A stretch of 64,000 bases of DNA, taken from contig SGYL01000003.1 in the NCBI GenBank assembly GCA_004213885.1, positions 1-64,000 on the forward strand, in the 5' to 3' direction. The notes beneath the pieces are model-generated. The model did not search any database, was not told the DNA's origin, and saw nothing but the letters and a program-made list of their open reading frames with translations. Position numbers and translations under genes: made by a program. This DNA is from Alphaproteobacteria bacterium (GTDB lineage: Bacteria; Pseudomonadota; Alphaproteobacteria; Puniceispirillales; Marisalimonadaceae). Numbering within the stretch: the first letter of the stretch is position 1; each line of letters starts with the position of its first letter. Shown one piece after another: positions 1 through 64,000 of the stretch.

Positions 1-1
1 C

Positions 2-1744
2 CATTAATAATGATGGATTGTAAATAAATGCAAAAGGCACAATATATTTAGCAATACCAACTTTACTAGATTCTACAGCTGTAGACATAGGTGGCGATTT
101 TGCAATTGCTGCTCCTGCAAATGAAGCTAGAGCGACGGGAGGAGTGATTGTAGATACAACTCCAAAGTAAAAAGCAAACATATGAGCAGCAATTGGTGTA
201 ACGCCTGCCTGAACAAGTGAAGGAACGATTAAAGCAGCAACTGTAATATATACTGCAGTAGTAGTCATGCCCATTCCAAGAATTATTGCAGAGATTGCAG
301 TTAAACAGAGTAATGGAAAAAGCATACCACCTGACAAGTCAATAACAGATTGAGTAAATTTTAAACCAAGGCCTGATACAAAAACTGATCCAATTATAAT
401 TCCTGCACAGGCACAAGCTATTGTCACTGGAACTGTTGATTTAATTCCACTTTCAAATGCACCTAAAAGATCAACTACAGACATTCGAGTGTTACTTTTA
501 AAAAAACTTAAAAAAATGACAGAAATTATTGCCCAAAATCCAGCTTTCATTGCAGTATATCCATATATAAGAAGAGCTATTAATACTACTAAAGAAAGCA
601 ACATGTGCCATCCACTTTTTAAAACATCGATTACATTTGGAAGCATGGATTTATCAATTTTTTCTATTCCATGTTTTTCTGCTTCGACATGAACCATGAA
701 ATAAATTGTTACAAAATATAAAAAAGCTGGAATAATAGCAGCCAATACAACGTAAGAGTAGGGCGCTTCTAAAAACTCTGCCATTATAAACGCCGCAGCA
801 CCCATTATAGGAGGAGTTATTTGACCTCCAGAGGAAGCACAAGCTTCAACGGCTGCGGCAAATCTTGGACGATACCCATAATTCTTCATTAATGGTATTG
901 TAAAAGAACCTGTTGTAACAACGTTTGCAACAGCTGACCCATAAACAGTGCCTGTCATTCCAGATGCTACAACAGCAGCTTTAGCTGGGCCACCAGTCCT
1001 ATGACCTGTAAGTGAAATAGCAAGGTCAACAAAAAATCTTCCAACACCAGAGCGGATTAAAATAGCACCAAAGATGATAAATAAAACTATGTATGTGGAT
1101 GCTACATATAGAGGTATTCCGTAGATTCCATCAGACGTCATAAATAAAGTATCAATATACTTTGCAAGTCTTGTTGGTGGTCCATAAAAAAAACCAAAAA
1201 ACTTATGAGCATATAATGCGTGCAACATAAAGAAACCAGCTACAAACACCATTGCCCAACCAACTGCTCTTCTTGTACCATCTAAAACTAAAAATATTAG
1301 AATTGAACCTACTATTATATCTCCTATATATTTATCTCCATATCGCATCATGAATGTTTCGACATCCCAGGTCGTCCATAATTGGACGAAGATTATTGAA
1401 ATAATTATTAGAAAATCATAAATACTTCCCAACAATCTTAAAAAATTCCCTTTTTCATCATTTGGTAAAATTATTTTATCATTAATGCTTTTACGAAATA
1501 CAGGATATATAAATACAGCTAGTATCATCATTACAGACAAATGTACTGATCGAAAGGATCTTCCTTCTGGCGTACCATAAACTGCAACAAATAAATGATA
1601 AAACGCTAAACCGATAGACAACCATGAGCAAATTATAATAATCCAGTAATAGAGTGATTTATCTTTACTCCATTGGATAAGTTCATCAAGAAAGCTTATT
1701 TCTTTTACTTCATTGTAAACGAGTTTTTTTGAAGAAGACTGCAT
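2..1744 (-). CDS. TRAP transporter fused permease (TAXI type), 3' end cut off by window edge
   Basis: This is the membrane permease of a TRAP (sodium-driven, binding-protein-dependent) carboxylate transporter. I translated the minus strand from the ATG at 1744; it stays open for 581 codons to the window edge. About four hydrophobic N-terminal segments (small DctQ-like part) run directly into the large DctM-like part, so it is the fused form typical of TAXI systems. The hallmark GGQITPPIMGAAAF lies around residues 300-315, with a second half repeating the architecture (GMGMTTTAVYITVAAL, then STITPPVALASFAGAA). The binding protein gene lies just upstream on the same strand, separated by a strong hairpin. 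The substrate cannot be read from the permease; the neighbouring catabolic operon suggests a di- or tricarboxylate. Confidence 0.93.
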   Translation of the reverse strand, partial: MQSSSKKLVYNEVKEISFLDELIQWSKDKSLYYWIIIICSWLSIGLAFYHLFVAVYGTPEGRSFRSVHLSVMMILAVFIYPVFRKSINDKIILPNDEKGNFLRLLGSIYDFLIIISIIFVQLWTTWDVETFMMRYGDKYIGDIIVGSILIFLVLDGTRRAVGWAMVFVAGFFMLHALYAHKFFGFFYGPPTRLAKYIDTLFMTSDGIYGIPLYVASTYIVLFIIFGAILIRSGVGRFFVDLAISLTGHRTGGPAKAAVVASGMTGTVYGSAVANVVTTGSFTIPLMKNYGYRPRFAAAVEACASSGGQITPPIMGAAAFIMAEFLEAPYSYVVLAAIIPAFLYFVTIYFMVHVEAEKHGIEKIDKSMLPNVIDVLKSGWHMLLSLVVLIALLIYGYTAMKAGFWAIISVIFLSFFKSNTRMSVVDLLGAFESGIKSTVPVTIACACAGIIIGSVFVSGLGLKFTQSVIDLSGGMLFPLLCLTAISAIILGMGMTTTAVYITVAALIVPSLVQAGVTPIAAHMFAFYFGVVSTITPPVALASFAGAAIAKSPPMSTAVESSKVGIAKYIVPFAFIYNPSLLM

Positions 1745-1760
1745 AAAAAATTTTTAGATA

Positions 1761-1785
1761 AGAAGGTGCTGTTAAAGCACCTTCT
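1761..1785 (-). terminator. intercistronic hairpin between binding-protein and permease genes
   Basis: A perfect 10-bp inverted repeat (AGAAGGTGCT / AGCACCTTCT, loop GTTAA) lies between the stop of the binding-protein gene and the start of the permease gene. There is no immediate T-run, so it is more likely a partial terminator or 3'-end stabiliser. Such an element would keep the binding protein in excess over the permease. Confidence 0.7.
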
Positions 1786-1793
1786 AAATGTAG

Positions 1794-2750
1794 CTACATT
1801 ATGCCTTTTTCTTTATAAAATTTTGCAGCTCCTGGATGAACTGGAACTGCAGCTCCGTTAACAGCATCTTTCATCAAAACTTTTTTCCAGACGCTTTTTA
1901 CTTTAACGAATTCACTATGATTATCCCAAAAAACTTTAGCCATTTTGTAAACTAAATCTGTTGGTAAATCTTTATGAACAATCATAGAAGTTACTATACC
2001 TAGTGTAGGGATGTCCTTACTAAGAGATTTATATGCACTTGCTGGTATTTTGCCGTAAATATAACCTGGATTATTTTTAACAATCCTGTCAATCCTCTCT
2101 TTTGGCAAACCAATAAATCTTATTCCAGGGCTGTTTTCTAATTCAATAAAACTAGCTTGAGGCACTGAAGTAGCAGCCATAAAAACATCAGCTTGACCAT
2201 CTTTCATTAAAGCTACTGATTCCTTATAACTAACCATATGGACAACACCACCATTTTTTTTAATGGTTTCAAAATTAAAACCATAATCTTTAATTATTGA
2301 TTCGCAAAAAGCTGTACCAGTCCATTTTGGTTTGCCTGGACTAATATTTGCATTTTTCATGTCCTCAAAACTTTTGATTTTAGAATCAGCTCTAACTGCT
2401 ACCTGAAAAGCTGCTGGATATAAAGTAGCAAAATATCTTACATTTTTATGATTTTTTTTAAACTTACCTTTTGCATTCCAACCATTAGCAACAGTATGAG
2501 CGTAAGACCATCCAATTTCAGCGTCGCCTCCATTTACAGACATAACATTTGATATACCACCACCAGAAGTGTTAGATGTTGAAATTCCTTTAATGTTACT
2601 TTCAAGTGTTTGCATCACCTTTGCACCTAAAGGATACCATGAACCTCCAGAAGGACCTGATACCATCCTAACAAATTGGTCTGCATTTGCTAAAGTGGCA
2701 ACAATACTCATTGAAGACACAAGAGCAAAAGTTTTTAAAAACTTTTTCAT
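1794..2750 (-). CDS. TAXI family TRAP transporter solute-binding protein
   Basis: Periplasmic receptor that captures the substrate and hands it to the TRAP permease. I chose the start at 2750 (318 aa) because GGAGG sits just upstream and it opens a clean signal peptide (MKKFLKTFALVSSMSIVA, cleavage near LANA). An upstream in-frame ATG at 2789 would add 13 residues ahead of the signal. The mature protein shows family features: a glycine-rich segment GPSGGSWYPLGA near the N terminus, then NTSGGGISN, and later the binding-cleft motif GTAFCESIIKDYGF. It is transcribed towards the permease and is divergent from the catabolic operon starting at 2880, so the intergenic gap 2751-2879 must hold both promoters; I see no clear operator there. 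Confidence 0.93.
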   Translation of the reverse strand: MKKFLKTFALVSSMSIVATLANADQFVRMVSGPSGGSWYPLGAKVMQTLESNIKGISTSNTSGGGISNVMSVNGGDAEIGWSYAHTVANGWNAKGKFKKNHKNVRYFATLYPAAFQVAVRADSKIKSFEDMKNANISPGKPKWTGTAFCESIIKDYGFNFETIKKNGGVVHMVSYKESVALMKDGQADVFMAATSVPQASFIELENSPGIRFIGLPKERIDRIVKNNPGYIYGKIPASAYKSLSKDIPTLGIVTSMIVHKDLPTDLVYKMAKVFWDNHSEFVKVKSVWKKVLMKDAVNGAAVPVHPGAAKFYKEKGIM

Positions 2751-2879
2751 AATTATTTCCTCCAAAATTTCTTTATTAATATAGTTCACTAATAATTTCT
2801 AACTAAGTCAACATTTAAGAATAATATTGGTGAAAATTTTTGAAATTGAATTAATATATCCATCTATTGGAGGAATTTA

Positions 2880-3824
2880 ATGAATATAGATATAAAAGAA
2901 GTTGTTTTGACAGAAGTTGGTACACGTGATGGGTTTCAATCTGAAAAAAAAATAGTAAGTACTGAAGATAAAATTATGCTTATTAATGAGCTTGTTAAAG
3001 CTGGTTTTAAGCGAATAGAATTTTCTTCATTTGTCTCTCCAAAAGCAATCCCTCAACTAGCAGATGCAGATAAAGTAATTCAGGGGGTTAATAGAAATAA
3101 TGATGTAACTTTTACTGCCTTGGTTCCAAATTTAAGAGGGGCTATAAGAGCTTTAGAGTGTCAAATAGATGAAATTGTAGTTTTTTTATCAGCTTCAGAA
3201 AGTCATAACCAAAAAAACCTCAATAGATCAATCAATGAATCTTTAACTGGCTTTGAAGAAGTTGTTAAGTTGGCTAATGATAATAATATTCCTGTACATG
3301 GTGATATATCAACAGCTTTTGGTTGTCCTTTTGAGGGAAATGTTGAATACAAAAAACTTATAGAAATCTCTAAACAATATAAAGAACTTGGTTTTAAAGG
3401 AGTTACTTTAGGCGACACAACTGGAATGGCAACTCCTCCCGTTGTAAAATCTGCAATTAGAGAAATACAAGATAATGTTCCAAATTTTGACATTACTTTA
3501 CATTTTCACAATACAAGAGGTGTAGGGCTTGCAAATGTCTTAGTAGGATTAAACGAGGGTGTCCATTTATATGAAAGTTGCTTTGGAGGAATAGGTGGTT
3601 GTCCATTTGCGCCAGACGCAACAGGTAATATCTGTTCAGAAGATTTTGTCTACATGATGAATGAAATGAATATTAAGACTGGAATAGATATTAATCATTT
3701 AATTAAAATAGCCAAAGAGGCAGAGAGAATTTTAGATTATAAGTTACCTGGGCAAGTTATGCATGCAGGAGAAAGATTAAAGAAATACTCACTCGAAGAC
3801 GTTAAAACTGCAAAAGGTAATTAA
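2880..3824 (+). CDS. hydroxymethylglutaryl-CoA lyase family enzyme
   Basis: A 314-aa TIM-barrel lyase of the HMG-CoA lyase / homocitrate synthase superfamily, which cleaves a 3-hydroxyacyl-CoA to acetyl-CoA and a keto acid. The N-terminal TEVGTRDGFQSE (Arg-Asp catalytic pair), the GDTTGMA segment and the signature FGGIGGCPFAPDATGNICSE with its active-site cysteine are all visible. The length is typical. GGAGG precedes the ATG by about 5 bases. It opens an operon with a CoA transferase 3 bases downstream and an enoyl-CoA hydratase. It could be true HMG-CoA lyase (leucine breakdown) or cleave another branched hydroxyacyl-CoA; the isopropylmalate-dehydrogenase-like and PrpF-like neighbours favour the second, but that is inference. 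Confidence 0.88.
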   Translation: MNIDIKEVVLTEVGTRDGFQSEKKIVSTEDKIMLINELVKAGFKRIEFSSFVSPKAIPQLADADKVIQGVNRNNDVTFTALVPNLRGAIRALECQIDEIVVFLSASESHNQKNLNRSINESLTGFEEVVKLANDNNIPVHGDISTAFGCPFEGNVEYKKLIEISKQYKELGFKGVTLGDTTGMATPPVVKSAIREIQDNVPNFDITLHFHNTRGVGLANVLVGLNEGVHLYESCFGGIGGCPFAPDATGNICSEDFVYMMNEMNIKTGIDINHLIKIAKEAERILDYKLPGQVMHAGERLKKYSLEDVKTAKGN

Positions 3825-3827
3825 TTT

Positions 3828-4973
3828 ATGAACAAAGAAGGAGCATTATCTGGGATAAAAGTTATTGATTTAACAAGAGTAATATCTGGTCCTTTTTGTA
3901 CTTTACTATTAGCTGATATGGGAGCTGAAGTTATAAAAATTGAGCCTCCAAAAGGCGATAATGTTAGAAATCAAGGTGAATTTGTAGATGGTTATAGTTC
4001 ATACTTTGCTCAATTTAATAGAAACAAAAAATCTGTGGTCTTAGATTTATATCAAAATGATGATAAAGAAAAATTAAAACTATTATTAAAAAATGCAGAT
4101 GTGATTGTTGATAATTTTAGACCAGGTGTCCTTGCCAAAATGGGATTAGATAGTAAAACTTTGACTTCAATAAATTCTAGATTAATTCAAGCATCAGTAA
4201 ATGGCTTTGGTAGTACTGGACAATATAGTCAAAGACCAGCTTTTGATTTTATTGCACAAGCGATTTCTGGCTTCATGTCATTAAATGGATCTGAAAAAAC
4301 TGGACCAGTAAGAACAGCAGCTCCAATTTCTGATTTGATTGCAGGTTTGTATTGTGCATTTGGAATTGTCACTGCGATTAATGCAAGGCATAATACAAAA
4401 AAGGGGCAAGTCGTTGAAACAAGTTTAACATCTAGTTTAATATCTCTTATGGCTTATTTATCTGCAGAATATTTTGTAACAGATAAACCTCCAAAAAAAT
4501 CTGGAAACGATCATCCAATTTTATCACCTTATGGTTTATTCAAGACAAAAGATGGTAACATTGCTATTGCTCCAGCAAATGACAAATTATGTAGTATTTT
4601 TTTAAGAACTTTAAATTTAGAACATTTACTTGAGGATGATCTTTACAAAACGAATTCTTTAAGAATGATCAATAGAGATAAACTTAATGATATAATTAAT
4701 AAAACAACAGAATTAAATACTACTGATTATTGGATTGAAAAACTGAATCAAAGTGGTTGTCCTGCTGGAAAAGTTTTAGACATGAAAGAAGCTTTGAATG
4801 ATCAATTAGTTGAAGATACAGACATGGTTATAGTATCTGATGGACCAGATAATAGAAAAATAAAAATGACAGGATTTCCTGTTAAGTTATCTGATACACC
4901 TGCACAGTTATTTAGGTCTCCGCCCAAGCTAGGGGAGCATACAAAAGAAATATTATCTAAGATTAAAAATTAA
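3828..4973 (+). CDS. CaiB/BaiF family (class III) CoA transferase
   Basis: A 381-aa class III CoA transferase that moves CoA from one acyl-CoA to a free carboxylic acid. Visible family features are the N-terminal GIKVIDLTRVISGPFCTLLL, the ADMGAEVIKIEPP segment, NKKSVVLDL, and DFIAQAISGFMSLNG with the region of the catalytic aspartate. Full family length. It follows the lyase gene by 3 bases and precedes the hydratase by 15, so it is almost surely co-transcribed. In context it would activate the imported acid so that hydratase and lyase can act on the CoA ester. The exact acid cannot be told. Confidence 0.9.
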   Translation: MNKEGALSGIKVIDLTRVISGPFCTLLLADMGAEVIKIEPPKGDNVRNQGEFVDGYSSYFAQFNRNKKSVVLDLYQNDDKEKLKLLLKNADVIVDNFRPGVLAKMGLDSKTLTSINSRLIQASVNGFGSTGQYSQRPAFDFIAQAISGFMSLNGSEKTGPVRTAAPISDLIAGLYCAFGIVTAINARHNTKKGQVVETSLTSSLISLMAYLSAEYFVTDKPPKKSGNDHPILSPYGLFKTKDGNIAIAPANDKLCSIFLRTLNLEHLLEDDLYKTNSLRMINRDKLNDIINKTTELNTTDYWIEKLNQSGCPAGKVLDMKEALNDQLVEDTDMVIVSDGPDNRKIKMTGFPVKLSDTPAQLFRSPPKLGEHTKEILSKIKN

Positions 4974-4988
4974 TTTTTGGGGTTATTA

Positions 4989-5783
4989 ATGAATTTACAA
5001 TATGAAACTATTAATTTTGAAGTTATTGAAAATATTGCCGTTATACGTCTCAATAGGCCAAATAGTTATAATTCTTTAAACGCAAAAATGGCAAAAGAAC
5101 TTTTAGAAATTTCATATGAATGCGATACGAATAACAAAATTAGATCAATTATATTAACTGGAGAAGGTGAAAAAGCATTTTGTGCTGGCGGTGATTTAAA
5201 ATCCTTTTATGAAGCTGGAAATATTGGAAAACATTTAAAAATGGTTACTCATGATCTTCATGGTGCCATAACAAAATTTTCAAGAATGAATGCTCCTTTA
5301 ATAGTTGCGGTTAATGGGGTAGCTGCTGGCGCAGGATTGTCATTTGTTGGTTTTGCTGATTTGGCTATTGCAAAATCTAGTGCAACTTTTGTTTCAGCTT
5401 ACACTAAGGCAGGCCTAACGCCTGATGGTTCTTCAAGTTATTATTTGCCAAGAATAATTGGTATTAGAAAATATCTTGAATTAGTTATGACAAATAAAGT
5501 TTTATCCTCTGAAGAAGCTCTTGCATGGGGCCTTTTAAACAAAGTATATGATGATAAAAATTTCTGGAGTGAAACACTTAAACTAGCTGATGATTTGTCA
5601 AAGGGTCCTACATTAGCTTATGGAAAAACTAAAAGATTAGTTCATAATTCACTAAACTCAACTTTAGAAACTCAAATGGAACTTGAAACAAAAATGATTT
5701 CTGAATCAGCAGAAACAAATGATGGTCAAAAGGGCATTCAAGCTTTTCTTAAAAAAGAAAAACCTAATTTTGAAGGCAAATAA
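4989..5783 (+). CDS. enoyl-CoA hydratase/isomerase family protein
   Basis: Crotonase-fold enzyme, about 264 aa, expected to hydrate a 2-enoyl-CoA. The start at 4989 (ATG) is preferred over an in-frame TTG at 4977, because a GGGG ribosome-binding sequence lies between the two. The crotonase oxyanion-hole motifs are present: EKAFCAGGDLKSF near residue 62 and NGVAAGAGLSFVGFADLAI near residue 106. The usual first catalytic glutamate position lies in AYTKAGLTPDGSSSYYLPRI, where the first catalytic Glu seems to be replaced, so substrate or chemistry may differ from classical hydratases. It sits inside the operon between the CoA transferase and the dehydrogenase. Confidence 0.88.
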   Translation: MNLQYETINFEVIENIAVIRLNRPNSYNSLNAKMAKELLEISYECDTNNKIRSIILTGEGEKAFCAGGDLKSFYEAGNIGKHLKMVTHDLHGAITKFSRMNAPLIVAVNGVAAGAGLSFVGFADLAIAKSSATFVSAYTKAGLTPDGSSSYYLPRIIGIRKYLELVMTNKVLSSEEALAWGLLNKVYDDKNFWSETLKLADDLSKGPTLAYGKTKRLVHNSLNSTLETQMELETKMISESAETNDGQKGIQAFLKKEKPNFEGK

Positions 5784-5789
5784 TTATTT

Positions 5790-6869
5790 ATGAAAATATT
5801 AGTTTTGAGAGGTGATGGTATTGGTCCTGAAATAGTGGATGCAACAATTAAAGTTTTTAAAACAATTTCTCAAAAATTTAATTTTAATATAGATCTAATT
5901 TATTCAGACATTGGGTTCTCTTCTCTAAAAAAAAATAAAACTACTTTTCCAAAGGAAATTTTGAAATTATGTAGTGAAGTGGATGGTATTATTTTAGGAC
6001 CAGTGGATCATAATAATTATCCACCAAAAAGTGAAGGTGGATTAAATCCATCTGGAGAATTAAGAACTAAATTAAAATTATATTCTAATATTCGTCCAGC
6101 TAAAGCATTTAAAGGTACTAAATGTATTTTAGACAAAATAGATCTAGTGATTGTTAGAGAAAATACAGAAGGTTTTTATTCTGATAGAAATATGTTTAGT
6201 GGAAATGGTGAATTAGAAATTGAAGAAGGAACTGGAATTTCAATTAGAAAAATTACAAAGAAAGCGTCAGAAAATATTGCAAAAAGAGGTTTTGAAATTG
6301 CAAAATTAATGAAAAAAAATAAAAAAGTTAATGTTCATGCAATTCACAAAGCAAATGTTTTAAGGTTAACAGATGGTATTTTTTTAAATGCTTGTAGAAA
6401 TATTTCAAAAAAATATCCAGAAATTAATTATCAAGAAATGTTAGTCGATGCTGCAACTGCGCATATGGTTAGAAATCCAGAACAATTTGATGTTCTGATA
6501 ACAACTAATATGTTTGGAGATATTTTATCAGATCTAGCCTCAGAACTTTCAGGATCATTAGGTCTTTCGGGTTCTTTGAACGTAGGTGATACAATACCTA
6601 TGGCACAAGCTCAGCATGGTGCGGCAACTGATATTGTGAATAAAGGTATTGCAAATCCAATATCTTTGATTTTCTCCACAGCTATGCTGTTAGATTGGTT
6701 AGGAAAGCAAAAAGGACAAGAGATTTATATTAAAGCTAATCAATTAATTTTTAAAGTTGTAGAAAATATTTTAGAGGAAAATAAATATTTAACTCCTGAT
6801 TTAGGAGGAAACTCGTCTACAGAGCAATTAACTAATCATATTATTGAAAGGATAGAAAATCATGAATGA
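5790..6869 (+). CDS. isocitrate/isopropylmalate/tartrate dehydrogenase family protein
   Basis: A 359-aa beta-decarboxylating NAD(P)-dependent dehydrogenase that oxidises a 2-hydroxy acid with an adjacent carboxylate. The N-terminal LRGDGIGPEIV, the substrate arginines in SGELRTKLKLYSNIRPAKAF, the VRENTEGFYS segment, and the metal-binding NMFGDILSDLASELSGSLGL are clear. Family members include isopropylmalate, homoisocitrate and tartrate dehydrogenases; this one is in a catabolic rather than leucine-synthesis context, so a leuB role is unlikely. Its stop overlaps the next gene's start by 8 bases, which implies translational coupling. Confidence 0.88.
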   Translation: MKILVLRGDGIGPEIVDATIKVFKTISQKFNFNIDLIYSDIGFSSLKKNKTTFPKEILKLCSEVDGIILGPVDHNNYPPKSEGGLNPSGELRTKLKLYSNIRPAKAFKGTKCILDKIDLVIVRENTEGFYSDRNMFSGNGELEIEEGTGISIRKITKKASENIAKRGFEIAKLMKKNKKVNVHAIHKANVLRLTDGIFLNACRNISKKYPEINYQEMLVDAATAHMVRNPEQFDVLITTNMFGDILSDLASELSGSLGLSGSLNVGDTIPMAQAQHGAATDIVNKGIANPISLIFSTAMLLDWLGKQKGQEIYIKANQLIFKVVENILEENKYLTPDLGGNSSTEQLTNHIIERIENHE

Positions 6870-7959
6870 TTTAAGATCCATACCAGCATATTTAATGAGA
6901 GGAGGAACTTCAAAAGGGTTAGTTTTTCATAAAAAAGATTTACCAAATAATAGAAATTTATTAACTGAATACTTATTAAAAATAATGGGTTCTCCTGATA
7001 TAAGGCAAATTAATGGAATAGGTGGAGGAACATCGGTAACAAGCAAAGTCTGTATAATATCTAAAAGTTTGGAAAAAAATGTAGATATTGATTATTTTTT
7101 TGCTCAAGTTGAAGTGGATAGAAAGCATGTTGATTATGCTCCAACATGTGGAAATATGCTATCGGCTTTAGGTCCATTTGCTATTGAAGAAGGTTTAGTA
7201 GAAACTCGTAATGATATTACGCAAGTGAACGTAAAATCAATAAACACTGATGCTTTAATTACTCTAGATGTTCCAACGCCAGATGGGAAATTAAAATATT
7301 CAGGTGATTTTAAAATTGATGGTGTACCAGGCACAGGTTCTCAAATATTAATGAATTTTAATAATCTAGAAGGTAAAATTACAGGCAATTTATTTCCAAC
7401 AGGTAACACAGTAGATACTTTTGATGGGGTTAAAGTTACATGCTTTGATCTTGCAACTTGTATGATAATATGTGACGCCAAAGATTTTAATATTATTGGA
7501 AATGAGAGCTCAAAAGAATTAAATCATAATAAAAAACTTTTTAATAAAATTGAAAAAATTAGATTACTTGCTGGAAAGAAAATGGGAATGGGCGATGTTA
7601 AAGGAAAAGTTTTGCCTAAAGTCTCATTATTATCAAAAAGTGTTAATAACAATTCTATAATTTCAAGATATTTTACTCCTTACTCATGTCATGAAACTCA
7701 TGCAGTTACCGGAACTTGTTGTGTTGCATCTTCCTGTTTAATTCCTGGAACAGTTGGATTTAGATTATTAAATAAAAAGGATAGTTTAAATTTTAATTCA
7801 GAAATTATTAAGATTGAGCATCCGATGGGTTCTATAGACTGTATAATTGTTCTTAATTCAAATTTTAAAAATAATTTAGTTTCAAAAAAAGACTTAGTAA
7901 AATCGTGTGGTATTTATAGAACATCTAGAATTTTAATGAAGGGTCAAGTTTATTTCTAA
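6862..7959 (+). CDS. PrpF-like isomerase/tautomerase
   Basis: A 365-aa protein of the PrpF / 4-oxalomesaconate tautomerase family, diaminopimelate-epimerase-like folds that move double bonds in aconitate-type acids. The N-terminal signature PAYLMRGGTSKGLVF, the INGIGGGTSVTSKVC segment, and the APTCGNMLSALGPFAIE segment (with the catalytic cysteine) are visible. The C-terminal VTGTCCVASSCLIPGTV matches the family's second half. It overlaps the dehydrogenase gene. Together they suggest that the imported acid is an unsaturated di- or tricarboxylate (aconitate-, itaconate- or mesaconate-like), which is inference. Confidence 0.88.
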   Translation: MNDLRSIPAYLMRGGTSKGLVFHKKDLPNNRNLLTEYLLKIMGSPDIRQINGIGGGTSVTSKVCIISKSLEKNVDIDYFFAQVEVDRKHVDYAPTCGNMLSALGPFAIEEGLVETRNDITQVNVKSINTDALITLDVPTPDGKLKYSGDFKIDGVPGTGSQILMNFNNLEGKITGNLFPTGNTVDTFDGVKVTCFDLATCMIICDAKDFNIIGNESSKELNHNKKLFNKIEKIRLLAGKKMGMGDVKGKVLPKVSLLSKSVNNNSIISRYFTPYSCHETHAVTGTCCVASSCLIPGTVGFRLLNKKDSLNFNSEIIKIEHPMGSIDCIIVLNSNFKNNLVSKKDLVKSCGIYRTSRILMKGQVYF

Positions 7960-7987
7960 AAATTTAAATTTATATTGGTAAAATAAT

Positions 7988-8998
7988 TTGAATTATTTTT
8001 TTAGTATATTTTTTTGTGTAATTGGAGGTTTTGTAGCGTACAAAATTAACATTCCTCTTCCATGGATGTTAGGACCATTGTCTTTTATAGGTTTTTTGTG
8101 TGCCATTAAGGTTGAAATAACACTTCCTAAAAAACCACTTCCTTTATTCAGAGCTTTACTTGGATGTGTTATTGGTACTAATTTCACTGAAGAAATATTT
8201 ATTAATATCAATCAAAATGGCAAGTCATTGTTTTTATTGCCTATTTTTGTAATCCTAATGATTTGTTGTACCTATTTTGTTTTAAAAGTAATAATGAATT
8301 ATGATAAAAAAACTTCTTTAATTGGATCTATGCCAGGAGGATTAAATGAAATGGTTCTTCTTGTATCTGAAATTGGTGGAAATGAAAGAATAGTAACTTT
8401 ATTGAATACAACGAGAATTATTATAGTAGTTCTAATTGTTTCAATTCTAACTCATTTATTTGCTAAAAACATCACAAATGAAACTTCTGAAGTTTTATAT
8501 TTTTCGCATTTAGATGACTTGTTTTTTATTTTTTTAATTTCAATTATTGGCTTTTACATAGGAAAATTTTTATCTATTCCAGGATACTCTATAATTGGTC
8601 CTATGTTGCTTTCAAGTTTTTTGCATGGATTTGGTATAACAAATTTATTACCAAATATTATATTGATTATTGTCATACAAATTTATCTAGGTTCAAATCT
8701 AGGCTTATATTTTAAAGATATCAAATTACAAGAATTTTTAGGACCTATCAAAGCTGGAATTTTAAGTACGTTTATCTCTCTAATCCCGCTCTGTTTATTT
8801 TTATATGTTTTAAACTTTTTAGGGTATGATATTTTATCTTTAATTTTATCTTATGCACCAGGTGGACAAGCAGAGATGTGTATTCTTACATTATCTATTG
8901 GTGGAGATATTGTATTTGTTAGCATACATCACGTATTTAGAGTTTTTTTTGTAATATTTTTAGCATCTATTTTAAAAAAATATCTATTAAAAAGTTAA
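7988..8998 (+). CDS. AbrB family putative membrane transporter/regulator
   Basis: A 336-aa integral membrane protein with about ten hydrophobic segments in two similar halves. The opening GGFVAYKINIPLPWMLGPL and the second-half IGFYIGKFLSIPGYSIIGPM match the duplicated AbrB membrane family, and YAPGGQAEMCILTLSIGGD is the characteristic C-terminal loop (compare SMPGGLNEMVLLVSEIGG in the first half). The start is uncertain: the frame opens with TTG at 7988 and no strong ribosome-binding site is seen. Its position at the end of the catabolic operon suggests a second transport component, but the family has no firm function. Its stop overlaps the convergent fliL stop by 3 bases. Confidence 0.8.
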   Translation: MNYFFSIFFCVIGGFVAYKINIPLPWMLGPLSFIGFLCAIKVEITLPKKPLPLFRALLGCVIGTNFTEEIFININQNGKSLFLLPIFVILMICCTYFVLKVIMNYDKKTSLIGSMPGGLNEMVLLVSEIGGNERIVTLLNTTRIIIVVLIVSILTHLFAKNITNETSEVLYFSHLDDLFFIFLISIIGFYIGKFLSIPGYSIIGPMLLSSFLHGFGITNLLPNIILIIVIQIYLGSNLGLYFKDIKLQEFLGPIKAGILSTFISLIPLCLFLYVLNFLGYDILSLILSYAPGGQAEMCILTLSIGGDIVFVSIHHVFRVFFVIFLASILKKYLLKS

Positions 8999-9585
8999 CC
9001 TTGATTGATTACAAATGTTTTGAAAACAGCATTAAATATGATTGGATCCTCTTCTTTACTTATTAAGAATTCATTCATAGAATCTCTTATAGCATTTAGA
9101 AACTTGTTTCTATTATCATTACCCAAAAATTCATTAGTTTTTCTTTTTTCTATTTCTTTCATAATAATATTACGAAAGTCAGGATCATATTCTTTTAAAA
9201 AATCACCTAATTTTTCTCCTTCATATGATGAGAAAGCAATTTCCATACTTAAATAATTGCCAGATCCTGTAATATTTGAAACAAAAGATTTATTAGAGTT
9301 TGGTCCCATTCCTCCTATGTCATAATATGTAAGAGAGGGCACAATTACTTTTCCATCTGGACCAATTTTAGGAACCTCTTTATCACTTTCTATTCTTCCT
9401 AATTTAATAGCTTCTTCCTTTGCAACTTCATAGATATCTATTTTTTCTTTTTTTGGTTTAAATTTAAATAAAAGTGAATTAGAGAAGAAGAAAAATAAAA
9501 AGGTAAGCGCGCTTGAAATCAAACCTAGTCCTACAAGTAAAAGGTATTTTTTTTGAGTTATGAGTGAAATCAGTTTTTTAAACAT
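8995..9585 (-). CDS. fliL: FliL-like flagellar basal body-associated protein
   Basis: A 196-aa single-pass inner membrane protein that fits FliL, which surrounds the stator units of the flagellar motor. There is a transmembrane helix at about residues 17-40, a linker, then the periplasmic domain with YYDIGGMGPNSN, SNITGSGNYLSMEIAFS and FLKEYDPDFRNIIMKEI, ending with FKTFVINQG, which resembles the FliL C-terminal strand. The sequence is divergent, so I recognised it by pattern, not by strong identity. It lies 12 bases downstream of the cNMP-binding gene on the same strand. Confidence 0.65.
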   Translation of the reverse strand: MFKKLISLITQKKYLLLVGLGLISSALTFLFFFFSNSLLFKFKPKKEKIDIYEVAKEEAIKLGRIESDKEVPKIGPDGKVIVPSLTYYDIGGMGPNSNKSFVSNITGSGNYLSMEIAFSSYEGEKLGDFLKEYDPDFRNIIMKEIEKRKTNEFLGNDNRNKFLNAIRDSMNEFLISKEEDPIIFNAVFKTFVINQG

Positions 9586-9597
9586 ATTCTATCTTAA

Positions 9598-10002
9598 TTA
9601 ATCTTTTATTGATTTGTATATCTCTCTTTCAATCCAATATTTCTCAGCTAAATCATTGGCATCACCAATTCTTAGAGATAATCCTCTAATTATAGCTGAT
9701 AAAAGTGGGTCAGCTTCGTTCATTTTTTTTATCAATACATTTTCATTTATAATTTTTATTAAGCTTTTTTTTGTTGCTATAGCAGAGACTGTTCTCGGGG
9801 ATTTGATAACATGTCCAACCTCGCCAAATATTTCACCTTCTTTAAGTAAACCTAGTTCTAAGCCATTTTTACTTAAAATTTTAACTTCTCCACTATCAAT
9901 TAAGTAGATGAAATCAGACAGATCATTATGTGAGTATATTACATCACCTTCTGCAAACGTTTTTGTTTCGATAATTGACTTTCTTATCATATTTTTTAAC
10001 AT
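9598..10002 (-). CDS. stand-alone cyclic-nucleotide-binding domain protein
   Basis: A 134-aa protein made of one CRP-like nucleotide-binding beta-roll and no DNA-binding domain. Motifs include FAEGDVIYSHNDLSDFIYLI, GEVKILSKNGLELGLLKEGEIFGEVGH and SPRTVSAIATKKSLIKI, the last matching the phosphate-binding cassette region, followed by a short C-helix. It probably senses cAMP or cyclic di-GMP-like ligands, or acts as a structural domain. It precedes fliL on the same strand, so a role in tuning motor function is possible but only inferred. Upstream lies a weak FliA-type motif (GTCGTAA at 10027-10021 on the minus strand). Confidence 0.8.
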   Translation of the reverse strand: MLKNMIRKSIIETKTFAEGDVIYSHNDLSDFIYLIDSGEVKILSKNGLELGLLKEGEIFGEVGHVIKSPRTVSAIATKKSLIKIINENVLIKKMNEADPLLSAIIRGLSLRIGDANDLAEKYWIEREIYKSIKD

Positions 10003-10105
10003 AAATGAGTATTATAGTTTTTACGACTATAATAACATTATTATTAACAAATTTTTTAAAAAAATAATTTTGATAAATTTTTTTAAAATAAGCCGTTTAA
10101 TTAAT

Positions 10106-10255
10106 ATGTATAAAAATATAGATCAAGAGAAAAATGAAAAGTTTTTAGAAGTTCTTCAAAATGAAGAAAATTTAAATTCTAAAGTTAAACAAAAAGTTTT
10201 ATTTATGACTACTGATAGTTGGTTAGCTCAATTAGGTTCGAGAAAAAATATTTAA
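10106..10255 (+). CDS. possible small protein (49 aa), unknown
   Basis: A short frame from ATG 10106 with a hydrophilic N-terminal half and the ending FMTTDSWLAQLGSRKNI. It fills the gap between the divergently oriented cNMP gene and the convergent ParA gene and ends directly against the ParA stop. No ribosome-binding site is evident and I recognise no family. It is kept because the amino-acid composition looks protein-like and the gap is otherwise empty. Confidence 0.35.
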   Translation: MYKNIDQEKNEKFLEVLQNEENLNSKVKQKVLFMTTDSWLAQLGSRKNI

Positions 10256-11008
10256 TTATCCTTTTAAAAAAGGGACAACGTTTAAATTATTTTTACCATT
10301 ATCATAAATTTTATCTAGTTCGCCTTTTACTACAAATTTATTAACAAAGTCACCAAATTTACCAAAATCTTCACCAGCATTTTCACCATCTTTTATCTTA
10401 TAATTTCCATTATAGAAATGTCTAACACTTGCTAAATCTCTAATAGCTGGTCCAATAACTACGTCATGATTTGAAAGTCTTTTTGCCATAATGGAGTAAT
10501 CTTTTTGACCAAATGGTATTTTATTCGGGCAAACTACTAAATGAGGATAAATTTGGTTATATCTTGCCTTAACTTTATCCATACTTTTAATAAAACTTTC
10601 AGTAGGAGCTAAATCAGCATTACTTAACGAGGTTGGTATAAGTACACAATAGCTTTCTCCAACTAAATTCCAAAGACGTTGTGATGTACCAGCTGGAGTG
10701 TCAATTATAACTATATGGCCACTTTTAAAGCTATTTTGTTTAATAAATTGTTGAAGAAGTGCAATGTTTGTATTTTCAAAAGCTGGAGTAATTGGTACAA
10801 ACTCAATATTTATTTCAGGATTACTAGCTGATAAAAATTCTGTTGTGGTTCTTTGCAAGTCAGTGTCAATAACACTGATATTTTGAGGTGGTAATCTAGA
10901 TGCTAGAGCTCTTGCAAGCATGATACTAAGAGTACTTTTACCAACTCCTCCCTTAACGTTGGCTATAAATATAGATTTCGCTGAATCTTTATTTGAGAAA
11001 CCAGACAT
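10256..11008 (-). CDS. ParA family ATPase
   Basis: A 250-aa deviant-Walker ATPase of the ParA/MinD superfamily. The P-loop KGGVGKST is at about residue 19, with VIDTDLQRTT (Walker A') and VIIDTPAG (Walker B). Such proteins position cargo (chromosomes, chemosensory arrays, poles) by ATP-driven dimer patterns. It is not the chromosomal parA, since no parB follows. A coiled-coil protein gene lies 3 bases upstream and is the likely partner. The location next to fliL and other motility genes suggests a polar or flagellar positioning job, as inference. FlhG, a related ATPase, is separately encoded at 14962-15735. Confidence 0.85.
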   Translation of the reverse strand: MSGFSNKDSAKSIFIANVKGGVGKSTLSIMLARALASRLPPQNISVIDTDLQRTTTEFLSASNPEINIEFVPITPAFENTNIALLQQFIKQNSFKSGHIVIIDTPAGTSQRLWNLVGESYCVLIPTSLSNADLAPTESFIKSMDKVKARYNQIYPHLVVCPNKIPFGQKDYSIMAKRLSNHDVVIGPAIRDLASVRHFYNGNYKIKDGENAGEDFGKFGDFVNKFVVKGELDKIYDNGKNNLNVVPFLKG

Positions 11009-11011
11009 TAA

Positions 11012-11395
11012 TTACACATTCTTTAATGAATTTATCAAATTTATAGCTTTATCGTACATTTCTTTTTCTTTTTGAATATTAATCAATTTCTTATCTAAAC
11101 TATTCTTTCTAATTTCAAAATTACTCATTAATTGATCTAATTCACCAATTAAGTTATTTTTTTCCTTTTCTACAGTTTTTAATTTCTCAATAATAATATT
11201 TATTTCTGTAAAATTCTCAAATAAATTGCTGTTAGCATCTTCAAGGTTTTTACTGTCAAAAGTATCTTCAGTTACATTTATGTTCAAATTATCAGAATTA
11301 TTTAATTTTAACTCATCTTTACTTGGAATAACCTCTTGTGGCAGTTTTTTCCAACCACCTTTTCTAGTTAAAACATTTACTTCATAATTATCCAT
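11012..11395 (-). CDS. hypothetical coiled-coil protein, likely partner of the ParA ATPase
   Basis: A 127-aa protein that I do not recognise. The first third is polar and asparagine-rich with the conserved-looking start NVLTRKGGWKKLPQEVIPS; residues about 60-125 form a long coiled coil (EKLKTVEKEKNNLIGELDQL and beyond). Only 3 bases separate it from the ParA gene, so the two are likely made together. A short basic N terminus plus coiled coil is common among small ParA regulators, which is inference only. Confidence 0.65.
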   Translation of the reverse strand: MDNYEVNVLTRKGGWKKLPQEVIPSKDELKLNNSDNLNINVTEDTFDSKNLEDANSNLFENFTEINIIIEKLKTVEKEKNNLIGELDQLMSNFEIRKNSLDKKLINIQKEKEMYDKAINLINSLKNV

Positions 11396-11479
11396 AGATA
11401 TAACTTATACTATACTATCAAATTTGTCTATAAGTAATTGAAAAACATATAATAATTAAAAAATTAGTAGTTGATGTAT

Positions 11480-11767
11480 TTAATTTTGATCTTCTCTTTT
11501 ACATTTAAAGCTAGTTTGACACTGTGGCGATGGTTGCATTACTGTTACATCTTTGCCTTTTAATTGCCTTCTAAATATACATTTATATCCGTCTTTTTTT
11601 CCGTCTTTTAGGTTGATTTCAACTTTCTTTAACCGACATAATTCATATTTTTTATATTCTTTATCAATTGTTTGTGATTTACCATATATTTTACCACTTC
11701 CAAAACTGAATTGTGAATTTAAAATTGATAAAATGAATATACTCAAAATTAAAAATTTATTTCTCAT
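11480..11767 (-). CDS. small exported cysteine-containing protein, unknown
   Basis: About 95 aa. I set the start at the ATG at 11767, which overlaps the stop of the upstream 64-aa gene and begins a clear signal peptide (MRNKFLILSIFILSILNSQF, then SFGSG). A longer in-frame start at 11830 would bury the signal and overlap the upstream gene. The mature part is basic and holds four cysteines (ELCRLKK, GYKCIFRRQ, PQCQTSFKCKR), probably two disulfides in the periplasm. I recognise no family. Confidence 0.6.
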   Translation of the reverse strand: MRNKFLILSIFILSILNSQFSFGSGKIYGKSQTIDKEYKKYELCRLKKVEINLKDGKKDGYKCIFRRQLKGKDVTVMQPSPQCQTSFKCKREDQN

Positions 11768-11951
11768 GTTCTTCGTCTTTTCCAGGTAAATATGCTTTTC
11801 CTTGAATTGCTTTTGCACCAATTTTGTCAAAAAAATCAGAATGTTCAGATAAAAACTTTTGAATTTTTGAATTAATTACATTTTCAGCATCTTCTTGAGT
11901 TTTTTCGTTAACATTTGCTATGCCATCAATAATCCAATGAACTTTATACAT
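11757..11951 (-). CDS. hypothetical 64-aa cytoplasmic protein
   Basis: A small acidic/basic mixed protein starting MYKVHWIIDGIANVNEKTQE, with a likely beta-strand followed by helices, no signal peptide or membrane segment, and a compact single-domain look. The stop codon overlaps the next gene's ATG, and the upstream Sel1-like gene ends 2 bases before its start, so it is embedded in an operon. Function unknown. Confidence 0.55.
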   Translation of the reverse strand: MYKVHWIIDGIANVNEKTQEDAENVINSKIQKFLSEHSDFFDKIGAKAIQGKAYLPGKDEEHEK

Positions 11952-11953
11952 AC

Positions 11954-12574
11954 TTAACCTCCACGATTGTTGATTTTATTGAAAATTTTAATAGATTCTT
12001 TTTGAATTTCAAATAATCTTTGTTTTTCAATATTTTCAATCATTTCATCTCTTTTAATTTTAGCTGTTTTAATGCCAAGGGCTACTGCAATATTGTACCA
12101 TTTATAAGCATTTTCAAAATTTGGTTCGGGTGAAAGTTCAAGGTTCCATTTAGCAATTTGTACAATTGCTAGTTTATTTCCAGCAAGAGCTAATTTGTTA
12201 AAAAATATTTTAATTTTTTCATTTATTTTCAATTTATTTTCTTCATCTATTAAATCATTTAATTTATTTATAATATTTGAACTTTTTTTTAATCCACCAA
12301 GCTTAGACGTGTTTGACCAAAAATAAGACATTTCAAAATCTTGAGTAGTGATCTCTCCTGAATAGAGTATTTTTGCATAAAGTAATTGTGCTTCTGGTTT
12401 ATTTTTTTCTGAAAGGTCTTTAAGTTTATTTATTGCTTCAGTAAACTGTTTATTTCTTAAGTGCTCATATACGTTTTTAAGATTATTATTATGATTATTA
12501 CTATATGATGTATTTGATACTATCATCAGATAAAGAGTTAATAGAAAGAAATTGATAATTTTACTAATTTTCAA
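11954..12574 (-). CDS. exported Sel1-like/TPR repeat protein
   Basis: A 206-aa protein with an N-terminal signal peptide (MKISKIINFFLLTLYLMIVS) and Sel1-like helical repeats, such as KPEAQLLYAKILYSGEI and PNFENAYKWYNIAVALGIKTA. These repeats usually mediate protein-protein contacts in the periplasm. It lies 4 bases downstream of the NHLP-like gene and 2 bases upstream of the 64-aa gene. A scaffold role is likely; the partner is unknown. Confidence 0.7.
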   Translation of the reverse strand: MKISKIINFFLLTLYLMIVSNTSYSNNHNNNLKNVYEHLRNKQFTEAINKLKDLSEKNKPEAQLLYAKILYSGEITTQDFEMSYFWSNTSKLGGLKKSSNIINKLNDLIDEENKLKINEKIKIFFNKLALAGNKLAIVQIAKWNLELSPEPNFENAYKWYNIAVALGIKTAKIKRDEMIENIEKQRLFEIQKESIKIFNKINNRGG

Positions 12575-12578
12575 AAGT

Positions 12579-12968
12579 TTATCTCCCAGCCATCATTATC
12601 AGTTGAAGTTGAACAACTCTAACTTTAAAATTTGATTTACCTTTTCTCTCATAAACGACAATTTTAGGTCTTTTTGTATCAGGTTTTTGGAATTCTAAAA
12701 ACATCTCGTCAGGTAAGAAAACACCATTGTCAGATAAAGTTTTTAAAGGATCCTTTTTAAATGTATCTTTAAAATCTTCATCTATCCATGTTCTTGCTAA
12801 AACTCTTCCTAATATTTCTGGCAAATATTTTTTAACTTCATTTCTATTTTCAAGAAAAATTTCATTATCAACTAATTCTAAAACTGAGGTATCATTATAT
12901 TTGACTGGCAATTTTTCCTTTGCTTTTGTTGAGACAATGAGTTCTTTGCTTTTAGATTGTGAAGGCAT
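12579..12968 (-). CDS. nitrile-hydratase-like leader (NHLP) family-like small protein
   Basis: A 129-aa protein whose middle (about residues 47-85) matches the pattern of NHLP / nitrile hydratase alpha-like proteins: LGRVLARTWIDEDFKDTF, then KKDPLKTLSDNGVFLP. The family signature is R-x-W-x-D-x-x-F, then a DP pair, then G-x-x-LP. The metal-binding C-x-x-C-S-C of true nitrile hydratase is absent, so it is no enzyme of that kind. The C-terminal tail is basic and hydrophobic and ends MMAGR; there is no obvious cysteine/serine/threonine-rich core peptide. No RiPP-modifying enzyme is seen nearby. It heads the minus-strand group running towards fliL and is divergent from the sigma-54-driven rod gene at 13048. 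Confidence 0.6.
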   Translation of the reverse strand: MPSQSKSKELIVSTKAKEKLPVKYNDTSVLELVDNEIFLENRNEVKKYLPEILGRVLARTWIDEDFKDTFKKDPLKTLSDNGVFLPDEMFLEFQKPDTKRPKIVVYERKGKSNFKVRVVQLQLIMMAGR

Positions 12969-13021
12969 AATTATTATTATTTCATATTTAAACTTTTTTC
13001 AAATTTTGTTTAAACTTTATT

Positions 13022-13038
13022 TGGTACAATAATTGCAG
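13022..13038 (+). promoter_or_regulatory. sigma-54 (-24/-12) promoter of the rod/hook paralogue
   Basis: TTGGTACAATAATTGCAG has GG at 13023-13024 and GC at 13035-13036 with the required 10-base spacing. The predicted start, 12 bases beyond the C, falls on the A of the ATG at 13048, so the mRNA may be leaderless. Confidence 0.75.
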
Positions 13039-13047
13039 TAACTCGAT

Positions 13048-13866
13048 ATGTTAAATATAATAAAATCTTCATTAAATGCAAATATGAGAGGTATCTCTCT
13101 TATTTCAAACAATATAGCTAATAGTAATACGACTGCATTTAAAAAAAGTTATAGTAATTTTTCAGATATATATTCTAAGAATATTGGTGATAATCCAAAA
13201 GGATTTTCAGGTATGGGAGTAATAAATGATTCTCCAAGGAAACAGATGTTTCAAGGACCTCTAAAGCAGACTGATGGCGCATTAGATTTAGCAGTAAGTG
13301 GATTAGGTTTTTTAACATTAGCTAGTCCAAATAATACTGAAAATAGATTTTATACGAGAGACGGAAGTTTAGGGTTATCCAGTAATGGAGAGGTTTTAAA
13401 TCAGCAAGGTCTAAATCTTCTTGCACACCCAGTTGATGGTGACGCTACATATAATCCAGCTATTCTTGAAAAGGTTATTATACAACCTAATATAAAAGAT
13501 ACATTAGGTAATACTAGAATCCTCACAAATGTAAATGTCTCATCGTCAGGCGTTTTAAAAGCTATTTACGGGTTAGATGAAGAAGTTGTAATTGCCAAAA
13601 TACCTCTTACTTCTTTTGAGAGTATGGAAGCATTACAATCTGAAGGGAACAATCTTTTCACACCCACAACTAAATCAGGCGAACCTATAGTTGGAATAGC
13701 CTTAGAGGAAAATATGGGTGAAATAATCCCAGGGTTTTTAGAGGGTTCTAATGTAGAAATTACTGATGAGTTAGTAAAGATGTTAAAATATCAACAGGCT
13801 TATTCAGGAAATTCAAGATTGTTACAAACTGAGATAGATATCACAAAAAGACTTATAGATAGATAA
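13048..13866 (+). CDS. flagellar hook-basal body family protein (FlgE/FlgF/FlgG paralogue)
   Basis: A 272-aa axial rod/hook-family protein. The N terminus has the family motif SLISNNIANSNTTAFKKSY, the middle has FQGPLKQTDGALDLAVSG and GFLTL, and the C terminus has PGFLEGSNVEITDELVKM followed by YQQAYSGNSRLLQT, the typical D0 helix. FlgE, FlgF and FlgG are each encoded elsewhere in the window, so this is a fourth member of uncertain place, perhaps an extra proximal rod segment. It stands alone behind its own sigma-54 promoter and has no ribosome-binding site. It is convergent with the 126-aa gene. Confidence 0.85.
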   Translation: MLNIIKSSLNANMRGISLISNNIANSNTTAFKKSYSNFSDIYSKNIGDNPKGFSGMGVINDSPRKQMFQGPLKQTDGALDLAVSGLGFLTLASPNNTENRFYTRDGSLGLSSNGEVLNQQGLNLLAHPVDGDATYNPAILEKVIIQPNIKDTLGNTRILTNVNVSSSGVLKAIYGLDEEVVIAKIPLTSFESMEALQSEGNNLFTPTTKSGEPIVGIALEENMGEIIPGFLEGSNVEITDELVKMLKYQQAYSGNSRLLQTEIDITKRLIDR

Positions 13867-13868
13867 AT

Positions 13869-14249
13869 TTATAATAATGGTAAATAAATTTTGTAATTAT
13901 TAATTACTGTAATTATTTCATCTTTTATCTCTAATATACCTTGATTGTTAATTTTAAGATTTTCAGCAATATATAAATTAATTTTACCAGGTTTATCAAA
14001 TTTCAACGAAAATAAGGTATGGAATTTTTCAAAAAAATGGTCCTCAGCAATTAAATTACCTTCCATAATTGCTCTGTTATGTTTTATTAATAATTCTTGT
14101 TTTAGATTAGTATTTGAATTAACTAAAAATAAATCACATCTACCTTTATAGACATTTAACAAACTGCATGACAAGTTATAGTACATAATATTAGGATTGT
14201 TATCATATCTAACATCTATAGATTGAATTTGCATTTCCAACTTATTCAT
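13869..14249 (-). CDS. hypothetical 126-aa protein at the end of the flhA-fliA operon
   Basis: Unrecognised. Predicted to be mostly beta-strands, with segments such as MYYNLSCSLLNVYKGRCDLF and KFDKPGKINLYIAENLKI. There is no signal peptide or membrane helix. The start is 3 bases from the fliA stop, so it is translated with the flagellar sigma factor and may be a flagellar protein specific to this lineage. Confidence 0.6.
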   Translation of the reverse strand: MNKLEMQIQSIDVRYDNNPNIMYYNLSCSLLNVYKGRCDLFLVNSNTNLKQELLIKHNRAIMEGNLIAEDHFFEKFHTLFSLKFDKPGKINLYIAENLKINNQGILEIKDEIITVINNYKIYLPLL

Positions 14250-14252
14250 ATT

Positions 14253-14972
14253 TTAATTTAATTCATCTTTTATTTTGGATCTAATTAACTTTAAAGCTGA
14301 TGATTTTATTTGTGAAACTCTTCCTGTAGAAATATCTAAAATTTTTGCGATTTCATAGATGTTTAACTCTTCCACATAATAAAGTTGAATAAGCATCGCT
14401 TGTTTCTCGTTCAGAAAAGATAAAGAATTTTTTAAAATTTCTTTTAATTCTTTGTTATTTAAATTTTGTTCTGGGCTATCCTCTTTACTAGCAAACCAAT
14501 AAGAAAATTCATCATAAATATCATCAATATTTTTAATAGTGCTTGCTTGAAAAGCTGCTTCCCACTCTAAATATTTATTATGTTCAATATTAATTTCTTT
14601 TGCGATTTCAATACTATCAGGTTCTCTGCCAAGTTTTTTATTTAAATTTTCAATGGCATTTTCAGCTGTCTTTTTCATTTTAATAGTTGATCTACATAAA
14701 CTAGAATTCTTTCTTAAATAATCTACTATTTCTCCTCTGATTCTAAGGCTTGCATATGAACTGAAAGAAGCATCTTTGACAGGAGTATAATTTTGTGCAG
14801 CAGAAATTAACCCAATCATTCCAATTTGAATTAAATCTTCAATATCAATAATAGATTGAACTCTCCCATGAAGGTGCCATGCAATTTTCTTAACAAGTTT
14901 ATAGTTGTTTTTTATTAAATCCTCTACGGCGGGACCCATAATTGTTTGATAATTATTCATTTCAATCTTCAA
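14253..14972 (-). CDS. fliA: flagellar sigma factor FliA (sigma-28)
   Basis: A 239-aa sigma factor that directs late flagellar gene transcription and is held by FlgM. Region 2 shows DIEDLIQIGMIGLISAAQNY and SFSSYASLRIRGEIVDYLRK, region 3 RSTIKMKKTAENAIE, and region 4 LSFLNEKQAMLIQLYYVEEL plus the helix-turn-helix NIYEIAKILDISTGRVSQIK. The length matches the family. It overlaps the end of flhG by 11 bases. Recurring motifs of the type YYAAAM-N13/14-GTCGTA upstream of flgM, fliD, two flagellins and a fliS gene are its probable targets. Confidence 0.95.
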   Translation of the reverse strand: MKIEMNNYQTIMGPAVEDLIKNNYKLVKKIAWHLHGRVQSIIDIEDLIQIGMIGLISAAQNYTPVKDASFSSYASLRIRGEIVDYLRKNSSLCRSTIKMKKTAENAIENLNKKLGREPDSIEIAKEINIEHNKYLEWEAAFQASTIKNIDDIYDEFSYWFASKEDSPEQNLNNKELKEILKNSLSFLNEKQAMLIQLYYVEELNIYEIAKILDISTGRVSQIKSSALKLIRSKIKDELN

Positions 14973-15735
14973 AAAATTTAATATTTTTGTTTTTGTTTGA
15001 TTTAAGATTTTTTAAGTTATTACAAATTTTTTCAAAATATTCTGTTTCCTTTATATTTTTATTATCAATTATTGGTTTTCTTGACAAAATTGACTGCCTT
15101 ATTAATTTTGAGTTATTTAAACATCCTAAGTATGTTAATTTTACATCTAAAAATTTAGTAGATATTGAACTAAATTTTTCAAAATGATTTTTTGCTTGAA
15201 AATCATTATTACTCATATTCCAAACGATACCAAAATTATCTAATTTTTCATCTAAATAACTTGCTTTAACTAAACTATATGCATCTGCAAAACTGGTTGG
15301 TTCACTCACTAAGACAGTAATTATTTTGTTTGCAGCTGACATAAACGAAATTGAAGAAGCGTCTGCTCCAGCACCTATATCAATTATCATATAATCATAA
15401 GTTTTTTTGATTTCGTTAAAACTTTTTATTATGCTATATCTCTCTGTATTTTCAAGGTTAAGTAATGAATGTACAGCACTTCCTCCTGATATAAAGTCTA
15501 AATTTTTGTTAATTTTATAAGAAATTTTACTGATAGGAGTTTTTTTATTAATGAAATCATCCAGAGTTTTTTCTGGATTAACTCCTAATACTAGATGTGC
15601 ATTTGCCATTCCTAAATCTGCATCTAATAGCAAAGTCTTGTTTCCTTTTTTTGCTAATGTTAAAGCAACATTAACGGCAATAGTTGTTTTTCCAACTCCA
15701 CCTTTGCCACTTGATACAGCAATACTTTCTGTCAT
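14962..15735 (-). CDS. flhG: FlhG (MinD-like ATPase, flagellar number regulator)
   Basis: A 257-aa MinD/ParA-type ATPase that limits flagella to one per pole, usually by acting on FlhF and on C-ring proteins. The P-loop SSGKGGVGKTTIAVN begins at residue 8, followed by LLLDADLGMANAHLVLG and YMIIDIGAGADASSISFM. The C terminus is short and basic. It lies between flhF (27 bases upstream) and fliA (11-base overlap), the standard order in polarly flagellated bacteria. Confidence 0.93.
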   Translation of the reverse strand: MTESIAVSSGKGGVGKTTIAVNVALTLAKKGNKTLLLDADLGMANAHLVLGVNPEKTLDDFINKKTPISKISYKINKNLDFISGGSAVHSLLNLENTERYSIIKSFNEIKKTYDYMIIDIGAGADASSISFMSAANKIITVLVSEPTSFADAYSLVKASYLDEKLDNFGIVWNMSNNDFQAKNHFEKFSSISTKFLDVKLTYLGCLNNSKLIRQSILSRKPIIDNKNIKETEYFEKICNNLKNLKSNKNKNIKFFED

Positions 15736-15762
15736 AAATTTACCTTCTTTATTAAGTATTTA

Positions 15763-16905
15763 TTAATTTTCTTTCATATATTGTGCCAAAATGAGACTAT
15801 TTGCAAAAGCAATTGAGTCTATTATATTATTTGTTCCAGACAACAATCCTAATTTACAATTTAAATCATGGTACATCGAAAAATCATAAGAATTTATAAT
15901 TATTTCATCTAGTTTAGTTAAAACATTGATAGGGCTTAGTCCATCAAGATAACTCATTTGTTTTTCTAAGCTTTTAAAATTAATCCCAGATTGAATGACA
16001 TTAAGAAGTATTTTTCTATCATCTGAATGTATAATTTTCAAATAATCATTAAAATTGTTGTCAACTAGAAAATCTTTAGAGATATCAATAATTATGGTTT
16101 CATTTTTATTTTCTGAAATATATTTATCAAGATTTTCAATTTCTGAAAAAGAATAAACGTTTAAATTTAAAACTCTTCCAAAATTAAATAAATTAGAGGT
16201 CTTATTTGGTGATGTTTTCCCAAAATTTACTAATTTAACATTATCATTATTATAAGATGACGTTGATTGATCAAGGAGATAGGAAGCGATTTTTGCACAG
16301 ATTGTTGTTTTTCCAACACCTGACAAACCGGAAACTAAAATTGTGTTAGAATTTAATAATTTATCTTTTAAATCAAACGTTAGCTTTTTAGACAAAACGT
16401 TGTAAAAATTATTTATTGATCTTGAAGTTTCTTTTTTATTTAAGTTTTCAAAAACGCTATTTATTGTTTTTTTTGAATATCCTTCATTTAAAAGTTTTAT
16501 AAAATTATTATCATCAATATGATTATTTAAAGAGTTTAAATCAGTAATAATACTCTCATTTAGAATTGATTTAATTTCACACTTAAAAACTTCTAAATCT
16601 TTCTTTGAAACAAAATTTTCTTCACCTATTAATTTTTCATTATTCTTATTTTTAATTACGGTATTAATACTGTTATTAGAGATATTTTTAGATAAGGGAG
16701 CCTTAGAAAAAAGTTCCTTAAAGTCCGGTTTTTTTTGATTTTTTTTACTTGATTTTAAAATATCTTTAATATCGTTTGAACCAATGATTTCGATTTTTTG
16801 ACCTATTTTTTTTGTAGATAAAATTACAGCATCTTGGCCTAGGACTCTAGCAATTTCATCCATTGCTGTCATGCTATCATCTGATAAAACTTTATGTTGC
16901 GTCAT
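15763..16905 (-). CDS. flhF: FlhF (SRP-type GTPase for polar flagellar placement), degenerate G motifs
   Basis: A 380-aa protein identified by position (flhA-flhF-flhG-fliA), by the N-terminal B domain (MTQHKVLSDDSMTAMDEIAR, LGQDAVILSTKK), and by the P-loop VSGLSGVGKTTICAKIASYL near residue 194. The G4 motif TKLDE is present. However, the usual D-T-Y-R segment after the P-loop is replaced by FGKTSPNK, and the DTAG motif by IIDISKDF. GTP hydrolysis may therefore be impaired or lost, while nucleotide binding and polar recruitment persist. The middle (about 80-150) is asparagine/lysine-rich. It lies 17 bases after flhA. Confidence 0.88.
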   Translation of the reverse strand: MTQHKVLSDDSMTAMDEIARVLGQDAVILSTKKIGQKIEIIGSNDIKDILKSSKKNQKKPDFKELFSKAPLSKNISNNSINTVIKNKNNEKLIGEENFVSKKDLEVFKCEIKSILNESIITDLNSLNNHIDDNNFIKLLNEGYSKKTINSVFENLNKKETSRSINNFYNVLSKKLTFDLKDKLLNSNTILVSGLSGVGKTTICAKIASYLLDQSTSSYNNDNVKLVNFGKTSPNKTSNLFNFGRVLNLNVYSFSEIENLDKYISENKNETIIIDISKDFLVDNNFNDYLKIIHSDDRKILLNVIQSGINFKSLEKQMSYLDGLSPINVLTKLDEIIINSYDFSMYHDLNCKLGLLSGTNNIIDSIAFANSLILAQYMKEN

Positions 16906-16922
16906 TTTGATTTCTCCATAAT

Positions 16923-19037
16923 TTAATTTGTTTCTTCTTGATCAAGGTTAATGGTTGCCACTACATCAATTTTTTTATCATCTGGTAATTCTGTAAAGGA
17001 TAGTACATCTACATTATCTATATGCTGTCTTAACATAAATGAAATATCTTTTCTAATTGCAGGGGCAGTTATTAAAACAGGTTTCTTGTTTTCATTTTGT
17101 AATTTTTCTATACTATTATTTATTGAACTTACTATTTTTTGAATTAGACTTGGTTCTAATATCAACCCATTTTCTCCAGATTGATTGGCTATATTCAAAA
17201 TCATTTGTTCTAGATTTCCTGAAAATGTAATTATAGGTAATGCTTGATTTAATGGAGCTAATTGCTGAATTAACAAACCTACTACCGTTGGCCTGACTAT
17301 TTCAGCTAGTTCGTAAGGTGATAAATTTTTATTATTTATTGTAGATAATTTCTCAAGAATTTTTCTTAAGTCACTTATGGGAATTCTTTCTGTTAACAAT
17401 GATTTAAGAATTGTGGTCAAAATATTTAAAGGAAAAATTTTTGGTACAGTTAAAGATACTAATTGAGGGGATGTTTTACTTAAATTGTCAAGTAATGATT
17501 GTACATCATCCTGTCCGATTAACTCACTAGAATACTTATTTAATAGTTGATTTAGATGTGTTGCAATGACTGCTTCTGGTTCGACTACCATGTATCCAAG
17601 ACTTTCTGCTTTAGAAATCTCATGTTTTTCTATCCAAGTAGAATCCATTTTAAAACTAGGGTCTTTAACATTAATACCTTCAATTTTTGTTTGTGAATTA
17701 TCGCTTGGAATAGCTAATAGTAAATTTGGATAAATTTTGTCTTCACCAACTATAGTTTGTCCAATTCTTATCCTATACGTATTGGAATCTAGTGTTAAAT
17801 CATCTCTAACTCTAACTTGTGGAACAATAAAACCAAGTTCCTTTGATAATTGCTTTCTAACTCCAGTTATTCTTGAAATTAAAGGTCCTTCATTATTATC
17901 ATCAACTAATTGTATAAGTCCGTAACCTAATTGCATAGAAATCTGAGAATTGTCTGATATTTCATCAAGGTCAATATTATTGCTTTCTGACTGGTCTAAA
18001 ACTGGTTTTCCATCATCTGTTAACATTTCTCCTTCAGCTTCTTCTTTAAATTTATTTTTATATAAATAATACCACATTAGAAGTGATAAAACTGAGGCTA
18101 TTAAAAATAAAAAATTAGGCATTCCTGGTATCATACCAATTAAAAATAGAACCGCAGAACTTGGTAACCAGGCTTCTTTAATACCTATTTGAGATCCTAT
18201 TTGTTCTGATAAATCATGATTTGAGGATATTCTTGTAACAATTATTGCAGTAGATATTGCTAGTAATAAGGATGGAATTTGAGCAACTAAACCATCACCA
18301 ACTGATAAAATTATGTAATTTTCAGCAGCAGTTGATAATGGCAAATCATGTTGAGCTAAACCAATTGTTAGACCACCAATGATATTAATTAATAAAATTA
18401 AAATTCCAGCTATTGCGTCTCCTTTAACAAATTTTGATGCACCATCCATAGCACCATAAAAATCTGCTTCTTTTGCAATTTCTTCTCTTCTATTTTTTGC
18501 ATCCTCACTCGTAAGTAAACCTGCATTTAAATCTGCATCAATCGCCATTTGTTTTCCTGGCATTGCATCTAAAGTAAATCTTGCAGATACTTCAGAAACT
18601 CTTCCAGCACCTTTAGTAACAACGACTAGATTAATTATGATTAAAATAGCAAACACAAATATTCCAACAACATAATTGCCAGCTATAACAAATGATCCAA
18701 ATGCTTCAATTACCTTGCCAGCAGCCTCTGGCCCTGTATGTCCTTGGCTTAAAACTATTCTTGTGGAAGCTACGTTAAGTCCTAATCTTAATATTGTTGC
18801 AAATAATAAAACAGTAGGAAAACTTGAAAAATCTAATGGTCTAAAAGTATGTAATGCAACCATTAAAATTAACAAAGATAATAGTATATTACTTGTAAAA
18901 AACACATCAAGTAGGTAAGACGGTAATGGTATTACCATCATTACAATCAAAATCAAAATTCCTAAAGGTAAAGCTAAAGACTTTAATTTGTTAATTGCCA
19001 AAAATTGCTGTGATAGATTTTCAGTTGTCAAATTCAT
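16923..19037 (-). CDS. flhA: FlhA, flagellar type III export gate
   Basis: A 704-aa inner membrane protein, the main component of the flagellar export gate. The N-terminal half has eight hydrophobic segments and the FHIPEP-type loop (FSSFPTVLLFATILRLGLNV, ARFTLDAMPGKQMAIDADLN and GLLTSEDAKNRREEIAKEAD). The C-terminal cytoplasmic domain begins after residue 330 and binds export substrates and chaperones. Length is normal. It is the first gene of flhA-flhF-flhG-fliA and is driven by a sigma-54-type promoter upstream, divergent from the flgP promoter. Confidence 0.97.
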   Translation of the reverse strand: MNLTTENLSQQFLAINKLKSLALPLGILILIVMMVIPLPSYLLDVFFTSNILLSLLILMVALHTFRPLDFSSFPTVLLFATILRLGLNVASTRIVLSQGHTGPEAAGKVIEAFGSFVIAGNYVVGIFVFAILIIINLVVVTKGAGRVSEVSARFTLDAMPGKQMAIDADLNAGLLTSEDAKNRREEIAKEADFYGAMDGASKFVKGDAIAGILILLINIIGGLTIGLAQHDLPLSTAAENYIILSVGDGLVAQIPSLLLAISTAIIVTRISSNHDLSEQIGSQIGIKEAWLPSSAVLFLIGMIPGMPNFLFLIASVLSLLMWYYLYKNKFKEEAEGEMLTDDGKPVLDQSESNNIDLDEISDNSQISMQLGYGLIQLVDDNNEGPLISRITGVRKQLSKELGFIVPQVRVRDDLTLDSNTYRIRIGQTIVGEDKIYPNLLLAIPSDNSQTKIEGINVKDPSFKMDSTWIEKHEISKAESLGYMVVEPEAVIATHLNQLLNKYSSELIGQDDVQSLLDNLSKTSPQLVSLTVPKIFPLNILTTILKSLLTERIPISDLRKILEKLSTINNKNLSPYELAEIVRPTVVGLLIQQLAPLNQALPIITFSGNLEQMILNIANQSGENGLILEPSLIQKIVSSINNSIEKLQNENKKPVLITAPAIRKDISFMLRQHIDNVDVLSFTELPDDKKIDVVATINLDQEETN

Positions 19038-19120
19038 GACACTTCCTGATTAAATTTATTTAATAAAAACATATACTTATCATCTCAATAATTTATAATT
19101 TCGAATTATTAAATGGTGAA

Positions 19121-19136
19121 GCAAGAATAATGCCAA
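19121..19136 (-). promoter_or_regulatory. sigma-54 promoter of flhA operon
   Basis: The minus strand reads TTTGGCATTATTCTTGCTT, with GG at 19134-19133 and GC at 19122-19121 and a 10-base gap. Predicted start near 19109 gives a leader of about 70 bases before flhA. Confidence 0.75.
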
Positions 19137-19182
19137 AGAAATTAAATAAAATTATTATGTAAAGGTATTTTATAAATCGATA

Positions 19183-19200
19183 TTGGCATAGAATATGCAA
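19183..19200 (+). promoter_or_regulatory. sigma-54 promoter of flgP-flgT-flgA operon
   Basis: ATTGGCATAGAATATGCAA has GG at 19185-19186 and GC at 19197-19198, 10 bases apart. The predicted start is near 19210, inside a TCCTAA/TTAGGA inverted repeat that holds the AGGAG ribosome-binding site. Confidence 0.75.
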
Positions 19201-19222
19201 ACTCTTCCTAAATTAGGAGATT

Positions 19223-19729
19223 ATGATGAAGTTTTTTAAACATACCAAAATTTTAATTCCACTTTGTTTTATATCATTAACTAGTTGTATTCAAAGTTTT
19301 GATGATCTAAAAATGTCAAAAACCAATTCTATTCATGTTGATAAAAATACAAACGGAATAGTTGCTTTAAAAGAAGTTTTTGATAGTTCTGTTGAAAAAA
19401 TACCAACTTTAACTGCAGTAGGTTATGCTGTAGTTTCTAGTCAACCTGGCAGAACTCAGGCTCAAAAAAGATTAATGGCTATTAGGTCTTCAAGAATGTC
19501 AGCCATGAGAGAATTAGCTGAACAAATCCATGGTGTTCAAGTTGACTCAAATACTACTGTTATCGACTTAATGGTTCAAAATGATACTTTTAGAGCTGTA
19601 GTTAAAGGGGTTATCAGAGGTGCAAAGACTGTTAGAATAAACCCAACCGGAAATGATACTTATGAAACAGTTCTTGAAATTGATAGAGAGATGATGATGG
19701 CTTTATTAAGAAATGCGAGAAGAACATAA
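19223..19729 (+). CDS. flgP: FlgP/LPP20-like outer membrane lipoprotein
   Basis: A 168-aa lipoprotein with signal peptide and lipobox LTSC (cysteine at about residue 22). The mature domain has TLTAVGYAVVSSQPGRTQAQ, RLMAIRSSRMSAMRELAEQI and the ending YETVLEIDREMMMALLRNAR, which matches the LPP20/FlgP family. In Vibrio and Campylobacter, FlgP forms a disk or outer ring under the outer membrane around the flagellar basal body. Its position directly before a flgT-like gene supports this. ATG at 19223 or 19226; AGGAG lies just upstream. Confidence 0.82.
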   Translation: MMKFFKHTKILIPLCFISLTSCIQSFDDLKMSKTNSIHVDKNTNGIVALKEVFDSSVEKIPTLTAVGYAVVSSQPGRTQAQKRLMAIRSSRMSAMRELAEQIHGVQVDSNTTVIDLMVQNDTFRAVVKGVIRGAKTVRINPTGNDTYETVLEIDREMMMALLRNARRT

Positions 19730-19732
19730 TTT

Positions 19733-20878
19733 ATGATAAAATTAATTAAATTTTACTTTTTTTTACAATTGATACTGCTATCTTTTCACTCATTTGCTTA
19801 TCAAGATCTAAATATTTTAAAGGCTGAGGTAACAGGAAGATCTGTGATTCTGGATAATATTGAAAAGGCTAGGAGATTAGCGCTCGAAGATGCTTTATAT
19901 TTGGCATCATTAAAAGGTGGGGCTTTTGTTGACGGTTTTTCAAGTGTATCAAAAAATACAATAATAAATGATCAGTCAATAATTAAATCTGACTCTAAAA
20001 TTTTAGATTTTAAAATTTTATCAGAAAATAAAAACAAAGACCACTATGAAATAAAATTACTGGCTATTATTGGAAGTAAAAATAATTCTTTTGAATGCAA
20101 AGAAAAACCAATAAATATTTCGATATTCAAGCCTAAAGTAATTTATCATCATTCACTTCCTTCTTTTGTAATAAGGTCAATGTATGAGTGGAATAATTTT
20201 TTTATCGATAATATATCAAAAGATGATCAAATCAGTTTAAAAAAATATGATAATTTTGAATTAAATAAAATTATAGAGTCTTCTAATAATGTTGAATTTG
20301 ACTACTCATCAAATGTAAATGGAATTCCATTAGTTGAGGAAGGGGATTACCTTGTTGCCCCAGTGTTTAAAGTGGAACCAGTTAATTCTTACAAGGTTGC
20401 ACAAAACCCCTATGAAATAGCAAAATATTCAATAGAATTAGATTTTTTTAAAGGACCAAATTATAATTTTTTTAGAACTTTTCTAATTGATAAAGAATTT
20501 CAAAATAGATATCCAAGTAATTTTCACCTTATTTCTGCTTTAACCAGCAAAAGTAAAGCAGAAGTTAGTTCAGATGTTGTTTCAGGAATATCTGATGGGG
20601 TAAATGAAATGATAAAAACGTTTAATTGTTTGCCAATTGAAGGAAATCTTAAATTTGTAAATAACTCACTATATATTGATTTGGGAAAAAAACATGGTTT
20701 AAGAAACAGACAAATTGGGATTATCAAAAAAAATTATCAAAGTGGCTTGAAGTCAAATTTAGATACAACTGTATTATTTATTTCTGAAATAAATGCAAAT
20801 AGAAGCAAACTAGTTCCTTTGAATGATAAAATTAAAATTTCTGAATTAGATAGAATGAAAATACAATTTATAGAGTAA
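19733..20878 (+). CDS. flgT: FlgT-like flagellar assembly protein
   Basis: A 381-aa exported protein with an N-terminal signal peptide (hydrophobic residues 7-20, cleavage near SFA). The N-terminal domain KAEVTGRSVILDNIEKARRL, ALEDALYLASLKGGAFVDGF resembles the FlgT N domain, and the C-terminal part (NNSLYIDLGKKHGLRNRQIG) resembles the FlgT C domain. In Vibrio, FlgT builds the H ring that anchors sodium-driven motors. It starts 3 bases after flgP. The central region is divergent, so the assignment rests on the ends and context. Confidence 0.75.
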   Translation: MIKLIKFYFFLQLILLSFHSFAYQDLNILKAEVTGRSVILDNIEKARRLALEDALYLASLKGGAFVDGFSSVSKNTIINDQSIIKSDSKILDFKILSENKNKDHYEIKLLAIIGSKNNSFECKEKPINISIFKPKVIYHHSLPSFVIRSMYEWNNFFIDNISKDDQISLKKYDNFELNKIIESSNNVEFDYSSNVNGIPLVEEGDYLVAPVFKVEPVNSYKVAQNPYEIAKYSIELDFFKGPNYNFFRTFLIDKEFQNRYPSNFHLISALTSKSKAEVSSDVVSGISDGVNEMIKTFNCLPIEGNLKFVNNSLYIDLGKKHGLRNRQIGIIKKNYQSGLKSNLDTTVLFISEINANRSKLVPLNDKIKISELDRMKIQFIE

Positions 20879-20892
20879 TAACAGAGTAAGAC

Positions 20893-21333
20893 ATGAAAAA
20901 TAATATTAAACTTTTATCTATATTAATATCAATAGTGATTTGTCTACAATTTGCTACAAAAAGTGTTTTAAGTGAACCATTTGTTGTACTTGAATATAGA
21001 GATAACAACAGTAAATCATTTGAAGTATCAAATAATGCATTTCTTAAGAATGAAAATTTTTCTAAAAAATATAAGGTAAAGAAAAATGAAACATTATCAG
21101 ATATAATTTTAAAAAACTATGGGGTTAAACACTTTAATAAAGATGTATTAAGTTTATCAATTGTTCATTTTAATCAACATGCATTTGTTAGAAAAAATCC
21201 TAATTTTTTATTTGCAAACAAAACTCTTCATCTTCCAAGCGTATTTGAAATAAAAAATTTAATATTAAAAACTAAACAAAATCATAGAGAACATCCAAAT
21301 GATGAAAAACATATTTATTTTTTTGGAGGATAA
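20893..21333 (+). CDS. exported LysM-like protein
   Basis: A 146-aa protein with a signal peptide (hydrophobic residues 5-25) and one LysM/FimV-like motif, YKVKKNETLSDIILKNYG, followed by a segment with NPNFLFANKTLHLPSVFEI typical of LysM ends. It probably binds peptidoglycan. It sits between flgT and flgA, and its stop lies 1 base before the flgA TTG start. A role in fixing the basal body or rings in the cell wall is likely but inferred. Confidence 0.75.
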   Translation: MKNNIKLLSILISIVICLQFATKSVLSEPFVVLEYRDNNSKSFEVSNNAFLKNENFSKKYKVKKNETLSDIILKNYGVKHFNKDVLSLSIVHFNQHAFVRKNPNFLFANKTLHLPSVFEIKNLILKTKQNHREHPNDEKHIYFFGG

Positions 21334-21334
21334 A

Positions 21335-22021
21335 TTGAGCATAAAATTTTTTATAATAAAATTTTTTATACTAGCTACGATTTTTTTGCCAAAATCTTTA
21401 TATGCATTATCTGGAAAAGAAATCAATAATCATATTAAAAAATGGTTGGAATCTGAAGATATAAGATCTAATCCCCAATTTTCTCCCAACAAAAAACTTC
21501 CTGATTGTAAACAAAATGTATCATATGAAAGATATAATAACAGTTATAAATTGATCAAAGTTTCTTGTGAATCAAAAAACTCTTGGACAATTTTTGTTCA
21601 AACTAATGCAAATACTCTTAAACAAAAAAAACTAAAGGCATCAATTAAAAATAAAATACTTGTCTTAAATAAATCAATTGAAAAAGGGAATTATATAAAA
21701 AAAAGTGATCTTACTTTTATAAAAAGCCCAAAAAAGAATATTTTTTATTATAGTAAGGAAGAGTTAATTGGCAGAAAAGTTAAACAAAACTTAAAGAAAG
21801 GTCAATATATACAACCTAGGCATCTTTTTGCAAAATATTCAGTTAATGAGGGTGATCCAGTTGTAATTGTTTCAAAATTTAAAAATGCTGAGGTTAGCAC
21901 TGGTGGTATTGCTATAAAATCAGGAAATATTGGGGATCTTTTAGAAGTAAAAAATACAAGAAGTGGTCTAATTATTAAGGGAATTTTAAAAAAAAATAAA
22001 AAAGTTAATGTTTTTTTCTAA
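21335..22021 (+). CDS. flgA: FlgA, P-ring assembly chaperone
   Basis: About 228 aa. I place the start at TTG 21335 because GGAGGA lies 4 bases before it and the sequence then begins with a signal peptide (SIKFFIIKFFILATIFLP, cleavage near LYA). An upstream in-frame ATG at 21299 lies inside the LysM gene. The C-terminal half is the SAF domain: LNKSIEKGNYIKKSDLTFIK, LIGRKVKQNLKKGQYIQPRH, and the ending SGLIIKGILKKNKKVNVFF. FlgA escorts FlgI in the periplasm. The flgM gene follows behind its own FliA-type promoter. Confidence 0.9.
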   Translation: MSIKFFIIKFFILATIFLPKSLYALSGKEINNHIKKWLESEDIRSNPQFSPNKKLPDCKQNVSYERYNNSYKLIKVSCESKNSWTIFVQTNANTLKQKKLKASIKNKILVLNKSIEKGNYIKKSDLTFIKSPKKNIFYYSKEELIGRKVKQNLKKGQYIQPRHLFAKYSVNEGDPVVIVSKFKNAEVSTGGIAIKSGNIGDLLEVKNTRSGLIIKGILKKNKKVNVFF

Positions 22022-22045
22022 AATGTATAAAATAAATGTCGTATA
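22018..22045 (+). promoter_or_regulatory. FliA (sigma-28)-type promoter of flgM
   Basis: CTAAAA, 14 bases, GTCGTATA. The same box pair and spacing recur upstream of fliD, two flagellins and a fliS gene, which is the main support. Confidence 0.65.
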
Positions 22046-22066
22046 TAAAATTGCGGAGAACTAATA

Positions 22067-22354
22067 ATGGTTGATAAAATTACAAATAGCATAATAAATT
22101 TAGAAAATAAAACTTCTAAAAGCTCAGCTACTGTTAAAAATTCTGCGAAACAAGTCGATAATCATAGTAGTAATAACTCTGAAGATATTAAAATTGAAAA
22201 CAAAAATATAATAGACGAGTTAGCTTCAAGTGCACCTATTGATCATGATAAAGTATCTAGTATTAAAAAAGCCATCTCATCAGGCAATTATCCACTTGAT
22301 TTAGATAAGATATCTGATGCGTTGATGGATGCTTATAACGACATGAAATCTTGA
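22067..22354 (+). CDS. flgM: FlgM, anti-sigma-28 factor
   Basis: A 95-aa protein with a disordered polar N-terminal half and the FlgM C-terminal helices (DHDKVSSIKKAISSGNYPLD, LDKISDALMDAYNDM). It holds FliA inactive until the hook is finished and is then exported. GGAG precedes the start by about 9 bases. The flgN-like gene follows 15 bases later. Confidence 0.9.
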   Translation: MVDKITNSIINLENKTSKSSATVKNSAKQVDNHSSNNSEDIKIENKNIIDELASSAPIDHDKVSSIKKAISSGNYPLDLDKISDALMDAYNDMKS

Positions 22355-22369
22355 TAAATTGTAATTTAT

Positions 22370-22651
22370 ATGAGTTTTTTAAATAATCTAAATGATACTT
22401 ATGAGTTGTTAAATAAATTAGACGACGTCATAATAAAAAACGTTGACAATAACCTTGTGAAAAAGCAGTTATTATCAGTAACTGAAGATTTAGCAAGATA
22501 TAAGGATATTGATGAAAAAAATATTAAATTTGATAAGGATGAAATTAAATCAAAAATTATTGATGTCTTGAATAGAATCAACGATATAGAGATAAATGTT
22601 AAAAATAAATTAATACTAACTGAAAAATATAACTCATATTTAAATTCTTAA
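22370..22651 (+). CDS. flgN: FlgN-like export chaperone
   Basis: A 93-aa all-helical protein directly after flgM, the usual site for flgN, which escorts the hook-filament junction proteins FlgK and FlgL. The sequence is divergent (NDTYELLNKLDDVIIKNVDN, then a second helix pair), and the assignment rests on size, helix pattern and position. Confidence 0.55.
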   Translation: MSFLNNLNDTYELLNKLDDVIIKNVDNNLVKKQLLSVTEDLARYKDIDEKNIKFDKDEIKSKIIDVLNRINDIEINVKNKLILTEKYNSYLNS

Positions 22652-22694
22652 CAATTTAGTAGTATTTTCTAGATTATATTTTTAATATACATTC

Positions 22695-23120
22695 ATGTAT
22701 TTGAACATTATACTAGATAATTTTGAAATAATTGTTATTTCAATCCTTTTAATTATTACAATTTCTACAATTTGCATTTTATTTATTCAGAACAATTTTA
22801 TTAAAAATACTAGTAATAAAATTGACAATTATCACGATATAATAAAAAAAAATAATTCTGAATTAGCGGAGTATATCAACACCTTATCAAAAATTACTGA
22901 ATTAAATAAACAAAAACTGGAAGAATTAATATCTGACACTTCTAATATTGGAAAAAACTTGTCAAATATAAAAGCTACTAAAGGAGATGATGATATATTA
23001 ACTTTAGCTATAGAACTAGTACGTTCTGGAAGTTCAAAAGAAGAAATTAAAAATAAAACGGGCCTAAACGATAGTGAAATTGAAACTATTTATGCTTATC
23101 ATAAAAACGTAAAAAATTAA
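22695..23120 (+). CDS. membrane-anchored DUF2802-like protein
   Basis: A 141-aa protein with one N-terminal transmembrane helix (about 10-33), a coiled-coil middle, and a C-terminal DUF2802-like segment: LTLAIELVRSGSSKEEIKNK, TGLNDSEIETIYAYHK. Such proteins often lie in flagellar clusters with fliA/flhF. Function unknown; it may act near the motor or pole. It is convergent with the 145-aa gene. Confidence 0.6.
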   Translation: MYLNIILDNFEIIVISILLIITISTICILFIQNNFIKNTSNKIDNYHDIIKKNNSELAEYINTLSKITELNKQKLEELISDTSNIGKNLSNIKATKGDDDILTLAIELVRSGSSKEEIKNKTGLNDSEIETIYAYHKNVKN

Positions 23121-23558
23121 TTATGAAATAATTGCAGCTTTCCCAGATTCAATTAATTTTTTTGAATCATCCTCAGTAACATCAATTTGAATGCCTTCAG
23201 GAAATCTAACTCCATTAACCTCTGTACTTTCTTTCATAATGACCCTGATCCATGTTTCTGAGTTGCTTTTTTCGTTTTTCTCAGTGTCATTTTCAGCCTG
23301 AACTTCTTTTTCTTCATTTGAACTTTCATTTGAGCTTTCTTGTATTATTTTTGTTTTATTTTCATCTTGATGAATTTGATTTATCCTTTTCCTAATAGTC
23401 TCAACTCTGGAGGCTAACAAGACTATTTTTTTGACCGGATCATTTTCTACGTCAAAAAGTTCTGTTAATTTTTTAGAAATTATGTCCAATTTTTCATTTT
23501 TAAATTTTTCCAAAAATGAATTTCTTATTTCTAAAATAGAAGGGGCTAAAGTTTCCAT
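23121..23558 (-). CDS. hypothetical 145-aa protein, likely FliA-controlled
   Basis: Unrecognised. N-terminal helices (EIRNSFLEKFKNEKLDIISK, VKKIVLLASRVETIRKRINQ), an acidic Glu/Ser/Asn linker, and a compact C-terminal beta-rich piece (VIMKESTEVNGVRFPEGIQI, DVTEDDSKKLIESGKA). A CCAAAC-N14-GTCGTAAT motif lies just upstream, which suggests late flagellar expression. It is divergent from flgB. Confidence 0.6.
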   Translation of the reverse strand: METLAPSILEIRNSFLEKFKNEKLDIISKKLTELFDVENDPVKKIVLLASRVETIRKRINQIHQDENKTKIIQESSNESSNEEKEVQAENDTEKNEKSNSETWIRVIMKESTEVNGVRFPEGIQIDVTEDDSKKLIESGKAAIIS

Positions 23559-23564
23559 AAATAT

Positions 23565-23592
23565 ATTACGACATAGTTTCTCAAATGTTTGG
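23565..23592 (-). promoter_or_regulatory. FliA-type promoter of the 145-aa gene, overlapping the flgB promoter
   Basis: The minus strand reads CCAAAC, 14 bases, GTCGTAAT. Its -35 box uses the same bases as the -24 box of the flgB sigma-54 promoter on the other strand. Confidence 0.55.
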
Positions 23593-23606
23593 CATTATAA
23601 TTGCAA
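23590..23606 (+). promoter_or_regulatory. sigma-54 promoter of flgBCDEF
   Basis: TTTGGCATTATAATTGCAAA has GG at 23591-23592 and GC at 23603-23604 with a 10-base gap. Predicted start near 23616, 10 bases before flgB, with AGGAT as ribosome-binding site. Confidence 0.8.
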
Positions 23607-23625
23607 ATAATCCGATAATTAGGAT

Positions 23626-24018
23626 ATGAACATGGATTCAATTAAAAAACAACTTACTTTTTTTGGAAGTGCTCTAAATATTAGAAATAAAAGGAACGAT
23701 ATTATTGCTTCTAATATAGCAAATGCTGCTACACCAAATTATAAAGCAAGAGACATAAATTTTTTGGATGAGTTTAAAAAAGTCACTAATACTGGTGAAA
23801 TTAAAACAACTCACTCTAATCATATACCTACAAAAAATTATAACATTTCTGGCAAAGCATTTTACAGAGACCCTGTGATCGCTTCTTTAGATGGGAATAC
23901 TGTGGAATTATCAGTCGAACAAATGCAGTTCGCTGAAAATACTATGAAATATCAAACTACATTAAAATTTCTAAATGGTAAAATTACTAAGATGATATCT
24001 GCGATAAGAGGCGAGTAA
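23626..24018 (+). CDS. flgB: FlgB, proximal rod protein
   Basis: A 130-aa rod protein. The N-terminal D0 motif RNDIIASNIANAATPNYKAR and the C-terminal SLDGNTVELSVEQMQFAENT followed by MKYQTTLKFLNGKI are typical, and the length is normal. It is the first gene of flgBCDE-flgF and its stop overlaps the flgC ATG by one base. Confidence 0.95.
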   Translation: MNMDSIKKQLTFFGSALNIRNKRNDIIASNIANAATPNYKARDINFLDEFKKVTNTGEIKTTHSNHIPTKNYNISGKAFYRDPVIASLDGNTVELSVEQMQFAENTMKYQTTLKFLNGKITKMISAIRGE

Positions 24019-24431
24019 TGAAGATTAAAAATATATTTGATATTGCAGGCAGAGCAATGGCAGCACAGATGGTAAGATTGAATACCATATCATCTAATTT
24101 AGCTAACGCTGGTGCTACCTCTGGAGATCCAGAAACAGTATATAAACCTCTCAAACCAGAGTTTAAAACACAATATAGCGAAAATGTAAAAAAGAACGGT
24201 ATATCAACAGTTAATGTATCAAAAGTAGTTGAACTAAAAAAAGAACCTTTTAAGATTTTTGATCCTAACCATCCATTAGCTGATGGAGATGGATATATTT
24301 ATAAAGCTCCAATAAATGTTGAGGAAGAAATGGTCGACATGATGGATGCTTCTAGACAATACCAAAACAATATTGAGGTAGTTACAACACTCAAAGCATT
24401 AACTTTAAAGACAATAAATTTAGGAAAATAA
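24018..24431 (+). CDS. flgC: FlgC, proximal rod protein
   Basis: A 137-aa rod protein. MAAQMVRLNTISSNLANAGA is the D0 motif, DPNHPLADGDGYIYKAPINV and MVDMMDASRQYQNNIEVVTT the conserved C-terminal part. Translationally coupled to flgB. Confidence 0.96.
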   Translation: MKIKNIFDIAGRAMAAQMVRLNTISSNLANAGATSGDPETVYKPLKPEFKTQYSENVKKNGISTVNVSKVVELKKEPFKIFDPNHPLADGDGYIYKAPINVEEEMVDMMDASRQYQNNIEVVTTLKALTLKTINLGK

Positions 24432-24442
24432 AAGGATAAAAA

Positions 24443-25132
24443 ATGTCTGAAATTTCTTCAAATCAATCATTAAATAAAATATTGGACCAATTAGGAATCA
24501 ATAAAACAAAAGAGAAGTTTGCTCCAAGAGAAGTAAAAGATCAGTTGGGTCAAGAAGATTTTTTGAAGTTGATGACAGTTCAACTTCAGAACCAAGATCC
24601 ATTTGCTCCAGTAGATAATGCTGACTTTATTGCTCAAATGGCACAATTTTCTACTGTTACAGGAATTACTCAGATGGGTGAAACTATGAAGAATGTAAAC
24701 AATCAATTATCTGAATTGAGAATTGCTTCAGCAACCCAATTAATGGGACATTCAGTATTAGTTCCTGGAAAATTAGCAAGGCCAAATCAAGAGGGGATTA
24801 TCAGTGGTGTTGTAGATTTACCTAAAACGGCATCAAACTTAAATATTATTTTCGAAAGCATGGAAGGTGAAGTTCTTCATGAAGAGAATTTAGGTCCTCA
24901 AGTTGCTGGACTAGTTGGTTTTCAATGGAAAGATCTTCCAAAAGATATGATAGAAAGTAAAAAGCAAATAATGATCAAAGCTTTTACCGGTAACCAAGGT
25001 GATGCAGATCAATTATCAACAAAAGTATTTGCCAAAGTTGAAGGGACTTCCAAAACTGATAATGGCTATATGCTTGAAGTAGAAGATTATGGATCAGTTG
25101 ATCCATCACAAGTAGTAAGATTTAAGAATTAA
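24443..25132 (+). CDS. flgD: FlgD, hook-capping protein
   Basis: A 229-aa scaffold that caps the growing hook. The N-terminal export and capping motif GQEDFLKLMTVQLQNQDPFA, then PVDNADFIAQMAQFSTVTGI, is strong. The C terminus holds the FlgD Ig-like/tudor region (LNIIFESMEGEVLHEENLGP, FQWKDLP). Followed by flgE after 24 bases. Confidence 0.95.
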   Translation: MSEISSNQSLNKILDQLGINKTKEKFAPREVKDQLGQEDFLKLMTVQLQNQDPFAPVDNADFIAQMAQFSTVTGITQMGETMKNVNNQLSELRIASATQLMGHSVLVPGKLARPNQEGIISGVVDLPKTASNLNIIFESMEGEVLHEENLGPQVAGLVGFQWKDLPKDMIESKKQIMIKAFTGNQGDADQLSTKVFAKVEGTSKTDNGYMLEVEDYGSVDPSQVVRFKN

Positions 25133-25156
25133 TTTATAGTTTAAGGAGAAACAAAA

Positions 25157-28100
25157 ATGTCGTTTTATACCGCTTTAACAGGTTTGAATGGATCTCAGGC
25201 TGATATCTCAGCAACTTCTAACAATATAGCAAACGTTGCGACTACAGGTTATAAGAGAAGTAAAGCTGAATTTGGTGATATTTTTGCGACTTCACCATTA
25301 CAAAATGCATCATCATCAATTGGTTCTGGTACTATTTTAAAAGGTATTAAACAACAATTTACTCAAGGTAACGTAACATCTTCACTTAATGCACTTGATT
25401 TAGCAATATCCGGTCAAGGTTTCTTTGCTCTAAGGCCTTCTCTTACTACTAATCAAACAGTTTATACTAGAAACGGTTCTTTTTCAGTAAATAATGATAG
25501 ATTTGTGGTTGACTCTGCAGGTCAGTATGTTTTGGCACTTCCTGTATCTAATGATGGATCTGTTCAAGGTGGAGAAATTGTTGATGCGGCACCATTAAAA
25601 TTAGAATTAGAAGCTGGTGAAGCAAAAGCTACAAAAAATTTAGATTTATCGGTGAATCTTCCTGCATCTTCAAGTGTTTATGCAAATGCAGATGATTTTG
25701 ATCCATCAAATCCTGAGACATATAATTCTTCAACTTCTGTCACAATTTTTGATAATTTAGGTAACCCTGTTATTGCAACAGCTTATTTTATTAAAACTCA
25801 AGCTGCATCTGGAGATAATGTAACCCACAAATATCAAACAAAATTTATCGTTGATGGAAGAGAAGTTGAACCTTCTTTGACAGAAGCCATTTCACCAACT
25901 GGGCAAACACTTGTTGTTGATAGATTTGGTCAAATAATACCAATAGATGAGAAACCACAGATTATTTCTGTTGCTCAAACTCAGCCATTATTTTATTTAG
26001 ATGATCTGGCAAATAAAACTGTATCAAAAGCTGCTACAGTAACGAATGAAGTACTTGAAGATGCAGCTTTTACAACCACAGCTCCATCTATAACTATAGT
26101 AACAGATCCTTTACAATATAATACAACTTATGAAGCAAACCCTACATTAAATAAATCAACTTATTGGGGAAAAGATTTTCTTACAATAAGAGTTGATGAT
26201 ACTACTGGAAGTGCAGCTTTTAAAAGTATTGATATAAGACCTGGGACTTATACTGCAGCTTCTCTTGCACAAGAAGTTCAAAGAGCAATTAATGCAGGTT
26301 TAGGTGATGATTCCAAATTGTCTATTGACCCAGTTACGGATGGAAACTTTTCAATTCAATTTAACCAGTTAGATAATAATGATGAAATTCAAACACTATC
26401 TGCAATTAAGGTTGACTTAATGAAAGATAGTTTTGTTACTGAAGATTTATTTAGTTCAACAAGTGGTATTGAAAATGTTGCTTCACCAAACTTTGAAAGA
26501 GAAGAATTTTTAGCTCATGCTCAATTAAGAATAAATGATGCTTTAAATAGAGCAGCTGTATCATCTGATGGTGCTACTAATAATTCATCTACTTATGGTG
26601 TTAGCTCATCACTATTTGCCAGAGGGACTGGAGCTAAAATAGCAAATGCAATTCAAGAAACAGAAGTGTTAAGTTTTAAATATAAACAACCAGCTACAGA
26701 TTTAACTAACGAAAATGCAGTTACGGATGAAACTAAATTCTTACTACATAGTTATTATAATTCTTCCCCAACTTTAAAAGTTTTTGAAAGTTCATTAGAT
26801 GTTAAAGCTGTTAGTGGTAATACAATGGTTCAAGATGCTAGTGGTACATTAAAAGTTTATGTGAATGACCCTAATGATACAATATCTACTACAACTTTTC
26901 CAACTGAAGTTCATCTAGCTGGAGAATTTGATACATCAACTTCTGAAGTTAACAATTTAAAGTATAATGGTGCAAAATTTTCTGTTTCTAGTGCTGGAAC
27001 TGACGCAAATGGAAATAAATTTTTAAACCTTAAATCAGATTCAACTTCAGCAATTAATATTACAGATACAAAAATCAAAGTACTTCACACTGAATCTAAA
27101 GATGTTCAAGCTTATTTTGAAGGTGGCACTGATATATTTGATAATCAAACTCAACATTTTGGAAGTAAAAGAATTGTTCTTAAAGAGTTAAATAAACATG
27201 GTTATTTAAATAGTAATGTTAAACAACCTAACACTTTATTAAATATGGCAAGTGGAATGAATACGAACAATTCAATAACTATAACTGTTGATACAACAGT
27301 TGGTTTTCCAGAGAGTGGTACTTTATTAATTGGTTCTGAAGAATTAACTTATGATGGTAAAACAGCTACTACATTTGCGATTACAGGCAGAGGTCAAAAT
27401 GGAACTAGTGCAGCTACTGCACTTGATGATGCAACAGTAAAATTAGCGTCATTTAGTGAAGATGTTTTTAGTGGATTTAAGGACAAACTTAGAAATACTA
27501 CATATACAGATACAACTGCTTTTACAAATTCTCAACCAACTGTAGTTGTTGCTTCAACTGATGGGTTTCCAGATACAGGAACATTATTAGTTGGTAATGA
27601 AAGAATTACATATACTGGCAAAACAGATACTACTTTCACTGGCTTAGGTCGAGGTGCAGATAATACAACTGCAGCAGCTGCGGTTTCAGCAAATTTAACT
27701 GCTGCAGTAACTGTTACAACACCTATTTCAACTATAACAATAAATGATACCTCCTCTTTTGCTGACAGTGGTACAATTATGATAGGAACAGAATTCTTTA
27801 CATATACTAGTAAGGACGATGCGACTAATACTTTCAATGGTATTACTAGAGGTGCTTTTGGCTCAACAGCAGCTACACATGCCACTGGAACAAACAATGT
27901 TAAGCAAGCTCCAGAGATTAGTTTAGTTGAGAGTGTAGAGACTATCGGGCTAGAGATAAGGACTACCGATGTTGCATCAGCGGCAACTTCAGAAGATACA
28001 ACACTAACTGTTGATTCTACAGCTGGTTTTGAAGATGCTGGATTTTTAAGAATTGGAACAGAAGTAATTGGTTATACAGGTAAGACGGATACAACTTTTA

Positions 28101-29797
28101 CTGGTTTAACAAGGGGAGCATCAGGTACAAGGAAACAAGCTCATTCAGTTGATGATAAAATTTTCCAAGAGATATCTATTACTGATGATTGGGTTGATGA
28201 AAACGATCCTGCTCTTAAAATCACGTATGATTCTTCTGGGCAACATTTTAGTTTACAAGGTGTTCCTTCAAAAATTGGAACATCAACATCAAGTAAAATG
28301 TTTTCTTTTTCAGCTTACGCACCTGGTGAAGGAACTGGTTCAAATGCAATTGGTTTAAAAACATTAGCTAATAAAGCTACTGCAAATATTGGTGGTGGTG
28401 CTGTATTAAAAGCAGAGGCAATTGTTTTTAATGGCGATCAGATCGCAGCTGATACTCAAAGAGCGTATGGAGTAGAAGTATCTTATAATAATTTAACAAG
28501 AAAGTTTGACATTTCCAGTGGAAGTACTGGTGAAGATATTCCTTCAAACTCTGCTGTTGGTGTTGGTGATGCAGGTCAGGCTGCTTCAAATATTGAGATT
28601 GGAAGACTTGCTATAGTCAATGGTGAAGCAACAGCTGCTACCGCTGGCACTGGTGGAACTAATGCGCTGTTAGGAATTAATGCTACATCTGCTGTTTCGG
28701 TAGCTGCAGGTGATACTGCTGGTAAAGGACTGAAGTCAACAGCTGCTACTTTAAGTGGTAAAACCTCAAATGAAGACTTATCTGAAGATTTCTTTTTATC
28801 TTCTGCAGCTGAAGAGACAATTTTTGTTGTAAACGTAAATGATATAACGGCTGCTATTAAAGTACCTGAAGGTGTTTATAATGGAACTCAGTTAGCAACA
28901 GCTCTTCAAGAAAGAATTAACCAGATGGAAGATGGTACTGGAAATACTGTAAATGGTGTTACTGTTGTCTATAATACAAATACAAATTCTTTTACATTTA
29001 CAACAGGTACTACTGGTATAAAAAGTAAAATATTCGTTTCTGGAAGTGCTCGTTTAGGGTTAGATAATCTAGAACTTCAAACTGGATCAACACCTTCATT
29101 CGTAAACATGGCTAATGCTACGGCAACTTCTGCTACTGGCCAATCTTTATATGTGAATGATGACGGTGATACCACAACATTAGCACCTGATAGTTCTTGG
29201 ACACCAACAACTAATGGTACTTTTGCAAAAGTTTACTTAAGACCAGGAGAATTAACATTTGATACACAAGGTAACTTGGTTAGTCCAATACAAAAAGTTG
29301 GATATAAAGGTGACTTCGCTGCTAATGCAGATCTAGATCAGTCAGCATTATCAATTGATCTGGATCTTAATTTTAATGGATCAACTCAATTCGCATCTGA
29401 TTTTAACGTTAAATCTGTTACACAAGATGGTCAAACAGTTGGTAAATTAGATGGTTTGGACGTAGCATCTAACGGTCTAGTTAGTGCAAACTACACGAAC
29501 GGATTGAACATTGCACTTGGCAGATTGGTAACTGTTAATTTTAACAACCAAAATGGTTTAAAACAGATAGGTAATGCAACATATGTTGAAACTTCAGTTT
29601 CTGGTGTTGCAAATGTTGGTGAAGCTGGTGCTGACGGTTATGGTACAATTCTTTCAGGTTCTTTAGAAAGATCAAATGTAGATATTACCGAAGAACTTGT
29701 AAACTTAATTACAGCCCAAAGAAACTTTCAGGCCAATGCTAAAACAATTGAGACAAATACAACTCTAACTCAGGCAATTATTCAAATTAGGGCATAA
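25157..29797 (+). CDS. flgE: FlgE, flagellar hook protein, unusually large
   Basis: 1546 aa, against a usual 400-700. The ends are canonical: the N terminus SQADISATSNNIANVATTGY and ALDLAISGQGFF; the C terminus LSGSLERSNVDITEELVNLI, TAQRNFQANAKTIETNT. The large insert is exposed hook surface. It contains FlgE-type pieces (IDIRPGTYTAASLAQEVQRA; VPEGVYNGTQLATALQERIN) and, at about residues 705-1000, four copies of a repeat of the form FPxxGTLLIGxExxTYTGKT, TFTGxxRGAxGT. AGGAG lies just before the ATG. GC content of the insert looks slightly higher than in flanking genes. Co-transcribed with flgBCD and flgF. Confidence 0.95.
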   Translation: MSFYTALTGLNGSQADISATSNNIANVATTGYKRSKAEFGDIFATSPLQNASSSIGSGTILKGIKQQFTQGNVTSSLNALDLAISGQGFFALRPSLTTNQTVYTRNGSFSVNNDRFVVDSAGQYVLALPVSNDGSVQGGEIVDAAPLKLELEAGEAKATKNLDLSVNLPASSSVYANADDFDPSNPETYNSSTSVTIFDNLGNPVIATAYFIKTQAASGDNVTHKYQTKFIVDGREVEPSLTEAISPTGQTLVVDRFGQIIPIDEKPQIISVAQTQPLFYLDDLANKTVSKAATVTNEVLEDAAFTTTAPSITIVTDPLQYNTTYEANPTLNKSTYWGKDFLTIRVDDTTGSAAFKSIDIRPGTYTAASLAQEVQRAINAGLGDDSKLSIDPVTDGNFSIQFNQLDNNDEIQTLSAIKVDLMKDSFVTEDLFSSTSGIENVASPNFEREEFLAHAQLRINDALNRAAVSSDGATNNSSTYGVSSSLFARGTGAKIANAIQETEVLSFKYKQPATDLTNENAVTDETKFLLHSYYNSSPTLKVFESSLDVKAVSGNTMVQDASGTLKVYVNDPNDTISTTTFPTEVHLAGEFDTSTSEVNNLKYNGAKFSVSSAGTDANGNKFLNLKSDSTSAINITDTKIKVLHTESKDVQAYFEGGTDIFDNQTQHFGSKRIVLKELNKHGYLNSNVKQPNTLLNMASGMNTNNSITITVDTTVGFPESGTLLIGSEELTYDGKTATTFAITGRGQNGTSAATALDDATVKLASFSEDVFSGFKDKLRNTTYTDTTAFTNSQPTVVVASTDGFPDTGTLLVGNERITYTGKTDTTFTGLGRGADNTTAAAAVSANLTAAVTVTTPISTITINDTSSFADSGTIMIGTEFFTYTSKDDATNTFNGITRGAFGSTAATHATGTNNVKQAPEISLVESVETIGLEIRTTDVASAATSEDTTLTVDSTAGFEDAGFLRIGTEVIGYTGKTDTTFTGLTRGASGTRKQAHSVDDKIFQEISITDDWVDENDPALKITYDSSGQHFSLQGVPSKIGTSTSSKMFSFSAYAPGEGTGSNAIGLKTLANKATANIGGGAVLKAEAIVFNGDQIAADTQRAYGVEVSYNNLTRKFDISSGSTGEDIPSNSAVGVGDAGQAASNIEIGRLAIVNGEATAATAGTGGTNALLGINATSAVSVAAGDTAGKGLKSTAATLSGKTSNEDLSEDFFLSSAAEETIFVVNVNDITAAIKVPEGVYNGTQLATALQERINQMEDGTGNTVNGVTVVYNTNTNSFTFTTGTTGIKSKIFVSGSARLGLDNLELQTGSTPSFVNMANATATSATGQSLYVNDDGDTTTLAPDSSWTPTTNGTFAKVYLRPGELTFDTQGNLVSPIQKVGYKGDFAANADLDQSALSIDLDLNFNGSTQFASDFNVKSVTQDGQTVGKLDGLDVASNGLVSANYTNGLNIALGRLVTVNFNNQNGLKQIGNATYVETSVSGVANVGEAGADGYGTILSGSLERSNVDITEELVNLITAQRNFQANAKTIETNTTLTQAIIQIRA
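27270..28150 (+). repeat. four-copy repeat inside flgE
   Basis: Four protein-level copies, at about 27270-27420, 27532-27690, 27724-27880 and 27991-28150. Each has a beta-rich start, GTLLIG/GTIMIG/GFLRIG, a conserved tyrosine-threonine (TYTGKTDTTFTG) and RGxxGT. Copies differ clearly, so they are old duplications. Similar repeats are, from memory, frequent in marine phage tail and neck proteins. Confidence 0.8.
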
Positions 29798-29816
29798 ATT
29801 AAAAAGGGTTTAATAA

Positions 29817-30572
29817 ATGGATAAAAGTATATTCACAGCTTTGAATAGCATGCAGATTTTGAAAAATAATCAGTCTGTTACTTCTCAAAATTTGTCAAAT
29901 ACTAGTGTGCCTGGATTTAAAAAGGATATACATGCAAATTTTGGATCATTATACCTTGATAGAGAAAAGGGAATAGATCCAAGAGTTTATGCTTTGAGTG
30001 ACGTTGGTGCATTTGATAATAGCCAAGGTGCATTAAATCCTACAGAAAGACCTTTAGATTTATCAATTGATGGAGACGGATATTTTATAGTTAATCCTAA
30101 AAATGGAAATCAAGCTCTATCAAGAAGAGGCGATTTAAAAATTGATGAAAATCGTATTTTAATTGATAATACCGGCGCCCAAATTCTGTCTGTTGATTTA
30201 GAACCAATTGAAATACCTCCTTTTCAGAGAATATCAATTGCAAAAGACGGTGTTATTACTATTCAACCTCTTAATGCCGAACCTGGACAAGAAATCAATG
30301 TTGGTCAGATTGGGACAACAAGAGGAAACGAAAATATAAAATTAGTTAAATCCTTAGATGGGTATATTAGAACTGAACAAGGGGGAATACCTGAGCCTGA
30401 CCAATTATCATCAATTATTTCTGGTTTTTTAGAAAGTTCTAATGTTAAAAGTGTAGATCAATTAGTAGCCGGAATAGAACAGTCAAGAGCTTATGAAATA
30501 AATGTTAAGTTTATAACTACTGCAAAAGAACTTGATGAGGCTGGAGCAAGTTTGATGAGAATTCCTAATTAA
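29817..30572 (+). CDS. flgF: FlgF, proximal rod protein
   Basis: A 251-aa rod protein. SVTSQNLSNTSVPGFKKDIH is the D0 motif; TERPLDLSIDGDGYFIVNPK and the C-terminal SGFLESSNVKSVDQLVAGIE with RAYEINVKFITTAKELDEA complete the family pattern. It follows flgE by 19 bases and precedes the flgG promoter/hairpin. Confidence 0.94.
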   Translation: MDKSIFTALNSMQILKNNQSVTSQNLSNTSVPGFKKDIHANFGSLYLDREKGIDPRVYALSDVGAFDNSQGALNPTERPLDLSIDGDGYFIVNPKNGNQALSRRGDLKIDENRILIDNTGAQILSVDLEPIEIPPFQRISIAKDGVITIQPLNAEPGQEINVGQIGTTRGNENIKLVKSLDGYIRTEQGGIPEPDQLSSIISGFLESSNVKSVDQLVAGIEQSRAYEINVKFITTAKELDEAGASLMRIPN

Positions 30573-30578
30573 TTTTTT

Positions 30579-30595
30579 TGGCATATGTATTGCAA
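30579..30595 (+). promoter_or_regulatory. sigma-54 promoter of flgGHIJKL
   Basis: TTGGCATATGTATTGCAA has GG at 30580-30581 and GC at 30592-30593, 10 bases apart. The predicted start is near 30605, which falls at the top of the hairpin at 30594-30623. Confidence 0.8.
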
Positions 30596-30628
30596 ACTCC
30601 TAATAGATGAATATTAGGAGTTTTTTTT
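30594..30628 (+). terminator. terminator-like hairpin overlapping flgG promoter and ribosome-binding site
   Basis: A perfect 12-bp stem: AAACTCCTAATA (30594-30605) and TATTAGGAGTTT (30612-30623), loop GATGAA, followed by a T-run up to 30628. AGGAG in the 3' arm is the flgG ribosome-binding site, 8 bases before the ATG at 30629. In read-through RNA from flgF the stem can terminate or hide the site. RNA started at the sigma-54 promoter lacks most of the 5' arm. Confidence 0.75.
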
Positions 30629-31414
30629 ATGTCAAATGCAATGCACGTAGCTAAAACAGGTTTAAATGCGCAAAATAAAAGAATGCAAGTTATTTCAAAC
30701 AATCTTGCTAATGTAAATACGACTGGTTTTAAAAGAGATAGGGCAAATTTTGAATCACTACTATATCAAGTATTAAAAACCTCAGGTGCACAAACAACTG
30801 GTGAAACTAGAACTACTTCAGGTTTTAATGTTGGAACTGGCGTAAAAATCATAAATACTGATAAACTTTTTACTCAAGGAAATATTATTACAACTGATAA
30901 TGCTCTTGATATTGCAATTGACGGTAGCGGATTTTTCCAAATTTTAAACCCTGATGGAACTCTTTCATATACAAGAGCAGGAACTTTTGGAAAAAGTGCT
31001 GAAGGTTTATTAACCACTCCATCAGGTTATATATTACAACCTGAGATAGAAATTCCTGAAGGAGTAACTTCAATTAATATATCTTCTGACGGAATTGTTT
31101 CGGTTCAAGTCCCTGGTCAAGTTGACGCAGAGGAAGTAGGACAACTTCAATTAGCTGACTTTGCAAATCCAACAGGTCTTCAGCCGATTGGACAGAATCT
31201 ACTTATTGAAACACCAGCTAGTGGACCTCCAATTGTTGAAAATCCATTCACAAATGGTTTTGGAAAATTAGTACAAGGTGCACTAGAAAGCTCAAATGTT
31301 AATGTAGTACAGGAATTAGTTGATATGATCGAAACTCAAAGAGCTTATGAAATTAACTCAAAAGCAATTTCAGGAGTTGATGACATGTTAAGGTTTGTAA
31401 ATCAAAATTTATAA
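30629..31414 (+). CDS. flgG: FlgG, distal rod protein
   Basis: A 261-aa rod protein of normal length. RMQVISNNLANVNTTGFKRD is the D0 motif; NALDIAIDGSGFFQI, LSYTRAGTFGKSAEG and the C-terminal QGALESSNVNVVQELVDMIE with QRAYEINSKAISGVDDML are typical. It opens the second rod/ring/hook-junction operon. Confidence 0.97.
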   Translation: MSNAMHVAKTGLNAQNKRMQVISNNLANVNTTGFKRDRANFESLLYQVLKTSGAQTTGETRTTSGFNVGTGVKIINTDKLFTQGNIITTDNALDIAIDGSGFFQILNPDGTLSYTRAGTFGKSAEGLLTTPSGYILQPEIEIPEGVTSINISSDGIVSVQVPGQVDAEEVGQLQLADFANPTGLQPIGQNLLIETPASGPPIVENPFTNGFGKLVQGALESSNVNVVQELVDMIETQRAYEINSKAISGVDDMLRFVNQNL

Positions 31415-31433
31415 GAATTTAAAGTAGAATAAA

Positions 31434-32099
31434 ATGAAAAAAATATTTTTAAGATTTGGATTATTACTCATATTAACAAATTGCTCTACTTACGTCGAAA
31501 AAGCAATAAATAAGGATTTTAAACCAATAACTCCTACGATTGCAGAGATGAAAGCAACTAAAGCCAATAATGGAGCGATTTATAGTACCTCTTCACCTGG
31601 ATTATTTTCTTCTGACAAAAGAGCTCATCAAGTTGGTGACATTTTAACGGTTCAATTGAACGAAACATTTTCTTCAACAAAATCTGTAACTAGTCAAAGT
31701 GCTAAAGAAGATTCTGTTGGTGCGGATGTTGCACCAACTGGATTATTAAAGAATTTTATTGGAATGGGTGGCAGTGTTGCCAAGTCCAATTCATTCAAAG
31801 GATCTGGATCAGCATCTCAGTCAAATTCTTTAACAGGTTTTATTTCAGCTACAGTAGTAAAAGTTTATCCAAATGGTAATTTAGAAATAAAAGGTCAAAA
31901 AAGATTAAGGTTAACAGACGGATCGGAGTATGTAAGATTAGCTGGTATTGTTAGACCTCAAGACATAAGTGCATCAAATACAGTTTCTTCAAATCTAATT
32001 GCTGAAGCTCAAATTGAATATGTCGGTTCTGGAACTTTAGCTAATGAAACTACTCCTGGCTGGGGTAGTCAATTTATAAGAGCAATTTCACCATTTTAG
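31434..32099 (+). CDS. flgH: FlgH, L-ring lipoprotein
   Basis: A 221-aa outer membrane lipoprotein forming the L ring. Signal peptide with lipobox LTNC (cysteine at about residue 17). The conserved [40 protein letters not shown], and [20 protein letters not shown] with the ending are all present. Confidence 0.95.
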
Positions 32100-32107
32100 G
32101 AGAAATC

Positions 32108-33247
32108 ATGAAATTTGAAAAAAAATTATTTTTAATTATTTCACTTTTAACACTTGTTTTTTCTATAATAAGTCAAGCAAAAAGTGATAGATTAAAAGAT
32201 CTTGTTAGTTTTGCTGGAATTAGAAATAATCAACTTCTTGGATACGGGTTAGTTGTAGGTTTAGATGGAACTGGAGACTCAGCTTCTAATTTAACCCTTC
32301 AAAGTATGGCATCAACGGTATCACAATTCGGTTTGAAAGTTGGTCCTGCTGATATAAGTGCAAAAAATGCAGCTGCAGTGATGGTTACAGCCGAACTAAA
32401 ACCTTTCACTAAAATTGGACAGACGATAAATGTTACTGTTTCATCAATGGGAAAAGCTAAAAGTTTAAGGGGTGGAACTTTATTAATGACCGCATTAAAA
32501 GGTGCTGACGGACAAGTTTATGCTATCGCGCAAGGTAACCTAGCAGTAGGTGGATTCGGAGTTGAGGGTAAAGATGGTTCATCTTTATCTGTAAATATAC
32601 CAACGGTCGGGTCTATAGCCAACGGAGCTACAGTTGAAAAAATGGTAGAAACTCCATTCATAAAAAATAAGAACTTTGTAATGAATTTGCATCAAGGAGA
32701 TTTTACTACAGCAAACAGAGTTGTTGAAGAAATTAACAAGTTATTTGGACCAGGTGTATCAAGAGCTTTAGATGGTACATCAATTAGTGTAAATGCACCA
32801 AAAGATCCTTCTCAAAAAGTATCTTTCATGAGCTTGTTAGAAAATATTGAAGTAAAACCAGCATCGCCAGTAGCGAGAGTTGTCGTTAACGCTAGAACAG
32901 GAACTGTTGTTATAGGTGGTGATGTAAGGGTTACTCCTGCTGCTGTGAGCCATGGAAGCCTAACTGTCAAAGTTAAAGAAAATACAACGACAACACCAGG
33001 TCAAACAACCACAACACAAAATGCTAATACTACAGTAACAAATACTACAGATCCAGTTACCAACGAAAATACTGATATAACTGCCGGCGCTGAAAATGTG
33101 TCAGCTTTTGTATTTGATGCTGGAACAACACTCTCTGATATTGTTGATGCTATTAATGCAATAGGAACAAATAGTGCTGATTTAGTAGCTATATTAGAGG
33201 CTTTGAGGGAAGCAGGAGCTTTAAGAGCTCAAATGATTATTATTTAA
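32108..33247 (+). CDS. flgI: FlgI, P-ring protein
   Basis: A 379-aa periplasmic ring protein with signal peptide (residues 7-24). [54 protein letters not shown] and the ending [20 protein letters not shown] are classic. Near residues 296-330 there is a threonine/asparagine-rich stretch ([20 protein letters not shown]) in the loop where family members vary. AGGAG lies before the ATG. Confidence 0.97.
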
Positions 33248-33256
33248 GAGAATAAA

Positions 33257-33580
33257 ATGGATAACATTACTCTAAAATTGAATTCAAAACTCCATAATCA
33301 GAATAATGCTGATACGAACAAATTTAATTCAGATAAAAATTTAAAAGAGTTAAAAGAAATTTCTAATCAATTTGAGTCAATATTTATTAACCAAATATTA
33401 AAACAGGCAAGAAAAAATAAAATAGAAAATGGTCTTTTTGATTCAGAAGCGATAAGAACCTTTAATTCCATGATTGATGAACAATACTCTGAGATTTTAT
33501 CTAAAAAAACAAATTTTGGAATTTCAGATGCTTTATTTAATCAATTTAAATCTCAAGTTGTTAATGAAAGAAAAAAATAA
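33257..33580 (+). CDS. flgJ: FlgJ-like rod-binding protein (no muramidase domain)
   Basis: A 107-aa protein corresponding only to the N-terminal rod-binding domain of FlgJ: KELKEISNQFESIFINQILK, NGLFDSEAIRTFNSMIDEQY. The C-terminal peptidoglycan hydrolase domain of enterobacterial FlgJ is missing, as in most alphaproteobacteria, so another enzyme must open the cell wall. Its stop is immediately before the flgK ATG. Confidence 0.85.
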   Translation: MDNITLKLNSKLHNQNNADTNKFNSDKNLKELKEISNQFESIFINQILKQARKNKIENGLFDSEAIRTFNSMIDEQYSEILSKKTNFGISDALFNQFKSQVVNERKK

Positions 33581-36500
33581 ATGTCTAGTTTATTTGAAAT
33601 TGGAAAATCAGGTGTTCAAGCATATCGTCAGGCTTTATCTGTAACGGGTCAAAATATTGCTAATGTTAATACTGACGGTTATAACAGAAGAGCTGCTGAT
33701 CTCGAGGAGGTTCCAAGTGTTCAAGGTGGAGTAACCAATGTACCTGATCAATCTGGTTTAGGAGTACGAGTTAACAAAATAAGGCGCTCTTTTGATGCTT
33801 TTCTTTCATCAAATCTTAGAGATAATAATGCAGAATATACAAAATTAAAAAAATACGTAGATAACTTAAATAAATTAGAAAATATGTTATTACCAAGTGA
33901 TAGCGATTTAGGAAAATTTATTGGACGTTTTTTTAATTCTTTACAAGATGTATCTTCACGACCTGACGACATTTCATCTAGATCTATCGTAATTGAAAAT
34001 GGAAAAGCTTTAGCAAATTCTTTTAATAATTATGATATGCAATTGAAATCATTTCAATCAACTGCAAGTAAAGAAACTGAAACAAATTTATCAGAGTTAA
34101 ATGAAACTTTAAAACAACTAGCCCAAGTTAATAAATTAATCATGAGTGGAGGTTCAAAAAACTCATCTCCAGACATATTAGATGCGAGAGACCAATTATT
34201 ATCAAAATTATCAAATTTAATTGATTTTTCAGTAGATTATGGAAAAAGTGGAGAAGCAAAAATCACATCGGGTAGTTCTGGAAATGGAAAACTATTACTT
34301 GAAGATACTAACTTTTCAATTTTAACTCATACTATACAAGAAAATAAAATAGTTTTTAATGTCAATAGAGATGCAAAAACTAGTTCTTTAAATAGTTTTT
34401 CTTCAGGAATTTTAAGTGGAATAAAAAATTTTTATGACTTTTCTTCAGATGTTCAATCAGAAATAAATGATCTTGCAAGAAGAGTTGCTAGAGATTTTAA
34501 TGAGATTCAAAAAATTGGGATTGATTTAAATGGAAAAATAGGTTCATCAATGTTTTCTATCAATTCGATGGAAGCAAAAGTTAATGGAAATAATAATTCT
34601 AACTTTAATGTAGAATTAATCATTAGCGATGAAGATAAAATCAGTCAGGAAGATTTGAATTTTAAATTCATTTCTTCTTTAAATTCATGGCAAGTAGCTT
34701 CATCAAGTGGTATTAAAAATTATAATGCAGATAATTTAAGTTTTAATGGATTTAAATTAAAAATAGATGGTATTCCAAGTGATGGAGATCAGTTTTATTT
34801 AAGGCCAGCATTATCAAATGCTTCTGCTTTTTCTTTTTTATTAAATGACCCAAAATCAATTGCAGCAGCATCTAAAAATTTAATTTCAGCTTCACTTGAA
34901 AATACAAGTAAAGCTGAGCTTAAAATAATAGGAAATGAAGTTGAAAATAAGAATAATCAAATTGCTAAAATTAATGATGTTTTTAGTTCTTCGACCAATC
35001 CACTTCTAGCTTCGGAGTTCCTAAAAGACGGGGCTATTGCAACAATTCCAAGCAATTCTAATGAAATCAAAATTTCATCTTTATTGAAACAATCATCTGC
35101 AACATTTGGTATTTATGATAGTCAAATAAAAGGTTTTTCAAATATTTCTATTAATTTGTCTGATGGTAGTAGCATAAATTTAACATCAGCTGTTGAAGAT
35201 CCAGGCGATGGAATTAAATCAGTTCATGAATTAGCAAATATGTTAAATTCAGGCTTATTACTTGATGGTTTAAGTCAACACAATTTTAGGAAATTTGGTT
35301 TGTTTGCATCTGGGGCTGATGGTGGTCTAACGATTTCCTCATCAAATTCTTCTGTGTCCTCTGCATCCATTTTGTCCAATGGTAATACTTATACAGCATC
35401 AATTTCAGACATACCTTCTGACAAAGCAAAGGCTAGTGAGATTCAAATTTTTACAAGAGATGGACGACATATCAGTGGAAAATCATTAGATGCATCACAA
35501 ATAGCGTCACTTTTTAAAGAAAGTAATGGTTTTTTGAAAAATGCTGAGTATAGAAATGATTATTTAAATACGAATTATAGAGGAATTGAAAGTAATAGGG
35601 TAAGTGTAACCGGAGACCACATTTATGACTTTGGTACTAATATAAGTTATGATAAACAAGCAACCGATGAAGATGGATTATTTACAAATAAAAATGCACA
35701 GTCTTTATCTGGAGCTCTTGTACTTGATGGAGAATTAGCAAACTCTAATGACATTGATGGTTATATAACCATAACTAATTCATTAAATGATACTTCTATA
35801 AATTATACTATTAAAGGTTATGATCAAGATGGTAACTTTCAAACAGAAACGCTTCCCGGGGGAAGTGAAGCACAAGTTACTGGGAATAAAATTTTTAAAT
35901 CAATCTCTTCTATTACATCTAGTGGAAATGGTGCTGGGGACTTAAAAATTGGGATCAAATCTGCTGGTTTTACTCTTAAAGTAGAAAACAACAATGGAAA
36001 TATTTCTAGTTCAACTATGCCAGTTAATGCCTCTGCTTATTATATGGCAGATAAATTAACTAATGATCTGGCAGGAACTGGAATACAAGCAACTGCGTCA
36101 AATAGGGTTATGTTAGGTCCATTATCTTCTGATACAAATGGATTAATGTCATTTAAATTGAAAGGCAGTAATTTCGATCCAGTAACTATATCTGCTAATA
36201 TTTCACAAGATGATTTATCAAACTTAGCGAGAGTTATTAATCAATATTCAACTCAAACAGGTATAAATGCTTACTCTACAGAGGATTTTGATCGAATTGT
36301 TTTAGAATCAAATGTTGGTTATGACATAGAATTAACTGAAATAAGTTCACCTTCGGATTTCAAGATATATTCATTAAATCAAGATTTTGAAAGAATAAGC
36401 GATCGTCATTTTATAGATGTTTCAGAAAGTTCAAAAAGATCTGCTTATATTAATGGAACAATTAGATTTTCATCAACATCAGATTTTACAACTCAAATTG

Positions 36501-39500
36501 ATAACGGGATCTTAAATTCATCTCAATTAGATGAAAAAACAAATGGCTTTTACAACATAAATTATAATTCAACTGGAGAAAAAATTACTGTAAATCCGAT
36601 TTCACTTGAACACTTAGATGATAGTGTTTCAGGTCCAAATGGAAAAAAATCTCAATCAGGAAAAGCAACATATGGATTAAGCATTCCTTTGGCAGGCTAT
36701 AGAGTTGAAGTGACGGATGATGATAGCTTATATACTCAAGCAAGCCCTGCGGGTACAGGCACAAAAAGTTTTTCAGGTGGGTTTCTAAAAGATAGCTCAA
36801 ATTTAAACTCAACTATCGTGTTAACTTGTCTTGGAGATGAAAGCGCAAATACTTTTACTATAAGTGGAACAGATTATGATGGAAATACTGTTTCTGAAAC
36901 TTTAAATGGTGTGAATAATGGTGTTATAAAAGGTGTTCAACTATTTAAATCTGTTACTTCATTTTCTCTTTCAAACGCTGTAAGTGGAAATATTAAAATA
37001 GGAACTGATGGTCGCCATAGGGTAAATGATGATGATTCGATACTTACTCAAAATACATATACTTCAAATACCTATACAACCTCTTCGACACCTGCCTTAA
37101 ATGGAATACTGTCATCTTCAACCTATTTAGGTGCAAAGTTAACAATTCAAAACTTTGAAGATGAAAGAAATAATACTTTCACGGTAACAGGATATAATTT
37201 AGATGGTGATGTAATAACAGAACAAATAAAAGGTACAAATGGAACTTTATCTATGGGAGAAAAAGTTTTTAAAAGTATTACTTCAGTAGCAATAGCAAAT
37301 AACACGTCTGGTTCAATTAAAATTGGAACAGTTGCCGCAGAGGATTTTTGGAAAGCTAATATAGATGCAAATGCTTTAAATTTGTCAACATCATCGGAAA
37401 TATCTCAATCACTTCTCAATAAAATCAGAGAAGAAGCGCCTACTTCAAAGATAGAAGGTTCTGTGATTAGTAACTTACCTATTGACGATTCAGAACTAGA
37501 TGTTGTTTTTGAAGGACAAACATATTCCTTAAAAATGACTTCAGGTGAATTACTTGTAGATGGACCTGAAGAAAATAGAGTAAAAGCAAAATTTGAAGAA
37601 ACATCAAATATTTCTGAAAATTCTATTGCATTATCCCAACTAGGGTCTGCTGGAGTAAATTTAACTTTGAATGGTAATAGTGCAACTTCTACATTTGCAG
37701 GTACAAGAGTTTCGATTACTTCAGTTGAAGATGAAAGTTTGAATAGTTTTACTGTTTCTGGAACTGATTTGAATGGTAATGCAATTACAGAAAAAATAAT
37801 AGGATCAACCGCAGGTAATACTAATTCAGGTTTAAAAATATTTAAAACAATTACTTCAATTCAACCAAGTTCAAATACTGCAGGTAACATACAAATTGGT
37901 ACAGCAACAGCCTATAAATTAATTGTCATTGCAGAAGGGACTATTGAAGGTGACCAATTTGACTTAGTTCAAGATACACAAAATTTGTCTTCAGCTTCAA
38001 ATTTTGGAATATCTGATGGAACAACCTCATTAATTGGTAATTTAGCTCTGAAACCAACTGAAAATGATACTTCCTTTAGAATTAACATTGAAAATAATGA
38101 TTTAATTAACGATTTCAATGTTAAGTTTTTAAGTGATAGTAGTGAAACTTCTTTATTAACAAGCTCTGCAATCTCTAGTACAGCAGACTTATTTGGAGGA
38201 ACACCTAGTACAACTCTTCTTGGAGGAAAAATTAATATTAAGACGGCAACATCTGGAGATAGAACTGGTGTAAATTTCACAGTGGTTGGAAGAGATATGA
38301 GTGGTAATGAAATTACTGAGGTTATTACAGGTGCAATTGGAGGAGAAACAGCTAAAGGATCAAAAATTTTTAAAACGGTTACATCAATAACACCAAGTGC
38401 AACAACTGGATCTGGTAATATTGAAATAGGGCACGAAAGTCAGCCAGTGTTCTTTAATGTGTCTAATGAACAAAGTCTATTTTCATCAAAAATAATGACT
38501 ACAAATACAAGTTTAGGAACTCCAAAAACTCATAGTCAGGTTGGAGGTAAAGTTAAAATATTTACTGCCTCTGGAGGAGATCATTCAATTACTAAATTTA
38601 CTATTGTAGGAACTGACTATAAAGGTGATGCTTTAACAGAAGTTATTGAAAATGGACCATTAAGTGGAAAAGCAGTTGTTGGAGGCAAAATATTTAAAAC
38701 AATAAGTTCTATTACACCTCAGCCTATTTCAGAAATAGTGACATCTGCAAACGTATCAATAGCAAATGATACCATTACAATCTCTAATCATATGTTATCT
38801 ACAGGATCAAAAATAACTTATTCGAACGGAAGTGCTGCTGACATTACTGGTTTGTCAAACAATACTGATTATTATGCAATTGTAATAGATGCAAATACAA
38901 TAAAACTTGCAAGTTCACTTGCAAATGCAAACTCTAACAACTCAATTTCACTAACAGGTACTGGAAATAATAATCAAACTTTTACTAGGGATGTTATTGG
39001 TACTGGTTCAGTAGATATTGATTTGGTAATTACAACAGATGCAAGTTTAAATCCACCAAGTGATATTACAGTAAGTTGGACAGACGATGCTTCTGGGACT
39101 ACTGATGATGATGGTTTATTTCAAAGTGCGGCCGTTTCTGGAAGTCCACCTTCAAAATTACAATTAAATGGAGTATTAACTTCACAAGATACCGATAGTT
39201 TGTATGCCACAAAGACAGGTACTTCTGGATTATTAAATTTAGATGGTGCCTTAAAAAATAATAAAGAATTAAGAGCTGTCGTTCAAATCGCTTTTTCTGG
39301 GGCAGAAACAGGTAAAACATTTACTGTTGCTGGATATGATTTGGATGGAATTTATAAAACAGATGTAATTAATGGTCCAAATAGTGCTTCTACAATCGAG
39401 GGATCTGTGCAATTCAGAGAAGTTATTTCTATAACTGCATCAAGTGCTACAGCTAACAATATTCAAATTGGAACAAGAGCAGAATCAGCAAATGTAAATG

Positions 39501-40540
39501 GATCTGTGATATCTATAACATCCTCTGGTGATGAAAGTAATAATGAGTTTACAATTGTTGGCAAGGATATGTTCGGAAATGATCAAACAGAGATTATGAT
39601 GGGTGGTAATGCAACATCTGTAAATGGAAAAAAAGTTTTTAAATCAATAACATCAATTACTCCGTCATCAGCTACAGGTGTAAATACTATAAAAGTTGGA
39701 ACTATTTCAACAGGAAGATTTTCTATATCCCATGAAATAGGAAAATCTAACTTTTCAATTGATAGAAATCCTAATGTTCAAGATGTTTATGGTATTAAAA
39801 CTCAAAGGACTAGAGCAATTATTAATGACGGGAAGATAGAACTTAACTCATTGAATGGACGACCTATATCAGTCGATATACCAGCAGGTTCAACATCCAA
39901 TGTAGTTTCTGAACAAATATCTATTTCAAACCTTCCTAATGAAGAACTCATAGCTGTTGTAATGGGTGGTGGAGCAAGAAGGATTAATGCAGAATTTAAT
40001 TTTGTTAATGACAATCATATTAAAGAAGAACCAGAGTATGAAATAAAAATTGACAAAACTAATAAAAATAAAATTGAAATATTTGATAAAGAATTTGGCC
40101 ATTCTATTTCTACTAGAATTTTAGACAATGCAAGATCTTTTGAAGCTATTGGATCAAGATTCCAATTCTCTGATGAAGCATTAATTGGCGAGAGTTTTTT
40201 GATTAGCAATAATAACTCAGGTTCGGGTGATAACAGAAATATAAATAATATGTTGGATTTACAATCTGATAAAATACAATCTAAGGGAAAAGGAAATTTT
40301 CAACAAATTTTTTCTAATACTGTTGCTAAAGTTGGCAGTAGTGTTCAAACAAATAAATTATCTTTAACTGCAGCGGAAGCTAACAAAGATGCTGCAGAAA
40401 GTGCTTTAAGCGAATTTTCAGGTGTTAGTTTAGATGATGAGGCAGCTCATTTATTGGAGTTTCAGCAAGCTTATCAAGCATCGGCACGATTATTGCAAAC
40501 TGCAAGAGAATTATTTCAATCATTAATTGAAGTAGTCTAA
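33581..40540 (+). CDS. flgK: FlgK, hook-filament junction protein 1, giant form with repeats
   Basis: 2319 aa, several times the usual 450-1000. The ends are canonical. The N terminus has SVTGQNIANVNTDGYNRRAA, VRVNKIRRSFDAFL and DISSRSIVIENGKALANSFN. The C terminus has NKLSLTAAEANKDAAESAL, SGVSLDDEAAHLLEFQQAYQ and ASARLLQTARELFQSLIEVV. The 1600-residue insert carries about eight copies of a module whose core reads FTIxGxDxxGNxxTEVIxG, then KxFKxITSITPSS and a final IxIGT. Several copies are preceded by a DDDGLF...LDG segment. The frame is uninterrupted, so it is not an assembly of pseudogene pieces. Stop at 40540; flgL follows by 15 bases. Confidence 0.95.
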   Translation: MSSLFEIGKSGVQAYRQALSVTGQNIANVNTDGYNRRAADLEEVPSVQGGVTNVPDQSGLGVRVNKIRRSFDAFLSSNLRDNNAEYTKLKKYVDNLNKLENMLLPSDSDLGKFIGRFFNSLQDVSSRPDDISSRSIVIENGKALANSFNNYDMQLKSFQSTASKETETNLSELNETLKQLAQVNKLIMSGGSKNSSPDILDARDQLLSKLSNLIDFSVDYGKSGEAKITSGSSGNGKLLLEDTNFSILTHTIQENKIVFNVNRDAKTSSLNSFSSGILSGIKNFYDFSSDVQSEINDLARRVARDFNEIQKIGIDLNGKIGSSMFSINSMEAKVNGNNNSNFNVELIISDEDKISQEDLNFKFISSLNSWQVASSSGIKNYNADNLSFNGFKLKIDGIPSDGDQFYLRPALSNASAFSFLLNDPKSIAAASKNLISASLENTSKAELKIIGNEVENKNNQIAKINDVFSSSTNPLLASEFLKDGAIATIPSNSNEIKISSLLKQSSATFGIYDSQIKGFSNISINLSDGSSINLTSAVEDPGDGIKSVHELANMLNSGLLLDGLSQHNFRKFGLFASGADGGLTISSSNSSVSSASILSNGNTYTASISDIPSDKAKASEIQIFTRDGRHISGKSLDASQIASLFKESNGFLKNAEYRNDYLNTNYRGIESNRVSVTGDHIYDFGTNISYDKQATDEDGLFTNKNAQSLSGALVLDGELANSNDIDGYITITNSLNDTSINYTIKGYDQDGNFQTETLPGGSEAQVTGNKIFKSISSITSSGNGAGDLKIGIKSAGFTLKVENNNGNISSSTMPVNASAYYMADKLTNDLAGTGIQATASNRVMLGPLSSDTNGLMSFKLKGSNFDPVTISANISQDDLSNLARVINQYSTQTGINAYSTEDFDRIVLESNVGYDIELTEISSPSDFKIYSLNQDFERISDRHFIDVSESSKRSAYINGTIRFSSTSDFTTQIDNGILNSSQLDEKTNGFYNINYNSTGEKITVNPISLEHLDDSVSGPNGKKSQSGKATYGLSIPLAGYRVEVTDDDSLYTQASPAGTGTKSFSGGFLKDSSNLNSTIVLTCLGDESANTFTISGTDYDGNTVSETLNGVNNGVIKGVQLFKSVTSFSLSNAVSGNIKIGTDGRHRVNDDDSILTQNTYTSNTYTTSSTPALNGILSSSTYLGAKLTIQNFEDERNNTFTVTGYNLDGDVITEQIKGTNGTLSMGEKVFKSITSVAIANNTSGSIKIGTVAAEDFWKANIDANALNLSTSSEISQSLLNKIREEAPTSKIEGSVISNLPIDDSELDVVFEGQTYSLKMTSGELLVDGPEENRVKAKFEETSNISENSIALSQLGSAGVNLTLNGNSATSTFAGTRVSITSVEDESLNSFTVSGTDLNGNAITEKIIGSTAGNTNSGLKIFKTITSIQPSSNTAGNIQIGTATAYKLIVIAEGTIEGDQFDLVQDTQNLSSASNFGISDGTTSLIGNLALKPTENDTSFRINIENNDLINDFNVKFLSDSSETSLLTSSAISSTADLFGGTPSTTLLGGKINIKTATSGDRTGVNFTVVGRDMSGNEITEVITGAIGGETAKGSKIFKTVTSITPSATTGSGNIEIGHESQPVFFNVSNEQSLFSSKIMTTNTSLGTPKTHSQVGGKVKIFTASGGDHSITKFTIVGTDYKGDALTEVIENGPLSGKAVVGGKIFKTISSITPQPISEIVTSANVSIANDTITISNHMLSTGSKITYSNGSAADITGLSNNTDYYAIVIDANTIKLASSLANANSNNSISLTGTGNNNQTFTRDVIGTGSVDIDLVITTDASLNPPSDITVSWTDDASGTTDDDGLFQSAAVSGSPPSKLQLNGVLTSQDTDSLYATKTGTSGLLNLDGALKNNKELRAVVQIAFSGAETGKTFTVAGYDLDGIYKTDVINGPNSASTIEGSVQFREVISITASSATANNIQIGTRAESANVNGSVISITSSGDESNNEFTIVGKDMFGNDQTEIMMGGNATSVNGKKVFKSITSITPSSATGVNTIKVGTISTGRFSISHEIGKSNFSIDRNPNVQDVYGIKTQRTRAIINDGKIELNSLNGRPISVDIPAGSTSNVVSEQISISNLPNEELIAVVMGGGARRINAEFNFVNDNHIKEEPEYEIKIDKTNKNKIEIFDKEFGHSISTRILDNARSFEAIGSRFQFSDEALIGESFLISNNNSGSGDNRNINNMLDLQSDKIQSKGKGNFQQIFSNTVAKVGSSVQTNKLSLTAAEANKDAAESALSEFSGVSLDDEAAHLLEFQQAYQASARLLQTARELFQSLIEVV
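35759..39708 (+). repeat. about eight copies of a phage-like module inside flgK
   Basis: Approximate copies: 35759-35970, 36810-37011, 37131-37338, 37702-37910, 38221-38449, 38540-38730, 39270-39486, 39500-39708. Shared core: a strand ending xIxITS, FTIxGxDxxGN, TExIxG, KxFKxITSIT, and IxIGT. The same module appears twice in fliD and twice in the minus-strand flagellin. Copies differ enough that they are not recent DNA duplications. Confidence 0.85.
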
Positions 40541-40555
40541 TAAAAAGATATTATA

Positions 40556-41842
40556 ATGAAAGTTAGTACTAAATTATTTAATCAACAACAACTGAAGCAA
40601 TTTACTTCTTTAAACGAAGAAATTCAAAAAACTCAAAATAAAATTTCAACAGGTAAAAACATACTCTTAGCTTCAGATGATCCTATAGGATCTGTTCAGT
40701 TGTCAGGTTTACAAGTAATTAGAGATCAAATAAATCAATATAATAAAAATATTGAAACTTCAAAGGAAAGACTAAGTTTACTCGATAAAAACTTACAAAA
40801 CATGAATACAATTATGATTAGAGCTCAAGAGTTGATAATACAAGCATCTAGTGATGTATTAGGACCATCTGATAGAGAATCAATTGCTCTTGAAATTGAT
40901 GAAATGAAGCATGAAATTTTAAGTATTGCAAATACTCAAGACTCTACAGGAAGTTTTCTTTTTTCTGGATATAAAACAAATACTTTACCTTTTGAAAAAG
41001 ATTTTAATGGTTTAGTACAATATAATGGTGATAGAGGTGTTTCCTCATTATCTATTTCTGAAAGTAATATCATGCAAACCACTTTAGATGGAGGAAGTGT
41101 ATTCCAAAATGTAATAGATAATAATCAAAAGAGTTTCTCCGTTTTTGAACTTTTAGAAGATGTTAGTGCATCTATTAGAACTGCAGCAGCAGGTGTGAAT
41201 GGTGTAAAATCAATTGCTCAAGCAGAATTATCAATTTTTAACCAAAATCCAGGACAATGGTCTTTTGAAATAACAGGGAGTTTAGGTACTCAAAATATAG
41301 AAGTTGAAATTGCAGGTGACAATCCAACAGAAATTGTTGATAAAATAAATCAATATATCAACACTACAGGTATTACAGCTAGTTTAGATAGTGATGGTAA
41401 AACAATACTTCTATCAGATTCTAAAAACGGTCCATTAGAAATTAAAAATTTATCTGTATATGGCGTTGAAAGAGCTGAAGAAACTCCAAAATCTTATATT
41501 GAGGTTAAAACAAAAGACGCAGTTGGTAATTTTTTAAGTAAAAATCAAATATTGTACGATGATAACCAAAGGCCAGCCAAACAACTAGATAAAATTGTAA
41601 ATGCTCAATCGCATATTTCTAATAAAAGAGGGTCAGTTGGTGCTAGGGTAAATTCACTTGAAAGACAATCTGAACTCTTAATAGAACGACAAAATGCTGT
41701 AGAAAAGGATGTAAGTGATTTAAGTGAAGCAGATTTATCAACTTTAGTAACAAATTTGCAATCTATGCTTACTTCAATGCAAGCTAGTCAACAGGCATTT
41801 GTAAAAGTATCTCAGCTTAACTTGTTTGATTATATTAGATAA
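40556..41842 (+). CDS. flgL: FlgL, hook-filament junction protein 2
   Basis: A 428-aa flagellin-like junction protein. N terminus: EIQKTQNKISTGKNILLASD, DPIGSVQLSGL; C terminus: SHISNKRGSVGARVNSLERQ and SEADLSTLVTNLQSMLTSMQ, ASQQAFVKVSQLNLFDYI. The central region has a flagellin-IN-like segment (EITGSLGTQNIEVEIAGDNP). Normal length, unlike FlgK. Confidence 0.94.
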   Translation: MKVSTKLFNQQQLKQFTSLNEEIQKTQNKISTGKNILLASDDPIGSVQLSGLQVIRDQINQYNKNIETSKERLSLLDKNLQNMNTIMIRAQELIIQASSDVLGPSDRESIALEIDEMKHEILSIANTQDSTGSFLFSGYKTNTLPFEKDFNGLVQYNGDRGVSSLSISESNIMQTTLDGGSVFQNVIDNNQKSFSVFELLEDVSASIRTAAAGVNGVKSIAQAELSIFNQNPGQWSFEITGSLGTQNIEVEIAGDNPTEIVDKINQYINTTGITASLDSDGKTILLSDSKNGPLEIKNLSVYGVERAEETPKSYIEVKTKDAVGNFLSKNQILYDDNQRPAKQLDKIVNAQSHISNKRGSVGARVNSLERQSELLIERQNAVEKDVSDLSEADLSTLVTNLQSMLTSMQASQQAFVKVSQLNLFDYIR

Positions 41843-41863
41843 TTTTTTAATTAAAAATTATCT
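41837..41863. terminator. bidirectional terminator between flgL and the 173-aa gene
   Basis: An 11-bp inverted repeat (AGATAATTTTT / AAAAATTATCT, loop TAATT) spans the gap between the convergent stops. A/T runs on both sides suit both directions. Confidence 0.65.
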
Positions 41864-42372
41864 AGTACGTCTACAGGCTTTTCTACTAATTCTATAAACC
41901 AATCTAAATTATCATTGCCTTTAAGTTCTGAAATATTCCAACCAGGTGATGCTTTTGGCATAGTATCATTTCTTATACCAAAAACTGTTGCTCTAAAAAT
42001 TTTTATAGAATTATTAACATTATAATCTTTTTTCTTTTCTGCATTTGTTGGTGATGCAAACAACCCAGATAATTTTCTCTCAGATCCATTATTTTGATAA
42101 TAAATTCTTTTGAATATATATTGATCTATATATGTTACACCTTCTTCGCCAGCTTCAATTTCAGATAAGAATTGTAAAATACCTTCAGCAGTTTCTGATA
42201 TCTCTTCAAAATAAACATCTTCATATTTTTCAGACAAACCTTTAGCAAATTTTCTTGCAAGTCCATTTATAGAGCTTTCAGAATAAAGAAATCCTTTTGC
42301 AGTATATGCAGCACTACAACCTACTAACCATTCAGGACAAAACATAAATATTTTATCTCCTATTTTAGACAA
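41851..42372 (-). CDS. hypothetical 173-aa protein
   Basis: Unrecognised. Starts MSKIGDKIFMFCPEWLVGCS, then AYTAKGFLYSESSINGLARK. It is acidic with mixed secondary structure, has two cysteines near the start and no signal peptide. It lies between flgL and fliS, 94 bases downstream of fliS on the same strand, so a flagellar link is possible but unproven. Confidence 0.6.
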   Translation of the reverse strand: MSKIGDKIFMFCPEWLVGCSAAYTAKGFLYSESSINGLARKFAKGLSEKYEDVYFEEISETAEGILQFLSEIEAGEEGVTYIDQYIFKRIYYQNNGSERKLSGLFASPTNAEKKKDYNVNNSIKIFRATVFGIRNDTMPKASPGWNISELKGNDNLDWFIELVEKPVDVLDNF

Positions 42373-42466
42373 AATGTATATAGTTTAGTATTACAAAATG
42401 ATAGAATTTTCAAGAAATAGTATTGTTTGTTTTAAGAAATTTTTAAGTTAACAGAACAAAATTTAA

Positions 42467-42850
42467 TCACTTTATACTTTTCCAGCCATCTAGTATTTCA
42501 CTTATTATATCAATGACTTTAAAAATAGCTTCAAAATCATTTTTTGAAAAACTTTTTATTATTGTAGTTTTACAAAAATCATATAATTCAAATAAGTTTT
42601 GAGCAATATCACCACCTGATTTAAAATCTAAACTTGATTGTAAAATATAAATAGCTGTTAAGGATTTTGAAAAACATTTTGATTTAGCCTCAGGCATATG
42701 GCCCTTATCTTTTAAACAATATGCTAAAGTAGATAAATTCTTTTTCAGCTCTATAAGGATTTGTTCAATGACACCATGTGGATTATTATTTTCAACTTTT
42801 TGATTTATATCATTTTGCAAATAATTTTGAATAGGTAGAGAGTGGTTCAT
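42467..42850 (-). CDS. fliS: FliS-like flagellin export chaperone (copy 1)
   Basis: A 127-aa helical protein matching FliS: NPHGVIEQILIELKKNLSTL, FSKSLTAIYILQSSLDFKSG, GDIAQNLFELYDFCKTTI, and the ending EILDGWKSIK. FliS binds flagellin C termini in the cytosol. A second, homologous copy is at 60127-60573. A FliA-type promoter lies upstream. Confidence 0.8.
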   Translation of the reverse strand: MNHSLPIQNYLQNDINQKVENNNPHGVIEQILIELKKNLSTLAYCLKDKGHMPEAKSKCFSKSLTAIYILQSSLDFKSGGDIAQNLFELYDFCKTTIIKSFSKNDFEAIFKVIDIISEILDGWKSIK

Positions 42851-42884
42851 AAAAACTCTTTATTAATGTTAATTTCAAAAATAA

Positions 42885-42910
42885 TAACGACTAAATTAGA
42901 ATAAGTTTAA
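42885..42910 (-). promoter_or_regulatory. FliA-type promoter of fliS copy 1
   Basis: The minus strand reads TTAAAC, 13 bases, GTCGTTATT, about 35 bases before the fliS ATG. Confidence 0.6.
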
Positions 42911-43358
42911 TATAAAAACTCTTACTAAATAAAATAAAATTATGACAGGTGTATAATTTGAATTATTACAATATAATAGACTTAAATTAATACGTAACTT
43001 TTAGATTTTTTTGCATTTGTTATTGTTTAATGATCGAAACTTATTACTTACTTCATATTTATCTTTTTTTATTAATGTCCAAATTTTTTGATAAAATTTC
43101 CATCATTATGAAATCATGATATTTCCTGTTTCAATAGCAAACATATGTAAAGCAATAGATCTATTTCATTTTATTTTATATATTTAAAATAGTTATTAAT
43201 GTAACTCTTACATTGGATTTAATAATATTATATTTCTTAACCATTCTCTAAAATTATGAAGTTGCATGAGTTTTTCGATTAAAGGTCTCATCTATTAATT
43301 TTTTTTATAGAATTATTGATCTATTGTGATTAATACTAAATTGTTGGTAACAAATACT
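42911..43358. other. AT-rich intergenic stretch without a recognised gene
   Basis: About 450 bases between fliS copy 1 and the formyltransferase. Stops are frequent in all frames. The longest notable piece is a 27-codon minus-strand frame at about 43200-43290. No RNA gene, DnaA-box cluster or repeat was seen. Confidence 0.5.
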
Positions 43359-44255
43359 TTATTTAACTTCAAATCTATCACCTATTTTTAATTTTCCATC
43401 ATATGTATATTCGGTAACTTTTATAAAACTATCTTGGGTCTTAACTATAAAACCATCTGGTTTTATGTTTATAATCGCACCAACTATACATTTATAAATT
43501 GGTGCGTTTTTAATGTGTTCTACCTTATTAATTTTCATTGCCTTTTTGTTGATAAACGTTCTGGCTAAAGGGCCTGGACTACAGATCGCCCTTACAAAAT
43601 TAAATATTTCTCTGCTTGTTTGGTTCCAATTTAATGTATTATCACCTATATTTCTTTTTGAACAATAAAAACCTGTAGGATGTATTTCATTTTGTTTTTT
43701 AGCTTTTACAGGGCCATCTTTAAACATTAGTATTGCATCATATAAAATATTGGCACAGCCGACATAAGCTCTTTCAAGAAGAGTCTTATAATTATCTTGA
43801 TCTGAAATTTGATAAATTTTTTGTAGAATAATATCTCCGGTATCTATCCCATCATCAACATAATGGACAGTAATGCCAAATTCTTTTTCATCATTTATCA
43901 ACGCCCAATTTAGAATACTTCTCCCTCTATAAAATGGTAATTTACCTGCATGACAATTTATAGTGTTGTATTTGGCTAATTTAATGATTTTAGTTTTAAA
44001 GATTTGGTCAAAGGACATTGAAACAAATAAATCACAATTATATTTTTCTATAGTCGCAACAAATTTATCAGAATTAATGTTTCTATGCTTTAAGTAATCA
44101 ATACTATATCGCTTTGCATAATTTTTTAAAGTCTCATCTTTAGTGTCAAATTTAACGCATATGAATGATATTTTAATATCAGAGTCATGTATTAATTTAT
44201 CAAAAGTTTTATGGCTCCATGGACCGTCTGCAAAATACCCAATATTCAATTTCAT
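43359..44255 (-). CDS. formyltransferase family protein (probable sugar N-formyltransferase)
   Basis: About 298 aa. The start at 44255 is chosen because it forms an ATGA overlap with the upstream gene; an ATG at 44273 is the alternative. The catalytic formyltransferase core is clear: TINCHAGKLPFYRGRSILNW (Asn-x-His) and GITVHYVDDGIDTGDIILQ (Asp). The C-terminal part (GDNTLNWNQTSREIFNFVRA) has the FMT C-like domain. It is not the housekeeping methionyl-tRNA formyltransferase by context: it lies with an aminotransferase and flagellar genes, so formylation of an amino sugar for flagellin glycan is likely. Confidence 0.85.
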   Translation of the reverse strand: MKLNIGYFADGPWSHKTFDKLIHDSDIKISFICVKFDTKDETLKNYAKRYSIDYLKHRNINSDKFVATIEKYNCDLFVSMSFDQIFKTKIIKLAKYNTINCHAGKLPFYRGRSILNWALINDEKEFGITVHYVDDGIDTGDIILQKIYQISDQDNYKTLLERAYVGCANILYDAILMFKDGPVKAKKQNEIHPTGFYCSKRNIGDNTLNWNQTSREIFNFVRAICSPGPLARTFINKKAMKINKVEHIKNAPIYKCIVGAIINIKPDGFIVKTQDSFIKVTEYTYDGKLKIGDRFEVK

Positions 44256-44464
44256 TTGGTTATCATCGAGCAAGGAATGTTTATAAGTTTCTCTTTTAAA
44301 AACTTTATAATCTCTAAATTAATTATTTGACAGTCTTTAAATACCTCTAACACATTAATTAAATCCCGCAAAGGAACTCTCATTATACGCTGAGAATTAA
44401 TTTCATTTAATACATGTATCTTACTGTCTTTTATTGAATAGTCTAAAAACGTTCCAATTTGCAT
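44252..44464 (-). CDS. hypothetical 70-aa protein, coupled to the formyltransferase
   Basis: Unrecognised small protein with a beta-rich start (MQIGTFLDYSIKDSKIHVLN) and a helical end (LINVLEVFKDCQIINLEIIK). Its stop overlaps the formyltransferase ATG (ATGA), so the two are translated together. Possibly a small subunit or accessory protein. Confidence 0.55.
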   Translation of the reverse strand: MQIGTFLDYSIKDSKIHVLNEINSQRIMRVPLRDLINVLEVFKDCQIINLEIIKFLKEKLINIPCSMITK

Positions 44465-44609
44465 ATACTCTCATTTTCTTTAAGCAGAAATTAATAATCT
44501 GTCTGTTTAATTTTTGTTTGCACATCTTATTTCAAAATAATTAATTTAAGAAAAAACTTTTTCATCTTAATTTGTTTATTAAATTCATACTTTATATTTT
44601 TAAAATTAA

Positions 44610-45761
44610 TTAATTTATAATTTGATTACTTAATGTTTTAACTCTTGAGGCAATATGCTCACAATTTTTCTCATTTAACCACCATCCACATGGTAAAGAG
44701 ATTTGATGATCACTAAACTCTTCTGTTCCAGGAAGTTGTGTGTTGGAATCTTCAAATGCATTATATTTATGATTTGGAATGTGAACTAACCCTGCGGCAA
44801 TTCCTTCTGAAATTAATTTTTCTAATAATATATCTCTTTTATTTCTATCACCTTTAAATAAACATGTGTAAACCCAGTAAGAAGAAGTTGACTTCTCAGG
44901 AAGTTTAATTGTTTGAATTATATTGGATTTTTTAAATGCTTTTTCATAAACATTGGCATTTTTTTTATTTTTATCGATAAGTTTATCTATATAATTTAAT
45001 TGTACAAGTCCAATCGCTGCAGAAATGTTATTCATATTGAATTTATAACCAACATAATCTTTATCAATATCTGCATCCCATCTTTGACCTTTCCATTCTC
45101 CTTTTTTATCTTTTATATTATCTCTGTCATAGCCAAACCATTTTAATTTTTTAGCAGATAAATAGTCGTTTTTATTTTTACATATTAATGCGCCACCATC
45201 ACCTGTTGTTAAATGTTTAATTGCTTGAAAAGAATAAGTAGTAAAATCTGCAAAATAAGATAAATCTTTACCTTTAAATTTGGAACCAAAAGCATGAGCT
45301 GAGTCTTGAATAATTTTAATATTATATTTTTCTCCAATTTCAGAAATTTTTTCTAATTCAGCTGGGTTTCCTCCCCAATTAACAAAAGAAATAGCACAAG
45401 TTTTATCATTTATTTTTTTTATTATATCATTGGGGTCAATTGCACCAGTTTCAGGCTTAACATCTGACCAAACAATTTTACCACCTAGATTAATTACTGG
45501 CGTGTTTGATGCTACACAAGTCATTGAAGTACATATTACTTCTTTACCAGGTTTTACACCTGCTAATCTATAAGCAATTGTTAAAGCACTTGTACATGAG
45601 TTTAGTAGTACTAAGTTTTTAACGTTCAAATATGATGAGAGTTTTTTAGAAAATTTATCAACTTCTATACCTTCATTTAAAAAACCAGAAGCCAAAACAG
45701 ATTTAATTTTTGTTAAAACCTCATCAACTGGCATATGAACTTTAAACATAGGGTATTGCAT
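44610..45761 (-). CDS. DegT/DnrJ/EryC1/StrS family sugar aminotransferase
   Basis: A 383-aa PLP enzyme that aminates a nucleotide keto-sugar. SCTSALTIAYRLAGVKPGKE, QDSAHAFGSKFKG, the PLP-lysine segment SFQAIKHLTTGDGGALICKN, and GYKFNMNNISAAIGLVQLNY are all conserved. With the formyltransferase downstream and the TPR-glycosyltransferase upstream it forms a flagellin-sugar cassette. A sigma-54 promoter lies 70-95 bases upstream, an uncommon regulation for a sugar gene and a strong link to the flagellum. Confidence 0.9.
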   Translation of the reverse strand: MQYPMFKVHMPVDEVLTKIKSVLASGFLNEGIEVDKFSKKLSSYLNVKNLVLLNSCTSALTIAYRLAGVKPGKEVICTSMTCVASNTPVINLGGKIVWSDVKPETGAIDPNDIIKKINDKTCAISFVNWGGNPAELEKISEIGEKYNIKIIQDSAHAFGSKFKGKDLSYFADFTTYSFQAIKHLTTGDGGALICKNKNDYLSAKKLKWFGYDRDNIKDKKGEWKGQRWDADIDKDYVGYKFNMNNISAAIGLVQLNYIDKLIDKNKKNANVYEKAFKKSNIIQTIKLPEKSTSSYWVYTCLFKGDRNKRDILLEKLISEGIAAGLVHIPNHKYNAFEDSNTQLPGTEEFSDHQISLPCGWWLNEKNCEHIASRVKTLSNQIIN

Positions 45762-45840
45762 AAAAAAAATCTCATAAATCTCAAATTAAAAATAATTAAT
45801 TTAAAATATTTTAATTACTTTAATAATCTTAAGTATAGCG

Positions 45841-45857
45841 TGCAAAAAAAATGCCAG
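45841..45857 (-). promoter_or_regulatory. sigma-54 promoter of the aminotransferase operon
   Basis: The minus strand reads TCTGGCATTTTTTTTGCAC, with GG at 45855-45854 and GC at 45843-45842, 10 bases apart. Confidence 0.7.
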
Positions 45858-45943
45858 ATGGAACTTGATTTTACGATTTTTTATAATTTAGTTATTTTAA
45901 ATGACAAAAAATAACAAAATAAGTTGAATTAATATAAATAAAT

Positions 45944-48439
45944 TTAATTAACTTTTTTTGAGTATATTTTTTTAAAAGCATCTTCAAGATGTTTACAATA
46001 TAGTTTGGTGTTAAACAAAACTGAATTTTGTGAATTTTTCTCAAGTTTCTTTTTTAAAAAACTTAATAATTTTGGATCTTTAGCAATTTCTATAGCTATC
46101 TTTACATATTCTTTATGTGATTTTGCAATTAATTCATTTAGATCTAAAGCATTTAGAACACTTGCTGCAACTCTGCTTACAAAAGAATTTCCAATATATG
46201 TTAATACAGGTACACCCATTCTTACTGAATCACTAGACGTAACTCCTCCATTACAAGGAAAAGTATCTAACGAAAGATCCATTAATTTTAATCTAGCTAA
46301 ATGTCTTGAAGATTCCATGTTTTCTACAAAAATCAATCTATTTGGATCAATTCCTCTTAATTTTATTTCATTCTTCAAATTTTGAATTGTTGTCTGATTT
46401 TTCGAGATTAACACTAAAACACTTTTCTTGACTTGATTTAATATTTTGGCCCATAGGTCAAAAGCTTCAGGCGAAATTTTGAATGAATTGTTAAATGAGC
46501 AAAAAACAAAGGCCTCATCAGGTATACCAAAATCTTTTTTGGTCATTATTTCTGTTGAAACTGGTTTCTTTGTCTCATTGGCTTGCCAACTAGGTAAATA
46601 TAAAATATCTTCACGATAATATTTTTTATGTGTTTCTGGTATTATAGTTTTGTCTGCAATTATGTAATCATAATAATTAGTCCCCATTGTTCCTGCATAA
46701 AGAAAGGTTGCCTGAATGGGGGCGGCAGACATTGCAAAAATATTTGTTCTATGTCTTGCTGTATAACAACATAAATCAACAGCTATATCAATTTTTTCGT
46801 TATTAGATAATGCTACTGCTGATTTATCAGTATAATTTGCAATATTATGAAATTTATCAACTCCTTTTTTTATTCTAAAATATTCCTTATCTTGTGTGTC
46901 TCTTCCAAAGTAAAATGCATGTACTTCAAATTCTTCTCTATTATGAGTTTCAAATAATTCGGAAACAGAATATGCAATAGGATGTTGACGAAAATCAGGA
47001 GAAAAATATCCTATTTTAATTTTATTACTCTTATTGATAATTCTATGTTTATTGACAATAAAATTTTTAGGAAATTTTTTTGAGTAGATTTCAGCATTTT
47101 CTTTTTGTATTTTAGGATTGTCAATTAATGAAATTAAAGGAAATGGAGTGATCACTTTTTCTTTATTATTAATTTTTTTTATGATTTTATCAATTTTTTC
47201 TTTGCGATCTGTCCAGTCACAAATTCTTGCTTTTGAGAACAACGATATGCCCATTAAATCGTCAATTGTATCATCAAGTCTTAGAGCATTATCATAATTA
47301 TAAACTGCTTTTTCGTTATGCTGATGATCATAATATAGGTTGCCTAGATTGAAATAAGCTTGAGCGCACTTTGGATCAATATTTAGAGCTTTTTCAAAAG
47401 ATGCTTCAGCATGAGCTTCTAATTCGAATTTTCTATAAACATGTCCTAGATTGTTATAAGCTTCAACTTGCTTAGGATTTAACTCAATAGATTTATTATA
47501 ACTTCTTATAGCAAGTGCGTCTTTGTCTAATTTCTCAAGTATATTTCCGTAATTTAAATGTATTTTTGCTGATAATGGATTAATTTCTATGGCCTTTAAA
47601 AATGCGGTTTCAGCATCTTCAAATTTTGATTGTTTTTGATATGCATCTCCAAGATAACATAAAAGCTGTGCATCATTAGGGTTTAATTGAATTAATTTGT
47701 GACATTCAACTAATATTTCTTCTGTTTTATTTAACTTTTGGAGTATTGATAAGAAATTTAAATATGAGGAAGAATTTTGAGGATTGATTTCATATGCATT
47801 TCTATAAACTTTCTCTGCTTTTATGAAATCTTTTTTTGCAGTTAAAATGAATCCTATATTATCAAGAACTTTAACATTATTGGGATCTAAATTGATTAAT
47901 TTATTATATATAGAAAGTGCAGCGTTTAGGTTATTTGATTTGTGATAGGATGACCCTAGTACTTTTAGACAATTGATATCATTCGGATTATCATTTAAAA
48001 TTGAAGTTGCTAACTTTTCAACTTCTTCATATTGATTATTTTTATAAAGATTGATTAACTCGTTTATTTTATTTTCTTCACCTAAATTTTGGATTTTTTG
48101 GTAAAAAGAATTAATCTCATTTTGAGATAATCCAAATGATTTACTTTTCTCTATTATAAGTTTTGCATTTTCTACATCTTTTAAATTAATAAGATTAGAA
48201 ATATAGCTAATCCAAAATTGTTTTATTTTTGGATTACTTTTTAAAGCACTCTCAAAAAATTTCTTTGCTTCAAAATGGTTATTTAATGATGTTTCTAAGA
48301 CACCAAGGTTATGATTGGCATCTGATTGATTAGGAAGAGTTTTTAAAATTAGTTTATAAAAATGTTTTGCTTTTTTTAAATTTCCTTTTTTAAAAGCTAA
48401 ATTTCCTTTATTTAGAATTTGAGATGATGAAAGTGGCAT
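45944..48439 (-). CDS. TPR protein with C-terminal O-GlcNAc transferase (GT41)-like domain
   Basis: 831 aa. Residues 1-420 are tetratricopeptide repeats at 34-residue spacing (such as AKIHLNYGNILEKLDKDALA and AEAYNNLG-type units). Residues about 455-831 form a SPINDLY/OGT-like GT41 catalytic domain: KIKIGYFSPDFRQHPIAYSV, EKIDIAVDLCCYTARHRTNI, FCSFNNSFKISPEAFDLWAK, and DLSLDTFPCNGGVTSSDSVR. In alphaproteobacteria such proteins (compare FlmG) glycosylate flagellin. It has its own sigma-54 promoter. Confidence 0.9.
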   Translation of the reverse strand: MPLSSSQILNKGNLAFKKGNLKKAKHFYKLILKTLPNQSDANHNLGVLETSLNNHFEAKKFFESALKSNPKIKQFWISYISNLINLKDVENAKLIIEKSKSFGLSQNEINSFYQKIQNLGEENKINELINLYKNNQYEEVEKLATSILNDNPNDINCLKVLGSSYHKSNNLNAALSIYNKLINLDPNNVKVLDNIGFILTAKKDFIKAEKVYRNAYEINPQNSSSYLNFLSILQKLNKTEEILVECHKLIQLNPNDAQLLCYLGDAYQKQSKFEDAETAFLKAIEINPLSAKIHLNYGNILEKLDKDALAIRSYNKSIELNPKQVEAYNNLGHVYRKFELEAHAEASFEKALNIDPKCAQAYFNLGNLYYDHQHNEKAVYNYDNALRLDDTIDDLMGISLFSKARICDWTDRKEKIDKIIKKINNKEKVITPFPLISLIDNPKIQKENAEIYSKKFPKNFIVNKHRIINKSNKIKIGYFSPDFRQHPIAYSVSELFETHNREEFEVHAFYFGRDTQDKEYFRIKKGVDKFHNIANYTDKSAVALSNNEKIDIAVDLCCYTARHRTNIFAMSAAPIQATFLYAGTMGTNYYDYIIADKTIIPETHKKYYREDILYLPSWQANETKKPVSTEIMTKKDFGIPDEAFVFCSFNNSFKISPEAFDLWAKILNQVKKSVLVLISKNQTTIQNLKNEIKLRGIDPNRLIFVENMESSRHLARLKLMDLSLDTFPCNGGVTSSDSVRMGVPVLTYIGNSFVSRVAASVLNALDLNELIAKSHKEYVKIAIEIAKDPKLLSFLKKKLEKNSQNSVLFNTKLYCKHLEDAFKKIYSKKVN

Positions 48440-48471
48440 TATAAAAATTATTTTTAAATTGTTAAAAATCT

Positions 48472-48488
48472 AGCAATATTGATACCAA
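48472..48488 (-). promoter_or_regulatory. sigma-54 promoter of the TPR-glycosyltransferase
   Basis: The minus strand reads TTGGTATCAATATTGCTA, with GG at 48486-48485 and GC at 48474-48473. Predicted start near 48461. Confidence 0.72.
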
Positions 48489-48498
48489 TAATAGCCTA

Positions 48499-49095
48499 TT
48501 ACCCAAATTGCACCCAACCTGTTGCGATATACTTGCATCCTTGTTTTACTATGCTTCCGGAATGGGCATGTGTCCATTCGGCAGGCCAAATTATTGTTTT
48601 TCCTTTTTGGGGTTTTATATTTATATCATAATAATGGAATGCTGTTTCTCCACCTTCTTTAACATCGTTTAAATAGGTCATAAAGGCTAAAACTCTGTGC
48701 ATTGTAGCATAACTACCTCTTTCAGTATGAACAGCGCTGAAGTGCCCCCCAGGAGCATATTTTTGTAAATTGAAAGTACCTATTTCCATGCCTTTAATTG
48801 TATTTAAGAAAGGCCATTGATCTTTATAATCATTAAAACAATTTATAACATTATTTATGTAAATTTTAAAAATTTTATATTTTTCTTCTTCAAGTTGTTT
48901 TGGTTTAATTGGAATATCTGTTGTTTTTTTTTGACTTTCATCTACTCCTCCACCAATAGTTCCAGCACCTTGTTCAATTGGATTTTCTTCAAAAAAATTT
49001 ACAATTTCATCACACATATCTGTATTTTCAAGCAACCAAGAGCCAATAAAATTTGGTGTATTTGAGTTATTTGAAATTTCAATTCTTTGCATCAT
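48499..49095 (-). CDS. 2-oxoglutarate/Fe(II) oxygenase (prolyl-4-hydroxylase-like)
   Basis: A 198-aa oxygenase with the double-stranded beta-helix core. Candidate iron ligands are the histidine and glutamate of HFSAVHTERGSYATMHRV and the distal histidine in TIIWPAEWTHAHSG. The sequence YLNDVKEGGETAFHYYDINI is the family's conserved loop, and a lysine after the last His (KQGCKYIATGW) would bind 2-oxoglutarate. The iron motif is H-x-E in place of the more common H-x-D. It lies 28 bases downstream of the TPR protein gene and before the TPR-glycosyltransferase, so it may hydroxylate a flagellar protein or a sugar. Confidence 0.85.
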   Translation of the reverse strand: MMQRIEISNNSNTPNFIGSWLLENTDMCDEIVNFFEENPIEQGAGTIGGGVDESQKKTTDIPIKPKQLEEEKYKIFKIYINNVINCFNDYKDQWPFLNTIKGMEIGTFNLQKYAPGGHFSAVHTERGSYATMHRVLAFMTYLNDVKEGGETAFHYYDINIKPQKGKTIIWPAEWTHAHSGSIVKQGCKYIATGWVQFG

Positions 49096-49123
49096 TTGTT
49101 TTCTCCGTTGAAATAAACATTAT

Positions 49124-50533
49124 TTATAAACTGATACTTCCATCAGTTTTTTGTATTAAAGATCGACCTTCTTCAAATTTACCAATTTTCAACAAACATG
49201 TGCCCATATTAGAATTTGCTTTTGAAAAGTCTGGATTTATCTTTAGAGCTTTATTAAAAGCTTCAAGGGCTTCTTCGGGTTTGCCTAGTCCATTAAGAAC
49301 AGTGCCAATGTTATTATAAGCCTCAGCATCATCAGAATTGATAACTAGAGCTTGTTTGTAAGATACTAGAGCTTCTTTTAGTTTTCCTTGACTTTGAAGA
49401 ACAACTCCCATGTTGTTATATGCTTTGCCAAAGTCAGGTTTTAATTTTATTGCTTTTACATAGCTTTGTTCAGCTTCCTCAAACCTTCCCAATTTATGGA
49501 GTGTTAAACCAAAGTTATTGTAAGCTGTAGCAAAGTCTGGCTTCAAGATTATTGCCTTTATAAAGCATTTTTCAGCTTCTTTGAGCCTTTCAAGTTCTTG
49601 AAGTGTAACACCCAAGTTGTAATGTGCTTCAGCAAAATTTGGTTTAAATGCTATAGCTTTTGCATAACTCAATTCAGCTTCTTTCAGTTTTCTTAGTTCT
49701 GTAAAAATATCACCTAAATTATTATGTGCTTCAGCAAAATCTGGTTTTATAGCTATTGTTTCGATGTAACTTGCTTTAGCTTCTTCCAAATTTCCAATTT
49801 CTGAGAGAAGTACACCTAAGTTGTAATGAGCTTCGGCAAAGTCTGGTTTCAATGCTATCGCTTCTAAATAACTAGCTTTAGCTTCTTCTAATCTTTTAAG
49901 TTCATTAAAAGTAACTCCCAAGTTGTAGTGGGCAGAAGCATCTTTTGGTGATAATGAAATTACAGTCTTGTTAGCAACTAAAGCTTCAGACATTTTTTTA
50001 GTCTGTCTTGAAACTGCCCCAAGTATTTTCCAAGATAAGATATCCGAAGGAAATTTCTTTGTAATAGATGTAGCAAGTTTTTTAGTTTTTTCCAAATATC
50101 CAGCTCTATAATATTCCAATAGTCTATTTATTTGTTGTTGAGGAGCTTTTGGATAATTAATTATTTTTCCGTCTTGAATAGAAATTATTTTTGTATTAAG
50201 ATCATTTAATTTTTCTTCATTTATATTATGATTTTTAGCCTGATTTATAACTTCTTTGGCGTTTTCATACTTTTTTTCTCTAATTAAAACATCGATATAA
50301 CTGATCCAAAATTGTTCTATGTCAGGGGATGCATCTAGAGCTCTTTTAAATGAAGATATTGCTTCATCACCATTATTCACGGATAACGCAATTAAACCAA
50401 GGTTATGATTTGCATCTGAATGATAAGGATTTTTTTTTAAAATAATATTATAAAATTGTTTAGCTTTTTTAAAATTTCCTTTTTCAAAGGCTAAATTTCC
50501 TTTATTTAAAATTTGTTGTGAAGATAGTACCAT
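49124..50533 (-). CDS. TPR repeat protein
   Basis: A 469-aa protein made almost wholly of TPR units (about nine consecutive copies at 34 residues from residue ~160, such as AEAHYNLGVLLSEIGNLEEA). There is no glycosyltransferase domain. The first 100 residues closely match the start of the 831-aa TPR-glycosyltransferase (SSQQILNKGNLAFEKGNFKK against SSSQILNKGNLAFKKGNLKK), so the two are duplicates, one without the catalytic half. It could bind flagellin or hold the oxygenase. A sigma-54 promoter precedes it. Confidence 0.88.
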   Translation of the reverse strand: MVLSSQQILNKGNLAFEKGNFKKAKQFYNIILKKNPYHSDANHNLGLIALSVNNGDEAISSFKRALDASPDIEQFWISYIDVLIREKKYENAKEVINQAKNHNINEEKLNDLNTKIISIQDGKIINYPKAPQQQINRLLEYYRAGYLEKTKKLATSITKKFPSDILSWKILGAVSRQTKKMSEALVANKTVISLSPKDASAHYNLGVTFNELKRLEEAKASYLEAIALKPDFAEAHYNLGVLLSEIGNLEEAKASYIETIAIKPDFAEAHNNLGDIFTELRKLKEAELSYAKAIAFKPNFAEAHYNLGVTLQELERLKEAEKCFIKAIILKPDFATAYNNFGLTLHKLGRFEEAEQSYVKAIKLKPDFGKAYNNMGVVLQSQGKLKEALVSYKQALVINSDDAEAYNNIGTVLNGLGKPEEALEAFNKALKINPDFSKANSNMGTCLLKIGKFEEGRSLIQKTDGSISL

Positions 50534-50560
50534 GTTAAAATTTATTTAATATGGTCTTTT

Positions 50561-50577
50561 AGCAATATTTATGCCAA
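50561..50577 (-). promoter_or_regulatory. sigma-54 promoter of TPR protein and oxygenase
   Basis: The minus strand reads TTGGCATAAATATTGCTA, with GG at 50575-50574 and GC at 50563-50562, 10 bases apart. Predicted start near 50550. Confidence 0.75.
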
Positions 50578-50628
50578 CAACTGAGAGAGAATTATACTAA
50601 AGAAGTGATATTCACCGTAAATTTATAT

Positions 50629-52341
50629 TTAATTTTTTTCTATGTGATTGATATCATCTGAAATTTCTAAATAAGCAGCTAAGACATCATTTTCAGAAAT
50701 TATACCAATTAATTTTTTACTTTGTTTATCAATTATAGGTATGCTTTCTCCAACAAAACTAGATAGCTTCTTTATAGTATCTAATAAGCTTATGTTTGAA
50801 TTTAAAATGATAGGTTTTTGTTGTAAAAAATTAGTTATTAGTTGATTTTTTTTATCTATTATATCTATTAACCTTATTTTTCCAATTAATATATCATCTT
50901 TTGACAACACGTAACCTTCTGTTTCTTTATTTTTTAAAAGAAGTTTTGCTGCATCTTTTGTTAACATTGTTTCAGAAATTTTTGTAAATTTTGTACTTGC
51001 ATAATGACGAATTTCTATCTCATTTAAAAGGATTTGTTCCCTTCCTTTTGAAATGTCAATTCCTCTTGAAAGAAGTTGTTTATCAAAAAAACTATTGCCG
51101 AATACTCTACTTGTTAAAAATGTACAAATGGAAATAGGTACTATAGATGCGATTGCATATTCATATGATCCTGTTAGCTCTAATACTAAGATTATTGCTG
51201 TAATTGGAGCTCCAATGACCGAGCTAGCAACAGATGCCATTCCTGCTACAGCAAGAACACTTAAATGATTCAATTCAAAATCAAAAAAATTAAAATTGTA
51301 AACTAATGCGCCAACTATTGCGCCAAGAAAAAGTGCAGGAGAGAATGTTCCGCCAAAAAAACCAAGTCCAATACAGCAGCTAGTTAAAAACAATTTTCCA
51401 ATAAGAAGAATTAGTAAAAATGATAAATCTAAATTTTTTGTTATGATAGATAAAACCGTTTGTGTTCCTAAGCCGAGCACTTCATCTAAAAATAATCCAG
51501 TAATTCCACACATTAATCCAGCAATAATAGGAGCAGTCCAAAGTGAAATACTTAATTTTTTTGGTATTGAACCCATGAAAATCATTGATTTCATGAAGCT
51601 AATAGCAACTAATGCAGCAAGGGGTCCAATAATAAACAAAGCTATAATAGTATCTGACAATTCAAATTCTAAATTATTTAGCAAAAGAGGAGGGGAAACG
51701 ATACCAATTTTATATGCTGTAAAATTAGCTGTTATTGAAGATAATGCTATAGATGTAATTGCTTTTAAAGAAAAATGTCTTAACACGGTCTCGTGTGCAA
51801 ATATTATTCCAGCTATTGGTGCTCCAAATCCAGCAGAAATAGCAGCTGCAACTCCACTACCTATTATTATGTCATGCTGAATTTTAGGCATAAATTTTAA
51901 TCTCCTCAAAAATGATGAGATAGTTGCCCCAAAATGAACTAAAGGACCATAAATTCCAACAGAGGCTCCACCACTTATTGATATTAAAGATGCTAAAGTC
52001 GAGGTAAATCCACCTTTAAGATTTAAAGTGCCAGCTTTATTATGCGCTGCATAAATAGTATCAGCCGGACCAAACCATCTTGGAAGTTTAGAAATATATA
52101 ATAAAAAACCAACAAGTATTGATGCTGGAACACAAATAATCAATGGAATGAGATTTAATTTTAATCCAAATAGATATATTTTAAGAGAAAAGCTTGGATT
52201 TAAAAAAAGTAATTGAAAAAAATTTTGGGCAGCAATAATTAATACTTGAGCAACACCAGAGACAATTATACCTACGATAATTGATACAAATAAAAGTGCA
52301 AAATTTTCAATTATTATGTTTTTTTTAAAAAAATTTTTCAT
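50629..52341 (-). CDS. CLC-type chloride channel/transporter with two CBS domains
   Basis: A 570-aa membrane protein. The CLC core (about residues 1-425) shows GGASVGIYGPLVHFGA and LGFFGGTFSPALFLGAIVGA; the C terminus has two CBS domains (TMLTKDAAKLLLKNKETEGY and SIPIIDKQSKKLIGIISEND). In the motif normally GREGP the glutamate that gates proton-coupled exchange is tyrosine (GIYGP), so it is probably a passive channel or gated otherwise. No motility link is evident; it lies between the TPR operon and fliD. Confidence 0.92.
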   Translation of the reverse strand: MKNFFKKNIIIENFALLFVSIIVGIIVSGVAQVLIIAAQNFFQLLFLNPSFSLKIYLFGLKLNLIPLIICVPASILVGFLLYISKLPRWFGPADTIYAAHNKAGTLNLKGGFTSTLASLISISGGASVGIYGPLVHFGATISSFLRRLKFMPKIQHDIIIGSGVAAAISAGFGAPIAGIIFAHETVLRHFSLKAITSIALSSITANFTAYKIGIVSPPLLLNNLEFELSDTIIALFIIGPLAALVAISFMKSMIFMGSIPKKLSISLWTAPIIAGLMCGITGLFLDEVLGLGTQTVLSIITKNLDLSFLLILLIGKLFLTSCCIGLGFFGGTFSPALFLGAIVGALVYNFNFFDFELNHLSVLAVAGMASVASSVIGAPITAIILVLELTGSYEYAIASIVPISICTFLTSRVFGNSFFDKQLLSRGIDISKGREQILLNEIEIRHYASTKFTKISETMLTKDAAKLLLKNKETEGYVLSKDDILIGKIRLIDIIDKKNQLITNFLQQKPIILNSNISLLDTIKKLSSFVGESIPIIDKQSKKLIGIISENDVLAAYLEISDDINHIEKN

Positions 52342-52412
52342 AACTTTATGTTATTTTAATCATTTCATCCATTCTATTACAGAATTAAATTCAAAGCTAA
52401 TATTGAGTATCT

Positions 52413-52430
52413 ATGGCACTAAAATTGCAA
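52413..52430 (+). promoter_or_regulatory. sigma-54 promoter of fliD
   Basis: TATGGCACTAAAATTGCAAG has GG at 52415-52416 and GC at 52427-52428, 10 bases apart. Predicted start near 52440. It overlaps a FliA-type promoter. Confidence 0.75.
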
Positions 52431-52446
52431 GAAAATCGTCGTATTA
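52419..52446 (+). promoter_or_regulatory. FliA-type promoter of fliD, overlapping the sigma-54 promoter
   Basis: CTAAAA, 13 bases, GTCGTATTA. The -35 box lies inside the sigma-54 core, so the two polymerase forms exclude each other. Confidence 0.6.
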
Positions 52447-52469
52447 TTAAGTATAGATGTGAGAAATAA

Positions 52470-55076
52470 ATGGCAGTAGATTATTTAAGTGCTCTAAATA
52501 CTAAAGGAAGTGGTTTAAATATTACTCAAATTGTAGATAGTTTGGTTAATGCTGAAAAAATTCCACAAAGCGAGCTTATAAATAAAAAAATTAATGAAAA
52601 AAATACTTCAATATCAGCTATTGGAGAAATAAAAAGTGCAATGTCAAACTTTTCTTCAACTGTAAAAGCTTTGAAAGGTGCAACAGCATATAACCCTTCA
52701 TCTAATAGTTCATCATTATCTATAAGCATAACAGACTCAGCCAAAGCAAGATCTCTTAATTCAAGCGTAAATGTGACTTCGTTGGCTGCAGGGCAAACTT
52801 TAGCTTTTACAGGGTTTTCTTCAACAACTTCTGCCGTAGGGGCCGGTTCATTAACTCTACAAAGAGGTGATTGGTCGTCAGGAAGTTTTGTATCAAGGTC
52901 GACCGTCTCATCTCAAGTACTGAATGTATCTGCAACTGATACATTGGCATCATTGCGTGATAATATAAATGCAATGAATTATGGTGTTACAGCAAGTATT
53001 TTAGGTTCTGGTGATGGTACATATAATTTAGTTTTAAAGTCTGAAACTGGTTCTGAGAACGCTCTTAGAATAACAGCGACTGAAACTCCATCAGGCTCTG
53101 GTCTTGCTGCTATAGATAACACAACCACAAATGGTTCAAAACAAACTATTGCGGGAAGTAACGCTACAATAGTTGTTGATGGCATGACATTAACAAGAAC
53201 CTCAAATACTATCACAGATTTATTTGATGGATATGAAGTGAATTTAATAAGTACAACTTCATCAGCCGCAAAATTAACATCATCAGTTGATGTTGAAACA
53301 GCAAAAGTTAATATGAATGCTTATATCGATTCAATTAATACTTTGAAAAAAATATTTAATGAAAAAACATTTAGAGGATCTTCAACTCAAGAAGCAGGAG
53401 AGTTGTCTTCCGATAGTGTCATTAACGGAATTAAAAAACAAATTGATCTTTATTTATCAAATGGTTTACCTGGATTTGGTGAGAATAGCCTGTACTTATC
53501 AAATTTAGGAGCACGTACAGAAAAAGATGGTACTTTATCCTTAAGCTCATCTTTATTTGAAAAAGAAATTAAAAATAATCCATCAACGTATGATGCTATT
53601 TTTAATTCAACTTATTCTTCTTCTTCAACTTTACTTTCAGTTTCAGGAGGAACAAACAAACCGCCTAAAGCTGGAAGTTATGCTTTTGAAATGACGGCAT
53701 ATGTCGCAGGAGCTTTGACAGGATTGAATAGCACAGATAGCACTCCAGAGGTAACTAGCTCAAACAATACAATCCAAGTCACAGTTGATGGTGTGTCTAC
53801 AGGAGTATTGACTATACCAGCTTCACATTATTCTTCTCAAGGAGCTCTAGCAACGGCTATTCAAACAGCAATAAATAGCGACTCTAATTTAACATCAGTT
53901 GGAAATTCTGTAATAGTTTCTTATGAAAATGGAAGTTATACAATAAAATCAGCTTCGAAAGGTGCTTCTACTTCTGTAGTTTTAGATGCTATAGGGACAA
54001 ACTTAGATGGTTTTTTGAAAATGAATGGCTCTGCAGACGCAGATGATATTGGTTCTTCTCAAACAGGCACTGCAAGTACAGCTATTACATTTAATGGATC
54101 ATCCTCATTTATTACATCAACAGATGCAGATGGTCTTGTTGACGCAGAGAGTATAGTAGGCGCTGGTGATTTAACTATTGATGGTAGTCAAGACTCTCTT
54201 GCATCAAGCGGATTAAATTCATTCATTACAATTAATAGTACAAATAATCTGTCTGGAGTTCAATTTTCAATTACAGGAACTGATATTGACGGAAACGCAA
54301 TCTCAGAAGTTATTACTGGTCCAACTGCAGGTGCAACTGTGACATCATCAAATATATTTCGTACAATTACCAAAATTGAAACAGATGGATCAGCAAGTTC
54401 AGTAAATGTAGGAACAAAATCTGTTTTTGTAAATTTAGAAGGGAAAAGGGCAAGCATTACAAGTGCGGGAGGAAATGAAAGCTCAGTATCTTTTACAGTT
54501 TTAGGAACTGATATGAATGGAAATGCTCAAACTGAAGTCATCACAGGTCCAGCGGCAAGTGCTACAGTCATAGGATTAAAGACTTTTAAAACAATTTCAT
54601 CGATTACACCAGATACAAATACGTCAGGTTCAATTACATTAGGTTATAGTGGAGTAGGGATTACAACTGATGGTGTTACAGGATCAGCTACTCTTAATAC
54701 TGTAGCTATGGTTGCTGATGTTACAAATAATATTTTTTCAATGTCAACAGGTGATGCTGCAGGTTTAAAAGTCCAATATTCTGGACTTGGGGCAAATGCA
54801 TCAGTTTACTATGGTGAAAGTTCAGTCGACATATTGACGTTTTATATTGATGACATTTTATCTTCTTCAAATAGTTTAATATCGGATAGATTAACAAGAT
54901 TAAATAAAGATTTAGTTTCACAAAATACAATGTTAAGTGATCTTGATAGTCAATATGAATCAATACGAGATAGGTATATGGTTCAATTTACAGCTATGGA
55001 ACAAGCCGTAACAAGTTTAAAGTCAACAGGTGATTACTTAACTAATTTATTCAAAGCAATGAATAAAGATGATTAA
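52470..55076 (+). CDS. fliD: FliD, filament cap protein, enlarged
   Basis: 868 aa, against a usual 450-700. The N-terminal FliD region has GSGLNITQIVDSLVNAEKIP and KISAIGEIKSAMSNF-like helices; the C-terminal region has LTRLNKDLVSQNTMLSDLDS and RDRYMVQFTAMEQAVTSLKS. The insert holds a hook-like piece (VSTGVLTIPASHYSSQGALA) and, at residues about 584-729, two tandem copies of the module also found in FlgK and in one flagellin. GAGAAATAA precedes the ATG. Confidence 0.95.
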   Translation: MAVDYLSALNTKGSGLNITQIVDSLVNAEKIPQSELINKKINEKNTSISAIGEIKSAMSNFSSTVKALKGATAYNPSSNSSSLSISITDSAKARSLNSSVNVTSLAAGQTLAFTGFSSTTSAVGAGSLTLQRGDWSSGSFVSRSTVSSQVLNVSATDTLASLRDNINAMNYGVTASILGSGDGTYNLVLKSETGSENALRITATETPSGSGLAAIDNTTTNGSKQTIAGSNATIVVDGMTLTRTSNTITDLFDGYEVNLISTTSSAAKLTSSVDVETAKVNMNAYIDSINTLKKIFNEKTFRGSSTQEAGELSSDSVINGIKKQIDLYLSNGLPGFGENSLYLSNLGARTEKDGTLSLSSSLFEKEIKNNPSTYDAIFNSTYSSSSTLLSVSGGTNKPPKAGSYAFEMTAYVAGALTGLNSTDSTPEVTSSNNTIQVTVDGVSTGVLTIPASHYSSQGALATAIQTAINSDSNLTSVGNSVIVSYENGSYTIKSASKGASTSVVLDAIGTNLDGFLKMNGSADADDIGSSQTGTASTAITFNGSSSFITSTDADGLVDAESIVGAGDLTIDGSQDSLASSGLNSFITINSTNNLSGVQFSITGTDIDGNAISEVITGPTAGATVTSSNIFRTITKIETDGSASSVNVGTKSVFVNLEGKRASITSAGGNESSVSFTVLGTDMNGNAQTEVITGPAASATVIGLKTFKTISSITPDTNTSGSITLGYSGVGITTDGVTGSATLNTVAMVADVTNNIFSMSTGDAAGLKVQYSGLGANASVYYGESSVDILTFYIDDILSSSNSLISDRLTRLNKDLVSQNTMLSDLDSQYESIRDRYMVQFTAMEQAVTSLKSTGDYLTNLFKAMNKDD
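54220..54655 (+). repeat. two tandem phage-like modules in fliD
   Basis: Copies at about 54220-54423 and 54439-54655: FSITGTDIDGNAISEVITG and FTVLGTDMNGNAQTEVITG, each followed by an FKTISSIT-type strand and a final VGT/LGY. Same family as the repeats in flgK. Confidence 0.85.
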
Positions 55077-55098
55077 ATAAATTTAAATTTCTTATTTT

Positions 55099-55124
55099 CT
55101 AAACAAATTTTAAATGTGTCGTAA
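55099..55124 (+). promoter_or_regulatory. FliA-type promoter of flagellin 1
   Basis: CTAAAC, 13 bases, GTCGTAA. Predicted start near 55131, followed by AGGAG and the ATG at 55159. Confidence 0.7.
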
Positions 55125-55158
55125 TTTTATGTAACAACTAACATAGGAGTTACAAAAA

Positions 55159-57264
55159 ATGGCTAGTGTAAACACAAATATGGGTTCACTTGTTGCTCAA
55201 GCAAATATGGGTAAACAAGAAAGAGCTATGAATACAGCGATGGAAAGACTTTCTTCTGGTCTAAGAATTAATAGTGCCGCTGACGATGCTGCTGGTTCTG
55301 CAATCGCATCAAAATTAACATCTCAGGTAAAAAGTTTGGGTCAGGCAATTAGAAATGCAAATGATGCTATTTCTCTTACACAAACAGCTGAGGGTGCTTT
55401 AGGTGAAGTTGAAAATATCCTTCAAAGAATGCGTGAATTATCAGTACAATCTGGAAATGATACATTAAATTCATCTGATAGGTCTCAAATTCAAGGAGAA
55501 TTAGATCAGTTAGCTGCTGAAATTGACGCTATCTCTCAAAAAACTAATTTTAATAGAGTTAATCTTTTAGATGGATCAAATGACAAATTAACTATTCAAA
55601 TGGGTATTGATGCAACTGATACACTTGATATTGCATTAAAGAAAACAACTGTTGAAAGTTTAGGTATTGGAAGTTCTTCAACAGCTGCTGTAAATCAGAT
55701 AACATCTGGTAGAATAACAACTTTAGCTACATTTACCAATGATGATATTAAAATCAATGGTCAAAATATCACTAGTGCAGATGTTACAGGTGCTACAGCT
55801 ACTTTCTCAAAGGCTGGTACCACAAACAATACTGTAAACATAACATCTGCTGTAGGAAGTGCAACTCAGCATGCTGCAGCTCTTGCTGAATTAATTAATA
55901 CAAATACTGCAAATCACAATGTTGTAGCAACAGCTTTTAACGAAGTTAAAGCAGGCACAAATGTATTTACTTCAGGTGATGTAACTATTAATGGTACAAC
56001 TGTTTTATCAAGAAACAGTAAAGAAGAATTTGTTGCGGCTGTAAATTCTGAAGTAGCAAATGTTGATGCTAGAATAGATGCTGATGGTTTTGTTATTTTC
56101 TCAAATGATTCAGGATATGCTATCAACTTTTCTGGTGCAAACCCTGAATTAGGAATTCTTGATGATGCTTATGGTGGTTTTGTAACATTAAAAAGTGTAG
56201 ATAACTCACCTATAACTATTCAGGCTGGTTCTAAGCAAAATGGATATGGTGCTGATGAAGGTAAAAGAGCAGATCTTGCAACCATGGGTTTCAATGAAAG
56301 CAACATTGTTAATGGCAAATTAGCAGTTAGTGGTAATGTATATGTTGATGACAATCAATTAACAGGCGCTGATGGATTAAAAATCAATGGTGTTTTAATT
56401 ACTGAATTAGATGGTCAAGATACTAATTCAAAGCATGCTACAGACAAAGTTGCTCAGATTAATGCTAAAACTGATGAACATGGTGTTGTTGCAACTGCAT
56501 TTAACCAGGTTAAATTGACTGTTGATATGGTTGGGGCTACTATGGCTAACCATTCTGACTTAGCTATTAACGGTATAACAATAAACGTCTCTGCTGATGC
56601 AACTATTACAGATTTAGTTGAAGGAATTAATACAGGCCTTCAAGGTAAAGTTGATCTTGTTGCTTCAATAGAAGCTGATACTGGTGCTATGCTTTTAACA
56701 AGTAATAGTGGTGTAACTATTACTATTAATGATGGAGATTCAGGTGGATTGTTCACAGCTGGTACTTATGTTGATGGTTCAGCTTTCTCAGATGCTGCCT
56801 TTGCAACAGGAGCAGGTGTTGCCAAGGGCTTTATCACATTACAATCTCAAGATGGCACAGCTATAAAAATAGAAGACGGAGCTAGAGATAATGATGCTGA
56901 CAATGGTGCTGACAGGATAGGTTTTGCATCTCAGAATGAAGCAGGAAACGCTACTGCTGGTGTCAGTGTTGGTACTGTAGCTTCTGCAAATGCAGCTTTA
57001 TCAACAATAGACAGCGCGATTGAGAGCGTATCAAAATTTAGAGCAAGTTTTGGTGCTTATGAAAATCGTTTAGATGCAGCTATCAATAATCTTGTAACCT
57101 TACAAGTTAATACTGATGCAGCCAGATCAAGAATTGAAGATGCTGATTTTGCAGGTGAAACAAGTCAATTGACAAAAGCGCAAATACTTTCACAAGCTGC
57201 AACTTCTATGCTAGCGCAAGCAAATGCTTCAAAAAATAGTCTTTTAGCTCTTTTACAAGGTTAA
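55159..57264 (+). CDS. fliC: flagellin 1 (long form)
   Basis: 701 aa. The N-terminal D0/D1 (AMNTAMERLSSGLRINSAAD, DAAGSAIASKLTSQVKSLGQ) and the C-terminal end (SRIEDADFAGETSQLTKAQI, LSQAATSMLAQANASKNSLL) are classical. The variable centre (about 175-600) contains several flagellin-IN-like units, such as INGTTVLSRNSKEEFVAAVN and ELAININVS-type strands, and repeats of TAFNEVKAG/TAFNQVKL. It resembles flagellin 3 throughout but lacks the phage-like module found in flagellin 2. Transcribed by a FliA-type promoter and ended by a strong terminator. Confidence 0.96.
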   Translation: MASVNTNMGSLVAQANMGKQERAMNTAMERLSSGLRINSAADDAAGSAIASKLTSQVKSLGQAIRNANDAISLTQTAEGALGEVENILQRMRELSVQSGNDTLNSSDRSQIQGELDQLAAEIDAISQKTNFNRVNLLDGSNDKLTIQMGIDATDTLDIALKKTTVESLGIGSSSTAAVNQITSGRITTLATFTNDDIKINGQNITSADVTGATATFSKAGTTNNTVNITSAVGSATQHAAALAELINTNTANHNVVATAFNEVKAGTNVFTSGDVTINGTTVLSRNSKEEFVAAVNSEVANVDARIDADGFVIFSNDSGYAINFSGANPELGILDDAYGGFVTLKSVDNSPITIQAGSKQNGYGADEGKRADLATMGFNESNIVNGKLAVSGNVYVDDNQLTGADGLKINGVLITELDGQDTNSKHATDKVAQINAKTDEHGVVATAFNQVKLTVDMVGATMANHSDLAINGITINVSADATITDLVEGINTGLQGKVDLVASIEADTGAMLLTSNSGVTITINDGDSGGLFTAGTYVDGSAFSDAAFATGAGVAKGFITLQSQDGTAIKIEDGARDNDADNGADRIGFASQNEAGNATAGVSVGTVASANAALSTIDSAIESVSKFRASFGAYENRLDAAINNLVTLQVNTDAARSRIEDADFAGETSQLTKAQILSQAATSMLAQANASKNSLLALLQG

Positions 57265-57286
57265 TAAGATTATTAATTGAACATTG

Positions 57287-57337
57287 AAAAAAGCCCCTCG
57301 AGTTTGTATTAAGTCCCCCACAAATGGGGGCTTTTTT
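57287..57337 (+). terminator. terminator of flagellin 1
   Basis: Two alternative stems share the same 3' arm: CCCCCA/TGGGGG (57315-57320 and 57325-57330), or AAAAAAGCCCC/GGGGCTTTTTT (57287-57297 and 57327-57337). A T-run follows. Either form would end the flagellin 1 transcript. Confidence 0.85.
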
Positions 57338-57367
57338 CGTTTTAAATTTTAATGATAAATAAATATT

Positions 57368-57399
57368 AATAAGCCCCTAAAATTTAGGGGCTTATTTTT
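57368..57399. terminator. bidirectional terminator between convergent flagellins
   Basis: A near-perfect palindrome, AATAAGCCCCTAAA and TTTAGGGGCTTATT, with a T-run on the plus side. It lies just after the minus-strand flagellin stop. Confidence 0.75.
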
Positions 57400-57417
57400 G
57401 TGGAGGAACTGTTAAAT

Positions 57418-59637
57418 TTAATTCTGTAATAAAGTAAGAACGTTTTGTTGTATTCTTCCTGCCTGTGCAATCATTGCAAGAGCTGATTGTTGAAGTATTT
57501 GTGCTTTTGTTAATGCAGCAGATTCTTTTGCAAAGTTTGCATCTCTAATTCTTCCTCTCGATGCTTCAGTATTAACAGCAACGTTTGTCAAATTATCTAT
57601 GGCTTTTTCCATTCTACTCATTAATGCGCCAAGCTTAGCTCTTTCTAAGTGAATTCTATCTAGAGATCTGTCTATAACTCTAAGTGCATTGATTGATGCA
57701 TTTCTTGTTTTAACGTCAACTGTTTCTAACTTGTCAAGTGATGCTGCACCTGGAGAAGATTCAAATAAACTTTTTTCTTCTTCACCAAGAACAGTAAAAC
57801 TATTACTAGAATAAAATTCTAATTGTCCTGAAACTATTGCTGAATCAGCACCTTTCAGGCCAACAGTTATGGCTGCACTTGTATTACTGTCAGGTGTTAC
57901 TGAGAATATTGTACTAAATACTAGTCTGCCACTTGCTGTATTACCAGCTGTAGGGCCTTTAATAACCTCAGTTTGGGCATTACCATCCATATCATATCCG
58001 ACTACTGAGAATAATACTCCACTTTCGTCACCTGTAGAACTTGTGATTGTCACAAGAGATGATCTAGCATTAACGGCTTGTTCTATACCTGCTGAAATTG
58101 TACCAGCAAGTGCACCATCAACAGAAATCGAAGTTACACTTTTAAAAACTTTTGTACTTGTTACTGCAGCGGTATTACCCATTGGTACTTCTTCTGTTAC
58201 TGTGTTTCCATAAAGGTCTGTTCCGGTTATTGTTGCTTTTCGGGCAGAGTCATTACCACCTGAAGTTAAGGTAATTCTTGAATTTAAAGTTAATGAAGTT
58301 GCTCCAGTAACTAAAGCTAATGTATCTCCGCTTGTAAAACCACCACCAGCTTGACTTGCAGCTATAGATGCAGCCGCAGTTGTCGAAGCCTTGCCTGATG
58401 TATTAAGTGTCATTGCAGTTGCAGCAGTACCACTTGCAGAGGCGACTACATCATCTGTATCTGTAGTGACGGCAGCTTTATCTGATAACATAACAGAACT
58501 TCCTGCAGTAGCTTCATCATTATCTAAGCTTGTTACGACAAGAGCTTTTCTAGTTCCAGTTGTTGCTGTGTCACCTGCAAAATCTACGTCACCTAATTTT
58601 ATATCATAACCTTCATTTTGAACTAGAATAATATTAGTTGCATCAGCAGATAAAGTTGCAGTAATACCTGTAGTTGTAGAATAATTATTAACTGCATCCC
58701 TTAGAGCGGATAAATCAGATGTACCTGTTGTTGTTCCAAAGTTAATATTTGCTGAAACTGCTGTCGCTGTAGCATTTTTCCCTTGAATTGTAAATGCAAC
58801 ACTATTCAATCCTGTATTATCTGAACCAAAGGCTTTTGCTTCAATTTTTAATTGAGTTGATGCTAATGCATTTACTCCTGTTGTTTCAAAAGCATTATTT
58901 ACTAAAGTTGCAACATCTCTTATTGTTGAACCTGCAGTAGTAGTAAGAGTTTTGCTTCCAAGAAGACCATGGATTGTAAAACTTTCTTCTTGTACTAAAT
59001 TAGCATTACTTGCTGAATCTGTTGCATATGCATTTAATGCAAGATTATTAGCTGTGCTAGCACTACTTAGTCCACTAGTATTGTCTGTACCATATTCTCC
59101 ATCGGTTGTACTTGTTGTGACCTTAAATGCACCCAACGCACTTAATCTCATTGATGAAATTGAAAGTGTAGCAAATTCTCTTTCATGAACACCAATTTGA
59201 AATCTTCTATCTGCAAAAGTTCCATCTAATACAGCGATTTCATTAAAAGTTGTATCTCTTGTAACACGGTCATGTTCTGCTAGAAGTTGTTGAACTTCTG
59301 CATTTAGATAACTTCTTTCTTCTGCATTATATGAATCTGTCGCAGATTGGATAGCTAACATTCGAATTCTTTGAAGGATAGAAGATGTTTCATCAAGTGC
59401 TCCTTCAGTTACTTGTGCCATAGAAATAACATCAGCCGCATTCCTCGCTGATTGTTCTAAACCTTTTATCTGTGAAGTCATTCTGTCAGATATAGCAGCA
59501 CCTGCTGCGTCATCTCCAGCATGATTTATTCGTTTGCCAGAGGATAATCGTTCCATTGCAGTCGTTAAATCACGATCTGTTTTGTTCAGATTATTTAAAG
59601 CATACTTAGCAGCTATATTAGAATTAACTGTTGGCAT
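57418..59637 (-). CDS. fliC: flagellin 2, with phage-like modules
   Basis: 739 aa. The N terminus MPTVNSNIAAKYALNNLNKT, AMERLSSGKRINHAGDDAAG and the C terminus RGRIRDANFAKESAALTKAQ, ILQQSALAMIAQAGRIQQNV are flagellin D0/D1. The centre differs from flagellins 1 and 3 and includes two tandem copies (about residues 451-600) of the module also in FlgK and FliD. Base use in the central part (rich in GCA/ACT/GTT codons, higher G+C) differs from neighbours. It is expressed from a sigma-54 promoter, unlike the other flagellins, so it is probably made earlier. AAGGAG precedes the ATG. Confidence 0.96.
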   Translation of the reverse strand: MPTVNSNIAAKYALNNLNKTDRDLTTAMERLSSGKRINHAGDDAAGAAISDRMTSQIKGLEQSARNAADVISMAQVTEGALDETSSILQRIRMLAIQSATDSYNAEERSYLNAEVQQLLAEHDRVTRDTTFNEIAVLDGTFADRRFQIGVHEREFATLSISSMRLSALGAFKVTTSTTDGEYGTDNTSGLSSASTANNLALNAYATDSASNANLVQEESFTIHGLLGSKTLTTTAGSTIRDVATLVNNAFETTGVNALASTQLKIEAKAFGSDNTGLNSVAFTIQGKNATATAVSANINFGTTTGTSDLSALRDAVNNYSTTTGITATLSADATNIILVQNEGYDIKLGDVDFAGDTATTGTRKALVVTSLDNDEATAGSSVMLSDKAAVTTDTDDVVASASGTAATAMTLNTSGKASTTAAASIAASQAGGGFTSGDTLALVTGATSLTLNSRITLTSGGNDSARKATITGTDLYGNTVTEEVPMGNTAAVTSTKVFKSVTSISVDGALAGTISAGIEQAVNARSSLVTITSSTGDESGVLFSVVGYDMDGNAQTEVIKGPTAGNTASGRLVFSTIFSVTPDSNTSAAITVGLKGADSAIVSGQLEFYSSNSFTVLGEEEKSLFESSPGAASLDKLETVDVKTRNASINALRVIDRSLDRIHLERAKLGALMSRMEKAIDNLTNVAVNTEASRGRIRDANFAKESAALTKAQILQQSALAMIAQAGRIQQNVLTLLQN
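57840..58285 (-). repeat. two tandem phage-like modules in flagellin 2
   Basis: Copies at about 58285-58075 (ATITGTDLYGNTVTEEV) and 58065-57840 (FSVVGYDMDGNAQTEVIKG), each followed by a strand of the KVFKSVTSI type. The first copy is the closest of all to the phage form I recall. Confidence 0.85.
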
Positions 59638-59666
59638 ATTAAACTCCTTAATTGCATCGAGTAATC

Positions 59667-59684
59667 TGCAATTGCCGTGCCAAA
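59667..59684 (-). promoter_or_regulatory. sigma-54 promoter of flagellin 2
   Basis: The minus strand reads TTTGGCACGGCAATTGCAG, with GG at 59681-59680 and GC at 59669-59668. The best match in the window to TGGCACG-N4-TTGCA. Confidence 0.85.
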
Positions 59685-59702
59685 ATTTTTCAGATTGTTA
59701 TA

Positions 59703-60068
59703 CTATATATATAAATCTATATTTTTCTGCATTTTATATAGCTTTAAATCAATTTCACTTATCATTTGATAACGTGTTGCTTTTTCATTATGTCGGAAAT
59801 TTGACGTTAAAATTGACTTAGCCTTTAGAAAATTTTCTGTTGTAGATCCACTAGAGGGACCCAAACTTGGAGAATAAACATTCTTCATGTAATTCGGTGT
59901 TAGGTTGTTATATCTTCTATGCGAACTTGGGGTTTCATCTACAAAGTTTGTATGATGGTTAATTGGCATATCATTTGCAGAATATGTAGTGGAATATCTG
60001 CTAGTAACATTAGCAATAGGTTGTACGCCATGTATATTGTTATAAGTGTTAACCGGCTGCATATTCAC
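59703..60068 (-). CDS. hypothetical 121-aa protein
   Basis: Unrecognised. The first two-thirds is asparagine/serine/tyrosine-rich and probably disordered (NTYNNIHGVQPIANVTSRYS); the last 45 residues form helices (TENFLKAKSILTSNFRHNEK). No signal peptide. It is divergent from fliS copy 2 and lies just upstream of the flagellin 2 promoter. It could be a secreted or regulatory flagellar protein. Confidence 0.5.
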   Translation of the reverse strand: MNMQPVNTYNNIHGVQPIANVTSRYSTTYSANDMPINHHTNFVDETPSSHRRYNNLTPNYMKNVYSPSLGPSSGSTTENFLKAKSILTSNFRHNEKATRYQMISEIDLKLYKMQKNIDLYI

Positions 60069-60126
60069 AAAATAGAATATAATTATTAATTAGTAAACTA
60101 AATTAAATAATGAAGAATATATAATA

Positions 60127-60573
60127 ATGCAGAACAATTTTAATTTAAATCTTTATAAAAAATCTGAACAGAGTAGTAATGCTACTAAAAGTCCACATGA
60201 GATTGTAAGATTTCTTATGGAAAATTTATTAAAATCAATGAAAAATATTCAAGATTGTAACAAAAATTTTGATAAAAACATATCTGAGTTAAGTACTCTT
60301 GGTAAAATGAATAAAAAAGAATTAGCCTCATTTAAATCAAAAAATGCTTCAAAAGCTCTTACTATTATTTATAGTTTGCAAATTTCGTTAGATTTTGACA
60401 AAACGCCTGAAATCGCTAAAAACTTATTTCAATTATATGAATTTTGTAGAGTTCAAATAATAAATTCACTTCTTAAAAAAACAAAGTCTGGTCTGATAAA
60501 GGCTATTGATGCTTTAAAAGAGATTCTCGATGGATGGCAAAATATTGATCCTAGGAAAACTAAAAGTGTCTGA
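60127..60573 (+). CDS. fliS: FliS-like flagellin export chaperone (copy 2)
   Basis: A 148-aa helical protein homologous to copy 1 (KSPHEIVRFLMENLLKSMKN, ASKALTIIYSLQISLDFDKT, EIAKNLFQLYEFCRVQIINS, EILDGWQNIDP). Slightly longer than copy 1. With two FliS and three flagellins, specialised pairs are likely. It overlaps the fliT-like gene. Confidence 0.82.
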   Translation: MQNNFNLNLYKKSEQSSNATKSPHEIVRFLMENLLKSMKNIQDCNKNFDKNISELSTLGKMNKKELASFKSKNASKALTIIYSLQISLDFDKTPEIAKNLFQLYEFCRVQIINSLLKKTKSGLIKAIDALKEILDGWQNIDPRKTKSV

Positions 60574-60853
60574 AGAATTAAAATTAAAATTAGAAGAATT
60601 GGAACTCATATCTATTAAAATATCTGATAGTATAGGGAATGGAAATTACGATAAAATTGTTCAACTTGATCTAAAAAGACAAGATATCATTAAATCTATT
60701 AATCCAAATCATGCCGTTTCTTTTAGAAATGAAATATCTAACTTATTAAAAGCCAACGATTGTCAAGTAAGAGAAGTTGAAAAAAATATCTCTAAATTTC
60801 AAGAAAACTCAAAGTATTCTCTAGAATGTTTTGCTGCATATAAAAAAAAATAG
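60566..60853 (+). CDS. fliT: FliT-like export chaperone
   Basis: About 95 aa. I set the start at GTG 60566, overlapping the end of fliS by 8 bases; an ATG at 60530 would lie deep in fliS. The protein is two long helices (LKLKLEELELISIKISDSIG and DCQVREVEKNISKFQENSKY), fitting FliT, which escorts FliD. The assignment rests on helix pattern and position after fliS. Confidence 0.6.
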   Translation: MSEELKLKLEELELISIKISDSIGNGNYDKIVQLDLKRQDIIKSINPNHAVSFRNEISNLLKANDCQVREVEKNISKFQENSKYSLECFAAYKKK

Positions 60854-60860
60854 AAAATAA

Positions 60861-60888
60861 TTAAACAAAATTAAATCTGTGTCGTAAA
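60861..60888 (+). promoter_or_regulatory. FliA-type promoter of flagellin 3
   Basis: TTAAAC, 14 bases, GTCGTAAA, very similar to the flagellin 1 promoter, including a shared GTAAC downstream. Confidence 0.68.
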
Positions 60889-60925
60889 TAATGTTGTAAC
60901 TCTTAAACTAATTTGTGGGGGCAAT

Positions 60926-62920
60926 ATGTTTATAGTTGGACATCACGATAGAAGTACGTCTATCATCCAAAAAAATTTAATTTCAAGTTTAAAAAGAACT
61001 CAGGAATCTACTGAAAGGTTATCATCTGGGAAAAGAGTGAATAAATCCTCAGACGACCCAGGTAACATAGGGACTATTTCTAAATTAAATGCTAAAATTG
61101 GGAGTATTTCAGAAGCTTTAAAAAATGCTTCTTCTGCAAAATCACTTTCTCAAATAGCTGATTCAGGCTTAAGTGAAATAAATAATTTATTAAGTAGAAT
61201 TAGAGAAATAGCAGTCCAAGCAAATTCTTCTACATTAACTTCAGGGGATAGAACCAGTCTTCAAACTGAAGTTGACGCATATCTTTCAGAGATTGATAAT
61301 ATTACGAAGTCAATAAAATTTAACGACCTAAAATTACTAGATGGAAGTATAAAAAAAGTAACTTTTATGATTGGTGATGAAAAAGATAGTTTATTGACAA
61401 TTAATTTAAAAGACTCTGATAGTTCAGCATTGAGCTTATCATCAATTTCAGGAGTAAAAGAATTTACAAGTGGTAGAGTTTTAAGTTTTGATTATAGTGG
61501 TTCAAATCTAGCAGCAAATGAAATTAAAATTAATGGTCAAAATGCTCTTGCAGCAACTTTATCTTCTGACCTAACGTCAGGAAATAATACTGCAGCAGCT
61601 TTAGAGACTGCAATTAATGCGAATTCAAATACACATGGGTCAGTCGCTACGGCATTTAATAAATTAATATCTGCAGCAAAATCAACATTAAGTATGTCTA
61701 ATACATTTACAATTAATGGTGATACAGTAGCTGTCCAAACTTCAATGGAAGATCTTGTTACCGAAATTAATCAATCTGTATCTGGTGTAACAGCAAATTT
61801 AAATAGTGACAATTCAATTACTTTATCTAATACAACTGGAAATGATATTGTCATAGCTGGATCAGCTCCAACTGATGCTGGTTTTACAGCTGGAACTTAT
61901 TTAGGGTATTTAAAATTAGCTAATATTGATGAAACTTATGTTAAGATTGAGCCAATGACTAAAAATAATGGTTACGCAACTAACACAGGAAATATCTCCG
62001 ATTTAGCTAATTTTGGTTTTAATGAAGTTGATTCTTCAACAATTACAACATCTGGCTTAGTATCTAGTAATGCACTAACTGCATCTCATGATATAAAGAT
62101 AAATGATTATGCTGTAGGTGCTTCTACAAGTTCTTCTGCAGCTGCAAAGGCAGAAGCAATTAATCAAATTACAACCTCAACTAACGTATCTGCATCAGGG
62201 TCAAACCTTGTAACTGTCACTTTAAATTTTTCTAATTTACCTAGTGCTTCACAGGTTTCTATAAATGGAAACACTGTTGATTTTTCGAGTGCGACCGGAA
62301 TAGGAGATGTAATCACTGCCATTAACAACGCTTCAATTGGAGATATTCGTGCAGCAGCTAATTCAGCTGGAGGGTTAGAAATTTCAAGCTCAAGTGGAGC
62401 AGATATAATTTTAAATCACTCAGGTACTGCTACGCATTTATTTTCTGCTCACACTGATGCTTCTGATAAAACGATATCTCGAGCTGCTTCAGTAACCTTT
62501 AAGGGAAGAATTTCTTTAACGCACTCTGAAGGAGATGTTATTAAAATATCTGGTGATAATGTTTCTGAGATTGGTTTTGCAGCACAAGCATCCACAAGTA
62601 CCCCAGCATCTGGGTCATCAATTTCAATGTCATCAACAAGCAATGCTTCAGCTGCAATTACTTCTATTGATACTGCTATAGATACTATAGCTAATACACG
62701 TGCCGACATTGCAGCTAGTGAAAATATAATTGATCATAGAATTAATAATTTAACTAATATAGATGCAATTTCTAAAGTAAGATTAGGAAAAATAGTTGAT
62801 GTTGATATAGCAATGGAAAGTTCACGATTAACAAAATCTCAGATCATTAATCAGATTGCCACTTCAATACTAGCTCAAGCAAACGCATCTAGTAATGTTT
62901 TTCTAAAGCTTTTAAATTAA
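60926..62920 (+). CDS. flagellin 3 (divergent)
   Basis: 664 aa. The N terminus (STERLSSGKRVNKSSDDPGN, IGTISKLNAKIGSISEALKN) and C terminus (VDVDIAMESSRLTKSQIINQ, IATSILAQANASSNVFLKLL) are flagellin-like but divergent, and the first residues MFIVGHHDRSTSIIQKNLIS are unusual. The centre resembles flagellin 1 (TSGR, IKINGQNALAATL, ATAFNKLISA), so both come from one ancestor. It has no phage-like module. FliA-type promoter. Confidence 0.92.
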   Translation: MFIVGHHDRSTSIIQKNLISSLKRTQESTERLSSGKRVNKSSDDPGNIGTISKLNAKIGSISEALKNASSAKSLSQIADSGLSEINNLLSRIREIAVQANSSTLTSGDRTSLQTEVDAYLSEIDNITKSIKFNDLKLLDGSIKKVTFMIGDEKDSLLTINLKDSDSSALSLSSISGVKEFTSGRVLSFDYSGSNLAANEIKINGQNALAATLSSDLTSGNNTAAALETAINANSNTHGSVATAFNKLISAAKSTLSMSNTFTINGDTVAVQTSMEDLVTEINQSVSGVTANLNSDNSITLSNTTGNDIVIAGSAPTDAGFTAGTYLGYLKLANIDETYVKIEPMTKNNGYATNTGNISDLANFGFNEVDSSTITTSGLVSSNALTASHDIKINDYAVGASTSSSAAAKAEAINQITTSTNVSASGSNLVTVTLNFSNLPSASQVSINGNTVDFSSATGIGDVITAINNASIGDIRAAANSAGGLEISSSSGADIILNHSGTATHLFSAHTDASDKTISRAASVTFKGRISLTHSEGDVIKISGDNVSEIGFAAQASTSTPASGSSISMSSTSNASAAITSIDTAIDTIANTRADIAASENIIDHRINNLTNIDAISKVRLGKIVDVDIAMESSRLTKSQIINQIATSILAQANASSNVFLKLLN

Positions 62921-62951
62921 TTTGAAAAAAAGGATTTTGTAATTATAAATT

Positions 62952-63488
62952 ATGGTATCAATAACAAAAAATTGTCAAAATCAATTACCAATATCTTCTA
63001 ATAAATTAATTGAGTTACTTGAAGCAAATAATATAGAATTTAAGTTATTTAATCATAAGCCATTATTCTCTGTAAGTGAATCGAAAAGCTATCAAGATGT
63101 AATATTCCCTAATGACTTAAGTAGTGTTCATATTAAGAATTTATATTTAAGAGATAAAAAAAAACAAAATTTTTTGATAACTTGTGAACAAGATAAAAAC
63201 ATTGATTTAAAAAAACTTAAGGAAATAGTTAAATGTGAACACTTATCTTTTGGATCTGAAGAGAGATTATTTGAATATTTAGGTGCTTTACTTGGATCAG
63301 TTTCACCTTTTTGTATGCTCAATGGCTCTAGAAAAAATGTAAAGTTCATTTGTGATTATAGTTTAAAAAAGTTTAAAAAATTTTTTTTACATCCATTTGT
63401 TAATGATAAGACTATATATTTAAAATTAAATGATCTTGAAAATTTTTTAAGAAACCATGATGTACAAATTAATTGGATAGAATTATAG
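62952..63488 (+). CDS. prolyl-tRNA deacylase-like protein (ProX/YbaK family)
   Basis: A 178-aa trans-editing domain that hydrolyses mischarged aminoacyl-tRNA. IEFKLFNHKPLFSVSESKSY, HIKNLYLRDKKKQNFLITCE (the conserved lysine-Asn loop), and LGALLGSVSPFCMLNGSRKN with FFLHPFVNDKTIYLKLNDLE match the ProX/PrdX family. Not flagellar; it marks the end of the motility region. Confidence 0.85.
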   Translation: MVSITKNCQNQLPISSNKLIELLEANNIEFKLFNHKPLFSVSESKSYQDVIFPNDLSSVHIKNLYLRDKKKQNFLITCEQDKNIDLKKLKEIVKCEHLSFGSEERLFEYLGALLGSVSPFCMLNGSRKNVKFICDYSLKKFKKFFLHPFVNDKTIYLKLNDLENFLRNHDVQINWIEL

Positions 63489-63497
63489 TTAATAATA

Positions 63498-63848
63498 ATG
63501 TTATTTATTTTTCTAAAAGTACTCATAACTTCAATAATAATAGTTGTTGTTTCTGAAATTGTTAAAATTAATGATAGAGTCGGTGGTTTAATTGCAGCAT
63601 TACCTTTTACGACTTTTTTAATACTTTTTTGGATGAATTTTGAAAATGCTACTACAGAAAAAATTTCAAATCATATGACTTATACACTTATATATTTAAT
63701 TGCAACTGTCCCTATGTTTTTAATTTTCCCAATTTGTCTAAAAAATTTTGGATTTTGGGTTGCGATTTTTTTCAGTATTCTTGTTACCTTGGTTTCTACT
63801 TTAATAATTCATCAAATGAGTAAAAATTTTGATATTAAGTTATTTTAA
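63498..63848 (+). CDS. DUF3147-like small membrane protein
   Basis: A 116-aa protein with four hydrophobic helices. VVSEIVKINDRVGGLIAALP, FTTFLILFWMNFEN resembles the DUF3147/GlpM-like family. Function unknown. It follows the deacylase gene by 9 bases. Confidence 0.7.
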   Translation: MLFIFLKVLITSIIIVVVSEIVKINDRVGGLIAALPFTTFLILFWMNFENATTEKISNHMTYTLIYLIATVPMFLIFPICLKNFGFWVAIFFSILVTLVSTLIIHQMSKNFDIKLF

Positions 63849-63894
63849 TATTCTATGTTATAATAAATGAGATTGGCACGTTAATTGAAGACTT

Positions 63895-64000
63895 ATGAAA
63901 AAATATAATTTTAATGTTGGTACAAAATTTCAAAAGACGGTTTGGAACAGCATAGCGAATATACCTGAGGGTAAGGTTTTGACATATCAAGAATTAGCAA
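63895..64000 (+). CDS. Ogt/ATL-type alkyltransferase family protein, 3' end outside window
   Basis: The first 35 codons, from ATG 63895, read KKYNFNVGTKFQKTVWNSIA, NIPEGKVLTYQELA, which matches the DNA-binding domain of O6-alkylguanine-DNA alkyltransferases and alkyltransferase-like proteins. The reactive cysteine motif would lie beyond the window, so enzyme and ATL protein cannot be told apart. Confidence 0.85.
   Translation, partial: MKKYNFNVGTKFQKTVWNSIANIPEGKVLTYQELA

Follow-up and report, generated by a model that had tools for sequence, protein, structure and literature searches.

An uncultured marine SAR116-type bacterium has a giant hook protein, FlgE, in which a unit of ~57 aa occurs four times; sequence comparison identifies this unit as homologous to units of phage virion proteins. 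In our view, the copies are likely to represent a virion-surface domain of phages that has been put to new use as an outer decoration of the hook. Our data establish the modular insertion of the FlgE units, their restriction to one family, their quick evolution under constraint and their predicted fold.

The four units and their place in the hook protein

The window, by which we mean the whole 64,000-nucleotide stretch of DNA analyzed, lies in a flagellar gene cluster (GC 30%) of a 1.4-Mb draft genome that is 84% complete and comprises 16 contigs. The hook gene flgE (25157-29797, forward strand; 1546 aa) sits on a 123-kb contig, with an flgD-like open reading frame (ORF; 24443-25132) on one side and flgF/flgG-like ORFs on the other. 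Pfam matches at both ends of the protein make up the complete hook-protein domain set of Flg_bb_rod, D1 (LlgE_F_G_D1), D2 (FlgE_D2, 2.8e-19) and C-terminal Flg_bbr_C (1e-15). The Pfam search of FlgE returned no peptidase domain, and no match on the units themselves.

The first-pass annotation had placed four repeats of this 1546-aa protein at window positions 27270-28150, and correctly so, as a profile search finds exactly four unit copies at 27257-28156. Their pattern is FPxxGTLLIGxExITYTGKT...RGxxGT. Over the aligned span, the other three copies are 39-42% identical to unit 1, and the residues T, F, G, G, E, Y, K, T, F, R and G are invariant in all four; the core of G, E, Y and R is invariant in these copies and in 79 phage and cellular units. 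No further copies were found by profile search elsewhere in the draft genome, and none of the window's flagellin genes contains one. The genome has four Flagellin_N matches, all inside the window (40556-41842, 55159-57264, 57418-59637 and 60926-62920), and the first of these ORFs is probably FlgL.

Alignment of FlgE across the order resolves three insertion sites set apart by framework segments: site A holds unit 1, site B units 2 and 3, and site C unit 4, all read here on the forward strand. Unit 1 (27257-27433; profile match 6.6e-26) is followed by a spacer (27434-27517) with the framework segment VKLASFSEDVFSGFKDKLRNT, which lies between sites A and B and is conserved among the family's FlgE proteins. 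Units 2 (27518-27691; 2.0e-27) and 3 (27710-27892; 3.7e-21) stand in tandem. The framework segment between sites B and C (27893-27979; EISLVESVETIGLEIRTT) aligns with SLDVLGLQT of unit-less hooks, such as that of L034, and precedes unit 4 (27980-28156; 1.1e-27), the best conserved of the four. Sites A and C hold the unit in all family members aligned. Site B varies, with two units in the window's genus, one unit plus other modules in most of genus g2, and modules other than the unit also in most relatives from g2 and g3; in one genome, G034, it holds two units plus a module of the HGF type described below. A third module type, LTVADATNIAAGDLVFGTNIPDGTTVASISG, is present at site B of L022 and other g2 hooks in about three copies (about aa 790-1010). 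In family f3, two HGF-like modules occupy the region of the hook protein that corresponds to the unit sites. The FlgE unit inserts are present or absent between families, and their edges are ragged.

No part of FlgE is less conserved than the units, whose mean pairwise identity among ten relatives is 0.54, versus 0.92 for the rest of the protein. Their dN/dS is 0.24-0.47 versus 0.04-0.10 for the rest, so that they are maintained yet change quickly. This pattern fits an exposed, non-core surface and is inconsistent with decay.

Phage relatives in sequence and predicted fold

The first-pass annotation had attributed the repeats to marine phage tail and neck proteins and had proposed an HMM comparison with phage proteins and a structure prediction of one unit; both bear the attribution out. 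All four unit stretches match PHROGs families, including the virion structural family phrog_4406 (1.2e-25), the baseplate wedge families phrog_708 and phrog_2885, and phrog_22827, to which no function is assigned. To avoid circularity, we built a phage-only profile from 105 viral units and no cellular ones. It scores 60.8, 74.6, 48.7 and 66.1 bits on units 1 to 4, versus 3.6 bits for the best other frame of the window; 1000 shuffled versions of the FlgE region reach at most 5.9 bits. The repeats match virion proteins and not flagellar hook domains, and the hooks of other families of the order lack the unit.

Pairwise searches with the window's own sequence gave no match (the whole 333-aa FlgE region against phages, tblastn at 1e-5) or only nine weak cyanophage records (one window copy, tblastn), and the case for homology is therefore carried by profiles and relatives. 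One copy from a family-mate (L014) retrieved 354 phage records by tblastn (best listed E 3e-7), mostly from cyanophages, with pelagiphages and roseophages in addition, annotated as tail tube B, structural protein, baseplate wedge and tail sheath. A permuted control query, whose composition differs from the real copy by two letters, retrieved 11. Identity to phage units reaches 0.72-0.74, with a maximum of about 0.72 for FlgE units. Plasmids gave no match to the unit.

A scan of viral contigs yielded at least 521 confirmed relatives among at least 600 candidates, from which 80 loci were kept. BLAST comparison with FlgE, FlgK, FlgG, FlgH, FlgI and FlgD shows no flagellar protein among the products of these 80; the hosts of the unit are instead several unrelated virion proteins. 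They include phrog_3287 proteins, with one or two copies and with solved relatives among which are the nozzle chains 8zkm and 8zkk, SU10-type adaptors of the neck (SU10_adaptor, PF24175), and proteins of phrog_5107 and phrog_12985. HMO-2011 is a phage of the SAR116 isolate IMCC1322. Relatives of its gp44 and gp45 (54-81% identity) carry a 60-70 aa insert with the unit that is absent from the HMO-2011 proteins; at one locus (L076), two adjoining proteins are 76-81% identical to gp44/gp45, each with one clean unit insert. In marine tailed phages the unit is thus an optional insert, found in neck, nozzle, baseplate and tail proteins. Such clean-insert behavior holds for phage adaptors and gp44 homologues, both of which are known with and without the insert. 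HMO-2011 was rejected as a direct donor, since no unit is present in the initial 45 kb of its 55-kb sequence.

Structure prediction of a single unit gives a small beta-barrel of six short strands (mean pLDDT 92.2). Compared with the predicted viral proteins of BFVD, this model has 16 matches at E<=0.001 (best 3.9e-6, TMq 0.93), and TM scores against predicted phage proteins reach 0.95. The unit thus appears to share its fold with its phage counterparts, the structures on both sides being predicted. Within a model of the FlgE region, the units mostly reach pLDDT 80-95, and the whole region has a pTM of 0.35. Foldseek found no match below 0.001 between the unit model and solved structures. On realignment, the first solved structure is a VP1 capsid entry, chain 9in6_M (Z 9.8, rmsd 1.6 over 66 residues), and next come the GP4 portal-tail chain 8jov_1 (Z 8.5), the Mystique tail tube 9n71_A (Z 7.6), the LKA1 tailspike 4ru4_B (Z 7.3) and then the F1-ATPase crown barrel (Z about 6). 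The top of this list is therefore made up of phage parts, followed by F1-ATPase crown barrels, and none of the solved matches listed bears an Ig label. A sequence profile search against solved structures found none of the exact unit family; a short stretch of influenza hemagglutinin in that search was dismissed as a chance-level match (E 0.16 or worse).

Phage Chi attaches to flagella. Unit 4 as modeled within the FlgE region (27974-28174; model residues 370-442) resembles a domain of the tail tip of this phage, 8vjh_A (Z 10.1, rmsd 1.5, 72 residues), a likeness that may be a coincidence.

Distribution in cells and in other flagellar proteins

Within the window's SAR116 family, 46 of 58 genomes have the unit, as do all six of those that are at least 90% complete. 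Elsewhere in the order we obtained one weak match (3.3e-6) among 78 genomes, and FlgE of the other three families (f2-f4) lacks the unit. In a sample of the class, only one of 385 genomes has it, the window's own; in a sample of the phylum it occurs in 7 of 397 other genomes. Among the phylum-sample ORFs, L145, L146 and L148 have weak phage-tail or sheath signatures, L149 resembles L148, and L147 is non-phage. One unit lies within the Molybdopterin-domain span of a Myxococcales molybdopterin oxidoreductase-like protein (L134:4864-8010), and units also occur in large ORFs of a Flavobacteriales MAG and a Euryarchaeota MAG (L135, L136). Separately, a 666-aa SAR116 ORF without a Pfam match (L143:1004-3001) contains one to two units; judged only by eye, its beginning is reminiscent of pilus or secretion proteins.

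Beyond the hook, several g2 genomes have three units in a FlgK of ~2400 aa (L140) and three in a giant flagellin of ~980 aa with Flagellin_N and Flagellin_C (L141; likewise L142, L144 and L140:17074-19899). Identity between these FlgK and flagellin units goes up to 98%; it is about 55% with FlgE units and up to 67-74% with phage units. The high mutual identity suggests that units were copied between the two genes in these relatives, and they perhaps stem from a capture separate from that of the FlgE units. In the tree, one FliC/FlgK unit groups with phage units on a starred branch. On the ~59 usable columns, the data do not reject one common origin for all flagellar units (AU p 0.158).

Proposed origin and role, and other modules

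We propose that an ancestor of the SAR116 family acquired the unit, most likely from phage virion genes, and that it came to be placed at three sites in the loop region of the variable FlgE middle. FlgE would be exported with each ~57-aa unit folding by itself, and the polymerized hook would then display four units per subunit on its outside. There they would thicken or shield the hook surface and, probably, interact weakly with surfaces, other cells or sugars. We infer the phage-to-cell direction of transfer from the distribution of the unit, and any count of captures is likewise an interpretation. With a pTM of only 0.35 for the FlgE-region model, the putative exposure on the hook exterior is argued instead from the architecture of FlgE (PMC5069557). 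Surface shielding, contact or adhesion, and stiffening are all candidate roles.

It is conceivable, if rather unlikely, that the units only stiffen or stabilize the hook mechanically, with no binding or shielding. Hook proteins are giant across the whole order (about 1260-1740 aa), both with and without the unit, and extra outer FlgE domains join inter-subunit contacts in other bacteria (PMC5069557). However, the units' standing as the least conserved part of FlgE would be unusual for a contact surface, and the unit also occurs in flagellin and FlgK of relatives. The rarity of the unit in the class and phylum samples, where three of the seven phylum ORFs are weakly phage-like and a fourth resembles one of these, weighs against another account, which we regard as improbable: a generic beta-barrel of secreted proteins, common to phages and flagella through a need at the surface and without direct exchange. 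Single proteins that are neither phage nor flagellar do carry the unit (L134, L135, L136 and L147), and the fold alone is also like that of the F1-ATPase crown barrel. Also against this account stand the more than 500 viral candidates from one viral-contig scan and the high identity to phage units.

Transfer may also have run the other way, with marine phages taking the unit from SAR116 flagella, for example for mimicry of the host surface. The tree is compatible with a single flagellar clade, and at least one SAR116-infecting phage type, HMO-2011, has unit-bearing relatives, but the unit occupies many unrelated virion hosts in cyanophages, pelagiphages, roseophages and other phages, whereas its cellular occurrence centers on one family and order; we hold this direction to be very unlikely. 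Finally, the draft and fragmented state of the window genome might raise the concern that phage DNA was fused to a flagellar gene by assembly or binning. The ORF is uninterrupted on its 123-kb contig, however, and the arrangement recurs at conserved sites in FlgE of many separately assembled genomes from four genera. Such agreement among independent genomes refutes an artefact, to which we assign next to no probability.

The reading that we prefer, a virion domain decorating the hook, has partial precedents. The marine phage unit resembles the FlgE unit in profile, in its invariant G, E, Y and R, in length and in predicted fold, and it too is inserted or in tandem in a tube-forming or surface protein; the host in the window differs in being a hook subunit whose gene belongs to a flagellar cluster on the chromosome. 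FlgE of Campylobacter jejuni (domains D3/D4) and of Caulobacter (D3) also has lineage-specific domains in its variable middle, but these had no PDB match when reported, whereas the FlgE unit is repeated and has phage relatives (PMC5069557). Salmonella FlgE with C. jejuni D3-D4 was fully motile, which demonstrates that large foreign domains are tolerated in the FlgE middle, while with D3 by itself the strain was non-flagellated (PMC5069557). Flagellinolysin is a known case of a domain insert in flagellins, again foreign and again placed where a flagellar protein faces outward; it is a metallopeptidase of cellular origin in flagellin (PMC5595980), in contrast to the FlgE unit, a small domain of virions that occupies the hook and, in relatives, FlgK and flagellin. 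The giant flagellins of marine gammaproteobacteria are likewise oversized flagellar proteins of marine bacteria, but concern the filament only, and the abstract of that report mentions no phage link (PMC6248924). Phage decoration, cement and Ig-like domains, such as gp1 of GP4, are also small beta domains on the exterior of the virion; gp1 is described as Ig-like (PMC9698820) and has 157 residues, whereas one of the nearest solved matches of the unit, 8jov_1, is a separate chain of 116 residues.

A literature search, conducted largely without subscription papers, turned up no earlier case in which FlgE, FlgK or flagellin carries a phage virion domain. The surface of flagellar proteins includes hypervariable regions; according to a survey of 113,285 flagellin genes, the source is known for none of these in the two species studied in depth (PMC7018530). 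In the window's hook, and in the junction protein and flagellin of relatives, the domain has identifiable relatives in marine phage neck and tail proteins, some of them in kin of a phage type whose host belongs to this order of bacteria; the question of origin thereby becomes testable. In the hook, nature would have put a part of the virion to new use within a cellular machine of similar geometry, namely a helical tube whose subunit accepts large inserts. More tentatively, and with somewhat more doubt than belief, we raise the broader scenario that virion domains entered the hook, the hook-filament junction and the filament of the SAR116 family more than once, that the flagellum surface is built with virus parts, and that phages feed flagellar variable regions.

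The first-pass annotation had gone further in describing two independent phage-type families on one flagellum, a claim that survives in part. One FlgK stretch in the window (38741-39007), an HGF/TGDKITYSNG-type module, is 46-56% identical to Prochlorococcus phage tail-fibre or YapH proteins, but the main FlgK repeat, searched with one copy, gave no phage match at 0.01. Site-B modules of the third, GTTVASISG type from g2 relatives gave no phage match at 1e-3, and with no phage match found we do not claim either this type or the main FlgK repeat as phage-type. The HGF-type module of FlgK is also seen in FlgE of G034 (L042), at 54.5% identity to a stretch of the window's FlgK, and a related form is present in FlgE of family f3 (L029, L030). 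A repeat of the form SFTVSGTDLNGNAITEKI...KIFKTITSI...NIQIGT is common to FlgK and a flagellin of the window (33581-40540 and 57418-59637) and to the L141 flagellin; for one copy of it, no phage match was obtained at 0.01. The L141 flagellin (1348-4290) is matched in its N-terminal part by phrog_16088 (3.6e-55), a family with no assigned function, and on this sequence match some phages may encode flagellin-like proteins.

Follow-up and report, generated by a model that had tools for sequence, protein, structure and literature searches.

Modules related to marine phage virion proteins in the flagellar hook, junction, cap and filament of a family of Alphaproteobacteria labelled SAR116

The axial proteins of the flagellum investigated here probably recruited display modules from a pool of marine phage virion proteins, which were then duplicated and copied in blocks. 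The three module types M1, M2 and M3 would be compact, beta-rich surface-display modules of tailed marine phages that were inserted into the hypervariable middles of FlgE, FlgK, FliD and flagellin in a SAR116-labelled family of Alphaproteobacteria; tandem duplication and later block copying among the axial genes would have followed. The modules would leave the cell within the axial protein and form rows of protrusions on the outer face of hook, junction, cap and filament, as suggested by the known axial architecture, and would resemble homologous proteins that probably decorate phage heads and tails. The following features are located in the window, i.e. the whole stretch of 64,000 nucleotides that was analyzed:

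25157..29797, + strand: FlgE-type hook protein, 1546 aa, four M2 copies (Pfam FlgE_D2, Flg_bbr_C, Flg_bb_rod over cut-off)
27269..27451, + strand: M2 copy 1 in FlgE (A2 alignment; PHROG virion families)
27530..27706, + strand: M2 copy 2 in FlgE (A2 alignment; PHROG virion families)
27719..27898, + strand: M2 copy 3 in FlgE (A2 alignment; PHROG virion families)
27989..28162, + strand: M2 copy 4 in FlgE (A2 alignment; PHROG virion families; IMG/VR matches at ≤63% identity)
33581..40540, + strand: FlgK, 2319 aa, eight M1 copies and one M3 (Pfam FlgK_D1, Flg_bbr_C, Flg_bb_rod over cut-off)
35738..35986, + strand: M1 copy 1 in FlgK (HMM 89 bits)
36788..37036, + strand: M1 copy 2 in FlgK (HMM 93 bits)
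37112..37360, + strand: M1 copy 3 in FlgK (HMM 95 bits)
37682..37933, + strand: M1 copy 4 in FlgK (HMM 100 bits)
38204..38464, + strand: M1 copy 5 in FlgK (HMM 94 bits)
38525..38794, + strand: M1 copy 6 in FlgK (HMM 80 bits)
38729..38995, + strand: M3 copy in FlgK (PHROG_32294 baseplate wedge, 1e-12; P-HM1 tail fiber protein, 55% over 56 aa)
39254..39505, + strand: M1 copy 7 in FlgK (HMM 95 bits)
39482..39733, + strand: M1 copy 8 in FlgK (HMM 92 bits)
52470..55076, + strand: FliD cap protein, 868 aa, two M1 copies (Pfam FliD_N, FliD_C over cut-off)
54198..54446, + strand: M1 copy 1 in FliD (HMM 85 bits; 42% identity over 108 aa to a viral ORF in locus L384)
54429..54677, + strand: M1 copy 2 in FliD (HMM 94 bits)
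57418..59637, - strand: flagellin 2 (FliC2), 739 aa, two M1 copies (Pfam Flagellin_N, Flagellin_C over cut-off)
58057..58302, - strand: M1 copy 1 in FliC2 (HMM 82 bits; BLASTP, 53% identity over 106 aa to capsid-adjacent viral proteins)
57826..58080, - strand: M1 copy 2 in FliC2 (HMM 100 bits)

M1 is a module of about 80 residues. The original prediction of about eight copies in FlgK, two in FliD and two in flagellin 2 was confirmed in number and position (n = 12; 8, 2 and 2). Because each copy scores 79–100 bits with an HMM of the 12-copy set (which was also the training set, so that these scores are circular) at a pairwise identity of 21–49%, the copies are clearly homologous, though diverged. 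Shuffled ORFs of the window reached a maximum of 5.9 bits. A six-frame scan yielded no further M1 in the window (next best match 4.7 bits), and none besides the 12 was found elsewhere in the genome (1.41 Mb, 84% complete; next match E = 0.19), where M1 and M2 are confined to axial genes. The conserved core and the DDDGLF...LDG element said to precede it are real, the latter in the form DxDGL...LTIDG; including this element the whole unit comprises about 110 residues and can be aligned with phage proteins. Two module types of the same cluster had been overlooked: M2 (FlgE, 27269–28162) and M3 (FlgK, 38729–38995). FlgK, FliD and FlgE have conserved axial domains at their N and C ends (Pfam, curated cut-offs), and FliC2 is a flagellin by its matches to Flagellin_N (6e-39) and Flagellin_C (1.6e-21). 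Pfam detected no peptidase family in the axial proteins, which separates them from the flagellinolysins. Flagellin 1 matches phrog_16088 end to end. Phages carrying such flagellins were considered and dropped, since most of the matching phage records are short contigs that lack annotation and have flagellin ends.

With an HMM built from the flagellar copies alone we obtained 262 viral matches above 15 bits with a top score of 72, and M1 was present in more than 200 ORFs of viral contigs; reversed viral ORFs scored 9.9 bits at most. All 12 copies have individual BLASTP matches to viral ORFs, and the profile-profile comparison of flagellar with phage M1 gave a probability of 98.5 and an E-value of 2.8e-15. 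The best-characterised viral carriers are head-region genes adjoining the capsid gene: M1 was identified by HMM in gp42 of the isolate pelagiphage HTVC023P, whose gene is near the capsid gene, and M1 genes adjoin the capsid gene also in the viral loci L101 and L253. Judging by this gene order, the phage M1 proteins are probably located in the virion. The four M2 copies match virion PHROG families (IMG/VR identity up to 63%) and the single M3 matches PHROG_32294 and the P-HM1 protein; both modules are matched by cyanophage baseplate or tail proteins.

The claim that such repeats are common in tailed-phage particle proteins holds for marine viral metagenome contigs, but M1 is scarce in catalogued isolate phage genomes. 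Using tblastn with the FliD double module, a consensus module and a prophage relative as queries, no match was found in 50,697 phage records at E ≤ 1e-3; a relaxed limit led to HTVC023P, the sole isolate phage then confirmed by HMM. The tail fibre of S-RSM4 was rejected as M1 carrier since it had a weak BLAST match alone and no HMM confirmation. A viral contig scan seeded by the FliD segment alone gave no M1 loci, and scans seeded by HTVC023P gp42 or by an M1 gene beside it did. Structure prediction for M1 gave a confident fold that matches phage proteins (best E 1.2e-9, BFVD; six matches at E ≤ 0.001 in the phage library), while no PDB entry matches it at E ≤ 0.001. With the two-module query the TM-scores came to only 0.44–0.47, and a phage-side structure model with a pLDDT of 55 was too poor for inference. 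HMM, BLASTP, profile-profile comparison and predicted fold hence agree in supporting the proposed homology to phage virion proteins, which extends to M2 and M3.

M1 and M2 occur family-wide in this SAR116-labelled group and are nearly absent from the other Alphaproteobacteria sampled; L302, L297 and L279 are apparently the same records as G035, G013 and G024 and were not taken as independent. Some flagellins of the family exceed 1000 aa. Outside phages and flagella, M1 was also found in a giant surface protein and a sialidase-like exported protein, so that phages are not its sole other home. Two relatives have a block of three modules in both flgK and fliC2 (DNA identity between the two genes 91.5% and 86.3%). 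This 86–91% identity shows that blocks were copied directly from one axial gene to another, and the notion of modules shared by hook, junction, cap and filament proteins is borne out. The dN/dS of the modules is 0.14–0.21, and they are under purifying selection. For the suggestion that a module moved from phages to flagella or the reverse, homology and sharing stand, while the direction from phage to flagellum is only favoured: with unrooted trees of 53–79 columns the AU test allows a single flagellar clade (p = 0.43–0.46), and for none of the three modules do the trees discriminate between one origin and several. Tentatively, one may go further and assume several separate domestications of capsid-decoration and tail modules as an outer coat of the whole flagellum, with ongoing exchange among all its axial genes, perhaps also with infecting phages, and a virion-like surface chemistry that would affect encounters with phages or particles.

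Phages need not have been the donor if phages and flagella drew independently on a wider bacterial stock of extracellular repeat domains, as present in giant adhesins and exported enzymes. We regard this as a possible but clearly less likely origin. M1 is found twice in the surface protein (9496 aa) and once in the sialidase-like protein, and in relatives a 452-aa protein outside the flagellum has one M2. However, such host proteins are very rare in the samples (about 2 in roughly 780 other genomes) compared with the many viral carriers, and in the M1 tree FliC2 copy 1 is nested among capsid-adjacent phage proteins (SH-aLRT 97).

The flagellar modules are presumably surface-exposed, and on the outer surface they may provide bulk or stiffness, bind particles or carry O-glycans; the adhesion or phage mimicry suggested earlier, or another interaction with phages, may likewise be conceivable. 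That they are mainly an S/T-rich O-glycosylation scaffold, served by the glycosyltransferase cassette of the same cluster, seems rather unlikely. This cassette (TPR and Glyco_transf_41, DegT aminotransferase, formyltransferase and 2OG-Fe(II) oxygenase, 43359–49095) is located between FlgL and FliD and the modules are indeed rich in S and T, but flagellin glycosylation is known in the absence of such modules. The reverse transfer, in which phages of these bacteria acquired the modules from flagellar genes, is compatible with unrooted trees but improbable: the phage copies exceed the flagellar ones in breadth and diversity, flagellar carriers belong to one family while on the viral side contigs of many samples as well as a pelagiphage are among the carriers, and orthologous flagellins (FliC2) outside the family lack the insert. 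Convergence of unrelated beta-strands of low complexity, to which the common richness in T, S, G and V could point, was ruled out almost completely by the reversed ORFs, the lack of M1 in viral loci chosen by M2, full-length alignments at 42–53% identity, the profile-profile match and a confident predicted fold matching phage proteins only.

Recruitment from the phage virion pool, the reading we prefer, would make these flagella a tangible example from ocean bacteria of how the surface of an organelle and the particles of phages exchange parts, and a natural record of block copying among axial genes. M1 and M2 are families without a related solved structure; structures and binding assays would be informative for phages and flagella alike.

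Insertion of domains into flagellins is already known: among 26,587 flagellins, flagellinolysin and other insertions account for 61 domain families (PMC5595980). There as here, a foreign domain is located in the hypervariable, surface-forming part; the present inserts differ in having no peptidase or other Pfam domain, in being found also in hook, junction and cap, and in their phage-virion-like source. Giant flagellins (PMC6248924) share with this family large exposed middles, internal repeats and marine hosts, but their inserts arose through internal duplication. Phages are not mentioned in the text of either paper, and we found no paper on one set of modules traceable to phage virions across FlgE, FlgK, FliD and flagellin. 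Phage Ig-like display domains such as those of T4 Hoc (PMC10385173, citing Fraser et al. 2006) are likewise promiscuous beta modules displayed by the phage particle. In contrast to these, M1, M2 and M3 have no significant PDB match and no match to Ig, Big, fn3 or any other Pfam family, and we do not class them as Ig-like; one weak match to a PHROG "Ig domain" has an E-value of 0.01. The same M2 and M3 modules are present in cyanophage baseplate wedge, virion structural and tail fibre proteins (PHROG 4406, 708, 2885 and 32294; S-CAM1, P-HM1, MED4-213), with baseplate or fibre proteins as carriers there and FlgE and FlgK here. HTVC023P gp42 and the capsid-adjacent viral proteins share M1 with the flagellum, yet viral M1 proteins are mostly short proteins with a single module in a virion gene cluster, whereas axial proteins of the flagellum carry two to nine inserted copies.

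The stretch carries a flagellar gene cluster from a marine alphaproteobacterium of low GC content (30%). The closest named relatives of this bacterium are SAR116-labelled single-cell genomes and MAGs, among them SCGC AAA536-G10 and AAA015-N04. An HMM of the approximately 80-residue repeat M1 detected exactly 12 copies in the window (79–100 bits, pairwise identity 21–49%), distributed over FlgK, FliD and flagellin 2 (FliC2) as eight, two and two, the count of the original prediction. Pfam confirmed the axial identity of all three carriers and contains no model matching the repeats. The remainder of the window reached at most 4.7 bits (shuffled ORFs: 5.9) and no copy was found in the remainder of the genome (next match E=0.19). 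Two further phage-type modules, M2 and M3, are present, the former outside the span originally considered:

27269-28162, four M2 copies in the hook protein FlgE
33581-40540, junction protein FlgK, eight M1 copies and one M3 copy
38729-38995, the M3 copy in FlgK, a tail-fibre/baseplate module
52470-55076, cap protein FliD, two M1 copies
57418-59637, minus strand, flagellin 2 (FliC2), two M1 copies

Two FliS-type chaperones (42467-42850, minus; 60127-60573, plus) accompany three flagellins in the cluster. By eye, FlgE (aa 360-400 and 1215-1300) and FliD (aa 430-525) have in common an element made up of IPxGxYxxxxLAxxLQxxIN and a subsequent beta stretch, which might be a Flagellin_IN-like unit.

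Searching isolate phages with single sequences was nearly blind to M1. HMMs built from flagellar copies only scored gp42 of Pelagibacter phage HTVC023P, encoded two genes past the capsid gene, at 43–49 bits. In a viral set consisting of relatives of gp42 (71 matches), of the M1 gene beside it (100) and of a prophage M1 gene (50), we found 262 hits above 15 bits, reaching up to 72, compared to a maximum of 9.9 for reversed sequences. M1 was absent from viral loci selected by M2, and the signal is therefore no general feature of marine viral beta-proteins. Two viral loci (L101, L253) show the order capsid protein, M1 protein of 313–319 aa, M1 protein of about 200 aa and connector-like protein. 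In two other alphaproteobacteria, a prophage M1 lies close to a terminase gene and a weak M1 adjoins a capsid gene in a phage region, respectively. All flagellar M1 copies had BLASTP matches among viral ORFs. FliC2 copy 1 showed 53% identity across 106 residues, and the alignment of FliD copy 1 spanned 108 residues and took in the upstream DADGL...LTIDG element. Profile-profile comparison gave a probability of 98.5% (E 2.8e-15), and the predicted two-module structure (pLDDT 80) matched phage proteins in BFVD (best E 1.2e-9) and nothing in the PDB at E<=0.001. The suspected likeness to phage particle repeats was borne out by HMM and by predicted fold.

M2 (consensus TITVDSTxGFPDSGTLLIGTExITYTGKTDTTFTGLGRG) matched PHROG virion structural and baseplate wedge families (E 1e-25 to 4e-17), cyanophage S-CAM1 (43%) and 258 stretches in IMG/VR (top identity up to 63%). 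M3 resembles tail fibre proteins of Prochlorococcus phages P-HM1, P-HM2 and MED4-213 (46–55%) and the baseplate wedge family PHROG_32294 (1e-12). A 452-aa non-flagellar protein without Pfam match carries one M2 copy (L372:4300-5655), and M2-bearing ORFs of similar size recur among genomes of genus g2.

Within the family, 31 of 37 sampled genomes contain M1 (source genome counted; several are just 50–60% complete) and 32 contain M2. Neither occurs in the 24 genomes from other families of the order. Elsewhere in the class M1 was found in 3 of 384 other genomes and M2 in none, and one of 398 other genomes in the phylum-level sample has M1, in a 9496-aa surface protein. This giant surface-protein-like open frame holds two copies (L447, L448; G712:C2, about 97.8–99.4 kb). 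M3 is patchier: two members of the family and a different family of the order have it in FlgE. In MAGs labelled Rickettsiales or Alphaproteobacteria it is located in FlgK, and the FliC2 orthologs of these MAGs are without M1. Among the tabulated genomes, neither FlgL nor flagellin 3 carried a module.

That modules were shared among axial genes, as had been proposed, agrees with the trees. In that of M1, the second copies of FliC2 and FliD form a pair (SH-aLRT 90), and FliD copies from differing genera group with differing FlgK copies (93, 95). For M3, the copy in the window's FlgK groups with those in FlgE of relatives (87). In one relative, G035, flgK and fliC2 have in common a 647-nt block of three M2 modules at 91.5% identity; in a second, G013, the block is 86.3% identical over 659 nt. 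Since the flgK orthologs of the two species are 88.7% identical across the block, below the internal pair of G035, this points to copying or conversion at about the time of their split or later. Tandem duplications are visible within flgK and fliC2. Copies at one FlgK position tend to be orthologous across species, and a large part of the FlgK array is therefore old.

Concerning direction, the original prediction had allowed movement from phages to flagella or the reverse. A phage origin is favoured, because the phage side is broad whereas flagellar M1 and M2 are confined to one family, the insert is missing from flagellin orthologs outside it, and FliC2 copy 1 is nested among capsid-adjacent phage proteins (SH-aLRT 97). 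Trees constrained to keep all flagellar copies in one group were nevertheless not rejected by the AU test (p 0.46, 0.44 and 0.43 for M1, M2 and M3). A shared pool may have fed both sides, given M1 in the giant surface protein and in one sialidase-like protein.

No listed copy contains an internal stop. Compared to close relatives, the module regions of FliC2 and FliD have dN/dS of 0.14–0.21 and the axial ends 0.01–0.06 where estimable; the modules are under purifying selection, weaker than that on the ends. Module DNA has a GC content about 2–3 points above the remainder of each gene. Synonymous divergence from close relatives in the FliC2 M1 region (57826-58302) is about 0.5, and 0.9 or more in the conserved ends, perhaps a trace of recombination.

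The modules sit between conserved terminal axial domains (Pfam), a region which in the case of flagellin makes up the surface of the filament (PMC5595980), and by gene order the homologous phage proteins are placed among structural genes of head and tail. The most economical interpretation would be that the modules are displayed repeatedly at the surface of a lattice, helical or icosahedral. The modules may serve adhesion, O-glycan carriage or interaction with phages. One cassette inside the flagellar cluster probably serves flagellar glycosylation:

43359-49095, minus strand, formyltransferase, DegT aminotransferase, TPR-GT41 glycosyltransferase, 2OG-Fe(II) oxygenase

The relation between phage modules and flagellum is well supported by sequence; the functions named above are putative. 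Insertion of foreign domains into flagellin (PMC5595980) and promiscuous phage display domains (Fraser et al. 2006, as cited in PMC10385173) were already known, and we found no report in the openly licensed literature of phage virion modules common to hook, junction, cap and filament. By comparison with giant flagellins (PMC6248924), the modules may also provide stiffening and bulk.

Follow-up and report, generated by a model that had tools for sequence, protein, structure and literature searches.

Results

A giant FlgK in an ordinary flagellar operon

The window, by which we mean the whole stretch of 64,000 nucleotides that was analysed, holds an flgK gene that encodes 2319 residues in a single uninterrupted reading frame opening with ATG (Table 1). 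Gene order in the window is normal around it (flgDEFGHIJKL): flgJ (33257-33580) lies directly upstream, and flgL (40556-41842) follows. The product scores 261.1 bits with TIGR02492 (flgK_ends), for which the curated cut-off is 170.75, and exceeds the Pfam cut-offs of FlgK_D1 (154 bits, residues 96-325), Flg_bb_rod and Flg_bbr_C; a further Pfam match, to flgK_1st_1 at residues 335-409, stays below its cut-off. The reading frame is a true FlgK, and the original prediction of a giant FlgK of 2319 residues is borne out by the frame itself, by the two sets of models and by its place between flgJ and flgL. At the junction the protein presumably does what FlgK ordinarily does.

The protein is about four times the usual size: Salmonella FlgK (9go6) has 553 residues and Burkholderia FlgK (4ut1) has 673. 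Among the matches listed for an Alphaproteobacteria sample, most FlgKs have about 450-920 residues, and those of more than 1000 residues belong to this order or to one of a few other lineages. In a Pseudomonadota sample, the longest other FlgK among the matches listed had 985.

Relative to Salmonella FlgK, the extra sequence (about 1,765 residues) lies all at one point: residues 2199-2318 correspond to Salmonella residues 434-552, and the two ends align as if they were contiguous. An in-frame insert between intact D0/D1 ends had been foreseen, and that part stands; its size had been put at about 1600 residues, a figure that the alignment revises upwards. The D0/D1 ends, the FlgK_D1 domain and the gene order flgJKL are common to the giant protein and to the FlgKs (HAP1) of Salmonella and Burkholderia. 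Because Burkholderia FlgK has about 90 extra residues (458 to 550) at the same junction, the insert occupies the usual slot of the outermost domain, that is, the outer D2/D3 region. Its exposure, and its decoration of the junction, would follow from this topology.

Judged by its sequence, the insert is mostly made of a repeated domain of about 92 residues, present in eight copies with the core FTVxGxDxxGNxxTExI...FKxITSI.

Table 1. Flagellar features of the window, numbered from its first letter
Feature	Position	Strand	Evidence or remark
flgE, 1546 aa, giant, with a different repeat	25157..29797	+	PHROG virion/baseplate matches
flgK, 2319 aa	33581..40540	+	ORF list; Pfam; TIGR02492
FlgK residues 1-433, N-terminal D0/D1 and D2-like part	33581..34879	+	Aligned with Salmonella FlgK 1-440
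Insert, FlgK residues ~434-2198	34880..40174	+	Alignment; one point relative to Salmonella FlgK
Proximal part of insert, residues ~434-687	34880..35641	+	Common to giant FlgKs of other SAR116 families
Repeat domain unit 1, residues 708-798	35702..35974	+	Modelled by AlphaFold2 with N-terminal flank
Repeat domain unit 2, residues 1058-1148	36752..37024	+	
Repeat domain unit 3, residues 1166-1256	37076..37348	+	
Repeat domain unit 4, residues 1356-1447	37646..37921	+	
Repeat domain unit 5, residues 1530-1624	38168..38452	+	
Repeat domain unit 6, residues 1637-1734	38489..38782	+	
Second domain type, residues 1720-1775	38738..38905	+	Phage P-HM1 and PHROG matches
Repeat domain unit 7, residues 1880-1971	39218..39493	+	
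Repeat domain unit 8, residues 1967-2047	39479..39721	+	Abuts unit 7
FlgK residues 2199-2319, C-terminal D1/D0	40175..40540	+	Aligned with Salmonella FlgK 434-552; Flg_bbr_C
fliD, filament cap, 868 aa	52470..55076	+	FliD_N, FliD_C; two copies of the ~92-aa domain
Tandem repeat-domain pair in FliD, residues 563-655 and 653-732	54156..54665	+	
Flagellin, 739 aa	57418..59637	-	Flagellin_N/C; two copies of the ~92-aa domain
Tandem repeat-domain pair in 739-aa flagellin, residues 436-524 and 517-600	57838..58332	-	

The enlargement is conserved and probably predates the repeats

A comparison of FlgK lengths in related genomes, which the original prediction had proposed as a check, found the protein enlarged throughout the family and the order. 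Complete FlgKs of the source family, Marisalimonadaceae in the order Puniceispirillales, have 2126-2474 residues, and those of other SAR116 families 1199-2030, the single-contig genomes among the latter giving 1199, 1402 and 1620. The giant protein is a fixed trait of the whole family, and each complete FlgK retrieved from the order has at least a smaller version of it. That it might be an oddity of one window was rejected in view of this conservation. A scan of contigs with FlgK returned a SAR116 metagenome-assembled genome at 78% identity, and a distant Bdellovibrionales FlgK also matched.

For the insert, pairwise dN/dS came to about 0.07-0.33, a level that matches or slightly exceeds the one found in the ends, although several dS values exceed 1 and make these ratios rough. 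In distant pairs the insert diverges faster than the ends. These comparisons indicate that the insert is under purifying selection, and they fit a maintained, faster-diverging outer region.

Family relatives carry 7-10 copies of the ~92-residue domain in FlgK. The enlarged FlgKs of other SAR116 families are devoid of it and share residues 1-687 and ~2045-2319, many of them also residues ~795-1036. As these families have the core without the repeats, an older expansion probably came first and the family-specific repeats later. In a tree of 151 units, built on sequences of about 80 residues and moderately supported, units group by position across species and not by genome, so that the duplications would be older than the split of the genera. 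An apparent further repeat type, resembling VSSGNTFKISVDGTSSGTITLP..., occupies residues 690-1530 of the giant FlgK of another lineage (L080, lineage G425); self-BLAST at 1e-3 gave no confirmation of it. FlgL, for its part, is only 300 residues long in some SAR116 lineages (L066, L068, L074, L075), versus about 428 elsewhere in the order.

The source is a draft genome, 84% complete, and repeats in the protein might betray an assembly artefact or fused reading frames; long reads exposing a misassembled repeat had been named as what would overturn the original prediction. Within flgK, however, no exact repeat reaches 18 nt and no N letter occurs, which makes a collapsed or expanded DNA repeat implausible. 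Separately assembled genomes yield many orthologues of similar length with their units in the same places, enlarged FlgKs occur in single-contig genomes, and dN/dS is low through the insert. Misassembly was rejected on the orthologue lengths and the absence of exact repeats, and we regard any artefactual origin of the giant gene as next to inconceivable.

The same domain in cap and filament proteins

A profile search of the source genome found 12 copies of the ~92-residue domain, all in the window: eight in FlgK, two in FliD, two in a flagellin and none elsewhere. Across the family, copies likewise lie in FlgK, FliD and flagellin reading frames. The domain was detected in 31 of the 37 family genomes searched, the source genome included, and in none of 24 genomes from other families of the order. 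The unit tree places FliD unit 1 with the fourth FlgK unit from a sister genus, and FliD unit 2 close to flagellin unit 2; this suggests, with moderate support, that a tandem pair was copied between genes. The sharing among the three proteins would therefore be old and accompanied by exchange between genes.

A large outer decoration at the hook-filament border, as originally proposed, is a natural reading of a single in-frame insert at an outward-facing site. The decoration is not particular to the junction, as the domain also sits on FliD and flagellin and FlgE too is giant.

Three different flagellins are encoded in the window, of 701 (55159-57264, +), 739 (- strand; Table 1) and 664 residues (60926-62920, +). 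Of these only the 739-residue protein carries the repeat domain, which some relatives (L129, L130, L133) also have in their flagellin of the 701 type. Between flgL and fliD, positions 43359-50533 (-) encode a formyltransferase-like protein, a DegT aminotransferase, a TPR-GT41 (OGT-type) glycosyltransferase, a 2OG-Fe(II) oxygenase and a TPR protein, possibly a set for flagellar glycosylation.

Giant FlgE and a second family with its own domain

The hook protein FlgE has 1265-1741 residues in relatives, and its repeats (GFPdSGtLliGsE.itYtgkt) match PHROG families of virion structural and baseplate wedge proteins, with E values down to 1e-25. In another SAR116 family (f3; L069, L067, L071, L186-L189) the FlgK repeats belong to another domain, for which PHROG gave weak tail/baseplate matches; it occurs in six copies in FlgK, one in FliD, one to three in the flagellins and two in FlgE of the same genomes. 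Two families with two unrelated-looking domains on the same set of outer proteins point to a rule rather than an accident. We lean slightly towards a general form of this rule, in which each SAR116 family dresses FlgK, FliD and flagellin (in one family also FlgE) with its own phage-structural-type repeat, copied between genes, to give a lineage-specific uniform sleeve whose largest part would be a crown at the hook-filament junction.

The second family bears on what such a sleeve might do. A thick matched coat could block phages that bind the flagellum, grazers or predators, with the variety between families being the trace of an arms race. Sister families do differ in coat content but clothe the same set of outer proteins, and the faster divergence of the insert in distant pairs would suit this idea; within the family, however, purifying selection predominates and no trace of positive selection appears, and we hold a shield to be rather unlikely. 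The outer domains might instead pack together and make hook, junction, filament and cap thicker and stiffer, as an aid to swimming in sea water. FlgE, FlgK and FliD are all enlarged, and thick filaments formed by giant flagellins are known from other marine bacteria (PMC6248924), but the flagellins here have only 664-739 residues and an enlarged ring of 11 adds little stiffness to a filament. A mechanical role is possible, at odds that we place as low as those of the shield.

Relatives in phage structural modules

The repeated domain was not seen in the known FlgK structures found. Consensus units had no convincing Pfam match and a best PHROG match of E 0.029, which places the domain in no named family of either collection. 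When 386 genomes of the class were searched with the domain profile, just four others matched, weakly or singly, one of them through a protein of 640 residues (L154). In another, L153, the match lies in a phage-like stretch with genes for a major head protein and a tail fibre as neighbours: a protein of 216 residues there holds one copy of the domain and scores 76 bits. Relatives of this protein are encoded by 23 viral contigs (IMG/VR loci), and the eight of them that were scored reached 47-75 bits, so that similarity to proteins of phage structural modules extends over most of the domain at 47-76 bits. The ~216-residue proteins (L153, L157-L179) have the lead-in D-x-D-G(I/L)...G-x-L-x-L-x-G, as do the FlgK units. 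They bear a single copy joined to another C-terminal domain and belong to a phage gene module, whereas FlgK has eight copies.

Unit 1, modelled with its N-terminal flank, is predicted with confidence by AlphaFold2 to be a beta-sandwich (pLDDT 87.8), and its best match in BFVD is a protein of an uncultured Caudovirales (TM 0.79, 30% identity, E 1.7e-7). Eight phage sequences were present in the input alignment, and the fold evidence is therefore not independent of the sequence evidence. For a tandem pair, two units that abut, the model was of too low a quality to be used (pLDDT 58), and a rod-like chain of units is therefore conjectural. Elsewhere in the insert, residues 1720-1775 are 55% identical to a stretch of a tail fibre of Prochlorococcus phage P-HM1 and match a PHROG baseplate wedge family. 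This short match was the only one that named phages gave to the whole FlgK, and they gave none to the consensus unit; viral contigs scanned with a FliD unit and with FlgE yielded nothing. By its sequence, the ~92-residue domain is a homologue of a small phage protein from structural-gene modules, with either the phage or the bacterium as donor.

The fold also bears on function. Beta-sandwich units could bind glycans or surfaces (particles, phytoplankton or the cell's own polysaccharide), so that the flagellum would serve attachment. Their relatives are found in virion proteins of phages, a setting in which such domains often bind surfaces, and the weak PDB matches of the unit model include carbohydrate-binding modules. 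These matches are nevertheless many generic beta-sandwiches with Z of 5-6.8, under the caution line of 8, and no family was assigned from them; no ligand or enzymatic signature came to light; and eleven FlgKs would be far outnumbered by thousands of flagellins. An adhesive role thus remains a tentative proposal, though one that we rank above shield and stiffener.

Discussion

The reading that we prefer, at a probability of roughly 80%, is that of an authentic FlgK with an outer slot enlarged in two steps and a phage-type domain that was multiplied and copied to FliD and flagellin, producing a matched outer sleeve. In the first step, the outer D2/D3 slot would have expanded to give the parts common to the enlarged FlgKs examined in the order (residues ~434-687, often ~795-1036, and the C-terminal ~270). 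In the second, confined to the source family, a beta-sandwich domain of about 92 residues would have been inserted and multiplied to 7-10 copies, and FliD and flagellin would have received copies of it in their outer regions, usually as a tandem pair. The flagellar secretion system presumably exports FlgK in unfolded form. In Salmonella and Campylobacter, eleven FlgK subunits make up a ring above the hook (PMC12221982), and the D0/D1 ends described here would build the usual junction ring of 11 subunits. The ~1,765 extra residues of each subunit, eleven times over in all, would then, unless cleaved off, fold outside as a putative chain of beta-domains, and a single kind of domain would be displayed along junction, filament and cap like a matching sleeve.

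As to the role of this sleeve, the parts concerned share a domain and not an assembly function, and a surface coat that binds or shields therefore seems likeliest, ahead of a change in core assembly. The purpose of a matching propeller coat has adhesive, shielding and mechanical candidates. SAR116 bacteria occur widely in ocean surface waters, and the trait is therefore no rarity of one strain.

What is new here is the size of FlgK and the phage-type outer domain that it shares. A literature search, in a collection with few subscription journals, found no paper on giant or unusually large FlgK or on FlgK in SAR116. Nor did the searchable papers contain the rule that emerges from our comparison: junction, filament and cap proteins gain the same domain in their outer parts, in at least two families and with different domains, both with phage structural relatives. 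With such a rule, comparison becomes a way to test what flagellar outer domains are for.

Two known systems offer parallels. Flagellin_IN (PF07196) is likewise small and recurs in the outer regions of several flagellar proteins, in this case FlgL and the flagellins; it is nevertheless another domain, with a model of about 55 positions, whereas the FlgK units match no Pfam model. The giant flagellins of Bermanella and Oleibacter (PMC6248924) also come from marine bacteria, with an axial protein of more than 1000 residues and internal duplication of an outer-region domain. There the filament protein is giant, whereas in SAR116 the hook and junction proteins are giant and the flagellins moderate. 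That study raises the question of whether other components of the flagellum are enlarged to match, and FlgK is not mentioned in it; the present locus gives an answer at the level of sequence, in a lineage with giant FlgK and FlgE rather than giant flagellin.
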